The notes: generated from the letters alone by a model not told the origin. A stretch of 57,643 nt of DNA from Pseudomonadota bacterium (GCA_021850555.1 JAJZLX010000267.1:1-57643), one strand, 5' to 3'. Counted from the stretch's first letter, positions 1-57,643 are shown. Numbers and translations: made by a program.

Positions 1-108
1 CGCCGCGTTAAAAATCGCTCCCGGCGATTTTTTACTCGGCGCCTCCTGCGCCTCGCCCTTGGAGGGCCGCGGCTTCGCCGCGTTAAAAATCGCTCCCGGC
101 GATTTTTT
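1..108. repeat. Tandem 75-bp repeat carrying a terminator-like hairpin
   Basis: Positions 1-33 and 76-108 are identical, giving a direct repeat with a 75-bp period (about 1.4 copies visible, the left copy cut by the window edge). Each copy contains a 9-bp perfect stem, AAAAATCGC and GCGATTTTT, around a 5-nt loop (10-32 and 85-107). A second hairpin, CGCGGC-TTC-GCCGCG, lies just before the right copy. The unit immediately follows the cydD stop codon. More copies may lie beyond the left edge. Confidence 0.8.
76..108 (-). terminator. Probable rho-independent terminator after cydD
   Basis: The 9-bp stem (85-93 with 99-107) is flanked by A and T runs, so it could work in both orientations. It overlaps the last base of cydD and would end the cydABXD transcript. 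The stem is rich in A and T on its outer part, so the strength is uncertain. Confidence 0.55.
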
Positions 109-1886
109 CACGACAGCTCCGCCTGCAGCAGGTCCGCGTAGGCGCCACTCGAGCGCTCGAGCTCGAGCGGTGTGCCTTGCTCGAGGACACGGCCATCGCG
201 CAGCACGACCACCCAGTCCGCCGAGCGCGCCGCGCTCAGCCGGTGCGCCACCAGCACCACGGTATGCGTGGCCGCGGCGTCGCGAATGACCGTTTCCACC
301 GCGCGCGTGCCCTCGGGATCCAGGTGTGCGGTCGGCTCATCGAGCAGCCAGACCCGCGCCTGTTCGCGCACCAGGGCGCGCGCCAGCGCCAGACGCTGCA
401 GTTCCCCGCCCGAAAGACCCAACCCACGCTCGCCGAGCGGCGTGTCCCAACCCTGCGGCAGACGCTCGATTACAGCTGCAAGACCGCTGCGCTCGGCGGC
501 GTGCCGCAACGCGGCGGCATCGGCATCCGGGGCTGCGAGCAGCAGATTGTCCCGCACGGTGCCCTCGAAGACATGCGTCTGCTGCGCGACCCATGCCACG
601 CGCGCGCGCCACCGTGCCGGATCGAGCACGGTCAAATCGACTCCATCAACCCATATCCGACCGCCATCGGGCACGGCAAAGCCCAGGAGCAGGTTGAGCA
701 GCGTGCTCTTGCCGGCCCCCGTGGCGCCGACCAGCGCGGTCACACGATGCGCCTTGAGCACGATGCTGCAGTCGCGAAGCGCCGCCGCGCGTCCGCCGTG
801 CGCATAGCTGACATGGTCGATGCGGATTTCCGGCGGCCCCTCGAGCACCGCTCGTGCACCGCTCACGAGCGGCGCGCCCGAGGCGGGCGGGATGTCATCG
901 AGCGCCGAGAGCTGCTGCGCCGCGGCCAGCGCGTCCATGCGCGTGTGGCGCAGGCCGCCGAGGGCCCTCAGCGGCAGGTAGAACTCCGGCGCGAGCAGCA
1001 GCACGAACAGGCCCGTGCGCAGGTGCATCTCGCCCCACAACAGGCGAAAGCCGATCAGCACCGCGACCACCGCGATGCTGACGGTGGCGAAGAATTCGAG
1101 CACGAGCGCCGAAAGAAACGCGATGCGCAGCACCTGCATGGTGAGCGCCCGATACTCCTCGCCTTCGCTGTCCAGACGGTCCGCGAAGCGATCGGCGGCC
1201 CCGAGCTGGCGCAGCGTGACGAGTCCGCCCAGCGCTTCGATGAATGCCGCACCGAGACGCGTCAGTTGAGAGAAGCGGCGCTCGCTCGCCTGCCCGGCGG
1301 CCTTGCCCACCAGCGTCATGAAAAGCGGAATCAGCGGCGCGGTGAGCAGCAGAACCAGCCCCGAGAGCCAGTCGGCCGGAAACACGAACGCCGCCAGCAG
1401 CACCGGCACGAGCACCGCATTGCCGAGCTGCGGCAGATAGCGCGCGAAATAGGCCAGAATGGCCTCGATCCCATCGACCAGCCGGGTGATGAGGTCACCG
1501 CTTGCCTGGGCGCGCAGTCCGTAGGGACCGAGTCCCTGTGCACCGCGCAGCAGACGCGCACGCAGATCCTGGGAGAGGCGCTGCGCCGCGCGAAACACGA
1601 CGCTTCGGGCGCCGACGCTCAACCCGAAACGCAGCAACGCGAGCGCAAGCAGGCCGAGCCACAACGGCCACAGGCGCCTGAGCGGCGCATGTGCGAACAC
1701 GGCCCGATCGAGCAGGCCCGACAGCAGCCACGCCTGGGCCACCAGCGCGAGCGCCACAAGCGCGGTGAGCAGCGCCGCGCGCAGCAGGGGCTTGCGGATG
1801 CGCCCGGCCTCGCGGCGAAGCCACTCTGCGCCCGGCGCTGCGGCGCGCGGATGGGACCGGACCGGAGTCGGCCCCGCGGCGGGCAC
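108..1886 (-). CDS. cydD: Thiol reductant ABC exporter subunit CydD
   Basis: This 592-residue protein is a half-size ABC exporter: an N-terminal membrane domain of about six helices (residues ~30-310) and a C-terminal ATPase with Walker A GATGAGKST, signature LSGGELQRLALARAL and Walker B VWLLDEPTAHLD. With CydC, CydD exports cysteine and glutathione to the periplasm, which is needed to assemble cytochrome bd. The membrane motif LLLAPEFYLPLRALG is typical of CydD. It begins with GTG 14 bp after cydX and has only a weak Shine-Dalgarno. CydC is not in the window and would be expected beyond the left edge. The order cydA-cydB-cydX-cydD on one strand supports the call. Confidence 0.93.
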   Translation of the reverse strand: MPAAGPTPVRSHPRAAAPGAEWLRREAGRIRKPLLRAALLTALVALALVAQAWLLSGLLDRAVFAHAPLRRLWPLWLGLLALALLRFGLSVGARSVVFRAAQRLSQDLRARLLRGAQGLGPYGLRAQASGDLITRLVDGIEAILAYFARYLPQLGNAVLVPVLLAAFVFPADWLSGLVLLLTAPLIPLFMTLVGKAAGQASERRFSQLTRLGAAFIEALGGLVTLRQLGAADRFADRLDSEGEEYRALTMQVLRIAFLSALVLEFFATVSIAVVAVLIGFRLLWGEMHLRTGLFVLLLAPEFYLPLRALGGLRHTRMDALAAAQQLSALDDIPPASGAPLVSGARAVLEGPPEIRIDHVSYAHGGRAAALRDCSIVLKAHRVTALVGATGAGKSTLLNLLLGFAVPDGGRIWVDGVDLTVLDPARWRARVAWVAQQTHVFEGTVRDNLLLAAPDADAAALRHAAERSGLAAVIERLPQGWDTPLGERGLGLSGGELQRLALARALVREQARVWLLDEPTAHLDPEGTRAVETVIRDAAATHTVVLVAHRLSAARSADWVVVLRDGRVLEQGTPLELERSSGAYADLLQAELS

Positions 1887-1900
1887 CTGTCGCTGCCCGA

Positions 1901-2119
1901 TCAGACCGGCTTGCGCTCGCCGGCGCCGGTCTGTGCCGCGGCGGCTTGCTCTTCCTGAGCGTCGAGCAGCGCCCCGCCGGCAGCCGAGACCAGCACGATC
2001 ATCGCGGTGCCGACCAGCCAGGCGAAATACCAGGCGCCGCGGGCCCCCAGGACAGCGGCGAGAAAGATGACGCCCAGGGCGATCACCATGAACAGCACGA
2101 AGTAAAGAAAGGTCCGCAT
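1901..2119 (-). CDS. cydX: CydX-like small subunit with an extra N-terminal membrane helix
   Basis: This 72-residue protein follows cydB by 10 bp and precedes cydD. Residues ~29-57 (WYFAWLVGT onwards, then LLDAQEE) match the WYFAWILGT motif and acidic tail of CydX, the single-helix accessory subunit of cytochrome bd oxidase. Ordinary CydX is about 37 residues and begins at that motif. Here about 28 residues forming another hydrophobic helix (MRTFLYFVLFMVIALGVIF) come first. The upstream ATG at 2119 has a strong GAGGAGG Shine-Dalgarno, and there is no ATG just before the motif. The likeliest product is a two-helix CydX variant acting in the bd oxidase complex. A longer start at 2152 would run into cydB and is not favoured. 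Confidence 0.8.
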   Translation of the reverse strand: MRTFLYFVLFMVIALGVIFLAAVLGARGAWYFAWLVGTAMIVLVSAAGGALLDAQEEQAAAAQTGAGERKPV

Positions 2120-2129
2120 GGGCGCCTCC

Positions 2130-3266
2130 TCAGTAAGCGTGCTCGTCTTCACGGGTGATCCGCTCGGCGGAAACCTTGCCGCGCATCACCCAGAACGCCC
2201 AGCTGGTGTACCACAGAATCAACGGCACGAAAAAGACCGCGAAGCCGAGCATCCACAGCAACGTCAATTTGCTCGAGCTGGAGTTCCACAACGTCAGGCT
2301 CACAGACGGCTCGCTGCTCGAGGGCAGCATGAACGGAAACAGCGCCGCACCCGCGGTGCCGATCACCCCGGCCCACGCCAGCGCGCCCAGCCACCAGCCC
2401 AGATGCGAGCGCCCGGTGCGCGCGGCGAGCAGCGCGCCGGTCATCCCTGCGAATCCGGCGAGCGGCACCAGCCACAGAACCGGATGCGCGCCGTAGTTCG
2501 AGAGCCATGCGCCGGGCACAATCGCAACACTCTGCTGCAGCGGCGTCTGCGGCACTCCCGGTCCCGGGCCACCGAGCAGCCGGTACCCGACGAGCGCATG
2601 CACCCAGATGCCGCAGAGCGCGAACAGGGCGATCGCGAGGCCGGCCGCCAGCTGCGCGAGAGCGCGGGCACGCTGAAACATCGGCCCCTCGGCGCCGTTC
2701 ATCACGGTCAGCGCTCCCATCATCGCCGAGAGCGCGAGCGCCAGCACGCCGGTCACGATCGCAAAGGGGTTGAGGAGCCCGAGGAAGCTGCCTGTGTAGA
2801 ACGAAGTCATGTCCCAGGCAAAGTGAAACGGCACGCCGTGAAACAGATTGCCGAAGGCCGCCCCGAAGACGATCATCGGAACCGCTCCGCTGACGAAGAA
2901 GACCCAGTCCCACACATTGCGCCAGGCGGGGTTGGCGAGCTGGCTGCGGTACTCGAAGCCGAGCGGGCGCATGATCATGGTCCACAGCAACAGCAGCATC
3001 ACCACGTAAAACCCGGAAAACGCCGTGGCGTAGATCAACGGGAACGCCGCGAAAATCGCCCCGCCGCCCAGGATGAACCAGACCTGATTGCCATCCCAGT
3101 GCGGTCCGATGATGTTCAGGGCGACCCGCCGCTCGATGTCGGTGCGACCGACATAGCGCAGGATCGCGCCCACCCCCATGTCCATGCCGACCATGATGGC
3201 GAGCCCCATCAGCAGCACGCCGAGCAGCAGCCACCAGATCACCTGCAGGATCGCATAGAGCGCCAT
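2130..3266 (-). CDS. cydB: Cytochrome bd ubiquinol oxidase subunit II (CydB)
   Basis: CydB is the second membrane subunit of the quinol:O2 oxidoreductase that reduces oxygen to water at low oxygen without pumping protons. The 378-residue protein has the family length, eight or nine hydrophobic helices, and the early GMDMGVGAI and PHWDGNQVWFI motifs near residues 27-65. It starts 3 bp after the cydA stop, with its Shine-Dalgarno (GGAGGAG) inside the end of cydA, so the two are translationally coupled. The gene continues into cydX. Confidence 0.97.
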   Translation of the reverse strand: MALYAILQVIWWLLLGVLLMGLAIMVGMDMGVGAILRYVGRTDIERRVALNIIGPHWDGNQVWFILGGGAIFAAFPLIYATAFSGFYVVMLLLLWTMIMRPLGFEYRSQLANPAWRNVWDWVFFVSGAVPMIVFGAAFGNLFHGVPFHFAWDMTSFYTGSFLGLLNPFAIVTGVLALALSAMMGALTVMNGAEGPMFQRARALAQLAAGLAIALFALCGIWVHALVGYRLLGGPGPGVPQTPLQQSVAIVPGAWLSNYGAHPVLWLVPLAGFAGMTGALLAARTGRSHLGWWLGALAWAGVIGTAGAALFPFMLPSSSEPSVSLTLWNSSSSKLTLLWMLGFAVFFVPLILWYTSWAFWVMRGKVSAERITREDEHAY

Positions 3267-3269
3267 GAC

Positions 3270-4880
3270 TCACTCCTCCAGTCTGCGGGCGTAGGGGGCC
3301 GCGGGCAGCGCATGCCCGGGGAGAGCGGGACCCGCGCGCAAGGGCGGCCCGCCCGACTCATCGTGCTCGGCAGGCCCGAGCCGGATGGCGCGGACCATCA
3401 GATACATCTCGACGGCGATGAAGACCGAATACAGCGTCACGAAACCGATCAGCGAGAACACCATGTACGCCACGCTGTGCGTCGAGGCGCTCATCCAGGT
3501 CGGCAGCACATCGAACACCGTCCACGGCTGGCGGCCGAGCTCCGCCACCAGCCAGCCGGCCTCATTGGCGATGAACGGCACCGGGATCATCCACATTGCC
3601 ACCTTCAGCAGCCAATCCTTGCGCTGAATCCTGTTGCGCAGCGTGTACAGCACGGCGATCACGAAGTACGCGAGCATCAGCAGGCCGAGGGCCACCATCA
3701 CCCGGAACGACCAGAACACCGCCGCCACGGGCGGCATGATGTCGCGCGCCGCCCGCTTCATCTGCGCGGCAGTGACGTCGTTCAGATCCGGCGCGTAGCG
3801 CTGCACGAGGAACCCGTAACCGAGATCCTTGCGATGCGCATCGAACTCGGCCAGCGCCCTGGAGTCGCCCGGATCCCTGGCGAGCGTCTTGAGCGCCTGC
3901 ACCGCCGGTATGCCGCCCTCGATCCGCCCCACCGCCTGGCGCTCGAGCGCATCGGCGCCCGGCACCGTGCCCGTGAGAGAATGGGTCACCAGCATCGACA
4001 GCAGGTACGGCACCCGCACGGCGCCCGCGTTCTCTCGCTTGGCCTGGTCGGGGAACGCAATGAGGTTAAACGACATGGGAGCGGCTTGCGACTGCCACAG
4101 CGCCTCCATCGCGGCCAGCTTGGTCGGCTGCACCCGCGCATCGACGAAGCCCAGCGCATCACCCAGCGTGATCACGGCAATCGTGGCCAAAACGCCGAAC
4201 AGCGCCGCCATGCGGAACGAGCGCTTGGCCAGCTCGACGTGCCGCTTGCGCAGCATGTAGTAGGCGCTCACGCCGGCGACGAAGATCGCCGCCGTGACGT
4301 AACCGGCGACGCTCGTGTGCACGAACTTCGACTGCGCGTCGGGATTGAAGATCAGCCTCTGGAAACTGGTGAGCTGCATGCGCATGGTCAGCGGATCGAA
4401 CGTCGCACCCTGCGGATTCTGCATGAAGCTGTTGGCGACCAGAATCCAAAGCGCGGAGAGGTTCGAGCCGAAGGCCACGAGCCAGGTCACCGCCAGATGC
4501 TGGCCCTTGGACAGGCGCTCCCAGCCGAACACCATCAGCCCGATGAAAGTCGATTCCATGAAAAACGCCATCAGGCCTTCGATGGCGAGCGGCGCCCCGA
4601 AGATGTCCCCGACGAAACCGGAATAGAACGACCAGTTGGTGCCGAACTGAAACTCCATGGTCAGGCCGGTGGCCACTCCGAGGGCGAAGTTGATCATGAG
4701 GAGCTTGCCCCAGAACTGCGCCATCTCCTTGTAGATCGGCTTGCCGGTGGTGACGTAAACGGTCTCCATCGCGGCCAGAAGAAAGCTCAGCCCGAGCGTG
4801 AGCGGCACGAACAGAAAGTGATAGAGCGCGGTGGCCGCGAACTGTATGCGCGAGAGATCGACGACGGTTCCGTTAATCAT
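3270..4880 (-). CDS. cydA: Cytochrome bd ubiquinol oxidase subunit I (CydA)
   Basis: This 536-residue catalytic subunit binds hemes b558, b595 and d. Predicted heme ligands are His21, His188 and Met395, each offset by two from the E. coli ligands His19, His186 and Met393. Glu101 and Glu109 fit the conserved proton-channel pair, and GRQPW is present. The stretch between helices VI and VII is long, as in the enterobacterial long-Q-loop class. The C-terminal ~35 residues (rich in Pro, Gly and Ala) look unstructured. The start has a good Shine-Dalgarno (GGGAGG). It is the first gene of the cyd operon. Confidence 0.97.
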   Translation of the reverse strand: MINGTVVDLSRIQFAATALYHFLFVPLTLGLSFLLAAMETVYVTTGKPIYKEMAQFWGKLLMINFALGVATGLTMEFQFGTNWSFYSGFVGDIFGAPLAIEGLMAFFMESTFIGLMVFGWERLSKGQHLAVTWLVAFGSNLSALWILVANSFMQNPQGATFDPLTMRMQLTSFQRLIFNPDAQSKFVHTSVAGYVTAAIFVAGVSAYYMLRKRHVELAKRSFRMAALFGVLATIAVITLGDALGFVDARVQPTKLAAMEALWQSQAAPMSFNLIAFPDQAKRENAGAVRVPYLLSMLVTHSLTGTVPGADALERQAVGRIEGGIPAVQALKTLARDPGDSRALAEFDAHRKDLGYGFLVQRYAPDLNDVTAAQMKRAARDIMPPVAAVFWSFRVMVALGLLMLAYFVIAVLYTLRNRIQRKDWLLKVAMWMIPVPFIANEAGWLVAELGRQPWTVFDVLPTWMSASTHSVAYMVFSLIGFVTLYSVFIAVEMYLMVRAIRLGPAEHDESGGPPLRAGPALPGHALPAAPYARRLEE

Positions 4881-5160
4881 TGAGCGCTACCTCCCGGGAG
4901 CACGATCGCGCGCGGCCCGCCGCCTCGGCGGGCGCTGCGCATCAGCGCGGTCCGGCGGCATCCCGCATCCGGCCCATGCATGCTAGCGGCAGCTTAGACA
5001 GCGTCCTGCTGACCGGGGATGAGTAGCTGACGCAGCCGGCATGCGGATAGTACCTATACGTCGCCGGCGGCAGGCCTTGCGGCGCGCACGTACCGGTCCC
5101 TGGCGCATCTGCGGCCCCTGCGGTAAGTTACGCGACTGACCTGTCCGCGCCGGGGTTGAC
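4881..5160. other. Intergenic region between divergent cydA and a lipoprotein gene
   Basis: These 280 bp must hold the cydA promoter (minus strand) and the promoter of the lipoprotein gene (plus strand). I see no gene, no convincing FNR or ArcA site, and no stable hairpin. Confidence 0.5.
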
Positions 5161-5862
5161 GTGAAAAAGACATCGCTTGGATTTTACGCCGCATGCGTCC
5201 TGGCTGCCGCCGCACTCGCCGGCTGCAGCTCGCCGAATGCCGCCTGGAACAAGGCGTCCTCGCAAAATACCGTCGCCGCCTACCGGAGCTTCATCCAGCA
5301 CTATCCGAGCGATCCGCGGGTGCAGCAGGCCCGCAACCGCATCGATGCCCTGAAGGACAAGCAGGCCTGGAGCGCGGCCAAGAGTGCCGGCACGGTGCAG
5401 GCCTACCAGCAATACCTCCAGCAGTATCCGGACGGCTCACATGCCGCCGACGCGCAGAGCGCCGTCACCCAGCTCAAGCAGGGGTCGGCGTGGCAGAGCG
5501 CCCAGTCTGCGGGCACGGTGGCGGCCTACCAGTCGTTCCTCAAGAAATACCCCAATGCCCCCCAGGCCGGCCAGGCGCAGGCGAAGATCGACAAGCTGGC
5601 GCCCTACCAGGTCCTGTTCGGCCGGTATCGCTCGCCGGCTGTGGCGCAGACCGTCGCCAAACGGCTGAAGGCGAAGTTCGCCGGCATCCTCGCCGACGTC
5701 GTCGTCCTGGCGCCCGCAGGCAAGAGCAAGCTCAGCGAGGTGCGCTCCTCCCAGATGAGTCAGAAGGCCGCCCAGGCCGCCTGCCTCAAGGTGCGCAGCG
5801 CCCGTCAGCCCTGCTCGGTGGTCAAGATCCGCGCCTCCTCGGGCGGCCTGTCCACCCTTTAG
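5161..5862 (+). CDS. Repeat-containing lipoprotein with a C-terminal SPOR-like domain
   Basis: The 233-residue protein starts with GTG and has a lipoprotein signal peptide with lipobox LAGC (Cys22). It carries three tandem repeats of about 38-40 residues, each beginning AW and containing AYxxF/YLxxYP (residues ~28-66, 69-107 and 109-147), which resemble TPR or Sel1-like helical hairpins. The C-terminal ~80 residues (VLFGRYRSPAVAQTVAKRL onwards) resemble a SPOR domain, which binds denuded peptidoglycan at division sites. It probably sits on the inner face of the outer membrane and helps in envelope or septum maintenance; the exact role is unknown. It overlaps the end of the convergent efflux gene by 4 bp. 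Confidence 0.75.
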   Translation: MKKTSLGFYAACVLAAAALAGCSSPNAAWNKASSQNTVAAYRSFIQHYPSDPRVQQARNRIDALKDKQAWSAAKSAGTVQAYQQYLQQYPDGSHAADAQSAVTQLKQGSAWQSAQSAGTVAAYQSFLKKYPNAPQAGQAQAKIDKLAPYQVLFGRYRSPAVAQTVAKRLKAKFAGILADVVVLAPAGKSKLSEVRSSQMSQKAAQAACLKVRSARQPCSVVKIRASSGGLSTL

Positions 5863-7316
5863 CGCACCGGGCCACCGGAGGCGAGCAGCAGCCGGATGGT
5901 ATCGAGGTACTGGTGCTCCTCTGCCCCGATCAGCCCGAGCTCGGCGCGCTCGCGCTGGCGCTGCGCATCGAGGACGGGCAACAGTCCGGAATTACCGGCA
6001 AGGTAGCTCTTGCGTTCGAGGATCAGACGTCTGCGTGACAAGGACAGAGCGCGTGCCTGCGCGGCGCGCAGCTGCGCGTCGTGCTGCAGCGCATCGAGCG
6101 CGTCGGCCACTTGCTCGAAGGCGTTCACGACCACCTGCTGATACAGGTCAGCCCGCGCGTGCAGCGCATCCAGCGCCGCCCGCCGTTCGGCGTGCAGCCT
6201 CCCGCCGTCGAACAGGGGTGCGGTCAGGCCCGAGATGAGCGACCAAGCCGTCGAGCCGGCGTCGAAAAGCTCACCCGGCCGCAACCCCTCCTGGCCCAGC
6301 GTAGCGGTGAGCTCGATTCGCGGGTACAGATTGGCCGTGGCCACCCCCGCGGCCGCAGTGGCCGCCCGGAGCTGCGCCTGCGCCGCGAGGATGTCAGGGC
6401 GGCGGCGCAGCAGTCGCGACGGTACGCTCACCGGCACGCGGCGTGGCAGCCTCAGCTCGCCCAGGGTCGGGTCCGGCTGGCGCCACCCGGCCGGCGCGCG
6501 ACCGAGCAATGCCGCGAGCGCATGACGCGCCACGGCAAGCCGCTGATACAGAGGTGGCAGCAACGTCGCATCGCTGGCGAGCTGCGTGCGCGCAGTGAGC
6601 ACATCGAGCCGTGGCACGGAGCCCGCCGCAACCGCCTCGCGCACCAACGCGACGTTGGTGCGATCCGCGCTCAGCAAGCCATCCAGCGCATGGATCTCAG
6701 CGCGCATCGAGGCGATCACGACCGCCTGAGAGGCCACTTCCCCGCCCAGGACGAGCCGCGTGGCCGCAAGCTCGCAGCGCTGATACTGCTCGAGCGCGCG
6801 CCGCTCCTCGATGGTGTGGCGCGTAAGGCCGACGTAATCGAGCTCATAAGCGACGCTGACCCCCGCCTCGAAGTAGGTGAACGGGGGAAAGTGCTCGGGT
6901 CCGAGAAACGCCGCGCCGTACTTCTGCCGTCCGGTGCCCAGGTCGGCCTCGATCTGCGGGTACCGCGCGGCGGCGGCGACCACGACGCCCTCACGCGCCT
7001 CAGCCAGCGCCTCCTCGGCAGCTGCCACGTCGTGATTGTCGGCAAGCGCCCGCTGTACGAGAGAGTCGAGCTGCGGCGAGTGAAACAGCCGCCACCACCG
7101 CGCGCCCGGACCGGCCCCGAGCATCGTCTGCTGGCGGTATCGCACCGGGGCGGCGGTGTTGGCCGCGACCGGCTTGCCGGGCGGGCGGTAGTGCCGCGGC
7201 ATGGGAACGCGCGGCCGCTGAAACACCGGGCCGACCGTGCAGCCGGCGAGCAGCAGCGCTGCGAGCGCGAGCGCGTGGCGCGCCCCGGTGCGCCGGCGGT
7301 TTCTCCATCGTCTCAT
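5859..7316 (-). CDS. Outer membrane factor lipoprotein, NodT/OprM family
   Basis: This 485-residue protein is a TolC-like outer membrane channel of an efflux pump. It has a lipoprotein signal (LLLAGCTVGP), the family N-terminus around WRLFHSPQLDSLVQRALADNHD, and two repeats of long helices. The conserved tract LLRRRPDILAAQAQLRAATAAAGVA-like (residues ~310-335) is typical of the family. It is the last gene of the marR-emrA-emrB operon, 4 bp after emrB, and would complete a tripartite drug exporter spanning both membranes. Confidence 0.92.
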   Translation of the reverse strand: MRRWRNRRRTGARHALALAALLLAGCTVGPVFQRPRVPMPRHYRPPGKPVAANTAAPVRYRQQTMLGAGPGARWWRLFHSPQLDSLVQRALADNHDVAAAEEALAEAREGVVVAAAARYPQIEADLGTGRQKYGAAFLGPEHFPPFTYFEAGVSVAYELDYVGLTRHTIEERRALEQYQRCELAATRLVLGGEVASQAVVIASMRAEIHALDGLLSADRTNVALVREAVAAGSVPRLDVLTARTQLASDATLLPPLYQRLAVARHALAALLGRAPAGWRQPDPTLGELRLPRRVPVSVPSRLLRRRPDILAAQAQLRAATAAAGVATANLYPRIELTATLGQEGLRPGELFDAGSTAWSLISGLTAPLFDGGRLHAERRAALDALHARADLYQQVVVNAFEQVADALDALQHDAQLRAAQARALSLSRRRLILERKSYLAGNSGLLPVLDAQRQRERAELGLIGAEEHQYLDTIRLLLASGGPVR

Positions 7317-7320
7317 GCGC

Positions 7321-8844
7321 TCACTCCATCACCACCGCTTCCTCGCTGCTGCGGCTCCTGCGCGGGCGCAGCAGCAGAACCAGGGGCACCAGGGCGAAGG
7401 TCAACATACACATCAGCTTGAAATCATCGTTATAGGCGATCATGGTTGCCTGTTGCGTCACCATCGCGTTGAGCGCGGACAAGCCGGCGACGGATGTGAA
7501 GCTGAACGGCGCGTGCAGCCGCAGCTGCCCTCCGTACGGCACGATGTGCGACACCAGACTCTCATGCACGACTTGTGTGTTGTGGGTCAGGATTGCGCTC
7601 GTGCCCGCGATGCCGACGCTGCTGCCGATATTGCGCAGCAGGTTGAAGATCGACGTGCCTTCCGAGCGCTGGTGCGTTGCGAGCGTGGTGAACGCCACGG
7701 TCGTCATGGTCACGTAGGTGAGTCCGGTGCCGAAACCCTGCATGAAGGTCTCGCCCCAGACCAGCCACTGCGGCATTTGCATGGAAAAGTAATTGGCCAT
7801 GATCCACAGCGCCGAGGCGGCGATCATGAGGCCGACGGCGATCAATACGCGGGAATCGACCCGCCCGATCAGCCATCCGGCGAGAAACATGGCGAGGAAG
7901 CTGCCCGCGCCGCGCGGCGCCATGGCGATTCCGGTCGTCAGCACCGGATAGCCGAGCAGATTCTCCAGCAGCGGCGGCAGCAGCGCCAGCGTCGCGAACA
8001 GCACCATGCTGATGACCAGCATCAGGAAGTTGCCGGTGCTGAAGTTGCGGTCGCGGAACAGCCCCGGGCTGACGAACGGCTCGCGCGCCGTGAACGTGTG
8101 CACCAGAAACCAGTACAGGCCAAGCAGTGCCAATGCCGCTTCGATCCAGATCTCCCGCGAGCCGAACCAGTCCTTGAGCGAGCCGCGGTCGAGGAAGATC
8201 TGCAGCGCGCCGACCGCGAGGCTCAGGGCTGCGAAGCCGAAGAAATCGAACGTGGACTTGCGCGTGCGGGTCTCGCGCATGTAGATCATGATGCCGAGCG
8301 CGGAGAGGATGCCGAACGGCACATTGACATAGAACACCCAGCGCCAGCTGTAGCTGTCGGTGAGCCAGCCGCCGAGCACCGGCGCGAGCATCGGACCTAA
8401 CACCACGCCCTGGCCCCACAGCGCCATCGCGCGGCCATGGTGCTCCGGCGGATAGATGTCGAGCAGCACCGCCTGCGACAGCGGCACGAGCGCGGCGCTG
8501 AACCCGCCTTGCATCAGCCTGAACAGCACGATCTGGCTGATCGAGTGCGCCAACCCGCACAGAGCCGACATCACCGTGAAACCGACCACGGATACCAGCA
8601 GAACCCTCTTGCGGCCGTAGCGGACGGCGAGCCATCCAGAGAGCGGCGTGACGATCGCCGCCGCGACGATGTACGAGGTCAGTACCCAGTCCATCTGCAC
8701 GAGCGTCGCGCCCATGCTGCCGCCGATGTGCGGCAGCGCGACATTGGCGATCGTCGTATCGACCGATTGCAGTATGGTCGCCAGCGTCACCGCGATCGTG
8801 ATGGGAACGCGGTGAGGATGAGCGCTGTTGGCGGTAGTGTCCAT
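7321..8844 (-). CDS. emrB: EmrB/QacA-type MFS multidrug transporter (DHA2 family)
   Basis: The 507-residue protein has about 14 hydrophobic helices and the DHA2 motifs: DTTIANVALPHIGG in helix 1, WVLTSYIVAAAIVTPLSGWLAVRYGRKR (motif A), and GPMLAPVLGGWL (motif C). Family members exchange protons for hydrophobic toxic compounds such as uncouplers and antibiotics. It lies between the membrane fusion protein and the outer membrane factor genes, so it is the inner membrane pump of that system. The substrate cannot be inferred. Confidence 0.93.
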   Translation of the reverse strand: MDTTANSAHPHRVPITIAVTLATILQSVDTTIANVALPHIGGSMGATLVQMDWVLTSYIVAAAIVTPLSGWLAVRYGRKRVLLVSVVGFTVMSALCGLAHSISQIVLFRLMQGGFSAALVPLSQAVLLDIYPPEHHGRAMALWGQGVVLGPMLAPVLGGWLTDSYSWRWVFYVNVPFGILSALGIMIYMRETRTRKSTFDFFGFAALSLAVGALQIFLDRGSLKDWFGSREIWIEAALALLGLYWFLVHTFTAREPFVSPGLFRDRNFSTGNFLMLVISMVLFATLALLPPLLENLLGYPVLTTGIAMAPRGAGSFLAMFLAGWLIGRVDSRVLIAVGLMIAASALWIMANYFSMQMPQWLVWGETFMQGFGTGLTYVTMTTVAFTTLATHQRSEGTSIFNLLRNIGSSVGIAGTSAILTHNTQVVHESLVSHIVPYGGQLRLHAPFSFTSVAGLSALNAMVTQQATMIAYNDDFKLMCMLTFALVPLVLLLRPRRSRSSEEAVVME

Positions 8845-8875
8845 GGAGCGGGGATGAGAAGCTGGTGCGTGTCGC

Positions 8876-9997
8876 TCAGCGGCGCGCGCGGCGCGCAGCG
8901 GGCCCCGAATGCGTATCGATCGTCACCTCGGCGCTCACCCCCGAGCGTACCGGCGGCAGCGCACCGATGAGCCGCAACCGCACATCGAGGCGCTGCACCA
9001 CCTTGACCCAATTACCGGTCGCGTTCTGCGGCGGCAATACCGCGAACTGTGCGCCCGTGCCGGGTGTGATGCTGGCCACGACCGCATGGAAAGTCCGGCC
9101 CGGGTAATCATCCATGGTCACTGTGGCTTTCTCGCCCGGTCGAACGTTGGCGAGCTCGTCCTCCTTGTAGTCCGCCGCGATCCACACATCGCGCGTGGAA
9201 ACGAGCACGAACGCCTTCGTGGCGAGCGGCAGATAGTCGCCGACCTGAAAGTGCTGCACTTCGGTCACGATGCCGTCAGTGGGGGCCCGAACGGTGGTGT
9301 AGGAAAGCTCGAGCAGCGCATGATCGAGCGCTGCCCGGGCCTCGGCGACCTGCGGGTGGCGGCTGACGGGAATATCGGGACTGCCGCCGAGGCGGGCGAG
9401 CACCGCCAAAATCCGCTGCTTCGCCGCGGAGACGCCCTGGCGCGACTGCTGCAAGGCGAGGCGCGCGCGATCGAACTGGGATTTCGAGGAGACGCCGATC
9501 GCAAGCAAACGCACCTGCCGGCGGTACTCCCGCCCGGCATAGGCCTGCCGGCTCTCGGCCGAGGCAAGCGCGGCCTGATCGGCCCGGTAATCGGCCTCGA
9601 GCGACTCGACGGCGAGCCGCGCGGCAGCGAGGCGCGCGCGCGCGGCCTGCACGGCGATCACGAACGGGCGGTCATCGAGCCGGAAGAGAATCTGGCCTCG
9701 CCGCACCGGCTCATTGTCATGTACATAGCGCGCGACCAGCCGGCCGGACACATCCGCGCTGATGGGCACCTGGGCCGCCCTCAGGTAGGCATCATCGGTC
9801 GACACATAACGGCCGCTGGTGAGGTAAAAATAGAGTGCGACCGCGATCACCACCAGCGGCACACCCCACATGAGCAGCGGGCGCAGCCGCTCGCGCCACG
9901 CGCGCCGCAGCTGCGCCGCCGCAGCCGCGGACCCGGGCATGGCAGGCTCGGAAGGCGGCGGTTCCCCCAGCCGCGCGGTCTTGGCCGAATCGTTCAT
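8876..9997 (-). CDS. emrA: EmrA-type membrane fusion protein (HlyD family)
   Basis: The 373-residue protein has one N-terminal transmembrane helix (residues ~38-60, LLMWGVPLVVIAVALYFYLTSG), a split biotinyl-lipoyl domain, a coiled-coil hairpin (residues ~120-200) and a beta-barrel domain. The YVSTDDAYLRA and VRAPTDGIVTEV motifs are typical of EmrA proteins. It bridges the EmrB pump and the outer membrane channel in the periplasm. It lies 31 bp upstream of emrB and 37 bp downstream of marR. Confidence 0.93.
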   Translation of the reverse strand: MNDSAKTARLGEPPPSEPAMPGSAAAAAQLRRAWRERLRPLLMWGVPLVVIAVALYFYLTSGRYVSTDDAYLRAAQVPISADVSGRLVARYVHDNEPVRRGQILFRLDDRPFVIAVQAARARLAAARLAVESLEADYRADQAALASAESRQAYAGREYRRQVRLLAIGVSSKSQFDRARLALQQSRQGVSAAKQRILAVLARLGGSPDIPVSRHPQVAEARAALDHALLELSYTTVRAPTDGIVTEVQHFQVGDYLPLATKAFVLVSTRDVWIAADYKEDELANVRPGEKATVTMDDYPGRTFHAVVASITPGTGAQFAVLPPQNATGNWVKVVQRLDVRLRLIGALPPVRSGVSAEVTIDTHSGPAARRARR

Positions 9998-10034
9998 CCT
10001 CGTTCCTTTGCGCCTTGGGTGCCGGCTCGAGCGG

Positions 10035-10490
10035 CTAGGGTTGACGACCCGAGAGCGGTGGCAGTGAAGTCAGGTTCGCGTGGACCCGCTCGAGCAGCGT
10101 CACGAGCAGCGCGCGCTCCTCGGCCGACAGGCCCTGCAGCATCTCCGCGCGGGTCTCTTGGATGAGCTGCCAGACATGCTCGACCACTGGCTTGGCCTTG
10201 GCAGTGAGCCACAGCGAATGGGCCCGTCGATCAGAGGGATCGAACCGCCTCTGCACCCACCCGTCAGCCTCCATCCGGTCAAGGATGCGCACCAGCGTCA
10301 TCGGATCTAGCTCGCTGAGCTCCGCCAGACGCTTCTGGCTGACGCCCTCGCTGTCTTGCAGATAGATGAGCGCCTTGCACTGCGGCAGGGTGAGCGACAG
10401 GCTTTGCGCCCGTTCCTCGAAGCGGCGCGTATAGCGACGGCTGACGTCCTTGAGCAGGAAGCCCAGCTGACGAAAATGGTCCACGCTCAT
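10035..10490 (-). CDS. MarR-family transcriptional regulator of the efflux operon
   Basis: From ATG at 10490 this is a 151-residue winged-helix protein. It has the MarR core QKRLAELSELDPMTLVRILDRMEADGWVQRRFDPSDRRAHSLWLT, where the wing contains the DRRAH motif. It probably represses its own operon (marR-emrA-emrB-outer membrane factor) until a toxic phenolic or similar ligand binds. The open frame extends upstream to 10577, but those codons translate an AT-rich promoter-like block, so I place the start at MSVDHF. No Shine-Dalgarno precedes this ATG, and translation may be leaderless. Confidence 0.88.
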   Translation of the reverse strand: MSVDHFRQLGFLLKDVSRRYTRRFEERAQSLSLTLPQCKALIYLQDSEGVSQKRLAELSELDPMTLVRILDRMEADGWVQRRFDPSDRRAHSLWLTAKAKPVVEHVWQLIQETRAEMLQGLSAEERALLVTLLERVHANLTSLPPLSGRQP

Positions 10491-10535
10491 ATCAGTAAAT
10501 ATAATATCAGTGTATATTATATATGCTGATACAGT
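10489..10535. promoter_or_regulatory. AT-rich promoter/operator of the marR-emr operon
   Basis: A sharp AT-rich block just upstream of marR contains two direct copies of ATATCAGT and an imperfect dyad running from ATCAGTAAATATA to TATATATGCTGAT. Reading the minus strand there are overlapping -10-like boxes (TATAAT, ATTATA). Its dyad form and position suit autoregulation by MarR. A transcript from the nearer box would start at or next to the ATG. Confidence 0.6.
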
Positions 10536-10610
10536 GCTTCGCAAGCAGTCGCTTCTCCCGGGCCGGTATGCGTACAATCTTCACTTCAATCTCGTCCTAG
10601 GTAGAAGCCC

Positions 10611-10877
10611 ATGGCCAGCGGCTGGGCCGGCGACGGCGCCGTACAAGATCAGATCGATGCCACCGTGAGCGACGCCATCCGGCGGGCCCAGAGCCGTCTG
10701 CCGCAGGGACCGGCGCTCAGCCATTGCGCCGAATGCGGCACGGACATCCCCGAGGCCCGTCGTCAGGCGATACCGGGCGTGCGTCTGTGCGTGGCCTGCC
10801 AGGACGCCTCCGATCAGACGGTCGCCCAATTCAGCGGCTACAACCGGCGCGGCAGCAAGGACAGCCAGTTACGCTAA
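10611..10877 (+). CDS. ybiI: DksA/TraR-family zinc finger protein YbiI
   Basis: This 88-residue protein matches E. coli YbiI end to end: it opens MASGWAGDGAVQDQI and closes GYNRRGSKDSQLR, as the family does. Cys-x2-Cys (CAEC) and a second Cys-x2-Cys (CVAC), about 18 residues apart, form the four-cysteine zinc finger, flanked by IPEARRQAIPGVRLC. It is a short relative of DksA without the long coiled coil; its role is not established. It is divergent from marR, with 120 bp between the two starts. Confidence 0.93.
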   Translation: MASGWAGDGAVQDQIDATVSDAIRRAQSRLPQGPALSHCAECGTDIPEARRQAIPGVRLCVACQDASDQTVAQFSGYNRRGSKDSQLR

Positions 10878-11211
10878 GCCGCGTTGTTGAGGACCCGGTT
10901 GGCGGCACGATGACCGGAACGTGCCCTTGAGCGCCGGAGCCCAGGATGGCGGCGGATGCGGCCCACCGCCCCCTCTCGGCAGAGCGCCGTTTCCCAGTCT
11001 GATTTCCTGTTTCCAGCGGCCGGATTGCGGCTCTCGCGAGCCGGTCCCGCTCGGCGGCTCTCCGGCCGCGTTACTTCGTGACAGTACAAGGCCTAGCGGG
11101 CCGTTCGAAACGGCTGGCGCGAAGAGCACGCCCGGCAGAGTCTTTCATATGGCGCCCGGGGCGTAAGCGGCGTATCTCGAGCGAACGACAACAGCGAGGG
11201 GGGAATCTGGC
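10878..11211. other. Intergenic region before the S9 peptidase gene
   Basis: I see no gene in these 334 bp. The last 15 bases hold a strong Shine-Dalgarno (GAGGGGGGA) for the peptidase at 11212. The region presumably contains its promoter, but no clear -35/-10 pair stands out. Confidence 0.5.
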
Positions 11212-13557
11212 ATGTCCTTGAAGCTCCATGGCTTTCGTGTGCTGGCCGCGGTGATGGGCGGGTTGTCGGTCCTGCTGGCGGGGGGCGGCGCACGGGCCCA
11301 GGGCCGGCAGCTCACTGCGCAGGACTACGCGCGCGCCGAGCAGTTCATGCCATACGACACCGAACCTCTCGTGGACCATGCGGTTTATCGCGTGCACTGG
11401 CTCGATGACCTGCGATTCTGGTACATCGACCACGACGCCGCCGGCGATCAGTACCGGATGATGGATGCCGCCACAGGCAAGGTCACCCGCGTCTTCAACC
11501 AGATCAAGCTCGCCGCCGCGCTGAGCATCGCCACCGGCAGAGCGGTCAAGGCGCCGAAGCTGTCCATCTCCGCCATCCGGATTCTGCGGCATGACCGCTA
11601 CGACGTCACGCGGGACGGCGAGCGTTTCCTGTGCGACCTCCAGGGCCCCGGCCGCTGCCTCAACAAGGCGACGCCGGTCATGGCCGGCAAGGAGCCGGGC
11701 ATCCTCTCGCCCAACGGAAGGCTCGAAGCCTTCATCCGCGATTGGAACCTGTGGGTGCGCAACCTCGCTACCGGCAAAGAAACCCAGCTCACTTTCGACG
11801 GGGTGAGGAACTTCGGCTATGCCACCCATAACGCCGGCTGGGTGCACTCCAACAAGCCGGTGCTCAACTGGTCGCCGAACTCCAAGGAGATCGCCACCTA
11901 CCGGCAGGACCAGCGGCGGGTGGGCGATATGTACCTCGTGAGCGCCCGGATCGGCCATCCGAGGCTCGAGAAATGGAAATACCCTCTTCCCGGCGACAAG
12001 CATGTCTTCATGATCGAGCCGGTGGTCATCGACGTCGCCACCGGCAGGGTGGTGCGGCTTCAGCTACCGCCTCAGCAACGGCTCTCCAGCCTGTGCGACA
12101 AGCTCAGCTGCGAGGACGACGGACACTGGGACGACCTGCAGTGGGCCCCCGACAGCAAGACCCTTGCGCTCGTGACGAGCTCGCGCGACCGCAAGCATGA
12201 GTGGTTCCGGATCGCTGATGCGCGCACCGGAGCCGTTCGCACCGTATTCGAGTACAGCGTTCATACCTACTACCACAGCGGCATCGGCGCGGTGGACTGG
12301 CGCTACCTGCCCGCCCGGCGGGAAGCGATCTGGTACGGCGAGCGCGACAATTGGGGCAACCTGTATCTGTACAGCCTGACGAGCGGCAAGCTCGAGCACC
12401 CCATCACCACCGGCAAGGGGGACGTGACCCAGGTGCTGCGCGTCGGCCGCAGGACGAACACAGTCTGGTTTCGCGCCGTTGGCCGCACTCCGGGACTGAA
12501 CCCGTACTATGAACAGCTCTGGAAGGCCGGTCTGAACGGTGCTCCGGCGCGGCTGCTCACTCCACAGCCCTGCGACAACGTCATCAGCATGTCACCGGAC
12601 GGCAAATACTTCGTCGACAGCTGCTCCACGCCCGAACGGCCGCCCGTCACGACCTTGCGTGACGCCGACAGCGGCCGGATCCTCGCCACTGTCGCACGAG
12701 CGAGCCTCTCGCGACTGCGCGCGATCGGCTGGCGGCCGCCGCAGCAGATCGTGGTGAAGGCGCGGGACGGCAAGACCAACCTCTACGGCCTGCTGTTCAA
12801 GCCGACTGACTTCGATCCGCACAAAAAGTACCCGATCATCGACTATATCTATCCCGGCCCGCAGATCGGCTCGATATTCACCTTCCGCTTCGAGCCCTCG
12901 CGCTACGACGATCAGTCACTCGCCGAGCTCGGCTTCATCGTGGTGGCCATCGACGGCATGGGTACGCCATACCGCCGCGCCTCCTTCCAGCACCTCTGGT
13001 ACGGGAACATGGGCGACAACACCCTGCCGGACCAGGTCGCCGCGATCAAGGAGCTCGCCCGGCGCTATCCGTGGATCGACATCGACCGGATCGGCATCTG
13101 GGGTCATTCTGGCGGCGGCGACGCCGCGGCGGATGCCATGTTCCGCTACCCCGGCTTCTTCAAGGTCGGCTGGGCCGAAAGCGGCAATTACGACAACCGC
13201 GACTACGAGAACGACTGGGGCGAGAAGTACGAGGGCCTGCTGGTGCGCCACGCGAACGGCACCACCAATTACGACAACCAGGCAGATGAGCTGCTGGCTT
13301 CGCGTCTGCAGGGTCACCTGATGCTCACCTACGGCACGATGGACGACAATGTGCCGCCGGAGAACACCCTGCTCGTGGTGCAGGCGCTGATCAAGGCGAA
13401 CAAGAGCTTCGACATGATCGCAATTCCCAACGCGCGTCATGCCTACGGCTACGCCACGCCGTACATCACCCGGCGGCGCTGGGACTACTTCGTGAGATAC
13501 CTCGCGCGCAACATCCCGCCGAAGCACTTTGCGCTCAAGCCCTGGCCGTGGAACTGA
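11212..13557 (+). CDS. Secreted S9-family (DPP IV-like) serine peptidase
   Basis: The 781-residue protein has a Sec signal peptide (residues 1-30, ending ARAQG), an N-terminal beta-propeller of the DPP IV type (~60-520) and a C-terminal alpha/beta-hydrolase domain. The nucleophile motif is GHSGGG with Ser633, the acid is in TMDDN (Asp711 or Asp712), and His743 lies in ARHAYG. These fit the Ser-Asp-His order of family S9, which removes dipeptides or cleaves after proline in short peptides. The usual GWSYGG nucleophile motif is altered here. It probably works in the periplasm on scavenged peptides. It appears to be a single-gene unit. Confidence 0.9.
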   Translation: MSLKLHGFRVLAAVMGGLSVLLAGGGARAQGRQLTAQDYARAEQFMPYDTEPLVDHAVYRVHWLDDLRFWYIDHDAAGDQYRMMDAATGKVTRVFNQIKLAAALSIATGRAVKAPKLSISAIRILRHDRYDVTRDGERFLCDLQGPGRCLNKATPVMAGKEPGILSPNGRLEAFIRDWNLWVRNLATGKETQLTFDGVRNFGYATHNAGWVHSNKPVLNWSPNSKEIATYRQDQRRVGDMYLVSARIGHPRLEKWKYPLPGDKHVFMIEPVVIDVATGRVVRLQLPPQQRLSSLCDKLSCEDDGHWDDLQWAPDSKTLALVTSSRDRKHEWFRIADARTGAVRTVFEYSVHTYYHSGIGAVDWRYLPARREAIWYGERDNWGNLYLYSLTSGKLEHPITTGKGDVTQVLRVGRRTNTVWFRAVGRTPGLNPYYEQLWKAGLNGAPARLLTPQPCDNVISMSPDGKYFVDSCSTPERPPVTTLRDADSGRILATVARASLSRLRAIGWRPPQQIVVKARDGKTNLYGLLFKPTDFDPHKKYPIIDYIYPGPQIGSIFTFRFEPSRYDDQSLAELGFIVVAIDGMGTPYRRASFQHLWYGNMGDNTLPDQVAAIKELARRYPWIDIDRIGIWGHSGGGDAAADAMFRYPGFFKVGWAESGNYDNRDYENDWGEKYEGLLVRHANGTTNYDNQADELLASRLQGHLMLTYGTMDDNVPPENTLLVVQALIKANKSFDMIAIPNARHAYGYATPYITRRRWDYFVRYLARNIPPKHFALKPWPWN

Positions 13558-13844
13558 GCCAACGCAACCCGGGCGGACTGCCGCCTGCGCACTTCGCTTC
13601 ACATCGCCGAGACGGCGGCCATCGCCGGGAAGACCCCCCATGCGATGGCCGCGGGACGGGCCGATCCTGGCGTAAATTTCGCTGCGTGAACATCCGTCGG
13701 GATATCCCGGCCAGAGCCGCGTCGGGCCCGGCGGCTGTCACCCCGTCGGGCCCGGGCCGGTCCCTCGAGCGAGCGCCCGAGCTCTACGGGGCGGGCTGCG
13801 GGCTCATGAATCAACCCCCGGAGAGGCTCGAGGTCTGTGCGGCC

Positions 13845-14363
13845 TCAAGTCATCGTCATCGGAATGGCGCCGAGGAAGTCCCGCTTGCCGAGCTCGACAC
13901 CGTTGTGCCGGAGAATGCCGTACGCGATGGCGAGGTGAAAGTGGAAGTTCGGCAGAACGAAGTGGTTGAGATAGTCGGCGCCTTTCATGTGGCCCTTGCG
14001 ATCCGGCCCCAACGGAAAGGTGACCTCCCGGTCCGAGGCCTTGTCGATCTGCGCGCCATCGAGCGTCTTCACGAAGGCGAGCGTCTTGGCGATCCGCGCC
14101 TTGAGCTCGCTGATCGTCTTCTCGTTGTCCTCGTACTTTGGCGGGTCGATGCCGGCAAGCCGTGCGCCGCCGTTCTTCGCCTGGTCGCACACGATCTGCA
14201 CCTGGCGGGCGAGTGTGAACATGTCCGGGAAGAGGCGTGCGTTGAGCAGTACCGCCGGATCGATCTTCTTCGCCTCGGAATACGCCTCGGCCTTCTCGAG
14301 GAGCGCCGAGAGCGAGTTCAGGCCGATCTCGAACACGGGCAGGGATGCGGTGGACATCGACAT
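13845..14363 (-). CDS. DUF1993 family protein
   Basis: From ATG at 14363, preceded by GAGG, this is a 172-residue protein of the DUF1993 family, recognisable by its opening (a phenylalanine-rich MS..SLPVF.IGL..L..LL.KA pattern) and the tract RLFPDMFTLARQVQIVCDQAK. Members are thought to adopt a DinB-like four-helix bundle. The His-rich C-terminal part (NHFVLPNFHFHLAIAYGILRHNG) could bind metal, as in DinB-like thiol enzymes. The biochemical function is unknown. It is divergent from an OsmC-like gene, with 130 bp between them. Confidence 0.85.
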   Translation of the reverse strand: MSMSTASLPVFEIGLNSLSALLEKAEAYSEAKKIDPAVLLNARLFPDMFTLARQVQIVCDQAKNGGARLAGIDPPKYEDNEKTISELKARIAKTLAFVKTLDGAQIDKASDREVTFPLGPDRKGHMKGADYLNHFVLPNFHFHLAIAYGILRHNGVELGKRDFLGAIPMTMT

Positions 14364-14493
14364 GTCGGAAACCTCACTCGTGATGATGCGTGGGGAACGC
14401 GGACGAATCGGGATTGCGGATACAATATATATCCGGCGCAGCTGCGGCAACTCCCATTTGAACCAATCGGATCAACCCGATGAGGAGAGATGC

Positions 14494-14964
14494 ATGGCGT
14501 CACACACCGCCACCATAGAGTGGCACCGGGGCTCCCAGCCGTTCCTTGACAACAAATACAGCCGCGCCCATGTCTGGACTTTCGACGGCGGCGCGACAGT
14601 CGCTGCATCGAGCTCGCCACACGTGGTTCGCGTTCCGCTCTCTGAGCCTGCCAACGTCGATCCTGAGGAAGCGTACGTAGCGGCGCTCTCGAGCTGCCAC
14701 ATGCTCTGGGTTCTCAGCATCGCCGCCCGCCGGGGCTTGCGCGTGGATTGCTACCGGGACGAGGCGGTCGGCCACATGGCCCGCAACGAGAACGGGCAGC
14801 TGTGGGTGAGCCGAGTGGAGCTTCGGCCTCGGATTACCTTCTCAGGCTCGAAGCTGCCGGATCCGGCCGAGATCGAGAGCGTGCACCACGAGGCCCACGC
14901 GGAGTGCTTTCTGGCGAACTCAGTGCGCACCGAGGTCATCGTCTGCCCGCCCCGCGTCCGGTGA
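14494..14964 (+). CDS. OsmC-family protein
   Basis: The 156-residue protein has the OsmC/Ohr fold signature with two spaced cysteines: Cys in LSSCHMLWVLS (residue ~69) and Cys in HHEAHAECFLANSVR (~136). Family members reduce organic hydroperoxides with lipoyl or thiol donors. Among the subfamilies it looks more like the YhfA/OsmC-like branch than classical Ohr. The ATG at 14494 has GAGGAG seven bases upstream. It may share a stress-responsive promoter region with the divergent DUF1993 gene. Confidence 0.88.
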   Translation: MASHTATIEWHRGSQPFLDNKYSRAHVWTFDGGATVAASSSPHVVRVPLSEPANVDPEEAYVAALSSCHMLWVLSIAARRGLRVDCYRDEAVGHMARNENGQLWVSRVELRPRITFSGSKLPDPAEIESVHHEAHAECFLANSVRTEVIVCPPRVR

Positions 14965-15063
14965 GAGCCATGATCGCCGGGGCCGGCCGATCGGATGAGC
15001 CGGCGCGGCGGATCGCGCGCCGGCGGCCTCTGGCCGCAATTCCACCGATCACGAGGGGCGATC

Positions 15064-15094
15064 TGTAACCTTTGCGCCTCTCCGGGCGGATAAT
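15064..15094 (+). promoter_or_regulatory. Candidate ECF-sigma promoter upstream of the sigma-factor gene
   Basis: The hexamer GTAACC (15065-15070) matches the -35 element I recall for SigF-type ECF sigma factors with NrsF anti-sigmas. A weaker GGATAAT lies 17 bp downstream. It is in the right place, about 100 bp before the sigma gene, for autoregulation. The -10 match is not strong, so this is tentative. Confidence 0.3.
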
Positions 15095-15194
15095 GTCGTA
15101 GCGGCACGCATCAAGGTCTGCCGCGGAGGCGGGGTGGATCTTGCGAGTTCCCGATCGCGCCGACACCGGGTCGAGCGGCTGAGGAGAGACTTCC

Positions 15195-15725
15195 GTGGCA
15201 GACGAGCACTGGCGGTCGCTGATGATGGCGGCTCAGGCGGGCGAGGCGTCGGCCTATCGCCGCCTGCTCGTGGAGGTCGGCTCGTGGCTCAACGCCTACT
15301 ATTCGAGACGGTTGCCCCCAGGCATGGTCGACGACGCCGCCCAAGAGGCGCTGCTCACGCTGCATGCGAAACGCCATACCTACGATCCCTCCAAACCGTT
15401 CGGACCGTGGCTCGCGGCGATCGCGCGCTACAAGTGGATCGACCGGCTGCGCGCCATGAAAACCGCTCCGATGGAAGAGCTTTCGGATGCGCTCACCGTG
15501 CGGGACTGCGGCGAGGCCGTGCAGAGCGCCCGCTCGCTCGAGGCGCTCTTGACCCGGCTCAAGCCCGCCCAGGCCAATGCCATCCGCCTGGTCAAACTCG
15601 AGGGGCTGAGCATCCGGGAAGCCGCAGAAAGACTTGGCCAGACGATCTCGCTCGTCAAAGTCAACATCCACCGGGGACTCAAGCAGCTCAGCGAGCTCGC
15701 GCAGGAGGAAGGTCATGAGATATGA
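15195..15725 (+). CDS. ECF sigma factor, SigF-like, paired with NrsF
   Basis: The 176-residue protein has sigma region 2 (residues ~10-80, with DDAAQEALLTLHAKRHTYDPSKPF and PWLAAIARYKWIDRLR) and region 4 (~115-170, LEGLSIREAAERLGQTISLVKVNIHRGLKQL). There is no extra domain. It overlaps the nrsF gene by 11 bp. In Caulobacter and Azospira such pairs respond to heavy metals or reactive chlorine and switch on periplasmic methionine sulfoxide repair. The downstream msrPQ genes here fit that role. Confidence 0.92.
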   Translation: MADEHWRSLMMAAQAGEASAYRRLLVEVGSWLNAYYSRRLPPGMVDDAAQEALLTLHAKRHTYDPSKPFGPWLAAIARYKWIDRLRAMKTAPMEELSDALTVRDCGEAVQSARSLEALLTRLKPAQANAIRLVKLEGLSIREAAERLGQTISLVKVNIHRGLKQLSELAQEEGHEI

Positions 15726-16356
15726 CGCTCTGATCGATCGCCTGACCGGGGATCTCAGGCCGGTGCGTCACCGGCGCTTCTGGGTCGACATTGCGATCAT
15801 GGCGCTCATTTCCGCAGTCGAGCTGGCGCTCCTGTTCGCCGTGGGAGTCGCACACCTGAGCATGCACCGGATGACGACGCAGCCGACCCTGTGGTGGCGC
15901 CTTGCCAGCCTCGGCCTCATCTCGCTGGTGAGCGGCGCTTTCGCCATCCGCTCCTTCGATCCGGCTTACTCCCCGCGAGGCGCGCTGCGATGGCTCGCTT
16001 TGATCGTGGCGATTTGCCTCGCATTCGGGCTACTCATGGGCGGCGCGCCCGGAGGGTTGGCCGGCATCGCCCGACGCCTGGACTGGACGAGCGGTGTGCA
16101 ATGCGCCTGCAAGATCGTCCTGCTGTCCGTCCCGCCGTTGATCGGCCTAGCCCTGCTCGGGCGGCGCGGGGCGCCGACGGACCTGCGGCGCACTCCGCTA
16201 CTGATCGGGATCGCGGCCGCGGCGTGGGGCGCCTTCGCGTTCGTATTCGCCTGCCCGTTCAACGACCCGCTCTACATCATCGTCTGGTACGGCGCCGGAT
16301 GCGCACTCGTGACGGCGCTGGCGCGACTCATCCTGCCGCGCTTCGCACGCTGGTGA
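15715..16356 (+). CDS. nrsF: NrsF-type (DUF1109) membrane anti-sigma factor
   Basis: The 213-residue protein starts at ATG 15715 inside the end of the sigma gene. It has six hydrophobic helices and the DUF1109 features: an N-terminal cytoplasmic segment (LIDRLTGDLRPVR), paired cysteines in a loop (VQCACK) and CPFNDPLYIIVWY near the end. NrsF proteins hold the cognate ECF sigma at the membrane, and conserved cysteines are needed for release on oxidative stress. The translational overlap supports the sigma/anti-sigma pairing. Confidence 0.88.
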   Translation: MRYDALIDRLTGDLRPVRHRRFWVDIAIMALISAVELALLFAVGVAHLSMHRMTTQPTLWWRLASLGLISLVSGAFAIRSFDPAYSPRGALRWLALIVAICLAFGLLMGGAPGGLAGIARRLDWTSGVQCACKIVLLSVPPLIGLALLGRRGAPTDLRRTPLLIGIAAAAWGAFAFVFACPFNDPLYIIVWYGAGCALVTALARLILPRFARW

Positions 16357-16429
16357 AAGACCGGCACCGATCGGTCGCCCTGCTCTATTGAAACCCGCGG
16401 CATCGACAATCCTCAAAGGTGATACGGTC

Positions 16430-17413
16430 ATGACAACTCGCATTCCCAGAATCGCCCCTTCCGAGATCACTCCGCAGGAGGTGTATGTCAACCGCCGCGC
16501 CTTCCTGACCGGGGCCTTGGCCGCCGCGACCGGCGTGACGCTCGGCCGGGCCACCGCGGCGGTGGTGCCTGCCGCAGCCGGCGCGCCGCTCGCCTATACG
16601 TTCGACGCCGCCGCATCCGTCGGCGCATTGGTGCATGCGCCCGACCAGAACGAGAAGCCCAACACCTGGTACCAGATCACGCACTTCAACAATTACTACG
16701 AGTTCGGCACCACCAAGACCGACCCGGCCGAGCACGCGGGGCGGCTGCAGACCCGACCCTGGAGCATCACCGTTGCCGGCGAGGCGGAGCACACCGGCAC
16801 GTTCGGACTCGAGGACTTTCTCAAGCCCTACGCCCTGCAGGAGCGCATCTACCGCTTCCGCTGCGTCGAGGCCTGGTCGATGGTGATCCCTTGGGTTGGA
16901 ATCCCGCTGGCCGCCATGCTCAAGCGGTTCAAGCCCACCTCACGGGCCAGGTACGTGGCCTTCGAGTCGCTCTATCGTCCGAGCGAGATGCCGGGCCAGA
17001 ACGTGCCGATCCTCAAGTGGCCCTATCGCGAGGGACTGCGCATCGATGAGGCGATGAACCCTCTCGCCTTCATGGTGGTGGGACTCTACGGGCGCGTGCT
17101 GCCGAATCAGAATGGCGCGCCGCTGCGCCTGATCGTGCCGTGGAAGTACGGGTTCAAGGGCATCAAAGCGATCGTGCGCATCACATTTACCGAAACGCAG
17201 CCACAGACCACCTGGAGCCAGGCCAGGCCCGATTACTACGGATTCTTTGCCAACGTCAACCCCACCGTTCCAACTCCCGGCTGGAGCCAGGAGTCGGAGC
17301 TGCGCATCGGCAACCCGTTCTTCCATCAGCGCCAGAAGACCCTGATGTTCAACGGCTATGCCAAGGAGGTGGCTTACCTCTACAAGGGCATGAATCTGCG
17401 CGAGTATTTCTGA
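16430..17413 (+). CDS. msrP: MsrP, molybdopterin catalytic subunit of periplasmic methionine sulfoxide reductase
   Basis: From ATG at 16430 the protein has 327 residues, with a Tat signal (NRRAFLTG, residues 21-28). The sulfite-oxidase fold includes the Mo-coordinating Cys145 in FRCVEAWSM. It reduces methionine sulfoxide in periplasmic proteins using electrons from MsrQ. A TTG 42 bases upstream stays in frame but lacks support; the ATG has AAGGTGA upstream. It follows nrsF by 73 bp with no sign of a gene for a methionine-rich peptide, and msrQ follows 20 bp later. Confidence 0.95.
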   Translation: MTTRIPRIAPSEITPQEVYVNRRAFLTGALAAATGVTLGRATAAVVPAAAGAPLAYTFDAAASVGALVHAPDQNEKPNTWYQITHFNNYYEFGTTKTDPAEHAGRLQTRPWSITVAGEAEHTGTFGLEDFLKPYALQERIYRFRCVEAWSMVIPWVGIPLAAMLKRFKPTSRARYVAFESLYRPSEMPGQNVPILKWPYREGLRIDEAMNPLAFMVVGLYGRVLPNQNGAPLRLIVPWKYGFKGIKAIVRITFTETQPQTTWSQARPDYYGFFANVNPTVPTPGWSQESELRIGNPFFHQRQKTLMFNGYAKEVAYLYKGMNLREYF

Positions 17414-17433
17414 GCCATCGGCCGCGATCCCCC

Positions 17434-18198
17434 ATGACCCATACCGCCATCAGCCCACGCAAGCCCTTTCTCGGATTGACCGCCGAGCGGCGCTACCGCC
17501 TCATCTACAAGCCGGTGGTGTTTCTGGCCTGTCTGATCCCCCTTGCGTGGATGACCTGCAGCCTCTTCGGCTGGCTCGGCTTGAGCGTTGCCGTCGACCC
17601 GGTGAAATTCCTCGAGCGACGCTGCGGCAAGACCGCGCTCAACTTGATCATGATCACCCTGATGGTGACACCGGTCCGCCAGCTGGCACGGCTGCCGAAC
17701 TTGGCACGCTTGCGGCGCATGCTCGGACTGTTCGCGTTCTTCTACGTAGTGCTGCACTTCACGGTATACGTGGTGCTGGACCTCGATTTGGACTGGCACA
17801 TGGTGGGCGCCGACATCGTCAAGCGCCCGTACATCACCGTCGGGTTCAGTGCGCTCCTGTTGCTCATTCCGCTCGCGATCACATCGACCAACAGGATGAT
17901 GCGGCGGCTCGGACGGCGCTGGAGCCGGCTGCATCGGCTCATCTACCTGATCGCCGCGCTCGGCATATGGCATTTCTACTGGCAGGAGAAAATCGACGAG
18001 CGCACGCCGCTCGAGTACGCCGCGGGGCTAGCCGTTCTGCTCGGGTACCGCGTGGTGCGCTCGGGTCGTGTTCGCGCGCTGCTCGCTGCCGGATCCGATC
18101 GGTTGCGTGGTGTGTCCCGCCCCGATGCCCTTCGGTGTGCGCACGCCCGTCAGGCGCCCCCGAAGACGGCTGCTTGCGATGCAGACCCTTCCCAATAG
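17434..18198 (+). CDS. msrQ: MsrQ, heme-binding membrane subunit of the MsrPQ system
   Basis: The 254-residue protein is a YedZ-type ferric-reductase-like membrane cytochrome b with about six helices. Conserved histidines occur in FFYVVLHFTVYVV, SRLHRLIYL and ALGIWHFYW. It passes electrons from the quinone pool to MsrP. The family is usually about 200-220 residues; here about 40 extra C-terminal residues (SDRLRGVSRPDALRC and on) are basic and look disordered. It directly follows msrP. Confidence 0.94.
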   Translation: MTHTAISPRKPFLGLTAERRYRLIYKPVVFLACLIPLAWMTCSLFGWLGLSVAVDPVKFLERRCGKTALNLIMITLMVTPVRQLARLPNLARLRRMLGLFAFFYVVLHFTVYVVLDLDLDWHMVGADIVKRPYITVGFSALLLLIPLAITSTNRMMRRLGRRWSRLHRLIYLIAALGIWHFYWQEKIDERTPLEYAAGLAVLLGYRVVRSGRVRALLAAGSDRLRGVSRPDALRCAHARQAPPKTAACDADPSQ

Positions 18199-18330
18199 CA
18201 AGGCGCAGCGGCGCGGCGTTCCGGCGGCCTTCAGGGCTGGCGGGCGCCGGAGCCCCTTCCCCGGAACCTCAACGCAGCGGCCCCGGCCTTGAGCCTCTAC
18301 CGCGGAAGAGCGGCAGTCGTCCGGCGGGCC

Positions 18331-19227
18331 TCAGCTGTCTGAGAGACGCAACTGCTCGAGATCGGCGATCAATCCCGGTCCGAGCGGCTGCCACCCCAGC
18401 TTCTTGCGTGTCTGATCGCTCGAGGCGGGCACATCGAGCGCCGCAAACATGGCGAGCCAGCCGAAGAAATCGCCGGCTTCATCGAGTCCGATGGACCGGA
18501 CCGGCAGTCTCAGGCGTCGACCGAGGGCTTCGGCAACGGCGCGCATCGGCACGCCATCTTCCGCGACCGCGTGATACTTTGCGTCCGGCTCCGCCTTCTC
18601 GATCGCCAGACGGTAGAGACGGGCGACGTCGAGGACGTGCGCCGCGGGCCAGCGATTGAGTCCGTCCCCGATATACGCGCACGCTCCTTGCCGGCGATAG
18701 ATCTGGATCGCAGGGGTAAGCAGCCCCTGTGTCACCGGGTCGTGAACCTGAGGAAGCCGCACCACACTCACGTTGACCCCGTCCGCGGCGAGCGAAGCGG
18801 CAGCCTGCTCCGAGGCAGCGCGAGGATGCACATCGCAACCGACGATTTCATTGTCTTCCCTGGCCGGCCGACCGGGCACGGTATTGGCAAGCCCGGTTCC
18901 GGAGGTCACGATCAGCGGCCGATCGGAGCCGGCCAGCGCCTCACCGAGCGCTTTTATCACGCGGCGATCAGCTTCGCAGTTCTGCACGAACCTCGAAAAG
19001 TCGTGGTTGAATGCCAGATGGATGACGCCGTCCGATCCTGCCGCCCCCTTCTTGAGGCCATCCAGGTCTTCGAGCGATCCACGATGGACGTCCGCGCCGG
19101 CGGCGGCCAATCCGGCCGCCTTCGCGTCCGAACGGCAGAGTCCGAGGACCTGATGACCCGACCCGATCAGCTCTTTGACGACCTCCGAGCCGATGTTTCC
19201 AGTAGCACCCGTAACAAATACACGCAT
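18331..19227 (-). CDS. Atypical SDR (NAD-dependent epimerase/dehydratase-like), copy 1
   Basis: From ATG at 19227 this 298-residue protein has the Rossmann motif GATGNIG and ends with the substrate-binding lobe of extended/atypical SDRs. The usual catalytic YxxxK is not evident: the aligned region reads SGTGLANTVPGR. It is a close paralogue of the next gene upstream. Family members of this kind include quinone or flavonoid reductase-like enzymes. The substrate is unknown. The open frame extends to 19347, but the paralogue and the MRVFVTGATG start point to 19227. Confidence 0.85.
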   Translation of the reverse strand: MRVFVTGATGNIGSEVVKELIGSGHQVLGLCRSDAKAAGLAAAGADVHRGSLEDLDGLKKGAAGSDGVIHLAFNHDFSRFVQNCEADRRVIKALGEALAGSDRPLIVTSGTGLANTVPGRPAREDNEIVGCDVHPRAASEQAAASLAADGVNVSVVRLPQVHDPVTQGLLTPAIQIYRRQGACAYIGDGLNRWPAAHVLDVARLYRLAIEKAEPDAKYHAVAEDGVPMRAVAEALGRRLRLPVRSIGLDEAGDFFGWLAMFAALDVPASSDQTRKKLGWQPLGPGLIADLEQLRLSDS

Positions 19228-19244
19228 GCGATTGATGTCCTTCC

Positions 19245-20147
19245 TCACAAGGTGAAGTACGCGGGATGGTCGATGTCGGCGAGTAGTCCGGGCTGCCCCG
19301 GCTCCCAACCGAGCACGGACCGGGTTCTCTCGCTCGAAGCAGGGCAATCGAGGGCTGCGAACCGGGCAAACCAGGCGAACCTGCCGAAATGCTCCGCCGC
19401 CTCCTGGAGCGATTGAGAGACGACCGGAACATTCAACCGGCGGCCGATCACCTCGGCGATCGCTTTGAACGACACGCCTTCTTCTGCGACCGCGTGGAAA
19501 GGGCCGCCTTGCGCGCCGCGCTCGAGAGCGAGCCGAAAGACGCGGGCTGCATCGAGTCGATGCACCGCGGGCCAGCGGTTGCGGCCGTCTCCGATACAGG
19601 TGGAGACGCCCGTCTCTCGGGCAAGACCGATCAGGCGGGGGACGAAGCCATGATCGCCATGACCGTGCACCGATGGCGGAAGCCGCACCGCCGTCGCGTG
19701 TACGCCGAGAGCCGTCAGCGCCGCGATCACCGCCTCCGGGTTGCGGGGAAATGATTCGGCGGCAAGATGGGGCGGCGTCCGTTCCGTAGCGAGCTTTCCC
19801 GGCGCCAGCAAAGCAACACCCGAGGTCACGATGAGCGGTCGGCTCGAGCCCTCCAACACCGCGCCGATCGCCTCGATGGCGCGCTGTTCATCCGCACCAC
19901 TCTCAGCAAATCTCGAGAAGTCGTGATCGAAAGCCAGATGGACGACGCCATCGCATCGGGCTGTAGCGTCCTTGAGGCCCTCCAGGTCCTGCAGCGTGCC
20001 CCGCCGGACCTCGGCACCCGTTTCGGCCAAAGCCGCCGCTTTCTCCTGCGAGCGGCACAGCCCGAGCACGCGGTGGCCCGCCGCAATCAACTCTTTGACG
20101 ACGGCCGAGCCGACCCATCCCGTCGCACCAGTGACGAACACGCGCAT
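19245..20147 (-). CDS. Atypical SDR, copy 2 (tandem paralogue)
   Basis: The 300-residue protein opens MRVFVTGATGWVGSAVVKEL and keeps the same motifs as copy 1 throughout (HLAF.HDFSRF, RPLIVTSG, GDG.NRWPA.H.LD.AR..RLA, FHAVAE.GV). The two genes are 17 bp apart and form an operon, so they arose by tandem duplication. It is divergent from an XRE/MmyB-type regulator, a common pairing in which the regulator controls the neighbouring reductase. Confidence 0.88.
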   Translation of the reverse strand: MRVFVTGATGWVGSAVVKELIAAGHRVLGLCRSQEKAAALAETGAEVRRGTLQDLEGLKDATARCDGVVHLAFDHDFSRFAESGADEQRAIEAIGAVLEGSSRPLIVTSGVALLAPGKLATERTPPHLAAESFPRNPEAVIAALTALGVHATAVRLPPSVHGHGDHGFVPRLIGLARETGVSTCIGDGRNRWPAVHRLDAARVFRLALERGAQGGPFHAVAEEGVSFKAIAEVIGRRLNVPVVSQSLQEAAEHFGRFAWFARFAALDCPASSERTRSVLGWEPGQPGLLADIDHPAYFTL

Positions 20148-20240
20148 GAGCGAGACCTCCGAGTTTCATCGAAGACAAATTTCTCCCAGTACCCTATCCT
20201 GGTAAAGTAGTGACATCATCCCGGTATAGTTCTTAACACA
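20148..20240. promoter_or_regulatory. Shared divergent promoter region of the SDR pair and XRE regulator
   Basis: This 93-bp spacer is AT-richer than its surroundings and contains a short dyad, TACC-7 bp-GGTA, within CCAGTACCCTATCCTGG, followed by another GGTA. A dyad placed between divergent genes is a plausible operator for the regulator at 20241. This is an inference from position. Confidence 0.4.
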
Positions 20241-21098
20241 ATGGACGAGCTCGTCACTCCCGAGAACCAGCTCGGGGCGTATCTCAAACAGCGCCGCCTG
20301 AAACTGGATCCGGCTGCATTTGGCTTTCCCGCCGGGCGCCGCCGCACGCCCGGCTTACGTCGCGAGGAAGTGGCGCAGCGCGCCCACATCAGCTCGACGT
20401 GGTACACATGGCTGGAGCAGGGACGCGGCGGGGCACCCTCGCCCGATGTGCTCGATCGGATCGCACACGCGCTGATGTTGACCGATGCCGAGCGCGAGCA
20501 TGTTTTCCTGCTTGGCCTCGGCCGCCCTCCCGAGGTGCGGTATCAGAAAAACGAGGGCGTCACGCCGCGGCTGCAGCGAGTTCTCGATGCGCTGAACCCC
20601 GTCCCCGCTCTCATCAGGACTGCGACATGGGACGTCGTGGCTTGGAATCCGGCGGCGGCCGTGATGCTGATGGACTACGGATCCCTGCCTCCGAAGCAGC
20701 GCAATATCCTGCGCTTGCTTTTCCTCGACCCGCGCGCACGCGCCGCGCAATACGACTGGGAAAGCGTCGCGCGGTTCGTGCTGGGCGCATTCCGACTGGA
20801 CACGGCCCGCGCAGGCGCCGCGGCGGAAGTGGAGCCGCTCGTCGATGAGCTCTGCCGGCTGAGCCCTGAATTCAAGGCGATGTGGCGCGACAACGACATT
20901 CGAGAGACCCACAGCGATGCCGTCAAGCACATACGACACCCGGTTCTCGGCCCGCTGGCGTTCGAATATTCGGCATTCGCGGTGGATGGCCGGCCGGACC
21001 TCAGCCTCGTGATCCACAATCCGACGACGCGGGAGGGCCTCGAGCGGATAGAGTCGATGATGAGGGAGAAGCAACCGAACCAGAGCCTGGACCGCTGA
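20241..21098 (+). CDS. XRE-family regulator with MmyB-like ligand-binding domain
   Basis: The 285-residue protein has an N-terminal helix-turn-helix (residues ~10-75) with the family signature RRTPGLRREEVAQRAHISSTWYTWLEQGR, and a C-terminal PAS-like MmyB/MLTR domain (~105-275). The latter includes NPVPALIRTATWDVVAWNPAA and FEYSAFAVDGRPDLSLVIHNP. The MmyB domain of related proteins can bind a fatty acid-like ligand. Such regulators usually control a neighbouring oxidoreductase, here the divergent SDR pair. Confidence 0.92.
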   Translation: MDELVTPENQLGAYLKQRRLKLDPAAFGFPAGRRRTPGLRREEVAQRAHISSTWYTWLEQGRGGAPSPDVLDRIAHALMLTDAEREHVFLLGLGRPPEVRYQKNEGVTPRLQRVLDALNPVPALIRTATWDVVAWNPAAAVMLMDYGSLPPKQRNILRLLFLDPRARAAQYDWESVARFVLGAFRLDTARAGAAAEVEPLVDELCRLSPEFKAMWRDNDIRETHSDAVKHIRHPVLGPLAFEYSAFAVDGRPDLSLVIHNPTTREGLERIESMMREKQPNQSLDR

Positions 21099-22328
21099 GG
21101 ATAGGCCGGCGCCACGCGTCCGGCCGATCCGTCGAGGCGACTCGAGCAGAGTCCTTGAACGGCCTGCGGCCCAGGCTCACCCGCGCGGATTTGCGCAGCC
21201 CCCTGGCGAGTCACCGAATCCTAGCCCGGATCGGCCGGCGGCGCAGGCTGTCACGACCGGACCTGGCTCACCGGCACAGAACGACACAGTACCGGGGCGC
21301 TCCATTCGCATGGGGTATGCGCCAGAGGAAGCGATCCCGTGCAAAACGCCGGCGGGAACAAAGCTCATGGCGGCACCCGTCCGAGCCGTATCGCCCGCCA
21401 AATCCGCCGCTGCGCCATACGGAGCACCGTCGGGGCACCGGCCGCCCAAAAATCGGAGCCGACGATTCTGCCCATGCCGCGATCGCGGGAATGTAAGACC
21501 CCTGCTGCGCGCAAAGCAGGATTCGAATTCAATCGCTTGCCGAGAGAGATCGTTGCCATCGGCACCACTTGCCTTGCCCGATCACGACCGCCATCCACAG
21601 AATGTCCGCGCAGTGAATCCTGACGCGGCCCACGAATGCGATCGCCCGGGCTTCTCCCAAGGTGCGCAGCCGTCCCAACGCGCATCTGAAAGCCCCGCTG
21701 CGATGCGGACGTTCATCGACGAGCCACCGGGACTCCGTCCAGGCGACGCAGCGGCCCCGTCCCGGTTGCCGCTCGAACTCACACCAACTGCAGTTGTGAT
21801 TCACGCTCATCCAATCTGCAGGCGGCTCAATCCAGGATGTCAATTGACACCCTTGACACTCGTACGGATTCGGTGTTCCATGATCGCTGCCCGACAGAGC
21901 AATCATTAGATTGACACATCGTACGAGTCAGGGTGCGCCGCGGCTGCGCAGCGCCGACACCCTCACCGGCGAGGACGGGCAATCTGGGAAAAACCGTTCC
22001 GCGTGATGGGGATTGCAAGCGCGCGGATCGAGAGGGGTCGCTTGACCGTAGTAAACGCCAACCGGCGCGCCTGCCGCTCGCCGTGTTGTTCCGCCGCGCG
22101 GTACGCAATGTTTCCGTCTCCGCGGCGCCACCGTGGCGCAAGTGCGCCTCGATTGACTGGTCACGGATCTGTCGGTCCTTTCCACTCTCGGGTCACGCGC
22201 CGATCCACGCGCGCCGATGCGGCCGTGAGCCCCTAGCGACGCAATTCTCCACATCCGAGACGCAAGTCAGCGCCGCGAGCTTCCCACGAAAGCCTCCCGA
22301 TTCGCCCTTCCTCAAGGTGACGCCGTCC
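21099..22328. other. Long region without a recognisable gene upstream of the GGDEF-EAL gene
   Basis: Across these 1.2 kb all open frames are short, overlap on both strands and show no domain. At 21844-21927 there are three TTGACAC boxes, two of them followed by TCGTACG (21853-21867 and 21911-21925), which look like repeated promoter or operator elements. The open frame of the downstream gene extends back to 21933 but that part has no protein-like features. Confidence 0.5.
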
Positions 22329-25300
22329 GTGACACACAGCAAATGGGCTGACTGGATCCTGCGACCCTGGCGCTGGACTCTGGTGTCGGCCGCCTCGGTG
22401 TGCGCAGTCCTCTATTGCGTCCTGCTGCTCATGCACTGGCTCTTCGAGCCGTTGCTGAGCTATGAGCAGCACCACTACGCCTTGCTGCTGGTGGACTCGG
22501 CCGGCTTGACACTCGTCGTCGTAGCCTCAATTTACTCCATCGCGTTCCGCATGCTGCGGAGAAACGAAGAGCTTCTCCGCCACGTCATCGCCAGGATGTC
22601 GGACGCCGTCATAGTCGCCGATGCGCGCGGTCGGATCATCGAATGGAACCTCGCCGCGGAGCGGCTGTTCCGGTATGCGCGAGCCGACGCTCTCGGTGAG
22701 ATGGCGCAACGATTCCTGTCCTCGATCAGCGGCTTTGCACAGTCCGGCGGCGATATCACGGCCACCATACGGCCGCGTGAGCGCATTCCACCGGGCACGG
22801 TCATCGAGGGCGCGCTTCAAAGGGAGAACGGAGACCGGGTTCCCGTCGAGGTGACGGTATCCGCATCACCGTGGCAAAGCGAACGCACCACTCTCTACGT
22901 AGTCCGCGACGTCTCCGATCGAAAGGCGATCGAGAGCGATTTGCAGGAAAGCGAACAGCAGGTGCGCCTGGCCACGGAAATGGCGGGAATTGCCATCTGG
23001 ACTTGCGACTTCGAGTCCAACCGGATGCTCCGCTCCCGCAATCACGATTCGCTGTTTGGTCTTCCCTGGCAGCCGGGCCGGGACCTCGACACCTTCCTGA
23101 GGGCAGCCCATCCGCAGGATCGGGAGCGGATCAAGGTCATTGTCCAGTCCTCGGTGCAACCCCGAGGACCCGATGAATATTCCCTGGATTTCCGTGTCGT
23201 CAAGCCCGACGGATCCACACGCTGGCTGTGGGTCAAAGGCCGCGTAACCCATCGTGACGCGAACGGGCGGGCCTCCTTCGCGCGCGGAATAATGCTCGAC
23301 ATCAGCGACCGAAAAGAAACGGAATCAAGACTCAAGCGCGTGACACAGCTGTACGCCGCTCTCGGCCAGTGCAATCAAGCCATGGTGCGCTGCTCGAGCG
23401 AGGAAGAACTCTTCCCGCAAATATGCCGCGAAGTCGTGGCAATCGAGGGATTGAAGATGGCCGCGATCGGCATGGTCAGTGGCCCCGAGCGGCGCTTCAG
23501 ACATCTCGCCGCCTTCGGGACCGGAATCGAGTACCTGGAAGACATCGACATCACCGCCAGCGCAGACTTCCCGAGCGGCCGCGGTCCGGCCGGCACATGC
23601 ATTCGCGAGGGCCGCCCTTTCTGGTGCCAGGACTATGAGACCGATCCGGCAACCGCGCCGTGGCGCGAGCGCGGCGCCCGATTCGGCTGGCGCTCCTGCG
23701 CGGCGCTGCCCTTGCTGGGCAAGGGACAGGTCCTGGGGGCAATCCTCGTTTACTCCGACATGCTGAATGCATTTGAGGACGATGCCAAGGCCCTGCTGGT
23801 GGAGATGGCGGCGGACATAAGCTTCGCCATCGATCGGATGATCAACGAACGCCTTCACCGCCGACTGCTCGCAGATCTGCGGCAGAGCGATGAATATCTG
23901 CGCACGGTATTCGAGACCGAGCCGGAATGCGTCAAGGTTGTCGGCGAGGACGGCTCGCTTCTTGACATGAACAGAGCCGGCCTGGCGATGCTCGAGCTCG
24001 ACTCCGTTGAAATCGCCAGGCAGAAAAACCTCCTCGACTTCGTACTGCCCGGATACCATGCCGCGTTCCGGGATCTGCACCAGCGGGTGATGCGCGGGGA
24101 GAGCGGCACGCTGGAATTCGAGATGCGGGGGCTCAAAGGAACCCGGCGGGTTCTCGAGACTCACGCCGCGCCCATGCGCGACTCGAACGGGGCCGTCCAG
24201 AGTCTTCTTGGAGTCACGCGTGACGTCACCGAGCGAAAACTGGCGGAGAGCCGGATTCAGTATCTGGCGAACTTTGACGCTCTCACGGGGCTTCCGAACC
24301 GCAATGTCCTGTCCGAGCACCTCAAGTATGCCATCGGCCTGGCCCGCCACGGCAAGGAGACATTGTGCATCCTGTTCGTCGACCTCGACCGCTTCAAGGA
24401 CATCAATGACACCCTTGGCCACAGCAGGGGCGATGCGTTCCTGGTGGAGACGGGCAAGCGACTGAGATCTGTTCTACGCGACAACGACATTGTATCCCGG
24501 CACGGTGGCGATGAGTTCGTCGTCATGCTGCCCGACAGCGGAACGAAAGCGGCGGTCCATGTCGCGGAGAAGCTGCTCGCCGCCTTGTCCAAGCCGTGCC
24601 TCATCGATGAACATGAGCTGAGGGTCACCGCATCGATCGGAATCGCGATTTTCCCGGACGACGGCCGGGACAGCGATACTCTTTTCCGCAGCGCAGACGC
24701 CGCGATGTACCTGGCCAAGCGGGAGGGCCGCAATGCCTATCGGTTCTTCACGGAAGAGATGCAGGAACGCGCTGCAAGGCACATGACCTTGACCCACGCG
24801 ATGCACCGGGCCCTGGAACTCGGCCAGTTCGAGCTTCACTACCAGCCGCAATTCTCGATCCGCAGCGGCCGCATCGTCGGCGTCGAGGCATTGCTGCGAT
24901 GGAGGCATCCGGAACTCGGCGATGTTGCGCCCGCCGAATTCATCCCGGTCGCGGAATACAGCGGCCTCATTCTACCGCTCGGCGAATGGGCGCTGCGCAC
25001 GGCGGTGCGCCAGCTGAAGGAGTGGCTGCTCGAGGGCCTCCCCCCGATAGTCATGGCGGTAAACCTGTCCGCCGTTCAATTTCGCGATCGTAAACTTCCG
25101 GAGCTGGTTGCCGACGTGTTGTCCGAGACGCAGCTTAGCCCGGAATTTCTCGAGCTGGAGCTCACCGAGAGCGCGGCAATGAGCGACCCTCAAGTAGCCT
25201 TCTCCATCATGGAGAGGCTACGGAAGCTCGGGGTACACATCTCGATCGACGATTTCGGAACCGGCTACTCGTCGTTCGATTATTTGAAGCGATTCAGCAT

Positions 25301-25562
25301 ACACAAGATCAAGATTGACCAGTCCTTCGTCCGCGAGATCGATTCCCGCGAGCAAGACAGAGCCATCGTCAGAGCGATCATCAGCGTCTCGAAAAGCCTC
25401 GGCCTGCAAACGGTCGCAGAGGGCGTCGAGTCTCCCGCGCAACGGGCGTTTCTGGCCGATCACGGCTGCGATGAGGTTCAGGGCTACCTCTACTGCAAGC
25501 CGCTGTCCGCCGCGCAATTCGAAGCTTACCTGCGCACGTCCCCGTTGCGCGAACCATCATGA
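22329..25562 (+). CDS. Membrane-bound PAS-PAS-GAF-PAS-GGDEF-EAL c-di-GMP signalling protein
   Basis: From GTG at 22329 this has 1077 residues: two N-terminal transmembrane helices (~13-38 and 44-68), PAS (~83-195), PAS with PAC (~213-335), GAF (~340-505), PAS (~520-640), GGDEF (~645-800) and EAL (~815-1070). The diguanylate cyclase motif is intact (GGDEF 726-730) and has an inhibitory RxxD site (RDND 717-720). The phosphodiesterase domain also looks intact: EAL at 853-855, ELTESA, IDDFGTGYSS and AEGVES are all present. It may therefore make or degrade c-di-GMP, depending on signals sensed by the PAS and GAF domains. The start is placed where the hydrophobic N-terminus begins and an AAGG lies upstream. 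Confidence 0.9.
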   Translation: MTHSKWADWILRPWRWTLVSAASVCAVLYCVLLLMHWLFEPLLSYEQHHYALLLVDSAGLTLVVVASIYSIAFRMLRRNEELLRHVIARMSDAVIVADARGRIIEWNLAAERLFRYARADALGEMAQRFLSSISGFAQSGGDITATIRPRERIPPGTVIEGALQRENGDRVPVEVTVSASPWQSERTTLYVVRDVSDRKAIESDLQESEQQVRLATEMAGIAIWTCDFESNRMLRSRNHDSLFGLPWQPGRDLDTFLRAAHPQDRERIKVIVQSSVQPRGPDEYSLDFRVVKPDGSTRWLWVKGRVTHRDANGRASFARGIMLDISDRKETESRLKRVTQLYAALGQCNQAMVRCSSEEELFPQICREVVAIEGLKMAAIGMVSGPERRFRHLAAFGTGIEYLEDIDITASADFPSGRGPAGTCIREGRPFWCQDYETDPATAPWRERGARFGWRSCAALPLLGKGQVLGAILVYSDMLNAFEDDAKALLVEMAADISFAIDRMINERLHRRLLADLRQSDEYLRTVFETEPECVKVVGEDGSLLDMNRAGLAMLELDSVEIARQKNLLDFVLPGYHAAFRDLHQRVMRGESGTLEFEMRGLKGTRRVLETHAAPMRDSNGAVQSLLGVTRDVTERKLAESRIQYLANFDALTGLPNRNVLSEHLKYAIGLARHGKETLCILFVDLDRFKDINDTLGHSRGDAFLVETGKRLRSVLRDNDIVSRHGGDEFVVMLPDSGTKAAVHVAEKLLAALSKPCLIDEHELRVTASIGIAIFPDDGRDSDTLFRSADAAMYLAKREGRNAYRFFTEEMQERAARHMTLTHAMHRALELGQFELHYQPQFSIRSGRIVGVEALLRWRHPELGDVAPAEFIPVAEYSGLILPLGEWALRTAVRQLKEWLLEGLPPIVMAVNLSAVQFRDRKLPELVADVLSETQLSPEFLELELTESAAMSDPQVAFSIMERLRKLGVHISIDDFGTGYSSFDYLKRFSIHKIKIDQSFVREIDSREQDRAIVRAIISVSKSLGLQTVAEGVESPAQRAFLADHGCDEVQGYLYCKPLSAAQFEAYLRTSPLREPS

Positions 25563-26076
25563 GCGGAAGTGCTTTCGCGGGGCTTTGGCCCTGGAATTCC
25601 ACAGGCGGGCGCACAGGGAGCCCGAAGGGACCCGCCGCACGCACTCCTCACTCGCGCGAGTGCCTTGAGCAGCGTGGCTGCACCCCCTTCTTCGCCTACT
25701 CTGCGGCGCTACCGGACCTCGATCGCCAGGCGGCTCAGCCCAGCGGATTCGCTCTTCATGGACGCAGCCGCCTCGCACGGAACGACCTCAGCCCCCCGGG
25801 GGGCTCCACCGGGCAACCCGCATCGATCGGCCCTCCCAGTCGCCTCACCGGATTCATTGCGCACATTCGATCCATGGGCTAAACTCCCCGCCCCCGCTGC
25901 GAGCCACGCGCGCGCGGCACCCAGGCCTGAACGCAACCCATGTCCGCCTGTCACCCGGCAGGACGGGCCGCGACAACACGACTGTCGCGCAGGCCTTCGA
26001 CCCCCGGACCCTGTACGACCGGATTGCGATCCGAAGCGCGGGCGGGCCCGGTACCGCACCATTCGAACGGACAGAC
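25563..26076. other. Intergenic region with GC-rich palindromes
   Basis: I see no gene in these 514 bp. Two perfect palindromes occur: CACTCGCGCGAGTG at 25649-25662 and AGCCCCCCGGGGGGCT at 25790-25805. The first could help end transcription of the upstream gene but lacks a T run. The region should also hold the ybiT promoter. Confidence 0.45.
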
Positions 26077-27681
26077 ATGCTTTCCACATTCAACGTCGCG
26101 ATACAGTTCGGGGCCAAACCGCTGTTCGAGCAAGTCACCGTCAAATTTTCCGACGGCAATCGCTACGGGCTGATCGGGGCGAATGGCTGCGGCAAATCGA
26201 CCCTCATGAAGATCCTGAGCGGCGAGCTCGAGCAGAGTGCGGGCGACGTCGTCATGCAGCCCGGCAGGCGCCTCGGCACCCTCAGGCAGAATCAGTTCGC
26301 CTACGAAGATGAGCGCGTGCTCGATGTAGTGATGCAAGGCCACGTCGAGATGTGGCGCACCATGCAGGAGCGCGATCGCATCTACGCCGACCCGAATGCG
26401 ACAGACACGGATTACATGAGAGCGGCGGAGCTCGAGGTGAAATTCGGCGAGTACGGCGGCTATGACGCCGAAGCGCGCGCGGGCAGCATTCTGAGCGACA
26501 TCGGCATCGACGAATCGCTGCACGAGCGAACGATGCGCGAGGTGGCCCCTGGACTGAAGCTGCGGGTGCTGCTTGCGCAGGCTTTGTTCTCCCGGCCGGA
26601 CGTGCTGCTGCTCGATGAGCCGACGAACAACCTCGACATCCACTCGATCCGATGGCTGGAGGGCGTACTCAACGATTATGACGCAACGATGATCATCATC
26701 AGCCATGACCGGCGCTTCTTGAACCAGGTCTGCACGCATATCGCGGACCTCGACTATCAGCAGCTCAAGGTCTACCCGGGCAATTATGACGACTTCATGC
26801 TGGCTTCGCTGCAGGCGCGCCAGCGCGTGGAGGCGGCGAATGCCAAAGCCCAGGATCGCATCTCGGATCTGCAGGAATTCGTGCGGCGCTTCTCGGCCAA
26901 CGCATCCAAGGCGCGTCAGGCGACCTCGCGCCGCAGAGAGCTCGAGAAGATCAAACTCGAGGAGGTACGGCCTTCCTCGCGGCAAAACCCGTACATCCGC
27001 TTCGAGCAGCGAAAGAAGCTGTACAATTCCGCGGTTGCCGTCGAGGAGCTTTCGTTCCGCTATCCCGGCGCGGATACGGACGTCTTGAGGAAGGTAAGCT
27101 TCAACGTCCGTGCCGGCGAGCGGATCGCCATCATCGGCGCAAATGGAGTGGGTAAGACCACCCTGGCTCGCTGCCTGGTCGGAGAGCTGCAGCCCACGGC
27201 GGGCCGAATCAACTGGGTGGAAAACGCCGAGCCGGGTTACATGCCGCAGGACCCGCAGGCCGATTTCCGCGAGAAAGTCGACCTGTTCACGTGGATGTCC
27301 GAATGGACGGGCAAAGCGGACGACGACTTGATCGTGCGCGCCACGCTCGGCCGGCTCCTCTTTTCCGGCGACGAGGTGAAGAAGTCGGTGCAGGTGCTCT
27401 CGGGCGGCGAAAAGGGCCGAATGATCTATGGCAAGCTGATGCTGACGAAGCCTAACGTGCTGGTCATGGATGAGCCCACGAACCACATGGACATGGAAAC
27501 CATCGAGTCTCTGCAGACGGCGCTCGAGCTGTACCCCGGAACGCTCATCTTCGTCTCCCACGACAGGGAGTTCGTCAGCGGGCTCGCGACGCGAATCATC
27601 GAGCTGAAGCCGGACGGCACCATCGAGGATTTCACCGGGACATTCGACGAATACCTGGCGGCCCATCCTCTGGTCGCGTAA
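26077..27681 (+). CDS. ybiT: ABC-F family ATPase YbiT
   Basis: The 534-residue protein matches E. coli YbiT along its whole length. It has two ABC domains: Walker [10 protein letters not shown] and GANGVGKTT, Walker [10 protein letters not shown] and LVMDEPTNH, and signature LSGGEKGR in the second. The first signature is replaced by [15 protein letters not shown], as in E. coli YbiT. A linker (~235-315) with [25 protein letters not shown] joins the domains. There are no membrane segments; ABC-F proteins act on the ribosome. It appears to be monocistronic. Confidence 0.95.
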
Positions 27682-28048
27682 CCACCGACGCACCCTTGGC
27701 GATGCGGGGCGCCCCGCCGCCCCCCCCCTCGATAAAGGAGGTGGTCAACCTCCGGGTCTGCGCCCGGGACGAGCGATCGGCGGCCGACCGGCGCCCCGCT
27801 GCGCACCAATTTTCTCCCCGCGGGGCAGGCGCCGTCCATACCCCATGTGCACCACGGCCACCCGGCTGCGGGCTTGACGAGGGCTCCAGTGCCGCGCGCA
27901 CACGGTGGCATAACCGCCGGCCCGTGCAGGAATCCACGCCTCTCGCACTTGCCGATTTCCGAGGGAAAGCCCCGAGCGAAGCACCTCCCTCCTCGGCTTC
28001 GGCAGACCGGCCGGCGCAGCTCTCTGCGCCGGCCGGTCTGCCCGAGAC
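27682..28048. other. Convergent intergenic region between ybiT and the TonB receptor gene
   Basis: No gene is seen in these 367 bp. It holds a C9 run near 27720-27728, a small hairpin GGAGGT/ACCTCC (27737-27753), and a very long perfect hairpin at 28001-28042. Confidence 0.5.
28001..28042. terminator. 19-bp perfect hairpin between convergent genes
   Basis: The arms at 28001-28019 and 28024-28042 are perfectly complementary (GGCAGACCGGCCGGCGCAG in the left arm) and enclose a 4-nt loop. It sits just after the stop codon of the TonB receptor gene and downstream of ybiT. There is no T run on either strand, so it may protect 3' ends or end transcription by another route. Confidence 0.5.
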
Positions 28049-30376
28049 TCAGAAGTTGGCCGAGAATCGCACTCCCCAATAGCGGAACGCATCGCGCGGA
28101 ACCTGCAGACGCTGGTACGAGCCCGGCGACACCCCGTTTCCCGTCGGAGTGATGAACACGGTGTAGAACTGATTGGTCAGGTTGTGCCCGATGAAACTCA
28201 CATGATACTTGCCGTTATCGAATCCGAGATCGAGGGATGCGCCGAGCAGCGAGTAACCCGGCTGCTGCGCCATCGGATTCGGATCGATGTCGAAGTTCGT
28301 GTGACTGGTGTACGAGTAGCTCAAATTGAGGCGCGCCGTGAACGAAGCGTCGTGCAGGGGCAACAGCCAGCTGGGCATGATGGTGAGCTTGTTCTCGGGC
28401 GCAAAGGGAAACATTTCCCCGTCATGCGAGCCGCGGCAGCTTTCCAGTGCCGCGCCCGTCTGCCCCGCGCATGTGTACGACACGATGTACGCCTTGTCGT
28501 ACGCGTAACCTCCGGTAACGCTCAGGCTGTCGGTCGGCTGCCAATCGAAGTCTACCGACGCCCCTTGAGAGCGCACGATACCGGCATTGGTGAGGCTTGT
28601 CGTCACTGCGCCGTTTGTGACCACGAAACTGTTCGCCTGGAAGTTATAGAACGTCTCGTACCAGGCGGAGAGATTCAAGACCAATCTGTCATTGAACAGA
28701 TTGTTCTTCAGGCCGAGCTCGTAGTCATTGGATGTCTCCGGCGCGACCGGGGCGGCGTTGAGCGCCGACATGTTGAAGAACACATTGTACGCCGGCCCAA
28801 GCCATCCCCGGCTATAGGTGGCGTACGCCACCGAATTCCGGGTGATCTTGTACCGGGCGCCGCCTTTTGCGGACCATCCGTTGTTGGCGGTATTTCCCGT
28901 GCCGACATAGCCCGATCCGATTCCAGGTCCCGTCGTCGGCAGATCCTTGCGCGCAAAGGAGTACGCGACGTAATCGTGACTGTACCGCCCGCCGGCGATC
29001 AGACTGAGACGCCGGGTGATGTGGAGCGTCGTCTGCCCGAACAGCGCCTGACTGTCATTTCGTGTATCGAAATGCGCTATTCCGCGCGTATTGAGGTAGG
29101 TGCTGAAGCCCAGCTCGCACGGCTGGAAGCCGGTGTAATTCGCGGGCAGAGTGGAGGCCGTGCACTGCTCGACGTGTCGAATGAAGTAATCCTGTTCGTC
29201 CGTATGCCAGAAGAACGCGCCAACGGTGTAGCTGGCGAATTGATTCGTCGGGGACGAGAGGCGGATTTCCTCGCTGTATTGCTTGTAATCGAGGCCGCCG
29301 CGGTCGTGCATCTTGATATCGAGGGGAGTGACGTAACTGCAGCATCCCGCATGGAAATCGCCGTCCCGCCCCTGGAAGTTGTACCAGCGCTGGAATGCCG
29401 AGATCGACGTCAGGGTGTCGTGCGCGACGTGCCATTGAACCGTCGCCGAAACACCCGCGTTTGTGTTGATCTGACTGGGAATGGTGTCGTTATTTATGCT
29501 GAGCGCGTTCGCTCCCGGAACGGAGGGTTTCAGCTCCGGCAGAAACACGTTCGTCCACGCCGCGTTTGGAACATACCTTCCCAGCACGTCGGCGCAGCAA
29601 TTATCGTTGGAGTGGTAATAGTTTCCCTCGATGGTCACTTTGAGCGAGCTGTCGATGTCATCGACGATCTTTCCCCGCAGCCCCTCGCGACGGTACCCGT
29701 TCGTCTGCTTGTCGTTGTATACGTTGTATATGTTCCCGGGGAAGTCCTCGTAAATCGCCGAGAGCTGGTAGCCGATATGATGGCTCATGGGACCGGAGAG
29801 ATTGAGCCTGGCATGATATTCGTGCCCCTCGTACCACGAGACGCTCGCGTGCCCCTCGAAATGGCGGGTCGGGTCCGGCGTCACGATGTTGATGGCGCCG
29901 GCCGTTGCGTTCATGCCGTACAGCGTGCCTTGCGGTCCGTTCAGGACCTCGATGCGGCTGATATCCGTAAAGGCACTGAATGCCATTCCGGGGCGGCCCA
30001 TGACGACCCCGTCGACCAGCACCGCGACACTGGGTTGCGCGGCGGGAGAGAACGACTGCGTCCCGATTCCTCGAATCGCCAGGGTGGCGTTCGAATTTGT
30101 GTTGCCGCGCTCGAAGGTGAGGGTCGGCACCAGCTTCTGCAGGCTCTCCGCGCTGTCGATGCCGGCGCTCTTCAGGGCCGAGCCCGTTACGACTGTGACG
30201 GAGGCCGGAACCTCCAGGAGAGGCTGATGGCGCTTCTCGGCCGTCACGACGATTTCGGCGAGCTGTGCCGTCGGGGCGACATTTTGTGTGGTCTTCGCCG
30301 CAGTCGCCTGAGCAAGACCGGACAGAGAAAGGAATGCGGCCGGGACGAGCAGTAGTCCAGCGCGAATGAGCCTCAT
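28049..30376 (-). CDS. TonB-dependent outer membrane receptor, putative sulfoquinovoside importer
   Basis: The 775-residue protein has a signal peptide (1-~27), a TonB box (EIVVTAEKR, 41-49), a plug domain (~55-165, with LAIRGIG, VLVDGVVMGRP and GPQGTLYG) and a 22-strand barrel ending in the aromatic terminus RFSANF. It moves a substrate across the outer membrane using TonB energy. The gene has its own promoter with a copy of the three-site palindrome also found at the SQase/gntR and dehydratase/suyA promoters, so I infer that it imports a sulfoquinovoside such as sulfoquinovosyl glycerol. The family alone would not say so. The Shine-Dalgarno is GAGGGGG. Confidence 0.9.
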   Translation of the reverse strand: MRLIRAGLLLVPAAFLSLSGLAQATAAKTTQNVAPTAQLAEIVVTAEKRHQPLLEVPASVTVVTGSALKSAGIDSAESLQKLVPTLTFERGNTNSNATLAIRGIGTQSFSPAAQPSVAVLVDGVVMGRPGMAFSAFTDISRIEVLNGPQGTLYGMNATAGAINIVTPDPTRHFEGHASVSWYEGHEYHARLNLSGPMSHHIGYQLSAIYEDFPGNIYNVYNDKQTNGYRREGLRGKIVDDIDSSLKVTIEGNYYHSNDNCCADVLGRYVPNAAWTNVFLPELKPSVPGANALSINNDTIPSQINTNAGVSATVQWHVAHDTLTSISAFQRWYNFQGRDGDFHAGCCSYVTPLDIKMHDRGGLDYKQYSEEIRLSSPTNQFASYTVGAFFWHTDEQDYFIRHVEQCTASTLPANYTGFQPCELGFSTYLNTRGIAHFDTRNDSQALFGQTTLHITRRLSLIAGGRYSHDYVAYSFARKDLPTTGPGIGSGYVGTGNTANNGWSAKGGARYKITRNSVAYATYSRGWLGPAYNVFFNMSALNAAPVAPETSNDYELGLKNNLFNDRLVLNLSAWYETFYNFQANSFVVTNGAVTTSLTNAGIVRSQGASVDFDWQPTDSLSVTGGYAYDKAYIVSYTCAGQTGAALESCRGSHDGEMFPFAPENKLTIMPSWLLPLHDASFTARLNLSYSYTSHTNFDIDPNPMAQQPGYSLLGASLDLGFDNGKYHVSFIGHNLTNQFYTVFITPTGNGVSPGSYQRLQVPRDAFRYWGVRFSANF

Positions 30377-30406
30377 GGAATCCCCCTCGGAACGTTATCT
30401 CACATG

Positions 30407-30427
30407 TCTTATATAAGATATAAGATA
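30407..30427 (-). promoter_or_regulatory. Operator copy 1 of the sulfoquinovose regulon
   Basis: On the minus strand this is TATCTTATA followed at once by the palindrome TCTTATATAAGA (30407-30418). All 21 bp are identical to the site at 47183-47203. It ends 31 bp upstream of the TonB receptor ATG. The palindrome contains a -10-like TATAAG on each strand, so a bound protein would block the promoter. Confidence 0.8.
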
Positions 30428-30484
30428 AAAATGCAACCCGAGCGAAATCAGGCGGCCCGGGCGTGCCCGGTCGGTGGGCGTGGC

Positions 30485-31126
30485 TCAGACCCCGAGCTTG
30501 GCCAACACTTCCGGAGGTGGGCCCGCGAATCGGGCCGAAGGCTGATAGCCGACATAGCCGAGCTCGGCCACCCCGACCGGCGTGGTGTAATAGCCGATCA
30601 GGCAGATCCGGCGGAAGAGAGCGAAAAAACGCGCCTCGGGTTGCTTGCCCTCGGCGGCACGCGCATGAAGCCCAGCCACCAGGGCCTGCGCCTGCGTCGC
30701 ATCGAGCGTGTGCAGCGGCGCGTTGGCAGCACATTCGAGCGCCGCCAGGCCCTCGAGCACCACGACCCGATCCTGCTGCTGCTGCGGGTAGGGCGCGCTC
30801 ACCCACTCATCGATGAAGTCCGGCACCCCGACCGCACTGGCTGAGGGCGAGGATCCATCTTCGGGCAGGAACACGTCCGCCAGGCGTGCGATCGCGGTCT
30901 TCTGCTGCGCCGCAAGCGTCAACGCCCACGTGACCTGCGGATGCAGCAAATCCGGATCGCGGCCGTAGCCCCGATCTCCGCGCCACGCCGCGCCGATCCG
31001 ATCGGGCCTCTCGGGCGCGGCCGCGCAACCCTGACGGGCCGCGGCGCTGTCGATGTGCACGACGGGCGCGGCGCTCAATGCCAGCGCGCGCAGCAGCCAA
31101 GTCAGCGTTTCACGACGATCAGGCAT
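30485..31126 (-). CDS. Gluconate 2-dehydrogenase subunit 3-like protein (partner of the GMC oxidoreductase)
   Basis: The 213-residue protein belongs to the gluconate 2-dehydrogenase subunit 3 family (LADVFLPEDGSSPSASAVGVPDFIDEWV and the FFALFRRICLIGYYTTPVG tract). A twin-arginine-like start (DRRETLTWLLRALALSAAP) suggests Tat export, carrying the signal-less GMC subunit along as in related FAD sugar dehydrogenases. It overlaps the GMC gene by 8 bp. With the GMC subunit it probably forms a periplasmic dehydrogenase that oxidises a glycoside at C3. I see no cytochrome c subunit nearby, so the electron acceptor is unclear. Confidence 0.85.
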   Translation of the reverse strand: MPDRRETLTWLLRALALSAAPVVHIDSAAARQGCAAAPERPDRIGAAWRGDRGYGRDPDLLHPQVTWALTLAAQQKTAIARLADVFLPEDGSSPSASAVGVPDFIDEWVSAPYPQQQQDRVVVLEGLAALECAANAPLHTLDATQAQALVAGLHARAAEGKQPEARFFALFRRICLIGYYTTPVGVAELGYVGYQPSARFAGPPPEVLAKLGV

Positions 31127-32828
31127 GACGCAACTCCTTACGCAGATACTTGCGCAGATGCTCGCTGGCGCGCCAGGCGAACGCGATGATGGTCAGGGTG
31201 GGATTCTTGTTCGCGCTGCTTGGAAACACCGCCCCGTCGATCACATAGAGGTTGGGCACCCCCCAGACTCGACCGTACGAATCCGTGACCGACTTCCTCG
31301 GATCGGCGCCGGCGCGGGCGCCCCCAACCTCGTGAATCATGCGTCCCGGGGCCGTGATCGCCTGCGCCGGATCGCCCGGCAGCGGGGAGACGAGCTGTCC
31401 GCCCGACGCCTCGATGAATTCCGCCATGCTGCGTTGCGCATGAGCGGTCTGGCGCAGCTCCTGCCCGCTCCACCGCACATCGAAGCACAGCCCCGGGATC
31501 CCCCACGCATCCTTCATCTGCGGGTCGATCACCACCCGGTTGCTGTCGCGCATGACCATCTCACCGCGTTGCGAGAAGCGCACGAAGCTGCCGTAATAGC
31601 GGCGCGCCTCCTCCTTGAGCTGTTTGCCGTAGGTGAGCGGGGAGACCACGTTGAACTGGTCGAACGTGTAGGCCGAGGGCTCGGTCCGTCCGCCGTAAAG
31701 CTCGATATGGTAGCCGCGCGCGAACGGCAGCCGTCCGGCACGCTGCTCGGGCCACAACCACCAAGGGATGAAGATGTGCGGCAGCGAGACGACGCCGTCG
31801 TCGTTGAACGGTGGGAGTCCCTCCATCTGCGGGAACCTCCCCCACACATTGCTGCCGGGGGTGGACAGAACGCCGCGCCCGAGCAGCCCGCTCTCGGCGC
31901 CGATGCCGTCCGGAAAGCGCGCGCTGCGGGAGTTGAACAGTATCCGCACCGATTCCATAGCGCTCGCGCCCAGCATCACGGCGCGGCCGGCAAGGTAGTG
32001 ATGCTGATGGGTGAGGCGATCGACGTAATGCACGCCCCGGGCCGAGCCGTCGGGCGCCAGGTCCACCTCGTAGACCTGAGCGTGCGTGATCGTCGTCAGA
32101 CGTCCGGTCGCCCGTGCCGGGGGCAACATCACGGTCGGGGATTGGAAGTTCGCCCGGATCGCGCAGCCGCGCAGGCAGGGCGAGGCGTAAAAGCAAGCCA
32201 GTCGGCCATTGAGAGGCTGCGTAATGACCGCTTCGTGGCTTGCGACCACCGGCCGGCCGAGTCGGCGGCCTCCCGCGATCACCAGCCGCTCGTACGAGCG
32301 CGGCACGGGCGGAGGCTGCAGACATCCCGGTGGCGAGTTGGGGATGTCAGGCAGGTTCTCGTTCGTGCCGAACACGCCCACCATGCGTTCCGCGCGATCG
32401 TACCAGGGCGCGAACTCGTCGTAGGTGAACGGCCAATCAGCGCCCAATCCATCGAGCGAGTAGGCTTTGAAGTCGTGATTGGCGTAGCGCAGCGCGACCC
32501 GACCCCAGTGATTGGTCCGTCCGCCGAGCATGCGCGCCCGGAACCAACGGAATTCCGTGCCCGGTGCGGTGGTATAGGGCTCCTCCGGCAGGATCCACCC
32601 GCCGTCCACGGTGCCATCGTAAAAGCCGAAGGGTTTGTCGGGCGTGCCGGCATCGGCCAGAGGCGCAGCGCCGTGGCGCTGAAACATGGGCGTCTCACGC
32701 CCCGGATCATAGTAGCGCCCGGCCTCGAGCAGGCAGACGCGCGCACCCAGGCTCGTCAGGACATACGCGGCGGTCCCTCCCGCGGCGCCCGACCCCACGA
32801 TGATGACATCGAACGGCTCAGTGGCCAT
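31119..32828 (-). CDS. FAD-dependent GMC-family sugar/glycoside dehydrogenase
   Basis: The 569-residue flavoprotein has the dinucleotide-binding motif DVIIVGSGAAGGTAAYVL at its N-terminus, the GMC tract GRTNHWGRVALRY, and the C-terminal GMC motif region with NPTLTIIAFAWRASEHL. It resembles the large subunit of gluconate, 2-ketogluconate or glucoside 3-dehydrogenases. It lies between DUF1080 and subunit-3 genes with overlaps of 11 and 8 bp. Together these suggest oxidation of a glycoside to its 3-keto form in the periplasm. The substrate could be a sulfoquinovoside, judging only from gene neighbourhood. Confidence 0.9.
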   Translation of the reverse strand: MATEPFDVIIVGSGAAGGTAAYVLTSLGARVCLLEAGRYYDPGRETPMFQRHGAAPLADAGTPDKPFGFYDGTVDGGWILPEEPYTTAPGTEFRWFRARMLGGRTNHWGRVALRYANHDFKAYSLDGLGADWPFTYDEFAPWYDRAERMVGVFGTNENLPDIPNSPPGCLQPPPVPRSYERLVIAGGRRLGRPVVASHEAVITQPLNGRLACFYASPCLRGCAIRANFQSPTVMLPPARATGRLTTITHAQVYEVDLAPDGSARGVHYVDRLTHQHHYLAGRAVMLGASAMESVRILFNSRSARFPDGIGAESGLLGRGVLSTPGSNVWGRFPQMEGLPPFNDDGVVSLPHIFIPWWLWPEQRAGRLPFARGYHIELYGGRTEPSAYTFDQFNVVSPLTYGKQLKEEARRYYGSFVRFSQRGEMVMRDSNRVVIDPQMKDAWGIPGLCFDVRWSGQELRQTAHAQRSMAEFIEASGGQLVSPLPGDPAQAITAPGRMIHEVGGARAGADPRKSVTDSYGRVWGVPNLYVIDGAVFPSSANKNPTLTIIAFAWRASEHLRKYLRKELRHA

Positions 32829-33609
32829 GGCGGTGCAGCGGACGGACCCAGATGTTACGGAATGCCACGATCGAGGTCGGCTGGCCGTGGTCCTGCAGAC
32901 CGATCGGTCCGCGCTCGGCGTGCGTCACGAATCCGAGCGGGGTCTTGTCCGCGCTCGTATTGCCGTAGATCAGCTGGTGATCCTGCACCACGACACCATC
33001 GAGCAGCACCGTGATGTGCGGCGGCCTCAGCAATGTCTTGCCCCGAAAGCGCGGCGCATTGAAAATGATATCGAGGCTCTGCCACTTGCCGGAGGGCATC
33101 ACCGGCAGCACGAGCGGAGGTGTCTGGCCATAGACCGCGCCGGCCACGCCATCGGCATACGTATGGTCATGACTCGCGTTGAGGATCTGTATCTCGTATA
33201 CCCCCATGAGCCGCACGCCGCTGTTGCCCCGCTCCTGGCCTGCGCCACGGGCGGGATAGGGCTCGCGGAACTCGAGGTGCAGCTGCACGCTGCCGAACTT
33301 GCGCTTCGTAAACAACCAGTTGAAGACCTTGCCGCCCGGCACCATCAAGCCATGCGACTGATGCCAGCCGCCATGGGGATCGGCGGCGAGATTCCACTGC
33401 CCGAGGCCATGACCGTTGAAGAGCACCACCGCATCAGGGGGCGGAGGCAATCCGAGGATCGCCGCTGAAACATGCATCCGCGGCGGCTGCGGCCGGCTCA
33501 TGTCATTGGGAGGCCAGGGTTGCCTCGGTGGCCATGGCCGCGTCACGGCGAATGCCGGAAGAGTGCACAGCACAGCGAGGGCGGCAACGGAGGCATGCAG
33601 TCGTCTCAT
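32818..33609 (-). CDS. DUF1080 / 3-keto-glycoside hydrolase, exported
   Basis: The 263-residue protein has a signal peptide (residues 1-~22) and a DUF1080 (3-keto-disaccharide hydrolase) jelly-roll domain. Recognisable tracts are VVLFNGHGLGQWN, FGSVQLHLEFREP, NSGVRLMGVYEIQILNA and FRNIWVRPL. Members split the glycosidic bond of 3-keto-glycosides, probably by elimination. Placed between the GMC dehydrogenase and a Gfo/Idh reductase, it would release the aglycone (for instance glycerol) from an oxidised glycoside. A proline-rich stretch (~24-45) follows the signal. Confidence 0.87.
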   Translation of the reverse strand: MRRLHASVAALAVLCTLPAFAVTRPWPPRQPWPPNDMSRPQPPRMHVSAAILGLPPPPDAVVLFNGHGLGQWNLAADPHGGWHQSHGLMVPGGKVFNWLFTKRKFGSVQLHLEFREPYPARGAGQERGNSGVRLMGVYEIQILNASHDHTYADGVAGAVYGQTPPLVLPVMPSGKWQSLDIIFNAPRFRGKTLLRPPHITVLLDGVVVQDHQLIYGNTSADKTPLGFVTHAERGPIGLQDHGQPTSIVAFRNIWVRPLHRHGH

Positions 33610-33665
33610 ACTCGGGCTTCCTCATTTACACATACACACCGAAAAACTGCGGATCCCGGCGCCAT

Positions 33666-34679
33666 TCAGGGACGCTCCCAACTCCCGGAGCGCTCGGACC
33701 GGAACAGCGCATCCAGCGCGCGCGCATTGGCAATGGCATCGTCGATGCCAAAAGGCGGCGCGCGACCCTGCGCGATGGCCTCCGAGAAGGCATCGAGCTG
33801 CAACGCATACTGATCGGCCGCCGGCACGCTCTCGACCTCGAGGCCGCAGCCGTACAGGTCCTGGCAGTCGTCGATCAGCAATCGCGTCGGCCGGTCGGCC
33901 GCGGGATTGAACGGCGTCTCGATCGTGAGCCGCCCGCGAGTTCCATACACCACCACGGACTGCGCGCGAGGCAGCGCTGTGCTGACCCCAAAGACCAGTT
34001 GTCGTCCGGAGGGAAAAGCAGCCAGTGCGCTCGTGAAGCGGTCGACCCCGTGGATCGGATCGCGCTCGAACAGGCCAATGACCCGCTCCGGCGGGCTTGC
34101 GAACAGCCACCGTGCGGCAACCAGCGCATATCCGCCGATGTCATACAGCCCCCCGCCACCATGGATGAGGCTGTTGCGCAGGTTCTCTCCCGGCGGGTTG
34201 TCGTACGAGAACCAGCTGTGCACCGCGTGCACCTCGCCCAACCGCTCAGAGCCAACGAGCGCACGCGCCCGCTGCCACTGAGGGTGGAAGCGGATCATGT
34301 ACGCTTCGGCGACGTGCCGGTTGCATCGCCTCGAGGCCTCGCCAATCGCTTGCGCCTGGTCCGAGTTCAGTGCGATCGGCTTCTCGCACAATACATGCTT
34401 GCCCGCCTCTAGCGCGCGCACCGTCCAGGGGAAATGCTGGTCATTGGGAAGCGGGATGTAGACCGCTTCGATCGACCGATCGGCGAGCAGGTCGGCGTAG
34501 GAGCCGTAGGAGCGAGCGATTCCGAACTGCGCGGCCATGGCACTCGCGCGCTGCGGATCGCGCGCCGCGATCGCCACCGCGTGCGCATGACGGGTGGATT
34601 TGAATGCCGGCAGAACGCACCGCGCGGCGATCCGTGCGGCTCCCAGTATGCCCCAGCGTATCGAGCGAGGAGCCGTCAC
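33666..34679 (-). CDS. Gfo/Idh/MocA-family oxidoreductase
   Basis: The 337-residue protein has an N-terminal Rossmann fold (RWGILGAARIAARCVLPAF), the family motif CEKPIAL (~97-103), and a C-terminal alpha/beta domain with GGGGLYDIGGYAL. It starts with GTG one base after the MFS stop codon. In 3-keto-sugar pathways such enzymes reduce the 3-keto sugar back to the parent sugar with NAD(P)H, which fits its place next to DUF1080. The alternative is an NAD-dependent glycosidase (the GH109/GH188 families share this fold, and GH188 includes sulfoquinovosidases). I favour the reductase because of its length and general likeness to sugar dehydrogenases. Confidence 0.85.
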   Translation of the reverse strand: MTAPRSIRWGILGAARIAARCVLPAFKSTRHAHAVAIAARDPQRASAMAAQFGIARSYGSYADLLADRSIEAVYIPLPNDQHFPWTVRALEAGKHVLCEKPIALNSDQAQAIGEASRRCNRHVAEAYMIRFHPQWQRARALVGSERLGEVHAVHSWFSYDNPPGENLRNSLIHGGGGLYDIGGYALVAARWLFASPPERVIGLFERDPIHGVDRFTSALAAFPSGRQLVFGVSTALPRAQSVVVYGTRGRLTIETPFNPAADRPTRLLIDDCQDLYGCGLEVESVPAADQYALQLDAFSEAIAQGRAPPFGIDDAIANARALDALFRSERSGSWERP

Positions 34680-34680
34680 G

Positions 34681-35931
34681 CTATGGACTCCCGAAGTGGC
34701 TCCGGGGGAGCATCAGCCGCAACCACACGAATGCCAGGGTGAAGGAGATTGCGGCAAAATCGAAGAACGGCGCGTAGCCGCCACCCGCGGCCAGGTGCAC
34801 GCCGCAAAGCCATACGACCGCCATGCCCGCCATGTTGCCGGCAAACGCGCCGAGGCTGGTGACGGTTCCGACGCGCTCGCTCTCGATCACATCGGTGATG
34901 AGCGTAAACACATTCACCGAGAATCCCTGCATGGCCGCAATCCCGATGGTGAGCAGTGCGACCGCCGCCCAGACGCCGCTCGCATGCGGCACGCCGAACA
35001 GCGCGAACCCGATCACCGCGCAGGCGGTCATGACGGCCAGACGCGCAGCCACGGCGCCCATCCCCCGTGAAACCAGCCGGGATGACGCCCATCCGCCGAC
35101 AATGGAGCCCAGCATCGAGCCGCCGTACATCACCGCGAGCGGCCCGCCGTAGGCGCGCACCGATAAATGAAAGGTCCGATGCAGAAAGTCCGGAGTCCAA
35201 AAGAGCAACAGCCACCAGACCTGATCGGCGAGCGCCTTGCCGACGATGATCGCCCACGTGCGGCGCTCCTTCAATAGCTGCAGATAGCCTCGCGCGGTCG
35301 GTCGTGCCGCGCGCGCATGGCCCCCGTCCATGGGTCGGCTGCGGCGCACCATCATCATCCAGACGGTCGTCCACAGAAGGCCGGCCACACCGAGCAGCAC
35401 GAAAGCCGCGCGCCACCCGACCGTGAGCGCCACCGTCGGGATGATCAGCGGCGTAATGATGGCCCCGAGGCTGTTTGCCGAATTGATCCAGCCGAGCATG
35501 CGCGCGCGCCGGTCGGGCTCGAAGTACGCCCCGGTCGCCTGAATGATCGCCGGCGTGGTCAGAGATTCGCTGGCGCCGAGTCCGATTCGGGCCAGCATGA
35601 ACCCGCCGGTGGTTCGCGCCAGCGCATGTGCGGCGTCTGCAATGCTGAAGGAGGTGACGGCGACGGGAATCGACCGCTTGACCCCGAGACGGTCGACTAC
35701 GGTGCCGGCCCACAGGTACGACAGCGCTGTCGCCAGCTGGAACATGGCCACGACGCGGCCATAATCGGCATCGGACCAGCCGATGCTGCGCTCGATGAGC
35801 GGCTTGAGGATCGCGATGGACTGGAGGTCGGCGTAGTTGATCACTCCGACAAAGGCAAGCAGCACGAGCACCGCCGTGCGCCCCTGCGAGGAGACGGCGA
35901 CGGATGTAGTGATGGGTTCGGCGCTATTCAC
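34681..35931 (-). CDS. MFS transporter, ACS-like, putative sulfoquinovose/sulfoquinovoside permease
   Basis: The 416-residue protein has 12 hydrophobic helices and anion:cation symporter-type motifs: FVGVINYADLQSIAILKPLI at helix 1, WAGTVVDRLGVKR (motif A) and RIGLGASESLTTPAIIQATGAYFEPDRRARMLGW in the middle loop. The family includes hexuronate and other sugar-acid permeases. It heads the operon MFS-Gfo/Idh-DUF1080-GMC-subunit 3. An anionic sugar substrate such as SQ or its 3-keto derivative would suit both the family and the neighbours; this is an inference. Confidence 0.87.
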   Translation of the reverse strand: MNSAEPITTSVAVSSQGRTAVLVLLAFVGVINYADLQSIAILKPLIERSIGWSDADYGRVVAMFQLATALSYLWAGTVVDRLGVKRSIPVAVTSFSIADAAHALARTTGGFMLARIGLGASESLTTPAIIQATGAYFEPDRRARMLGWINSANSLGAIITPLIIPTVALTVGWRAAFVLLGVAGLLWTTVWMMMVRRSRPMDGGHARAARPTARGYLQLLKERRTWAIIVGKALADQVWWLLLFWTPDFLHRTFHLSVRAYGGPLAVMYGGSMLGSIVGGWASSRLVSRGMGAVAARLAVMTACAVIGFALFGVPHASGVWAAVALLTIGIAAMQGFSVNVFTLITDVIESERVGTVTSLGAFAGNMAGMAVVWLCGVHLAAGGGYAPFFDFAAISFTLAFVWLRLMLPRSHFGSP

Positions 35932-36092
35932 ATGTCATCCGTCATTGATTTGCCGCACTCGCAGTGAAGACACGTGGTCGCAGGCTTGGTTGCGCCGAGG
36001 CGCTCGGAGCGTCCGGCAGGCGGCTCGCAGTTGACGCCGAGGCGTTTACGACATAACTTTCGCGTTCGGCGCAAAAGCCGGAGGAGGTCACG

Positions 36093-37577
36093 ATGGGCGA
36101 TGTTGCACTGCTTGCGATCGACCAGGGCACGAGCTCGAGCCGGGCCATCGCTTTCTCGCTGCGCGGAGAGATCCTGGCGCTCGAGCAGCAACCCTTCGAG
36201 CAGATCTACCCCGCCTCGGGCTGGGTGGAGCACGATCCGGAGGTGATCTGGGCGACCGTTCTGTCGACGGTGCGTGCAGTCCTCAGGCGCCTTGGCGAGC
36301 GCCGCATCGCCGTGGCAGCCGTCGGGCTCACGAACCAGCGGGAGACCACCGTCGTGTGGAACCGCCGCACCGGAGTGCCGCTGCACAACGCCATCGTCTG
36401 GCAGGACCGCCGTACGGCCGAGCACTGCAGGCGGCTCGAGCAGGCAGGACACGGAGCGCAGGTCGAGGAGAAGACCGGTTTGCGTCTCGACCCGTACTTT
36501 TCCGCCACCAAATTGGCCTGGATTCTCGAGCACACGCCGGAGGCCCGCGCCGCAGCCGCTCGCGGCGAGCTTGCCTTCGGCACAATCGACAGCTTCCTCA
36601 TCGCCCGTCTGACGGGCGGTCGGCTGCACGTGACCGATGCGACCAACGCAAGCCGGACCGCGCTCTACGACATTCGGCGCAACTGCTGGGACCCGCAGCT
36701 CTGCGAGCTGTTCGGCGTACCGCCGGAATGCCTGCCGGAGGTGCGCGACTGCGCCGGAGATTTCGGCCGCACCGATCCGCAACTCTTCACCGAGTCTCTG
36801 CCCATCCACGGAGTCGCGGGCGACCAGCAGGCGGCGCTCATCGGACAGGCGGGAATTGCGGCGGGCGAAATGAAGTGCACCTATGGCACGGGAGCCTTCG
36901 CCATGCTCAATACGGGCACTCAACTGGTCCGCTCGCGCAGCCGGCTGCTCGGCACGACCGCCTACCGGCTCGAGGGACAGACGACCTACGCGCTCGAAGG
37001 CTCGATTCTCTCGGCGGGCGCGGCGATTCAGTGGCTTCGCGACGGACTCGGGCTGTTTGCGCAGACCGCGGAGATCGAGGCGCTCGCGGCCTCGGTCCGT
37101 GACACCGGCGGCGTCTATCTGTTGCCCGCGTTCACGGGCCTCGGCGCCCCTTACTGGGACCCGCATGCAAGAGCTGCGATCGTGGGCCTTACGCGCGCCA
37201 GCGGTCGTGCCGAGATCGCGGCAGCCGGGCTCGACAGCGTCGTTTATCAGACCCGCGACCTTCTCGATGCCATGGCGGCCGACGGCGTTCGGCCCGCGGT
37301 CCTCAAGGTGGACGGCGGAATGGCGCAGAACGGTCTTTTCCTGCAGCGCCTCGCTGATGTGCTGGCAGTGCCGATCCGGCGACCGAAAATCTCCGAAGCC
37401 ACCGCCTGGGGCGCCGCCTGCCTCGCGGGACTCGGTTGCGGCGCATTCGCCTCGCTTGAAGAGATCGCCGGGCTGTGGCAGGCCGATGCGAGCTTCGAGC
37501 CGCAGCTCGATTCCGCCACTGTCGAGCAGCAGCTCAACGGCTGGCATGCCGCGCTCCAGCGTGTAAGGACAGGCTGA
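36093..37577 (+). CDS. glpK: Glycerol kinase
   Basis: The 494-residue protein has the FGGY kinase fold and GlpK signatures: LLAIDQGTSSSRAI at the N-terminus, GLTNQRETTVVWNRRTG, IVWQDRRTA, and GVAGDQQAALIGQ with KCTYGTGAF. It phosphorylates glycerol to glycerol 3-phosphate. It lies divergent from the MFS gene with a strong Shine-Dalgarno (GGAGGAGG), and its end overlaps the convergent glpD by 44 bp. In this cluster the glycerol could come from sulfoquinovosyl glycerol. Confidence 0.96.
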   Translation: MGDVALLAIDQGTSSSRAIAFSLRGEILALEQQPFEQIYPASGWVEHDPEVIWATVLSTVRAVLRRLGERRIAVAAVGLTNQRETTVVWNRRTGVPLHNAIVWQDRRTAEHCRRLEQAGHGAQVEEKTGLRLDPYFSATKLAWILEHTPEARAAAARGELAFGTIDSFLIARLTGGRLHVTDATNASRTALYDIRRNCWDPQLCELFGVPPECLPEVRDCAGDFGRTDPQLFTESLPIHGVAGDQQAALIGQAGIAAGEMKCTYGTGAFAMLNTGTQLVRSRSRLLGTTAYRLEGQTTYALEGSILSAGAAIQWLRDGLGLFAQTAEIEALAASVRDTGGVYLLPAFTGLGAPYWDPHARAAIVGLTRASGRAEIAAAGLDSVVYQTRDLLDAMAADGVRPAVLKVDGGMAQNGLFLQRLADVLAVPIRRPKISEATAWGAACLAGLGCGAFASLEEIAGLWQADASFEPQLDSATVEQQLNGWHAALQRVRTG

Positions 37578-39129
37578 TCTCATCGCCGCGCGGCGCACGA
37601 TCTGCCGCAAACCAGCGATCGAGCGGCGCTGCGGACCCGTGACCGAGGGACAGGCCGAGCTTCGAGCGACGCCACAGCACATCCTCGGCGCTGCGCGCCC
37701 ACTCGACATTGCGCAGATACCGCAGCTCGGTCTCGAACAGCTGGGGAGCAATCTCCGCACCCAGGTCACAGAGGCGGCGTACGCCGCCCAGAACCCGCTC
37801 GATCCGCGTGCCGTAGGCCGCGCACATGCGCCGGACCATTGCCGCGGGTGCAAATGCGTAGCGCGCGAGCTGCTCGCCCGTGAATGCCTCGATGTCCCCT
37901 CCCGGCAAATCCCCTCCAGGCAGGGTCGCGGCCTTCGTCCAGCGTCGGGGCCTCACGCCCAGGCGCGGAAGCAGCTCCGAGAGCGCATGCTCGGCAAGCC
38001 GGCGGTAGGTGGTCAGCTTGCCACCGAACACCGAGAGCACCGGCGCATCACTCTGCGGCGCGTCGAGATCGAAGACATAGTCACGGGTTACGGTCGATGC
38101 GCTCACCTCGCCATTGTCGTAAAGTGGGCGCACACCGGCATATTGCCATACCACCTGATCCGGTGTTATCGGAACGCGAAGATAGTCCGCGACCGCGCGG
38201 CAGAGGTAATCGACTTCCTCGGCGCTCACCCTGGCCGGCAGAGGCTCGCTGCCGCACGGAACATCGGTTGTGCCGATCAGAGTGAATCGTTCCTGGAACG
38301 GAATCGTGAAGATCACACGTCCGTCGAGACTTTGAAGAGTGTACGCATGCTCGCCGGCGTAGAGCCGTGGCACGACGATGTGGCTTCCCTTGACCAGCCG
38401 TAACGCGCTGCGCCGTGGAACACCCATTCCTGCGAGAACCTGCTCGACCCACGGCCCGGCGGCGTTCACGAGCGCCCGCGCGCGCAGCGCACGTCGCTTA
38501 CCGTCTTGCGACTCGATCTCGATGCTCCACAAGCCAGACTCTCGTCGCGCCTCCACGAAGCTGCAGCCAACAGCGATCGTTGCGCCGCGCTCGTGCGCAT
38601 CGAGTGCGTTGAGGACCACCAGCCGGGCATCGTCAGCCCAGCAGTCCGAGTATTCGAATGCACGGTGGTAGCGCTTCTGAAGCGCACTGAATTGCGCATC
38701 GCGATCGCGCCGCAGCACGCGTGTGGAGGGCAATCTCTTGCGCCCCCCGAGATGATCGTAGAGAAAGAGGCCCGTACGCAATGCCCAGCTGCTGCGCAGC
38801 CCGGCACGGACAGGAAGCACGAATCGTAGCGGCCTGATGATGTGGGGCGCCGCCGCCCAAAGCACCTCGCGCTCCGTGAGGCTTTCACGGACCAGGCGAA
38901 ATTCGCGCTGCTCCAGATACCGCAGTCCGCCGTGGATCAGCTTCGAGGAAGCCGAGGAAGTCGCCCCGGCGAGGTCAGCCCGCTCGAGCAGCAGCACCTT
39001 GAGCCCTTGCCCTGCTGCATCGCGCGCGATTCCGGCGCCGTTGATGCCGCCGCCGATCACCACGAGATCGAATGAGTCCTCGGCACGCCGGTCCCCTTCG
39101 ATCCCGAGAATGGCGCCGCCGATCGGCAT
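37534..39129 (-). CDS. glpD: Aerobic glycerol-3-phosphate dehydrogenase
   Basis: The 531-residue FAD protein has the GxGxxG motif in DLVVIGGGINGAGIARDAAG (~20-40), SSKLIHGGLRYLEQREFRLV and the C-terminal DAO_C domain. It oxidises glycerol 3-phosphate to dihydroxyacetone phosphate and feeds quinone. Its ATG directly abuts the stop codon of the sulfoquinovosidase gene (TGAATG), so the two are coupled. This direct link supports release of glycerol by the glycosidase. The last 44 bp overlap the 3' end of glpK. Confidence 0.96.
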   Translation of the reverse strand: MPIGGAILGIEGDRRAEDSFDLVVIGGGINGAGIARDAAGQGLKVLLLERADLAGATSSASSKLIHGGLRYLEQREFRLVRESLTEREVLWAAAPHIIRPLRFVLPVRAGLRSSWALRTGLFLYDHLGGRKRLPSTRVLRRDRDAQFSALQKRYHRAFEYSDCWADDARLVVLNALDAHERGATIAVGCSFVEARRESGLWSIEIESQDGKRRALRARALVNAAGPWVEQVLAGMGVPRRSALRLVKGSHIVVPRLYAGEHAYTLQSLDGRVIFTIPFQERFTLIGTTDVPCGSEPLPARVSAEEVDYLCRAVADYLRVPITPDQVVWQYAGVRPLYDNGEVSASTVTRDYVFDLDAPQSDAPVLSVFGGKLTTYRRLAEHALSELLPRLGVRPRRWTKAATLPGGDLPGGDIEAFTGEQLARYAFAPAAMVRRMCAAYGTRIERVLGGVRRLCDLGAEIAPQLFETELRYLRNVEWARSAEDVLWRRSKLGLSLGHGSAAPLDRWFAADRAPRGDEISLSLHAGARHASR

Positions 39130-41148
39130 TCAGCAGCCTGCAAGTCCGGCAAAGAGCGCCTCATGTGGACTGCCGGCCCGGACAAACACCGGCGGCTGCC
39201 CGATCGGCGCCTCGACCAGCGCCTCGGCGCCTCCCGGCCACTCCTTGCCGCTCCAGAGATGCTGCCAGCGGGCGCCGGCCGGCAGGTACGCGCGACGCCG
39301 ATCGGCGCCGGCCTCGATCACCGGAGCGATGAGCAGGTCCGTGCCAAGGAGATAACTCGTCTGTTCCCCGTAGGCGTCCCGGTCATCCTCGAAATGCAAG
39401 AACAGCGGTCTTTGCAGCGGCAAGCCGGTCGCGGCGGCCTCGGCGCTGAGTGCGCGCAGATAAGGTGCAAGGTGCCGGTGCATGCGCGTCATCCGCGCGA
39501 AGTGCGCAAGCACCTGCGCATCCTCGTCGATTTGCAGGTTGTCGCGCGGCCGATTGCCTTCATGCGTGCGCATGACCGCAGTGAAGACGGCCATCTCCGC
39601 CCAGCGCTGCAGCAGCTCCGCGGTGCGGACATTGCCGAACAAGCTGGTATAGCCGCCTATGTCGCTGTGATGATAGGCGTTGCCGAGCAACCCGGAGGAC
39701 AGCGCGGCGCAAATGACCGTCTGCAGCCCGTCGTGGCGGCTGAAATCGACCGATTGATCGCCGGCCCAGAGCAGCGGGCAGTGGCGCTGGACGCCTGAGA
39801 ATCCTGCGCGCATGAAGAACAGGGTCTCTCCGGTCTTGCCGCGCCGTGCGACCGCCTCGGCGTTGACTCGCGCCCAAAGCACCGGCCAGGCATTGTGAGC
39901 CAACGCGCCGTCCTCTGCGGAAGCGAGCCGCACGTCGACCGGAAGGTACTCGCCGAAATCGGCCATCCAGCCGGACAGGCCGAAGTCGAGGAGATTTCGG
40001 CCTATCACCTCCTCCACGAACCACTCGATCGCCTCTGGCCGAGTGAAATCCACCATGCCGCAGGTGAACTCACCGAAATCGACCAGGTAGGGCTCGTCCC
40101 GATCGAGCCGTCTGACGAGCAGACCCGCGGCAGCCGCGTGCGGATAGAGCGAGCCATCGACGCACAGGTAGGGGTTGACGTAACCTAAAAAGCGTATTCC
40201 CCGCGCCTGCAACGCGGCGATGCGCCGGTCGAGTCCCGGATAGCGCCGGGCATTCCATTTCCAATCCCAGAACAGTCGCGTGCCGAAGGAAGTCTCACGG
40301 ACTCCCACCCAGTCCTCGCACCACAGGCCGGAGATGGCCGCGCCGGCGGCCGCAAAACGCTCCAGGCGCTCGAAACTGCGCGGCCCATCCTTCAACCCGA
40401 TGATCGCGCCCGAACGAACCCACTCCGGCAGCTGCGGCTGGCGCCCGAAATGGGACGACAGCGCGCTCACGAGATCGGTGAAACGCTCAGCAGTCCAGAG
40501 CTCGATCCGCCGCGGTATGGCCCACGCCTCGATCTCGTGGAAGGCGCCATGTCGGAAATCGAACGCCGTGAATGCGGTCGTATCCACGTGCAGCGCATAT
40601 CGGCGCGAGGAAAGGTAGGTGGGCTGAGGATAGTTGGTGGTGAAGTAATCTCCCCCCGCGCCGCCGGCCCGATCCGCCTGGAAGGTGACAAGCGTCGATT
40701 TGTCGCGCCCCACACCGGGCTCGGATGTCCAGAGCGGGAAGCGCCGGCCACGAAGGTCGAAGTACGACAACTGCTCGCCGCCACCCCAAATGCGCTCGCC
40801 TTCCTCGGCGGCGATCCGCAGCCACAGGCGATTGACGCGAGGCTCATGGCTCACGAACTGCAGGGTCGCGCGCCCACTCTCAGCGCTTACCACGATCTCG
40901 AGGACCGGCGGCAGGCCGGCCGACTCGGACAGGATGACACGCACGCCCGAATTTTCCCGGCGCACCTGCCCGTGGCCGAGAGGCCTGCGTGCGCTCACGT
41001 AGTCCTCGACCTGGAAATGGCCCCGGCTCATCCGGTAATCCGCTTCACCCGTGCCGACGAACAGGCAAGGTGCCTCCCGCCGATGGTGCAGCAGCAGCCG
41101 GCCACCCAGCACCAGATCAAAGCCGTCGGAGAACTCAGTAATCTTCAT
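39130..41148 (-). CDS. yihQ: GH31 sulfoquinovosidase (YihQ-like)
   Basis: The 672-residue enzyme aligns along its length with E. coli YihQ (shared tracts GEQxSYFDLRG, FPLWTSE.GVGR, WMADFGEYLP, THEGNRP). The nucleophile is Asp397 (ADFGEY) and the acid/base is Asp464 (WAGDQ). Five sulfonate-recognition positions are present as Lys253, Glu278, Arg291, Trp294 and Tyr500, the K-E-R-W-Y variant known from the Agrobacterium enzyme (E. coli has Q-Q-R-W-Y). It hydrolyses sulfoquinovosyl glycerol or sulfolipid to SQ and glycerol. There is no signal peptide, so it acts in the cytoplasm. The start has no good Shine-Dalgarno. glpD follows directly. Confidence 0.93.
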   Translation of the reverse strand: MKITEFSDGFDLVLGGRLLLHHRREAPCLFVGTGEADYRMSRGHFQVEDYVSARRPLGHGQVRRENSGVRVILSESAGLPPVLEIVVSAESGRATLQFVSHEPRVNRLWLRIAAEEGERIWGGGEQLSYFDLRGRRFPLWTSEPGVGRDKSTLVTFQADRAGGAGGDYFTTNYPQPTYLSSRRYALHVDTTAFTAFDFRHGAFHEIEAWAIPRRIELWTAERFTDLVSALSSHFGRQPQLPEWVRSGAIIGLKDGPRSFERLERFAAAGAAISGLWCEDWVGVRETSFGTRLFWDWKWNARRYPGLDRRIAALQARGIRFLGYVNPYLCVDGSLYPHAAAAGLLVRRLDRDEPYLVDFGEFTCGMVDFTRPEAIEWFVEEVIGRNLLDFGLSGWMADFGEYLPVDVRLASAEDGALAHNAWPVLWARVNAEAVARRGKTGETLFFMRAGFSGVQRHCPLLWAGDQSVDFSRHDGLQTVICAALSSGLLGNAYHHSDIGGYTSLFGNVRTAELLQRWAEMAVFTAVMRTHEGNRPRDNLQIDEDAQVLAHFARMTRMHRHLAPYLRALSAEAAATGLPLQRPLFLHFEDDRDAYGEQTSYLLGTDLLIAPVIEAGADRRRAYLPAGARWQHLWSGKEWPGGAEALVEAPIGQPPVFVRAGSPHEALFAGLAGC

Positions 41149-41163
41149 ATCAAGCCCGGAGTA

Positions 41164-41184
41164 GACTTATATCTTATATAAGAG
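41164..41184 (+). promoter_or_regulatory. Operator copy 2, between SQase and gntR genes
   Basis: The palindrome TCTTATATAAGA (41172-41183) is preceded by ACTTATA, so the 5' half-site differs from copies 1 and 3 only at its outer end. It starts 16 bp upstream of the SQase ATG and lies in the 167-bp region shared with the divergent gntR gene. It should control both genes. Confidence 0.8.
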
Positions 41185-41188
41185 TTAA

Positions 41189-41218
41189 TTGACTTGGCAA
41201 TGCCGGCATGAAAATAAT
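41189..41218 (+). promoter_or_regulatory. Candidate promoter of gntR
   Basis: TTGACT (41189-41194) and AATAAT (41213-41218) are 18 bp apart, next to the operator. They would drive gntR, and the adjoining operator would allow self-repression. Confidence 0.45.
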
Positions 41219-41315
41219 GTGCTCGGGGAGCTGGATTCCTTGAGCAGTGACACGAAGCAAGTAAAGTAGCGGTGCGCGCCCTCAGGCGTACATTCTTCCA
41301 ACCGCAGGTACCATC

Positions 41316-42035
41316 GTGAACGAGACTCCCGGCTTCCGCCCCTTGTATCGGCAGGTCTACGAGATCGTCGTGCGTCGCTTGGCCCAGGGCGAATGGCGGC
41401 CCGGCGAAGCGCTGCCGAGCGAGTTGAATCTTGCCAAAGAGCTCGGGGTCAGCCAGGGAACCGTTCGCAAGGTATTCGATGCGCTGACGGCGGAGAAAGT
41501 CCTCGAGCGTCATCAGGGCAAAGGCACCTTCATCGCCGAGAACACCCAGGAGCGGGCCCAATTCCGCTTCTTTCGGCTGGCCCGTCCCGGCGGCAAGCGA
41601 CTCACCCCGACTCTCGGCAGCGAAACGATCCGCGTGCGCGCCGCACGTCCGCCGGAGCGAGAGCGCCTCGATCTCGGCCGGGATGCGCGCGTCGTCGAGA
41701 TCGACCGTGTCCGGCTGCTCGAGGGGGTTCCGGCAATCCGCGAGATCATCGCGCTGCCGGCGGACCTGTATCCCGGGATCGAGAAGATCGGCGCCCTGCC
41801 GAACAGCCTGTACTCGCTCTATCAGGCGAAGTTCGGCGTCACGATCATGACCACACACGAGGAATTGAGCGCCCAGCTCGCCACCGTCGATGATCATCGC
41901 CAGATCGGCGTCGCCACCGGCTCACCGATTCTCGTCATCGACCGCATTGCCGTCTGCCTGCCCGAGCGCAAGGCCGAATGGCGCCTGAGCCGCGTGCGCT
42001 CCGACAACCTGGTGTACGCCATCACGCTCACCTGA
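41316..42035 (+). CDS. GntR-family (HutC/UTRA) regulator, likely repressor of the SQ regulon
   Basis: The 239-residue protein has an N-terminal winged helix (residues ~5-70: PLYRQVYEIVVRRLAQGEWRPGEALPSELNLAKELGVSQGTVRKVFDALTAEKVLERHQGKGTFI) and a C-terminal UTRA ligand-binding domain (~90-235). It starts with GTG. It sits at the centre of the cluster, divergent from the SQase gene, with one operator copy between them. It probably binds the TCTTATATAAGA palindrome and is released by SQ or a pathway intermediate. Confidence 0.92.
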   Translation: MNETPGFRPLYRQVYEIVVRRLAQGEWRPGEALPSELNLAKELGVSQGTVRKVFDALTAEKVLERHQGKGTFIAENTQERAQFRFFRLARPGGKRLTPTLGSETIRVRAARPPERERLDLGRDARVVEIDRVRLLEGVPAIREIIALPADLYPGIEKIGALPNSLYSLYQAKFGVTIMTTHEELSAQLATVDDHRQIGVATGSPILVIDRIAVCLPERKAEWRLSRVRSDNLVYAITLT

Positions 42036-42040
42036 GCAGA

Positions 42041-42808
42041 TCAATTCTGGGTGAGACCCGCATCGACCATGAAATTCGCGCCGGTGCAACCGGCGCTTTC
42101 ATCGGAGCCGAGATACAGAGCCACTCGGGCGACGTGCTCGGGCGTCAACCGGAATTTGAGCGCCTGCAGGTTGATGAATTCCGCATCGAGCTCCGGCGTC
42201 AGCCATAGCGAACGTTGACGCTCCGTCAAGATGGCGCCCGGAACGATGCAATTGACGCGGATGCCGGCCGGCCCCAGCTCCCGCGCAAGCGTGCGAGTCA
42301 GCCCGTTGATGGCCGCCTTCGCGGTCGTGTACCCCGCCATGCCGGGTCGGCCCCGCATCCAGGAAACCGAGCCGAGCATGATGATCGAGCCGCTGCCCCG
42401 CCGGGTCATGCCCGCCGCGACGGCCTGCGAGGCGAAGAATTGGTGGTCGACGTTGAGCGCCAGCATGCGGCGCCATTCGCCCGGCTCGATGTCCGCGAGG
42501 CTCTGGCGGTCATCACGTCCCGCGTTGTTAACCAACACGTCGATGCCGCCCTGCTCGACTTCGACCCGGGCAACCGCGGCGCGCAACGCATCGATGTCGA
42601 GCAGGTCGCACGCGACGAATCGGCTGCCGGTGGCCTGCGCGTGCCGATCGCCGCACTCCCGATCGATGTCGAGAAACGCGACCCGCGCCTCCTGCGCGGC
42701 AAAGGCGCTGACGAGCTCGGCGCCGATCCCCGAAGCGCCGCCGGTAATGAGTACGGAGCGCCCACGCAGGGAGTGGTAGCGCACGCTTGAATAGGCATCG
42801 GTGATCAT
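42041..42808 (-). CDS. SDR dehydrogenase, putative sulfoquinovose 1-dehydrogenase
   Basis: The 255-residue protein is a classical SDR: cofactor motif TGGASGIG, NNAG (~91-94), catalytic Ser in LGSVSW, and YxxxK in YTTAKAA. It is the last gene of the dehydratase-aldolase-mutarotase-lactonase operon and overlaps the lactonase gene by 4 bp (ATGA). In the sulfo-ED pathway of Pseudomonas putida SQ1 the first step is an NAD-dependent SDR that oxidises SQ to 6-deoxy-6-sulfogluconolactone. The assignment rests on the family plus the operon. Confidence 0.88.
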   Translation of the reverse strand: MITDAYSSVRYHSLRGRSVLITGGASGIGAELVSAFAAQEARVAFLDIDRECGDRHAQATGSRFVACDLLDIDALRAAVARVEVEQGGIDVLVNNAGRDDRQSLADIEPGEWRRMLALNVDHQFFASQAVAAGMTRRGSGSIIMLGSVSWMRGRPGMAGYTTAKAAINGLTRTLARELGPAGIRVNCIVPGAILTERQRSLWLTPELDAEFINLQALKFRLTPEHVARVALYLGSDESAGCTGANFMVDAGLTQN

Positions 42809-43674
42809 GGCTGGAAGCTCTCGTCGTCGAATGATCGGTGAGGCAGGCCGGGCGTCTCGACCTGCAGCGCGTACAATCCGCCGCCGGACCCGTCCGCGGC
42901 CTTGGCGGTAGTGACATAAAGGGTCTTCAGGTCCGCCCCGCCGAAGGCCGGCATGGTCGGACAGCGAGCCGGCAGCGGAAATTCGCCGATCAGCCGGCCG
43001 GCTGGATCGTAGCGGTTGAGGCGCGAACCCTCGTAGAGCGCGGACCAGTAACAGCCGTCACGATCGACCGCTGCGCCGTCCGGACGGCCGCGGTCGGCCG
43101 CCTTTGGATCGAGCTGTGCGAAAACGCGGCGATTGCCCGCCTCGCCTGTCTCCGGTCTGTAATCACACTGGTAGATGACGAAGCGCGGAGTATCCGAATG
43201 GTATAGCGTGCGGCCATCTGGCGCGAAAGCGACGCCGTTGGATGTCATGAGGCCGGAGGCGATCTCGGTGAGTTTCCCCGCGTCGAGCCGGTACAATCCG
43301 GCGCGGCCGTGCCGTTTGGTCTCATCGATGGTTCCGATCAGCAGACGACCCCGGGCATCGATGCCGCCGTCGTTGAAGCGCACCGTGAGCGGGTCGGCCG
43401 GGTTGCGCGCGAGGAGGCGGCGCTTGCGACCGTCCTCATCGAGCAGCCAGATGCCGCTGCGCAGACCGGCGACGAACCCGCCGGAGCGCGCCGGTGCCAC
43501 GAATCCGATGTCTTCCTCGACCACGAGGCTGGTGAGTACGCCCGAGCGTGGCGTGAACAAATGCAAGCGCCGCCCGATCACGTCCACGAACAAAAGCTGC
43601 GCGCGCTCGGCCAGCCACACCGGACATTCGCCGAGCTGACACGAGGCCGGGCATACGAGCTCGAAGCCGCTCAC
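42805..43674 (-). CDS. SMP-30/gluconolactonase family, putative 6-deoxy-6-sulfogluconolactonase
   Basis: The 289-residue protein is a six-bladed beta-propeller of the SMP-30 family. Metal-ligand regions are GECPVW (Glu), FNDGGIDARG (Asn/Asp), SNGVAFAPDG (Asn) and PDGAAVDRDG (Asp). It would open the lactone made by the SQ dehydrogenase to 6-deoxy-6-sulfogluconate. It overlaps the genes on both sides by 4 bp, in the order lactonase then dehydrogenase. Confidence 0.88.
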   Translation of the reverse strand: MSGFELVCPASCQLGECPVWLAERAQLLFVDVIGRRLHLFTPRSGVLTSLVVEEDIGFVAPARSGGFVAGLRSGIWLLDEDGRKRRLLARNPADPLTVRFNDGGIDARGRLLIGTIDETKRHGRAGLYRLDAGKLTEIASGLMTSNGVAFAPDGRTLYHSDTPRFVIYQCDYRPETGEAGNRRVFAQLDPKAADRGRPDGAAVDRDGCYWSALYEGSRLNRYDPAGRLIGEFPLPARCPTMPAFGGADLKTLYVTTAKAADGSGGGLYALQVETPGLPHRSFDDESFQP

Positions 43675-44561
43675 CCGGCCGCCTCGAGCTCGATCGCAAC
43701 AGTTCCGGCGAGCGTCGCGCCGGGCTCGAGCAGCCGGTAGCCTGTCTCTGGCGACGGCGGGCGGTGGACGGCGTCAGCGATGTGGGTCGCCGGCTCCACG
43801 GCGAAAAACCCCCTCGCCACGGGAGTGAATATCCTGAGCACCGAAAATATCTCGCTCGCCTGCAAGCGGATCACCCCGAGCGGACCGCCGCCGACGAGCG
43901 CCGGGCCGCGCCAACCGTAAAAATCATGGTCGAGATCAAGCAGCGCCACCTGCCGCGCCGTGCTGAAATCCCAGGCCGCGCCGCGCACCGGCCGTTCGGG
44001 CAGACGATCGGGTCCATTGCACCACGCCCCTGCGGCTTCGAACTGCAGCGTCTGACCCGGCGAGATGGCCAGGTTCGGATGCAAGCCCAGGCCGGCCGGC
44101 CACGCCACCGTGTCACGGTTGCGCATCGAAAGGCCGACCGTCAAGCCGCGCTCGCCGAGCTCGAAGCGCTGGCGCGCCTCGAAGGCGAACGGCCAGTCCG
44201 CCGACGTATCGGGCTCATGACGCAAAACAAGCTCTGCGGAGGATCCGGCTGCGCGCGCCACCTGCCAGGAGCGCTGCCAGCCGACTCCGTGCAGCGCGTG
44301 CGGCTCCGGCGGGAAATTCGCGCGCAGCGCATACACGCGCCCCGCGGCCGGAAGCCGGCCGGCGGCGATGCGATTGGCGTAGGGCACGAGCGGATAGCAG
44401 GCCGCCGCACGCACGCCCAGAGTCCTCAGCGCCTCCGTTGAGGCGCGCCGCAGGACAGGCTCACCGGCGTGGCTCAGGTCCAGCAGCGATCCGCCGAGCG
44501 GCGCGCTGATCCGCGCACTCCAGGGGCCGTGAGCGAGGATGATGAGCCCGGCTTCGGTCAT
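43671..44561 (-). CDS. Aldose 1-epimerase family, putative sulfoquinovose mutarotase
   Basis: The 296-residue protein is a galactose-mutarotase-like beta-sandwich: ALHGVGWQ and GLGLHPN hold the conserved histidines and FFAVEPATHIADAV the conserved Glu. It would interconvert the alpha anomer of SQ released by the glycosidase with the beta anomer used by the dehydrogenase. It lies between the aldolase and lactonase genes, with spacings of 3 bp and a 4-bp overlap. Confidence 0.87.
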   Translation of the reverse strand: MTEAGLIILAHGPWSARISAPLGGSLLDLSHAGEPVLRRASTEALRTLGVRAAACYPLVPYANRIAAGRLPAAGRVYALRANFPPEPHALHGVGWQRSWQVARAAGSSAELVLRHEPDTSADWPFAFEARQRFELGERGLTVGLSMRNRDTVAWPAGLGLHPNLAISPGQTLQFEAAGAWCNGPDRLPERPVRGAAWDFSTARQVALLDLDHDFYGWRGPALVGGGPLGVIRLQASEIFSVLRIFTPVARGFFAVEPATHIADAVHRPPSPETGYRLLEPGATLAGTVAIELEAAG

Positions 44562-44564
44562 TCT

Positions 44565-45362
44565 TCAGTACAGGGCGGAATCAGCGGACGCGCCTGGACG
44601 CTGAGCAAGGGCCTGCAGCCATTCGGCGGCCCGCCCCGTGAGCATGGCAAGATCCGAGCTCACGGCGCTCCAGGTATAACCGTAGTCGAGAAACCGCCGC
44701 ACCATCTGCGGATTGCCGCCGACGATGCCTATGGGTTTGCCCGCGGCGCGCGCAAGCGTAGCGGCGCGGGCGATCAGCCGCTGCACCTCCTCGTTGCCGA
44801 TGTCCCCGATGTGCCCGAGGGTTGCCGCCAGATCGCCCGGGCCCACGAACAGCGAGTCGACACCGGGCACGTCCGCGATCTCTCCGAGCCGCTCGATCGC
44901 CTCCGGTGTCTCCAACTGAATCACCACCGCGAGCCCCTCGTTCGCGATCCGCAGGTAATCGGGCGTGTGCCCGTAGCGCGAGCCGCGATGCATGGCCGCA
45001 ACGCCGCGGACCCCGGCGGGCGGATAACGCGTGTAGGAGACGGCCGCCCGCGCATGCTCGGCCGTCTGGATGAAGGGAAACATGACACTCGTGGCGCCGG
45101 CGTCGAGCACCTGCTTCACTCTGACCGGGTCGTTGCTCGCCAGGCGCACCAGCGGCGCGGCCGGCGTCCCGGCAAGCGCGCGCAGCAGCTCGATCGTATC
45201 GCCGATGTGCAGCGGACTGTGTTCCATGTCGACGACGAGAAAGTCGAATCCGCAATGCCCCATGGCCTCCGCCACGGCCGCCGAGGCGGACATCAGCCAG
45301 GAGCCGATGGCCGGGCGGACCGGCCGGTCGAGCACGGCCGCTTTGAACCCGTTCGATGTCAT
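44565..45362 (-). CDS. HpcH/HpaI-family aldolase, putative KDSG aldolase
   Basis: From ATG at 45362 (AGGGGA upstream) this is a 265-residue class II pyruvate aldolase. Catalytic or metal-site features are His48 in DMEHSPLH, Arg in LVRLASND, Glu in QLETPEA and Asp in FVGPGDLAATLG. It would cleave 2-keto-3,6-dideoxy-6-sulfogluconate to pyruvate and 3-sulfolactaldehyde. The known sulfo-ED enzyme is of this family. It lies 16 bp after the dehydratase gene. Confidence 0.9.
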   Translation of the reverse strand: MTSNGFKAAVLDRPVRPAIGSWLMSASAAVAEAMGHCGFDFLVVDMEHSPLHIGDTIELLRALAGTPAAPLVRLASNDPVRVKQVLDAGATSVMFPFIQTAEHARAAVSYTRYPPAGVRGVAAMHRGSRYGHTPDYLRIANEGLAVVIQLETPEAIERLGEIADVPGVDSLFVGPGDLAATLGHIGDIGNEEVQRLIARAATLARAAGKPIGIVGGNPQMVRRFLDYGYTWSAVSSDLAMLTGRAAEWLQALAQRPGASADSALY

Positions 45363-45378
45363 GATCTTGAGTCCCCTG

Positions 45379-47175
45379 TCAGAAGATCGGTGGCTCCGGG
45401 GTGGGCGCCCGGCCTTCGAGAAAATCGAAATCACACCCTTGCGGCGCCTGTGTGACGTGCGCCTGATACAGCGCAGCGTATGAGCGCTGATACTCTCGGG
45501 CCGGAGGACGCCACGCATTGCGCCGGGCGCAGATCTCCTCCTCCGGCACCAGCATGTCCAGACGGCCGGCCGGCACATCCAGGCGCACACGATCTCCTGT
45601 GCGCAGCAGCGCCAACGGTCCGCCGATGGCCGCCTCGGGCGCGACGTGCACGATGCAACAGCCATAGTGCGTCCCGCTCATGCGGCCGTCGCAAATCCGC
45701 ACCATGTCGCGCACGCCCCGGGCGAGCAATTTGCGCGGGATCGGCAGATTCCCCCACTCGGGCATGCCGGGGGCGCCGACCGGGCCGCAATTGCGCAGCA
45801 CCAGAACGGTGTTCTCGTCCACCGGCAATGACGGATCGTCAATGCGCGCCGACAGCTCGGCGTGCGAGTCGAACACCAACGCCGGACCCTCGTGGCGCAT
45901 CAAGCGCGGATCGGCGGCGCTTGATTTGAGCACGGCTCCATCGGGACAGAGGTTGCCGCGCACCACATCGAGCGTGCGCCCGCGGCTGAGCGGCACCACC
46001 GGCTCGTCCAGCCCGCGAATGATCGTGTCGTCATAACAAGGCGCGCCGGCTATTGCGGCACCCAGCGTGCGCCCCTCCACGGTGAGGCAGTCGAGGTCGA
46101 GCCGGGCCGCGGTCTTGGCGAGCAGCGCCGGCAGTCCCCCTGCGAAATAGAAGTCCTCCATGAGCCGATCGCCGGACGGAAAAAGATTGGCGCAGACCGG
46201 GATGTCGCGCGCAATTGCGCCCAGATCCTCGAGCGTCACCCGGATGCCGGCACGGCCGGCCATCGCGATCAGATGAATCGCGGCGTTGGTGGATCCGCCG
46301 AGTGCCATGTAGACCGTGGCAGCGTTACGGAACGCTGCCGCCGAGAGGATCTGGGACGGCCTCAGGTCCTCGTGAACCATGGCGACGATGCGCGAGCCGC
46401 ACTCCGAGGCCATGCGCACGTGGCCGGAATCGGCCGCCGGGATCGAGGAGGCGCCGCGCAAGGTCAACCCCAATGCCTCGGCGACGGCGCTCATGGTGGA
46501 CGCTGTCCCCATCGTATTGCAGGTGCCGATCGAGCGGGTCATGCGCGACTCCAGATCGATCCAGTCATCGGGAGTGATGTTCCCGGCACGCAGCTCGTCC
46601 CAATATTTCTTGGTATGCGTTCCCGCTCCGGTGCGCACCCCGCGCCATTGCCCGTTGGACATCGGCCCCGCGGGACACACGATTGCCGGCAAATCCATGC
46701 TGATCGCTCCCATCAGCATCCCCGGAATCGACTTGTCGCACCCACCCAGCAGCACCGCCCCGTCGATCGGGTGCGAGCGCAGCAATTCTTCAGTCTCCAT
46801 GGCGAGAAAATTCCGGTAGAGCATGGTCGTGGGCTTGACCATGACCTCCCCGACCGAGAGTGCCGGAAGCTCGACCGGGTAGCCCCCGGCAAGCAAGACG
46901 CCACGCTTGACCGCCTCGGCGCGCTCACGCAGATGCGCATGACACGGACTCATGTCGCTCCACGTATTGATGATCGCGATGACCGGCCGGCCCAGGAATT
47001 CCTCGCGGCGCAGGCCCATCTGCTGGGTGCGCTGCCGGTGAGCGAAGCCGCGCATGTCGTCGCGCTCGTACCACCTGGCGCTACGCAATTCGCGCCGGCC
47101 CGCGGCTGGCCCGACGCTCGAATCGTTGGTCTGCGCCTGCGCGCAGGCACGAGAAGATCTTGTCTTTGTCGCCAT
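45379..47175 (-). CDS. IlvD/Edd-family dehydratase, putative 6-deoxy-6-sulfogluconate dehydratase
   Basis: The 598-residue protein is an Fe-S dehydratase of the sugar-acid branch. Cluster-binding cysteines lie in SDMSPCHAHL, GGCDKSIPG and IGTCNTMGTAST. Tracts like RSARWYERDDMRGFAHR match arabinonate-type dehydratases. It would remove water from sulfogluconate to form 2-keto-3-deoxy-sulfogluconate. It is the first gene of the five-gene sulfo-ED operon. The ATG has no Shine-Dalgarno, and operator copy 3 begins 7 bp upstream, so the message may be leaderless or nearly so. Confidence 0.92.
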   Translation of the reverse strand: MATKTRSSRACAQAQTNDSSVGPAAGRRELRSARWYERDDMRGFAHRQRTQQMGLRREEFLGRPVIAIINTWSDMSPCHAHLRERAEAVKRGVLLAGGYPVELPALSVGEVMVKPTTMLYRNFLAMETEELLRSHPIDGAVLLGGCDKSIPGMLMGAISMDLPAIVCPAGPMSNGQWRGVRTGAGTHTKKYWDELRAGNITPDDWIDLESRMTRSIGTCNTMGTASTMSAVAEALGLTLRGASSIPAADSGHVRMASECGSRIVAMVHEDLRPSQILSAAAFRNAATVYMALGGSTNAAIHLIAMAGRAGIRVTLEDLGAIARDIPVCANLFPSGDRLMEDFYFAGGLPALLAKTAARLDLDCLTVEGRTLGAAIAGAPCYDDTIIRGLDEPVVPLSRGRTLDVVRGNLCPDGAVLKSSAADPRLMRHEGPALVFDSHAELSARIDDPSLPVDENTVLVLRNCGPVGAPGMPEWGNLPIPRKLLARGVRDMVRICDGRMSGTHYGCCIVHVAPEAAIGGPLALLRTGDRVRLDVPAGRLDMLVPEEEICARRNAWRPPAREYQRSYAALYQAHVTQAPQGCDFDFLEGRAPTPEPPIF

Positions 47176-47182
47176 AAATGGT

Positions 47183-47203
47183 TATCTTATATCTTATATA
47201 AGA
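47183..47203 (+). promoter_or_regulatory. Operator copy 3, between the sulfo-ED operon and suyA
   Basis: TATCTTATA is followed at once by the palindrome TCTTATATAAGA (47192-47203); the 21 bp equal copy 1. The spacer between the divergent genes is only 53 bp, so one site must serve both operons. TATAAG boxes occur on each strand within the palindrome and could be overlapping -10 elements. I see no good -35 on either side. Confidence 0.85.
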
Positions 47204-47228
47204 GCTGCGCCACTGAGGACTTTTCCCA

Positions 47229-47519
47229 ATGCCGAAACATCCGCAATTGCTCGTTCACGACCACCGCGACAACGTCGGTGTGGTTGTGGTCGAGGATCTC
47301 ACCGCGGGAACCGACATTCTGGGTGTCGTGACCGAGGATAACAGCGAAATCCGCGCCGTGTGCAATCAGGACGTGCCAATCGGCCACAAGGTTGCCTTGC
47401 GCGATCTGGCGGTTGGCGAGTCGGTGATCAAGTACGGACAGGACATCGGTAAAGTCATCAAACCGATCCGGCGCGGCGATCACGTGCATACCCACAACCT
47501 CAAGACCAAGCGCTGGTGA
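47229..47519 (+). CDS. suyA: (R)-sulfolactate sulfo-lyase subunit alpha
   Basis: The 96-residue protein has the SAF fold of altronate-dehydratase N-terminal domains and SuyA hallmarks: [17 protein letters not shown] at the start and [12 protein letters not shown] at the end. With SuyB it eliminates sulfite from (R)-3-sulfolactate, yielding pyruvate. A TGAGGA Shine-Dalgarno precedes it. suyB follows 4 bp later. The small, separate alpha subunit is typical of Suy rather than of UxaA, which is one polypeptide. Confidence 0.92.
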
Positions 47520-47523
47520 GATC

Positions 47524-48699
47524 ATGGCAACTGTGAATCGGACCATTTGGGGCTACCGCCGCGAAAACGGCCGCGTCGGCGTGCGCAATTACGTCGCGGT
47601 CCTGCCCCTCGACGATATCTCCAATGCCGCGTGCGAGGCGGTCGCCGCACATATCAAAGGCACGATTGCCCTGCCCCACGCCTACGGGCGCCTGCAGTTC
47701 GGCGAGGATCTCGAACTGCACTTCCGGACCATGATCGGCACCGGCGCCAACCCGAACGTCGCCGCTTGCATCGTCATCGGCATCGAGCCGCAATGGACAC
47801 AGCATGTCGTCGACGGCATCGCGCAGACGGGCAAGCCGGTGGCGGGCTTCTCCATCGAAGGCAACGGCGACATCGCGACGATCGCGGCGGCCTCGCGCAA
47901 GGCGAAGGAATTCGTGCACATCGCCAGCGCAAAAGTGCGTCAAGAATGCCCGATCACCGATCTGTGGGTCGCGGCAAAGTGCGGCGAGAGCGACACCACG
48001 ACCGGGCTTGCCTCCTGTCCGACGGTGGGCAACATGTACGACAAGCTCATTCCGGCGGGTCTGTACGGCTGCTTCGGTGAGACCTCCGAGCTGACCGGCG
48101 CCGAGCGCCTGGCCGCCGCGCGCGCGGCGACGCCGGAGATTGCCGAGAAGTTCATGCGCACCTTCACCGCCTACCAGCAGGAGGTCATCGAGGCGCACAA
48201 GACCTCCGATCTATCCGACAGTCAGCCCACCAAGGGCAACATCGCCGGCGGCCTGACCACCATCGAGGAGAAGGCGCTCGGCAATCTCGAGAAAATCGGC
48301 AAGCAGGTCCGCTTCATCGACGTGCTGCAGCCGGCCGAGGCGCCGGGACGCGGCCCGGGCCTGTACTTCATGGACACCTCCTCCGCCGCGGCCGAGTGCT
48401 GCACGCTGCAGTCCGCGGCCGGCTATGTCGTGCACTGCTTCCCCACGGGTCAGGGCAACGTGATCGGCAACCCGATCATGCCGGTAATCAAGATCAGCGG
48501 AAATCCGCGCACTGTGCGCACCATGAGCGAGCACATTGATCTTGATGTCTCGGGGGTCATACGCCGAGAGATGACCATCGCCCAGGCCGGCGATGCGCTG
48601 ATCGAGGCCATCGTGCAAACTGCCAACGGGCGCTACACCTGCGCCGAGGCGCTCGGTCACCACGAATTCGTGATGACCAAACTCTATCGCAGCGCTTGA
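47524..48699 (+). CDS. suyB: (R)-sulfolactate sulfo-lyase subunit beta
   Basis: The 391-residue protein is the UxaA/GarD C-terminal family and matches Suy[32 protein letters not shown] at the N-terminus, [10 protein letters not shown], and [20 protein letters not shown]. Together with SuyA it forms the lyase that releases sulfite and pyruvate, the step that frees sulfur in this cluster. It lies between suyA and comC. Confidence 0.92.
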
Positions 48700-48711
48700 G
48701 TCGCGTTGCAC

Positions 48712-49728
48712 ATGCCTACGCTCAGCATCGCCGAGTGCGAGCAGCTGGCGCAGCGGGCGCTGGCGGGGAGCGGCGCCGCTGCGGGACCAAGCGGGTCGAC
48801 CGCGCGCGCGCTGGTGGCGGCGGAGGTTGACGGGCAGTCCGGACACGGTCTTGGGCGGGTCCCGAGCTATGCCGCTCAGGTTCGCGCCGGCAAGGTCGAC
48901 GGCAATGCCCTGCCGAGCTTTCGGCGGCTGCGCCCCGCGGCGGTGCGCATCGACGCGGCGCGCGGCTTTGCCTATCCGGCACTTGACCTCGCGGTCGAGA
49001 CCTTGCCTGGACTCGCCCGAGAGTATGGGGTGGCGGGAGCGACGATCCATCGCTCGCACCACATCGGCGCGGCCGGCTACACGGCCGAGCGTCTGGCGCA
49101 ACACGGATGCGTGGCGCTCGTGTGCTCGAACACACCGAGCGCCATGGCCTTCGCCGGCGGAATTCGTCCGATGATGGGCACCAATCCGATCGCATTCGCT
49201 GCCCCCCTTCCCGGCCGCGTGCCGCTGGTCATCGACATGGCGCTCTCCCAGGTAGCCCGCAGCCGCATCGTCGCGGCCCAGAAAGCCGGCGAAGCGATCC
49301 CCTCGGAGTGGGCGATCGACCGCGCCGGCGAGCCCACGACCGATCCGAGCGCCGCCCTCTCGGGTGCCCTCAGGCCGGCCGGCGGGGTCAAGGGCGCCGC
49401 CCTGGCGCTCATCGTGGAGATTCTCTGCGGAGCACTCGCCGGCGGGCACTACGGCTGGGAGGCAAGCTCGTTCCTCGACGACCAGGGCCCCTCGCCCGCC
49501 GTGGGCCAGGTACTGCTGGCGCTCGACGCCGAGGCTCTGTCGGCCGGGGGCTTTGCCGGACGGATGTCCGAGTTGATCGAGGTGATGAACGCCGAGAGCG
49601 GAGTGCGGATTCCAGGCGATCGGCGGCTCTCGAGCCGGGCCCGCGCCAACGCTCACGGAGTGGAGGTGGGGGCGCAGTTGTACGCAACTCTCACCGGACT
49701 GGCGAACGAGGCGGGGACGGCGCAATGA
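48712..49728 (+). CDS. comC: (R)-sulfolactate dehydrogenase, malate/L-lactate dehydrogenase family
   Basis: From ATG at 48712 this is a 338-residue member of the type-2 malate/L-lactate dehydrogenase family. Signatures are IHRSHHIGAAGYTAERLA and GTNPIAFAAP (NAD-binding and catalytic regions). ComC interconverts sulfopyruvate and (R)-sulfolactate. Next to slcC and suyAB it gives the known two-dehydrogenase racemisation of sulfolactate. It overlaps slcC by 4 bp. A TTG six bases earlier is less likely as start. Confidence 0.86.
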   Translation: MPTLSIAECEQLAQRALAGSGAAAGPSGSTARALVAAEVDGQSGHGLGRVPSYAAQVRAGKVDGNALPSFRRLRPAAVRIDAARGFAYPALDLAVETLPGLAREYGVAGATIHRSHHIGAAGYTAERLAQHGCVALVCSNTPSAMAFAGGIRPMMGTNPIAFAAPLPGRVPLVIDMALSQVARSRIVAAQKAGEAIPSEWAIDRAGEPTTDPSAALSGALRPAGGVKGAALALIVEILCGALAGGHYGWEASSFLDDQGPSPAVGQVLLALDAEALSAGGFAGRMSELIEVMNAESGVRIPGDRRLSSRARANAHGVEVGAQLYATLTGLANEAGTAQ

Positions 49729-50654
49729 CCGACATCGTGATAAGCGAATTCATGGACGAGGCCGCGATCCGGGAGCACCTGGGTGAATTCGATGTGCTCT
49801 ACGATCCGAAGCTCGTCGAGCAGCCGCAGCGGCTGTACGCCATGCTGAGTGATTGCCGTGCGCTCGTGGTGCGCAATCGCACCCAGGTGCGCGGGGCACT
49901 ACTCGAGGCGGCACCGGGCCTTCGGGTCGTCGGCCGCCTTGGGGTGGGACTCGATAACATAGACGTCTCGGCCTGCACCGCGCGCGGCATCCGCGTGTGC
50001 CCGGCAACGGGCGCCAATGATCTCGCGGTCGCCGAATACGTGATCTGTGCCGCCCTGTTGCTGCTCCGGCGCGCTTGGTTCGCGACGGCGGAGGTAGCCG
50101 CCGGGAAATGGCCGCGCATGGAGTTGATCGGCCGGGAGCTCGCCGGCAAGCGCCTCGGCCTGGTCGGATTCGGCGCAATTGCTCGCCTGACGGCCCGCAA
50201 GGCGCTCGCGCTCGGCATGACGGTGGCCGCGTACGACCCGTTCGTCGAGCCGCGCGATGAGGCATGGCACGGTATCGAGCGCCAGGAGCTGGCACCGCTC
50301 CTCGCCGCCAGCGAAATCGTCAGCCTGCACATACCGCTCACCCCGCAGACCCGACACCTGATCAACGGGCAGGCGATAGCGGAGATGCGCCCCGGATCGA
50401 TCCTGATCAATGCGGCGCGCGGCGGCGTGGTCGATGAAGCCGCACTGATCGAAGCCCTGCGCACGCGACGGCTCGGCGGCGCGGCGCTCGACGTATTCGA
50501 GAGCGAGCCGCTGACGGCGGCAAGCGGCGCCGCCTGGCTGGATCTGCCCAATCTCCTGTTGACCCCCCACATCGCCGGCGTGACCGAGGAATCGAACGTG
50601 CGCGTGAGTCAGGTGGTGGCGCGGGCGGTTCGAGAGGCGCTTGACGACCGCTGA
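49725..50654 (+). CDS. slcC: (S)-sulfolactate dehydrogenase, D-2-hydroxyacid dehydrogenase family
   Basis: The 309-residue protein is a D-isomer-specific 2-hydroxyacid dehydrogenase of the phosphoglycerate dehydrogenase type. The cofactor motif is GLVGFGAIA (~143-151), the catalytic Arg lies in NAARGGVVDE and the catalytic His in LTPHIAG. SlcC oxidises (S)-sulfolactate to sulfopyruvate. The sulfolactaldehyde dehydrogenase of the sulfo-ED route makes (S)-sulfolactate, while SuyAB needs the (R) form, so this enzyme and ComC bridge the two. The start ATG overlaps the comC stop (ATGA). Confidence 0.87.
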   Translation: MTDIVISEFMDEAAIREHLGEFDVLYDPKLVEQPQRLYAMLSDCRALVVRNRTQVRGALLEAAPGLRVVGRLGVGLDNIDVSACTARGIRVCPATGANDLAVAEYVICAALLLLRRAWFATAEVAAGKWPRMELIGRELAGKRLGLVGFGAIARLTARKALALGMTVAAYDPFVEPRDEAWHGIERQELAPLLAASEIVSLHIPLTPQTRHLINGQAIAEMRPGSILINAARGGVVDEAALIEALRTRRLGGAALDVFESEPLTAASGAAWLDLPNLLLTPHIAGVTEESNVRVSQVVARAVREALDDR

Positions 50655-50709
50655 ACGCCCGCCGGGACGCCAATCCGACCCGCTCCGGCAAGTGCAAGTG
50701 AGTGATACC

Positions 50710-52182
50710 ATGAGACTCGAAGACACGACACTGCTGCGGCAACAATGCCTGATTGGCGGCAGCTGGAAGGACGCGGTGAGTGGCGCGACTGTCGCGGTGC
50801 ACAACCCGGCCACCGGCGAGCGGCTTGGAACTGTGCCCAACATGGGCGCAGCCGAGACCCGCCAGGCCATCGAGGCGGCCTCCGGCGCCCTGCCAGCCTG
50901 GGCTGCCCGCCCGGCCAAGGAGCGCGCGACTGTTCTGCGGCGCTGGTACGACCTCCTCCTGGCTCACCAGAACGACCTGGCCGTCCTGATGACCGCCGAG
51001 CAGGGCAAGCCGCTCGCCGAAGCGCGGGGCGAGATCGCCTTCGCCGCCGCCTTCATCGAATGGTTCGGCGAGGAAGCCAAGCGGGTGTACGGTGATGTCA
51101 TCCCGGGACAGAGCGCGGACAAGCGCATCATCGTTTTGCGTCAACCGATCGGCGTGGTAGCGGCGATCACCCCATGGAACTTCCCCGCCGCCATGATCGC
51201 CCGCAAGGCCGGTCCGGCGCTGGCCGCCGGCTGCACTTTCGTGTGCAAGCCAGCGCTGCAAACACCCTACTCCGCGCTTGCGCTCGCCGAGCTCGCGGTC
51301 CGCGCCGGTGTGCCGCCCGGAGTATTCAATGTCCTCACGGGTGCGGCGACCGAGATCGGCGGCGAGATGACCTCTAACCCACTGGTGCGCAAAGTAACCT
51401 TCACCGGTTCTACCAGCATCGGCAAACGGCTGATGGCCCAGTGCGCCGGGACGGTGAAAAAGCTCTCGCTGGAGCTCGGCGGCAACGCGCCATTCATCGT
51501 GTTCGATGACGCGGACATCGATGCAGCGGTGCAGGGGGCGATTGCAAGCAAGTACCGCAACACCGGCCAGACGTGCGTGTGCCCAAACCGCTTCCTGATC
51601 CAGGACGGTGTGTACGACGAGTTCGCGCGCAAGCTCAAGGCCGCGGTCGAGAAACTGCGGGTCGGCGACGGACTGGCGGGCCCCACCGATCAGGGACCGC
51701 TGATCGACGTCAACGCGTTGAGCAAGGTGCAGCAGCACGTATCGGACGCAGTAGGCAAGGGAGCCAAGGTCATCACGGGTGGCAAGCGCCACACGCTCGG
51801 CGGCACGTTCTTCGAGCCGACCATCCTCCGCGACGTGACGGCCGACATGCGCGTTGCGCAAGAGGAGATTTTCGGCCCGGTCTCTCCGCTATTTCGCTTC
51901 TCGACCGAAGCAGAGGCGATCGCGCTCGCCAATGCCACCGAGTTCGGCCTGGCCTCCTATCTTTACACTCGCGATCTGGCCCGCAGCTGGCGAGTGTCCG
52001 AGGCGCTCGAGTACGGCATGGTCGCGCTCAACACGGGGCTGTTCTCCACGGAGGTGGCGCCGTTCGGCGGAGTCAAGGAATCGGGGATCGGCCGCGAAGG
52101 GTCGAAGTACGGAATTCTCGACTACACTGAGCTCAAATACGTCTGCGTGGGCGGCATCGAGGCGCCCGCCGGAACCGGATGA
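50710..52182 (+). CDS. Aldehyde dehydrogenase, putative 3-sulfolactaldehyde dehydrogenase
   Basis: From ATG at 50710 this has 490 residues and resembles GabD-type succinate semialdehyde dehydrogenases. The catalytic Cys is in NTGQTCVCPNR, the Glu in LELGGNAPF, and the cofactor site in TPWNFPAAMIARK. It would oxidise the aldehyde from the aldolase to 3-sulfolactate with NAD(P). Known sulfolactaldehyde dehydrogenases of sulfo-ED are close relatives of GabD. It is the last gene of the suyA-suyB-comC-slcC unit, 55 bp after slcC. Confidence 0.9.
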   Translation: MRLEDTTLLRQQCLIGGSWKDAVSGATVAVHNPATGERLGTVPNMGAAETRQAIEAASGALPAWAARPAKERATVLRRWYDLLLAHQNDLAVLMTAEQGKPLAEARGEIAFAAAFIEWFGEEAKRVYGDVIPGQSADKRIIVLRQPIGVVAAITPWNFPAAMIARKAGPALAAGCTFVCKPALQTPYSALALAELAVRAGVPPGVFNVLTGAATEIGGEMTSNPLVRKVTFTGSTSIGKRLMAQCAGTVKKLSLELGGNAPFIVFDDADIDAAVQGAIASKYRNTGQTCVCPNRFLIQDGVYDEFARKLKAAVEKLRVGDGLAGPTDQGPLIDVNALSKVQQHVSDAVGKGAKVITGGKRHTLGGTFFEPTILRDVTADMRVAQEEIFGPVSPLFRFSTEAEAIALANATEFGLASYLYTRDLARSWRVSEALEYGMVALNTGLFSTEVAPFGGVKESGIGREGSKYGILDYTELKYVCVGGIEAPAGTG

Positions 52183-52286
52183 TCGGAGACGATCCCGGCG
52201 ACGAACTCTAGCGGATGGTCCGTGCCGGTAGGATCTGCAAGGTCTTGCCGCCCGGCCCAGGGCCGGCGCCCAACACCCGCTGGCTG

Positions 52287-53234
52287 CTATCGCACACTGA
52301 CAAGGGTCTGTGGCTGACTTACCGCCGCCTGCGCCAGATCGCGTAACATGCGCGTCGCGTGGCGCACCAGTGGAGTCGTCGGCTTGTGCGCCGGGCTTGC
52401 AAGGCAGAGCTTGTTGATCAGCGTCGGCTGCTCGATCGGACGCACGCTGAAGGCAAGCGGCGCTCCAGAGGCAAACACTGCACCACGGCAAAGCACGGCA
52501 TACCCGTAACCGGCACGCACCATGTCGAGAATTGCTGGCACGCCGGAGACTTCCCAATCGATACGCAGCGCCACGCCGGAAAGAACCGCTTGCGCCTCGA
52601 CCAGCCGCCGGATTGCCTGACTGTGATCGGTCATCACTAGCGAGTACTGAGGCAGGTCCGCGAAAGGCACTGGCAGCTCCGCGCGGGCTGCCGCCCGGGA
52701 GCCGCTCCGTCGCCGGTAACGTGCCGGGCCAACCAAGCACAGAGGCTCCTCGAGAATCGGCTGGATATCGATCGAAGTCTGCGGTTCGGGATTGTGGACC
52801 AGGGCAAGATCGACCCTCCCGGTGGCAATCCACTCGAGAAGGTAGCTCGATAGACCCTCCACAATCACCAATCTGGCCTTTGCGAGGCTTGATCGGAAGC
52901 CCGCGACCAGCGATAGCGTGAGCATGCGCCCGAGGCTCGGCGGCAGACCAATGACCACGCGCCCCGTCGGCTCCTCGCGACGTTCCTCGAGATCGGCGCG
53001 CGCCTGCTGCACCAATTGCAGGATGCCAGTGGCACGTTCGACCAGAAGCTTGCCCGCCTCGGTAAGCACGACCCCGCGGCCGGTACGGCGCAGCAGCGCG
53101 CAACGTAATTCGGTCTCGAGCAGTCGAAGCTGGCGACTGAGTACCGGCTGGGCCACATCGAGCACAAGCGCGGCGCGACTGAAGCTGCCGAGCCCGGCAA
53201 CCCGGACGAAATATTCCAGCTGTTTGAGGTTCAC
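52287..53234 (-). CDS. LysR-family transcriptional regulator
   Basis: The 315-residue protein has an N-terminal winged helix (residues 1-60: LKQLEYFVRVAGLGSFSRAALVLDVAQPVLSRQLRLLE) and a periplasmic-binding-like effector domain (~90-300). Its last base is 104 bp from the end of the convergent aldehyde dehydrogenase gene. An IS66-like element starts about 170 bp upstream of its ATG. Its target is unknown; it may not belong to the SQ island. Confidence 0.93.
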   Translation of the reverse strand: MNLKQLEYFVRVAGLGSFSRAALVLDVAQPVLSRQLRLLETELRCALLRRTGRGVVLTEAGKLLVERATGILQLVQQARADLEERREEPTGRVVIGLPPSLGRMLTLSLVAGFRSSLAKARLVIVEGLSSYLLEWIATGRVDLALVHNPEPQTSIDIQPILEEPLCLVGPARYRRRSGSRAAARAELPVPFADLPQYSLVMTDHSQAIRRLVEAQAVLSGVALRIDWEVSGVPAILDMVRAGYGYAVLCRGAVFASGAPLAFSVRPIEQPTLINKLCLASPAHKPTTPLVRHATRMLRDLAQAAVSQPQTLVSVR

Positions 53235-53426
53235 GGCGATATCCCGGCGAGCATTCCATGACCCACAGCTTCCCGCTCAGCGTGCAGCCAAACGTGCATA
53301 GGTTCGTCCCGGCGGCGCTCCGTAACCGTGTAGCGAAGGCCGCATAGGCGGCAGCGTCCGGGTCGGGGAAGATGTGCCTACTTGCAGATAGATGGGCACG
53401 AGCGTAAGTGCCCACGTGGAGGACAA

Positions 53427-53867
53427 GTGGACACTTCGGCAGAGCAGAGTGCGGGAGTAGGATCGGGCGGGAGGCAGGTTCGCAGGCGCAAGCAATGGTC
53501 TGTGCAGGAGAAGCTGCAGATCGTGCGCGAGACACTGCAATCGGAGGGGTCGGTGCCCGTCATCGCCCGACGTCATGGAGTGAACGCGAACCAGATATTC
53601 ACCTGGCGTCGGGAGTATCGGCGCGGCAAGCTGCTCGAACGAGGCGTCGAGAGCGGGCGGGAGCGCAAGGCGCCGGCGTTACTGCCCGTGCAGATCCATG
53701 TGCCGATGAAGGCGGCTGCGCAAGAAGCGCGCGCCGCGCCAGTTTCCCCGGCACACCCTGAACGGGTGGAGATCGAGTTTCCGAGCGGCACGCGCCTGAG
53801 GATCTGGGGCGGCTTGGGCACGGAGCGGCTGCAGGCGATCCTGCGCGAGCTGTCCGGGCCATGCTGA
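53427..53867 (+). CDS. tnpA: IS66-family accessory protein TnpA
   Basis: From GTG at 53427 (GGAGGA upstream) this is a 146-residue protein with a helix-turn-helix of the IS66 Orf1 type (KQWSVQEKLQIVRETLQSEGSVPVIARRHGVNANQIFTWRREYRRGKL). The C-terminal part is more variable and ends in VEIEFPSGTRLRIWG, usual in IS66 TnpA. Its stop codon overlaps the start of tnpB (ATGCTGA). Confidence 0.9.
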   Translation: MDTSAEQSAGVGSGGRQVRRRKQWSVQEKLQIVRETLQSEGSVPVIARRHGVNANQIFTWRREYRRGKLLERGVESGRERKAPALLPVQIHVPMKAAAQEARAAPVSPAHPERVEIEFPSGTRLRIWGGLGTERLQAILRELSGPC

Positions 53868-53978
53868 GCGTCCCGGCCGGGGTTCGTATCTGGCTGGTGG
53901 CGGGTCTCACGGATATGCGCCGCGGGATCGATGGGCTGAGCGCGCTGGTGCAGACGCAGCTATCGGCCGATGTCCTCT
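53861..53978 (+). pseudogene. tnpB: IS66 tnpB, 5' fragment (interrupted by RIT element)
   Basis: The first 39 codons (MLSVPAGVRIWLVAGLTDMRRGID and on, to LSADVL) match the N-terminus of IS66 TnpB. The frame then runs into unrelated sequence at 53979 and stops at 54041-54043. The rest of the gene appears at 57432, in the same frame. The break lies in GTCCTCT. Confidence 0.92.
53972..53978 (+). repeat. 7-bp junction repeat, left copy (GTCCTCT)
   Basis: GTCCTCT at 53972-53978 recurs at 57425-57431. One copy belongs to the original tnpB sequence, since deleting the 3453 bp from 53979 to 57431 rejoins the coding frame perfectly. It is either a target-site duplication or the crossover core of a tyrosine recombinase reaction. 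The left terminal repeat overlaps its last three bases. Confidence 0.85.
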
Positions 53979-54004
53979 TATGCATCGGGCAACAATATGT
54001 GGCG
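53976..54004 (+). repeat. RIT left terminal inverted repeat
   Basis: These 29 bases (beginning TCTTATGCATCGGGC) match the reverse complement of 57372-57400 at 26 of 29 positions. The repeats mark the ends of the RIT element. Confidence 0.88.
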
Positions 54005-54075
54005 GCCGACCGCAAGCTCGCGGCCAAGTTCTTGATTGCGTGAGCCGAAAGTTTGCGGCCGGCGCTACATAAGAG

Positions 54076-55083
54076 TTACAGGTTTTCGAGCAGACTCAGA
54101 ACCGCGTCCTTGGGCCGGAACCGAGCGGTCGGACTGCCTCGAATATGAGCCTTGTCCAAGCCGCGACGCATCATCTCCGCATCCGCCGCGGCGTAGCGAT
54201 GAGTGGTGGCGACCTGAGCATGCCCGAGCCACGCCTGGATTGTCAGCAGGTCAACACCGGATTGCAGCAGGATCATCGCGAGCGAGTGCCTGAACACGTG
54301 CGGCGAAATCGGCGCTCGGGTAAGTTCGGGAGCACGCGAAGAAGCGGCGGCGACGGCGCGACGCACGATGTGGGTAGCACCGAAGCGCGTGAGAGGCCGT
54401 CCCAGGGCGCCGACGAACAGCGGCACGCGTTCATGGTGACCGATACCGCGCTCGCGCAGCAGTCCGTAGATCCCCGCGACGAGATCGCGCGCTAAAGGCA
54501 CGACTCGTTCCTTGCGACCCTTGCCGCGAAGAAGGACTTGCGGGCGTGCACCATCCAACGAAAGGTCCGCAGCTTCAACGCCGATCGCCTCGGAGACTCT
54601 GGCGCCGGTGCGAGCGAGGAAGAGGAGCAGAGCCCGATCGCGACGCCCGCGCGGTGAGTTCGAGCTCGGAGCGGTGATGAGCATCTCGAGCTGCGCCCGG
54701 GAGAGGTAATGGGTCGTCGGAACGTCGGACTTCTTGCTCGGGATCGCCAGCACGCGCTGAGCGATGCCGATCGCCGCCGGATCGCTGGCGGCGACGTGAT
54801 GGAAGAACGAGCGAATGGCGGTCAGGCGCGCGTTGCGGGTGTGGATGCCGTTGCCGCGCGAGCGCTCCAAATGTTCCAGATACGCCAGGATCATATCGCG
54901 GTCGAGGTCTTCGAGGGCGAGCGCGCAGGGCTTCTTGCCGGTTTGCTCCGAGGCAAAGAGAACCAGCAGCCGAAGGGCGTCCCTGTACGCCGCGATCGTG
55001 GCTGGTGTTGCGTTGCGCTGCTGGGTGAGCCTCTGGTGAAAGAACGACTCGAGCTGGCGGGCAAGTAAGTGCTGCCGGTTCAT
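54076..55083 (-). CDS. ritC: RIT tyrosine recombinase C
   Basis: From ATG at 55083, which overlaps the stop codon of the preceding gene (ATGA), this has 335 residues. It has an N-terminal SAM-like core-binding domain (~10-95) and a C-terminal catalytic domain with Arg in RTGARVSEAIG, HxxR in SPHVFRHSLA, and His/Tyr in LGHAQVATTHRY. All residues of the R-H-R-H-Y set are visible, so it should be active. It is the last gene of the trio. Confidence 0.92.
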   Translation of the reverse strand: MNRQHLLARQLESFFHQRLTQQRNATPATIAAYRDALRLLVLFASEQTGKKPCALALEDLDRDMILAYLEHLERSRGNGIHTRNARLTAIRSFFHHVAASDPAAIGIAQRVLAIPSKKSDVPTTHYLSRAQLEMLITAPSSNSPRGRRDRALLLFLARTGARVSEAIGVEAADLSLDGARPQVLLRGKGRKERVVPLARDLVAGIYGLLRERGIGHHERVPLFVGALGRPLTRFGATHIVRRAVAAASSRAPELTRAPISPHVFRHSLAMILLQSGVDLLTIQAWLGHAQVATTHRYAAADAEMMRRGLDKAHIRGSPTARFRPKDAVLSLLENL

Positions 55084-56018
55084 GCGGCACCCCCGTTGCC
55101 GAAGGCGCTCGCGGCAGCCAGACTCAACAGCTCCGAAGTGGCTGTAATGTAGTAGGCAGTGTAACTGTAGCGGGCGTGGCCCAGGTAGGTCGCCAGCAGC
55201 GGCAGCATAGACTGCACCTCGATCTTCGCTCGATGCCACTCAGCCAGACGGGTCACGGCGAATCGATGACGCAGGTCGTGAGGTCGGAGGGCCTTCGCGG
55301 CATGTTCGTTGATGCGGGCGAGCGCGCAGGCTTGCTGGAACCCGTAGTACAGAGCGGCCTTCGACAGCCGTGTGCCGCGGGTACTGATGAAGAAGGCGGC
55401 AGTCTTTGGGATCGGGAATGCCAGGTCGCGATGACGGGTATAGTCTCGCAGGGCGGTCAAGGTGGTGGGATGAACCGGCACCAGTCGGTCTTTGCGGAAC
55501 TTGGTCTTGCGGACCTCGAGCACGCCGCTGGTCAGGTCCACATCGCTGCGATCGAGCCGCAGGGCTTCCCCGGATCTCAGTCCCGTGCCCGCCAGCAGGC
55601 CAATCACGATCGCGATCGTTCGCCCCCGCAAGGGCTGCTTCGCTGATAGCCGCTCGCTTGCCGCCATCAATGATCGGAGCTGCTCCTCGCTCAGGATCCG
55701 CGGCGGAGGAATGGCGCGAGAGGTAGGCAGCACCCGGGGATCGAACGGCTCGGTCCGCGGGTCGAAGGCAGCGTGATACTGCGCGAAGCGGCGAATCACC
55801 GCATAACGGATGGCTTTCCCGTAGGGCGCGAGGCCGCTGGCCATGACGCACTCCAGAGCGAGTGCCTGCGATAGCGGGCCGCGGGCATGGGTGGAGCGCA
55901 CGTAGCGGAGGAAGGTCTGCAGCGATCCGGCCTGCTTGCGGAACTGATAGCCGAGAGAGTGCTGCAGGGCGAGGTAGCTATCCACACTGGCTGTCAGATC
56001 GTCTACGAAGGCGCTCAT
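55080..56018 (-). CDS. ritB: RIT tyrosine recombinase B
   Basis: The 312-residue protein has the catalytic set Arg in GTGLRSGEALRL, HxxR in RPHDLRHRFAV, and His/Tyr in LGHARYSYTAYY. Its start overlaps the end of ritA by 4 bp. Compared with the other two it has a shorter N-terminal region. In RIT elements the three proteins are distinct subfamilies rather than recent duplicates, as here. Confidence 0.92.
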   Translation of the reverse strand: MSAFVDDLTASVDSYLALQHSLGYQFRKQAGSLQTFLRYVRSTHARGPLSQALALECVMASGLAPYGKAIRYAVIRRFAQYHAAFDPRTEPFDPRVLPTSRAIPPPRILSEEQLRSLMAASERLSAKQPLRGRTIAIVIGLLAGTGLRSGEALRLDRSDVDLTSGVLEVRKTKFRKDRLVPVHPTTLTALRDYTRHRDLAFPIPKTAAFFISTRGTRLSKAALYYGFQQACALARINEHAAKALRPHDLRHRFAVTRLAEWHRAKIEVQSMLPLLATYLGHARYSYTAYYITATSELLSLAAASAFGNGGAA

Positions 56019-57256
56019 GGCGCACCTCCGGGGAACGGAAGCGCGACATCGGCCAGCTGCGGCAGGGCGACCTTGACGTAAATGGCCGTGGTATCGATGT
56101 TGCGATGACCGAGCAGGTCGGCGACCTCCTTGATCGGCCGTCGCTGTTCGACCAATCGCGTGGCAAGGCTGTGGCGCAGGAGATGGGCACCGCCGCGCTG
56201 AACCATTACGCCCGCACGCGTCAATCGAATGCGTACGATCCGGGATACGGTGCTGCTGCGGGAGAATGGACGCACCGGTGTGACGTGCGAGAGGAACACT
56301 CGGCGCTCTGGTGTCGCAGGACGCCCGTGAAGCACGTACTTGGCCAGTGCCGCACCGACCTCTTGGAGCAGCGGCACGACCCGATCCCTATGACCCTTCG
56401 TGTGGCGCAGGATCAGCTCGCCGGTCCTCCATCGGATGTCACCGAGCTCGAGCTCCCGTAACTCTCTGTTACGCAGACCCGTGGTCGCGAACAGCAGCAT
56501 CATGGCCCTATCGCGTACCCCAGACGGCGTTGAGGTCTCGATGGCATCGATCGCACGTCGCACGTCCTTCCATGCAAGTCGCGGCGGTAGGTGCACATGC
56601 CGCCAGCACGGTGTTCTCGGGACAAACTGCGATAAGTCGCGTGGGTTGAAGCTCGCCCACTGCAGATACCGCAGAAACGACCGCATGTACGCCGTCGTGC
56701 ACGACCTTGCGGCGTCGCTACGGCACATCGACAGCAGGCCGTGTGTCATGGCCAGGATGTCCTTCGCGGTGAGATCATTGAGATGGTGGCGCGGAAGATG
56801 CTTCTTCTGCCACCCGAGCATCCGTCGGGCCGTCAGCATGAGCCCCTCGCACGTCTTGGGCTGCAGACCACGAATAACGCGCAGATACCGCAAGTAGGCA
56901 GCCAGCAGCGGACCATCGGGGTCTTGAGGTATCGGTCTTGCCGCAAACCGCTCCGGAACGCATCGCGCTGCGTGGCCGATCGCTCCTTGCGCCCCCAACC
57001 GTTCGGCGGCCGTCCGTCTTGTCTTCAGGTAGCGATCGACGACCTGCGCTGGAACGGGCGCCGACTTGCTGCACCCGCACCCAGTCGCATACGCACTGAA
57101 GCGAGCAATGCGCGCCAGGTACAGTTTGGCTGAGTCGCGCGCATAACCCGCCTGCGATAGCGCCGCCGCAATATGATCGATCTCATTGCCAAGAGCACCG
57201 CGGCGGAATCGCGCGATCACCCGGCGATACTTGAAATAGAGCTCCAACATGGCCAC
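56015..57256 (-). CDS. ritA: RIT tyrosine recombinase A
   Basis: The 413-residue protein has a longer N-terminal region (~1-200) with the core-binding domain and the catalytic motifs TTGLRNRELREL, GAHLLRHSLATRLV and LGHRNIDTTAIYVKV. It is the first gene of the trio. The 115 bp between its start and the right terminal repeat would hold the promoter. Confidence 0.92.
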   Translation of the reverse strand: MAMLELYFKYRRVIARFRRGALGNEIDHIAAALSQAGYARDSAKLYLARIARFSAYATGCGCSKSAPVPAQVVDRYLKTRRTAAERLGAQGAIGHAARCVPERFAARPIPQDPDGPLLAAYLRYLRVIRGLQPKTCEGLMLTARRMLGWQKKHLPRHHLNDLTAKDILAMTHGLLSMCRSDAARSCTTAYMRSFLRYLQWASFNPRDLSQFVPRTPCWRHVHLPPRLAWKDVRRAIDAIETSTPSGVRDRAMMLLFATTGLRNRELRELELGDIRWRTGELILRHTKGHRDRVVPLLQEVGAALAKYVLHGRPATPERRVFLSHVTPVRPFSRSSTVSRIVRIRLTRAGVMVQRGGAHLLRHSLATRLVEQRRPIKEVADLLGHRNIDTTAIYVKVALPQLADVALPFPGGAP

Positions 57257-57371
57257 TCCCTCCCGTTGTTCGGGCCGGGGGCGATCCCCGGTCTTGGTGG
57301 AAGTGGAACCCGATTATTATGTGGCGGCAACGAGAGCGGTCGCCGGGTAGATCTTGGTGATCACGGTGCAG

Positions 57372-57400
57372 CGCCACATATGGTCGCCCGACGCATAAGA
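57372..57400 (-). repeat. RIT right terminal inverted repeat
   Basis: The reverse complement begins TCTTATGCGTCGGGCGACC and differs from the left repeat at three positions. It lies 24 bp inside the GTCCTCT junction, unlike the left repeat, which abuts the junction; the extra bases carry a palindrome. Confidence 0.88.
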
Positions 57401-57402
57401 GC

Positions 57403-57426
57403 ACGTATGTGTCGCGACACATACGT
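57403..57426. repeat. 24-bp perfect palindrome at the RIT right end
   Basis: ACGTATGTGTCG is followed directly by its reverse complement, ending inside the right GTCCTCT (at GT). It is present only at the right end. It may be a recombinase binding site outside the terminal repeat. Confidence 0.8.
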
Positions 57427-57431
57427 CCTCT
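57425..57431 (+). repeat. 7-bp junction repeat, right copy (GTCCTCT)
   Basis: This is the right-hand partner of 53972-53978 and lies at the border between RIT sequence and the tnpB 3' part. Confidence 0.85.
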
Positions 57432-57643
57432 CGGGGCAGCTTTTCATCTTCAGGGGGCGTCGCGGGGATCGGGTGAAGATTCTCTGGGCCGACGCGGACG
57501 GACTATGCCTGCTCTACAAGCGCGTGGAACGGGCGACATTCGCTTGGCCGCGGGACGAGGCACAGGTCAGGCAGATGAGCTTGGCGCAGCTGCGGCTGCT
57601 GCTCGATGGATTTGAGCTCACCAGCCGTCGCGGGTGGCAACGG
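57432..57643 (+). pseudogene. tnpB: IS66 tnpB, 3' fragment, continues past the window
   Basis: In the frame set by the 5' fragment these bases encode SGQLFIFRGRRGDRVKILW and then DGLCLLYKRVERATFAWP, the conserved core of IS66 TnpB. The frame is still open at the window edge after about 110 residues in total, near the usual length of the family. No mutation is seen apart from the RIT insertion. Confidence 0.92.

What the first reader, a model, noticed from the sequence alone, without database searches (positions are those of the whole stretch)
28049..52182. Single-locus gene set for complete sulfoquinovose mineralisation (sulfo-ED plus SuyAB)
The cluster holds genes for every step from sulfoquinovosyl glycerol to pyruvate, pyruvate, glycerol carbon and sulfite: SQase, mutarotase, SQ dehydrogenase, lactonase, dehydratase, aldolase, sulfolactaldehyde dehydrogenase, SlcC, ComC and SuyAB, with a TonB receptor, an MFS permease, GlpK, GlpD and a GntR regulator. 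Sulfo-ED as first described ends by excreting sulfolactate for other bacteria to finish. Here the sulfolactate module is divergently linked to it through a shared operator, so one cell should do both. Enzyme families are seen in the sequence; substrates are inferred from known pathways. I do not claim that no similar cluster has been reported.
Basis: partly seen in the sequence, partly recalled or inferred. Interest (0 to 1): 0.95.

Follow-up and report, generated by a model that had tools for sequence, protein, structure and literature searches.

The report
One-cell sulfoquinovose-to-sulfite gene cluster
One bacterial DNA stretch carries side by side the genes predicted to free the plant sulfur-sugar sulfoquinovose from its glycerol, split it and strip off its sulfur as sulfite, a job usually described as shared between two microbes, and three identical DNA signals suggest that one regulator likely switches most of it on.

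Summary
The window carries a 20-gene cluster (28049-52182) with GH31 sulfoquinovosidase, mutarotase, SQ dehydrogenase, lactonase, dehydratase, aldolase, aldehyde dehydrogenase, SlcC, ComC and SuyAB homologues, plus TonB receptor, MFS, GlpK, GlpD and GntR. Residues point to SQ: the SQase keeps R/W/Y of the sulfonate site, and the SDR keeps all ten positions checked of P. putida SQ dehydrogenase, whose sulfonate arginines the next two solved relatives lack. The 17-mer CTTATATCTTATATAAG, a putative operator, occurs exactly three times (before TonB, between SQase and gntR, between dehydratase and suyA) and also beside suyA in many loci without sulfo-ED genes, so SQ genes seem to have joined a sulfolactate regulon. 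The cluster recurs in related MAGs and, without one cassette, in strain AAP38. Sulfo-ED is usually described as excreting sulfolactate (or DHPS); an ED route with SuyAB is reported for sulfofucose. In the papers I saw, none reports sulfo-ED plus SuyAB in one cluster: a new variant of a known kind. I identified no sulfite-disposal gene, so the pathway ends at sulfite.

The parts
28049..30376 (-). TonB-dependent outer-membrane receptor, predicted uptake of SQ glycosides
   Evidence: NCBIfam TonB receptor matches, below their cut-offs; 17-mer 31 bp upstream
30408..30424 (-). putative operator copy 1 (exact 17-mer) upstream of TonB
   Evidence: found at this site in G001-G005, G560, G561 with 0-1 mismatch
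30485..31126 (-). Gluconate_2-dh3 small subunit, twin-arginine-like start MPDRRETLTWLL (by eye)
   Evidence: PF13618 E 2.3e-18; sequence
31119..32828 (-). GMC dehydrogenase, predicted glycoside 3-dehydrogenase, C-x5-C-x3-C kept
   Evidence: PF05199; nearest solved relatives glucose/fructose dehydrogenase large subunits; Cys 212/218/222, kept in 6 of 6 orthologues checked
32818..33609 (-). DUF1080 / 3-keto-disaccharide hydrolase family protein, signal-like start (by eye)
   Evidence: PF06439 E 2e-35; sequence; 4qhz
33666..34679 (-). Gfo/Idh/MocA oxidoreductase, predicted 3-keto reductase (D-x3-Y motif)
   Evidence: PF01408/PF22725; nearest solved: 4had, aldose-aldose oxidoreductase, sugar 3-ketoreductase
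34681..35931 (-). MFS permease
   Evidence: PF07690 E 7.8e-45
36093..37577 (+). glycerol kinase GlpK
   Evidence: TIGR01311 above cut-off
37534..39129 (-). glycerol-3-phosphate dehydrogenase GlpD
   Evidence: PRK12266 above cut-off
39130..41148 (-). GH31 sulfoquinovosidase
   Evidence: PRK10426 equivalog above cut-off; best PDB chains 5ohy/5ohs, named yihQ; R291, W294, D397, D464, Y500 match R283, W286, D388, D455, Y491 of that chain
41166..41182 (+). putative operator copy 2 between SQase and gntR
41316..42035 (+). GntR/UTRA regulator, predicted to bind the 17-mer
   Evidence: PF00392 + PF07702
42041..42808 (-). SDR, predicted SQ dehydrogenase
   Evidence: best PDB match sulfoquinovose 1-dehydrogenase 9gwu, E 3.1e-86; SQ-contact residues kept
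42805..43674 (-). SMP-30/SGL lactonase
   Evidence: PF08450 E 5.8e-77
43671..44561 (-). aldose-1-epimerase family, predicted SQ mutarotase
   Evidence: PF01263 E 6.3e-30
44565..45362 (-). HpcH/HpaI aldolase, predicted KDSG aldolase
   Evidence: PF03328; NCBIfam aldolase models, below cut-offs; 61% to the aldolase of the WSM4643 cluster
45379..47175 (-). IlvD/Edd dehydratase, predicted SG dehydratase
   Evidence: 73% to the dehydratase of the WSM4643 cluster
47186..47202 (+). putative operator copy 3 between dehydratase and suyA
47229..47519 (+). SuyA, sulfolactate sulfo-lyase small subunit
   Evidence: SAF domain; 50% to the small UxaA-family protein beside SuyB in Cupriavidus pinatubonensis HN-2
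47524..48699 (+). SuyB, sulfolactate sulfo-lyase large subunit
   Evidence: PF20629/PF04295; 66% to C. pinatubonensis, then a gap down to 41% and less among 28 plasmid records
48706..49728 (+). ComC-like Ldh-family dehydrogenase
   Evidence: NF040650 L-sulfolactate dehydrogenase 186.5 bits, below its cut-off of 500; follows suyB here and in relatives
49725..50654 (+). SlcC-like 2-hydroxyacid (PGDH-family) dehydrogenase
50710..52182 (+). aldehyde dehydrogenase, predicted SLA dehydrogenase
   Evidence: passes the SSADH model PRK11241, 833.6 against 828; 58% to the ALDH of the WSM4643 cluster; 8c54 (recalled as RlGabD) among its 8 PDB hits

Best explanation
The locus holds a 20-gene cluster predicted to degrade sulfoquinovosyl glycerol within one cell to two pyruvate, dihydroxyacetone phosphate and sulfite, by a sulfo-Entner-Doudoroff module joined to a sulfolactate sulfo-lyase (SuyAB) module, and one GntR-family regulator likely controls most of it through a 17-bp motif that stands at three places. 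Predicted order of steps: TonB receptor and MFS bring in SQ or SQ-glycerol; GH31 SQase frees SQ and glycerol; glycerol goes through GlpK and GlpD; SQ goes through mutarotase, SQ dehydrogenase, lactonase, dehydratase and aldolase to pyruvate and (S)-sulfolactaldehyde; the ALDH makes (S)-sulfolactate; SlcC and ComC invert it to (R)-sulfolactate through sulfopyruvate; SuyAB yields pyruvate and sulfite. Shown here: gene content, key residues, copies of the motif, synteny. Inferred: every reaction, GntR binding to the motif, the operons and the inducer. Motif and regulator also accompany suyAB where no sulfo-ED genes were found, so the SQ genes appear to have been captured into a sulfolactate regulon. 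A four-gene cassette between MFS and TonB would, as the likeliest reading of its families, oxidise a glycoside at C3 in the periplasm, release the aglycone and reduce the 3-keto sugar back; whether SQ glycosides are its substrate is open.
For: Families above curated cut-offs for SQase, GlpK, GlpD. SQase: R/W/Y (sulfonate role recalled) and both catalytic Asp kept. SDR: nearest solved chain is P. putida SQ dehydrogenase; the ten positions of PMC12133307 that I checked are identical (D45, D99, R101, N119, S147, R152, R154, Y160, K164, Q198; Gln260 not checked), while 4lvu and 7wwx lack R152 and R154. The sulfo-ED-type cluster of Rhizobium sp. WSM4643 shares SQase 63%, SDR 72%, lactonase 49%, aldolase 61%, dehydratase 73%, ALDH 58%; its plasmid is not among the 28 plasmid records with a SuyB match at E 1e-50. 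SuyB is 66% to C. pinatubonensis HN-2, in the same gene run as hpsN and hpsO. 17-mer exactly 3 times, expected 0; at the same three sites in G002-G005, G560 and G561 with 0 or 1 mismatch; within 300 bp upstream of suyA at <=2 mismatches in 40 of 76 scorable loci (80 fetched, 3 too short, 1 without SuyA hit), against 3 of 1381 random windows and 0 of 1520 shuffles. Synteny: 20 of 20 genes in G002, G003, G004, 19 of 20 in G005 and G560, no GlpK hit in the last two. 19 of 80 SuyB loci carry SDR, aldolase and dehydratase hits (each >40% identity) in the fetched flank. In a sample of 200 genomes of G002's family, 15 of 17 with the SQase also have SuyB, 11 of these 15 on the same contig; 15 of the other 183 have SuyB (both at E <= 1e-100). 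Strain AAP38, whose record is not titled a MAG, has 16 of the 20 genes on one 24-kb stretch.
Against: No activity, expression or growth data. NCBIfam's L-arabinonate dehydratase equivalog passes its cut-off on the dehydratase (891.5 against 882) and the succinate-semialdehyde dehydrogenase equivalog passes on the ALDH (833.6 against 828). The ComC-like protein is below the sulfolactate dehydrogenase cut-off. No sulfite dehydrogenase or TauE was identified in the locus; the Oxidored_molyb-type gene met among the scanned frames is MsrP. The 17-mer is absent from the MFS/glpK intergenic region, so the MFS-cassette run and glpK are not shown to be under GntR. 36 of 76 scored loci have no copy at <=2 mismatches upstream of suyA, 21 none at <=3. 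SuyAB also adjoins other sugar modules, so linkage alone does not prove SQ. 2 of 17 SQase genomes had no SuyB hit (G427, G525); G427's SQase lies on a 17-kb contig without ED hits in the 16 kb seen, G525's on a 7.3-kb contig. 11 of the 17 SQase genomes had already been reached through SuyB, so the family sample may not be independent of that scan, and relatedness is not corrected.
Confidence: 0.86

Rival explanations
1. Two co-regulated but separate pathways: sulfo-ED excretes sulfolactate, and SuyAB serves sulfolactate or cysteate taken from outside.
For: The motif is common beside suyA in loci without a dehydratase hit (25 of 56 scored, <=2 mismatches). The MFS permease could in principle export or import sulfolactate.
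Against: No tripartite or other dedicated sulfolactate transporter was identified in the cluster, unlike the two Paracoccus plasmid loci listed with tripartite transporters; the ALDH gene predicted to make sulfolactate lies in the suyAB-comC-slcC gene run.
Confidence: 0.08
2. A pentonate or sugar-acid pathway for unsulfonated sugars (xylose/arabinose type) that merely adjoins a sulfolactate module.
For: Dehydratase passes the L-arabinonate dehydratase cut-off; the SDR's best NCBIfam model is D-xylose 1-dehydrogenase, 299.6, below its cut-off of 400.
Against: SQ-dehydrogenase residues and SQase R/W/Y kept; the WSM4643 dehydratase in a GH31/SDR/SGL/aldolase cluster carries the same automatic L-arabinonate label; 17-mer shared with suyA.
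Confidence: 0.03
3. The sugar is sulfofucose, as in Paracoccus wurundjeri.
For: That strain couples an ED-like pathway to a proposed SlcC/ComC/SuyAB route (PMC12421959, passages and Discussion part 1 of 2).
Against: The paper puts the sulfofucose dehydratase in PF13378/PF02746 and the SQ one in PF00920, and reports two SQases inactive on a sulfofucoside; here the dehydratase is of the IlvD/Edd family and a GH31 SQase is present.
Confidence: 0.02
4. For the four-gene cassette only: it acts on a different glycoside (for instance galactosyl glycerol released with the sulfolipid), not on SQ glycosides.
For: In G009 the homologous cassette lies on another contig with its own MFS and TonB genes and no 17-mer at <=2 mismatches in the stretch seen; 62%-identical GMC genes with small subunit and DUF1080 in G648 and G653 are in genomes without an SQase hit at E <= 1e-20; a 48% relative on a Pseudoalteromonas plasmid stands with MFS, DUF1080, Gfo/Idh and isomerases, no SQ gene listed; the 17-mer is missing before MFS and cassette.
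Against: GMC orthologues of >=70% identity occurred in 7 of 17 SQase genomes and 0 of 183 others of the family sample (36 of 200 had some GMC match at E <= 1e-100, the rest <=53% identical), 5 of the 7 within 8 kb of the SQase; relatedness not corrected.
Confidence: 0.5

Closest known systems
[quoted passage not shown] Rhizobium leguminosarum SRDI565; WSM4643-type cluster; Vibrio splendidus JLJ25)
   Same: Same enzyme families and order of steps to sulfolactaldehyde; 49-73% identity to WSM4643 enzymes.
   Different: Those named in the passages I saw end in sulfolactate or, in Vibrio, DHPS. WSM4643 has TauE, an ABC transporter and LacI, no suyAB listed. Here SuyAB, SlcC, ComC, GntR, TonB and MFS. 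One passage notes Ensifer sp. HO-A22 as a sulfo-ED cluster that overlaps with DHPS-degrading ones, which I did not follow.
Tandem sulfofucolytic ED + SlcC/ComC/SuyAB of Paracoccus wurundjeri (PMC12421959)
   Same: ED-like sulfosugar cleavage coupled to sulfolactate sulfolyase in one bacterium; the four ED enzymes rebuilt in vitro, the sulfolyase part proposed from proteomics and sulfite release.
   Different: Sugar sulfofucose, other dehydratase family, ABC uptake, no glycosidase found, SLA dehydrogenase unknown.
Extended sulfo-TAL clusters with SuyAB (PMC9594981) and sulfo-EMP-like actinobacterial clusters with SuyAB (PMC11465081)
   Same: SQ cluster carrying its own SuyAB.
   Different: Other upstream chemistry; read from gene neighbourhoods in both.
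LacABC + DUF1080 lactose route of Caulobacter crescentus (PMC9007349)
   Same: Multi-subunit glycoside 3-dehydrogenase beside a DUF1080 protein, a sugar reductase and a transporter (that LacA is a GMC protein and LacC a Gluconate_2-dh3 protein is recalled).
   Different: No cytochrome c motif in a plausible frame beside the cassette here; sits in an SQ cluster; substrate unknown.
GH188 NAD-dependent SQases (PMC10755693)
   Same: Oxidoreductase-type fold like Gfo/Idh/MocA, C3 oxidation chemistry on SQ glycosides.
   Different: No 8QC entry among the 42 distinct PDB sequences at E <= 1e-10; SQ contacts Glu189 and His193 in GH188, where the window's D-x3-Y motif seems to lie (not aligned).

Membership tests
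Sulfo-ED pathway | SQ dehydrogenase with SQ/sulfonate-binding residues | tested here: met
   ten of ten positions checked, Gln260 not checked
Sulfo-ED pathway | SGL lactonase, IlvD/Edd dehydratase, HpcH/HpaI aldolase, ALDH in one cluster | tested here: met
   (families and synteny; substrates not tested)
Sulfo-ED pathway | enzymes act on SQ, SGL, SG, KDSG, SLA | not testable with these tools
   needs enzyme assays
GH31 sulfoquinovosidase | catalytic Asp pair and R/W/Y sulfonate site | tested here: met
   roles of these residues and the Agrobacterium origin of 5ohs/5ohy are recalled
SuyAB (R)-sulfolactate sulfo-lyase | small SAF subunit beside UxaA-type large subunit, large subunit >60% to that of a sulfonate gene run | tested here: met
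SuyAB (R)-sulfolactate sulfo-lyase | sulfite and pyruvate from (R)-sulfolactate | not testable with these tools
   no assay
Sulfofucolytic ED | dehydratase of PF13378/PF02746 | tested here: not met
   dehydratase is IlvD/Edd family by NCBIfam; feature from PMC12421959
GH188 NAD-dependent SQase (Gfo/Idh gene 33666-34679) | sequence kinship to SqgA and its SQ-contact residues | tested here: inconclusive
   not among 42 PDB sequences at E <= 1e-10; D-x3-Y in the window and 6 of 6 orthologues; no alignment with a GH188 sequence was made
LacABC/DUF1080 3-keto-glycoside system | GMC + Gluconate_2-dh3 + DUF1080 adjacent | tested here: met
LacABC/DUF1080 3-keto-glycoside system | cytochrome c subunit (recalled) | tested here: not met
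   one CxxCH in six frames of 28000-37600, in a frame antisense to TonB with a stop right after it
GntR operator regulon | GntR binds the 17-mer | not testable with these tools
   only co-occurrence shown

The most novel reading that the evidence does not exclude
The cluster has two gateways into sulfoquinovose: a cytoplasmic GH31 hydrolase for alpha-glycosides and a periplasmic 3-keto route (GMC dehydrogenase, DUF1080 lyase/hydrolase, Gfo/Idh reductase) that cleaves sulfoquinovosides whatever their anomer or aglycone, feeding a one-cell SQ-to-sulfite pathway run by a sulfolactate regulon.
Probability: 0.32. Interest if true: 0.82.

Novelty: new variant of a known kind. Interest (0 to 1): 0.6.

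Why it matters
Sulfoquinovose is made in very large amounts by plants, algae and cyanobacteria, and the sulfo-ED pathway is usually described as leaving its sulfur in sulfolactate for another bacterium. A conserved set of mostly uncultured bacteria that would take SQ to sulfite alone, under one regulator, changes where cross-feeding is needed. It also suggests how such a pathway may arise: by bringing SQ genes under the operator of an existing sulfolactate module. ED-type genes here and EMP-like genes in other loci both stand beside that module; in the EMP-like group the motif before suyA is weaker (6 of 9 loci at <=3 mismatches).

Tried and rejected
GH188-type SQase for the Gfo/Idh gene: set aside, not disproved. 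Sulfofucose: set aside on dehydratase family. Pentonate pathway: set aside on SQ-type residues and neighbours. Sulfite fate: TauE (PF01925) was found in 8 of 8 relatives but also in 14 of 14 controls; PF00174 in 7 of 8 relatives and 9 of 14 controls; neither decides anything, and the window's gene of that kind is MsrP. Class-wide SQase sampling gave 2 of 369 genomes, one of them the centre itself. A search for residues gained in 7 SQ-linked GMC proteins against 105 others gave several (for instance H118, R192, R363, R417, R431), which could mean an anionic substrate, but I could not place them in a structure, so I draw nothing from it. Rfam and tRNA scans of the window were empty. No structure was predicted. 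Paper searches. Among the papers seen in them (listings, passages, two sections) none reports sulfo-ED plus SuyAB in one cluster or a 3-keto route for SQ; mBio 2025 (Discussion part 1 of 2) calls coexistence of sulfoglycolysis and biomineralisation in one bacterium unusual and cites a Klebsiella that turned about 10% of SQ sulfur to sulfate by an unknown route. The library leaves out most subscription papers.

Full report
What is in the sequence. Twenty intact genes fill 28049-52182. On the minus strand from right to left: dehydratase, aldolase, aldose epimerase, SGL lactonase and SDR; then, across a + strand GntR gene, GH31 SQase and GlpD; then, across a + strand GlpK gene, MFS, Gfo/Idh, DUF1080, GMC, Gluconate_2-dh3 and TonB receptor. 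On the plus strand from 47229: SuyA, SuyB, ComC-like, SlcC-like, ALDH. A LysR gene follows at 52287-53234.

Substrate tests. The SQase passes the PRK10426 equivalog cut-off by far (908.8 against 553). Its best PDB chains are 5ohy and 5ohs, named yihQ; that they are the Agrobacterium SQase is recalled. R283, W286, D388, D455 and Y491 of that chain are identical in the window; that R, W and Y hold the sulfonate is recalled. The SDR is closest to P. putida SQ dehydrogenase (E 3.1e-86). Ten residues that the paper names for cofactor, catalysis and SQ contact (PMC12133307, passages) are the same, at the same numbers except D45, which is D47 here; Gln260 was not checked. The next two solved SDRs lack both sulfonate arginines. 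For the ALDH, arginines stand at what look by eye like the proposed sulfonate positions of RlGabD (PMC10599462, passages and section 11), but I did not align the two, and the same stretches stand in E. coli GabD, so this does not discriminate. The ALDH passes an SSADH model (833.6 against 828) and the dehydratase an L-arabinonate dehydratase model (891.5 against 882); both are placed by context and by 58% and 73% identity, and the aldolase by 61%, to a Rhizobium WSM4643 plasmid cluster with GH31, SDR, lactonase and TauE, whose dehydratase bears the same automatic label.

SuyAB. At E 1e-50, 28 plasmid records match SuyB: 13 at 59.6-77.1% identity and 15 at 40.6% or less. The Cupriavidus pinatubonensis HN-2 copy, 66%, lies in the same gene run as hpsN and hpsO. 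WSM4643's plasmid is not among the 28.

One motif, three sites. The 17-mer CTTATATCTTATATAAG is found exactly at 30408-30424, 41166-41182 and 47186-47202; with up to 3 mismatches all 8 matches lie at these three places, and shuffles give none. It sits at the same three places in G002-G005, G560 and G561 with 0 or 1 mismatch. It is not confined to SQ clusters: of 80 SuyB loci from genome contigs, 76 could be scored, and 40 have it within 300 bp upstream of suyA at 2 or fewer mismatches (55 at 3 or fewer, 21 at 4 or more), against 3 of 1381 random windows and 0 of 1520 shuffled ones (5 of 1381 and 0 of 1520 at 3 or fewer); of 56 scored loci without a dehydratase hit, 25 have it at 2 or fewer. 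So the simplest account is a sulfolactate regulon that took in SQ genes. That the GntR protein binds it is inferred. Counting gene runs as operons, it would lead 14 of the 20 genes. The MFS/glpK intergenic region lacks it; a TTGAC...TAACTT promoter-like stretch for glpK is conserved there by eye.

Conservation. Gene order is the same in G002, G003 and G004 (20 of 20 genes) and in G005 and G560 (19 of 20, no GlpK hit); G001's genes are on several short contigs. In a sample of 200 genomes of G002's family, 17 have the SQase, 30 have SuyB, 15 both, 11 of these on one contig. 11 of the 17 had already been reached through SuyB, so this is not a fully independent count. Of the 80 SuyB loci, 19 have SDR, aldolase and dehydratase hits above 40% identity, and 10 of these also an SQase above 55% inside the fetched flank. 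Strain AAP38, whose record is not titled a MAG, carries 16 of the 20 genes, all but the cassette (GlpD only 36% over 371 of 531 residues), between about 195.4 and 219.8 kb of one contig, with motif-like sites at 2-3 mismatches. The window's own species is not known; a named 3-keto-disaccharide hydrolase of a Steroidobacteraceae MAG is 78% identical, so a Steroidobacteraceae-like gammaproteobacterium is my inference.

The cassette. Between MFS and TonB lie Gfo/Idh, DUF1080, GMC and Gluconate_2-dh3, overlapping or closely spaced. The GMC protein is closest in the PDB to glucose and fructose dehydrogenase large subunits and keeps the C-x5-C-x3-C of the former (its iron-sulfur role is recalled). 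The small subunit starts MPDRRETLTWLL (twin-arginine-like) and DUF1080 starts with a signal-like stretch, both by eye. This resembles the LacABC/DUF1080 pattern (PMC9007349, passages; the make-up of LacABC is recalled) without a cytochrome. In G561 the same SQ cluster lacks exactly these four genes: TonB, motif and MFS adjoin. GMC orthologues of 70% or more are in 7 of 17 SQase genomes and 0 of 183 others of the family sample (36 of 200 had some match at E <= 1e-100, the rest at 53% or less); 5 of the 7 are within 8 kb of the SQase. Against an SQ role: G009 has its cassette on another contig with its own MFS and TonB genes and no motif in the stretch seen; 62% homologues in G648 and G653 are in genomes without an SQase hit; a 48% relative on a Pseudoalteromonas plasmid stands in a neutral-sugar-like context; and the motif is missing in front of MFS. 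I give an SQ role about one in three.

What is known. The January 2026 review says of sulfo-ED that sulfolactate can be mineralised by other bacteria (PMC12890257, passages); Vibrio sulfo-ED ends in DHPS (PMC13372026, passages). SuyAB in sulfo-TAL clusters (PMC9594981, passages) and in EMP-like actinobacterial clusters (PMC11465081, passages) is read from gene neighbourhoods. For sulfofucose an ED route was rebuilt in vitro and SuyAB proposed downstream from proteomics and sulfite release (PMC12421959, passages and Discussion part 1 of 2). In the papers I saw, sulfo-ED plus SuyAB is thus a new pairing of known modules rather than a new kind of chemistry. I also saw SuyAB, ComC and SlcC homologues beside an EMP-like set (PfkB, DeoC/LacD aldolase, a GH31 at 29% to the window's SQase, TonB, GlpK, GlpD; no isomerase identified) in a Steroidobacteraceae MAG, L016. 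Nine loci have such a low-identity GH31 and no dehydratase; 6 of 9 have the motif before suyA at 3 or fewer mismatches. So the sulfolactate module seems to accept either upstream half.

Limits. Everything on function is inference from sequence. Family counts are not corrected for relatedness. MAG contigs can be broken or misbinned. Sulfite's fate is unknown.

Noticed in passing
window 53382-57643: IS66-type TnpA (53382-53867) followed by a TnpB-like frame that stops early and seems to go on near the window end; between them three adjacent tyrosine recombinases on the minus strand (54076-55239, 55080-56018, 56015-57256), like a recombinase-in-trio element inside an IS66 element (element name and TnpB recalled by eye).
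   Followed up: partly
L016 1041-16206: EMP-like genes (PfkB kinase, DeoC/LacD aldolase, GH31) with SuyAB, ComC, SlcC, GlpD, GlpK, GntR and TonB in a Steroidobacteraceae MAG: another kind of sulfosugar cluster tied to a sulfolactate module; L023, L027, L031 and L036 show a similar pattern of hits.
   Followed up: partly
L056 469 and 3686; L062 3462: Further copies of the 17-mer (0-1 mismatch) in Nitratireductor and Rhizobiaceae sulfolactate loci 6-9 kb from suyA, near genes that I did not identify; possibly further regulon members.
   Followed up: no
L034/L196, contig positions 195429-219822 of LJHR01000004.1: Strain AAP38 carries the SQ-SuyAB set without the cassette on one contig and could be the cultured test organism.
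   Followed up: partly
window 108-4880 and 16388-17413: CydD-type exporter with cytochrome bd subunits I and II, and MsrP, the one sulfite-oxidase-fold gene met among the frames that I scanned.
   Followed up: no
L009: SuyAB, ComC, GntR, a lactonase-family hit, GlpK and GlpD without SG dehydratase or SQase in the fetched stretch; upstream substrate unknown.
   Followed up: no
G003:C104 21635-22987 and G005:C7 11391-12625: About 1.2-1.35 kb extra between SQase and GlpD in two relatives, absent from the window; gene not identified.
   Followed up: no
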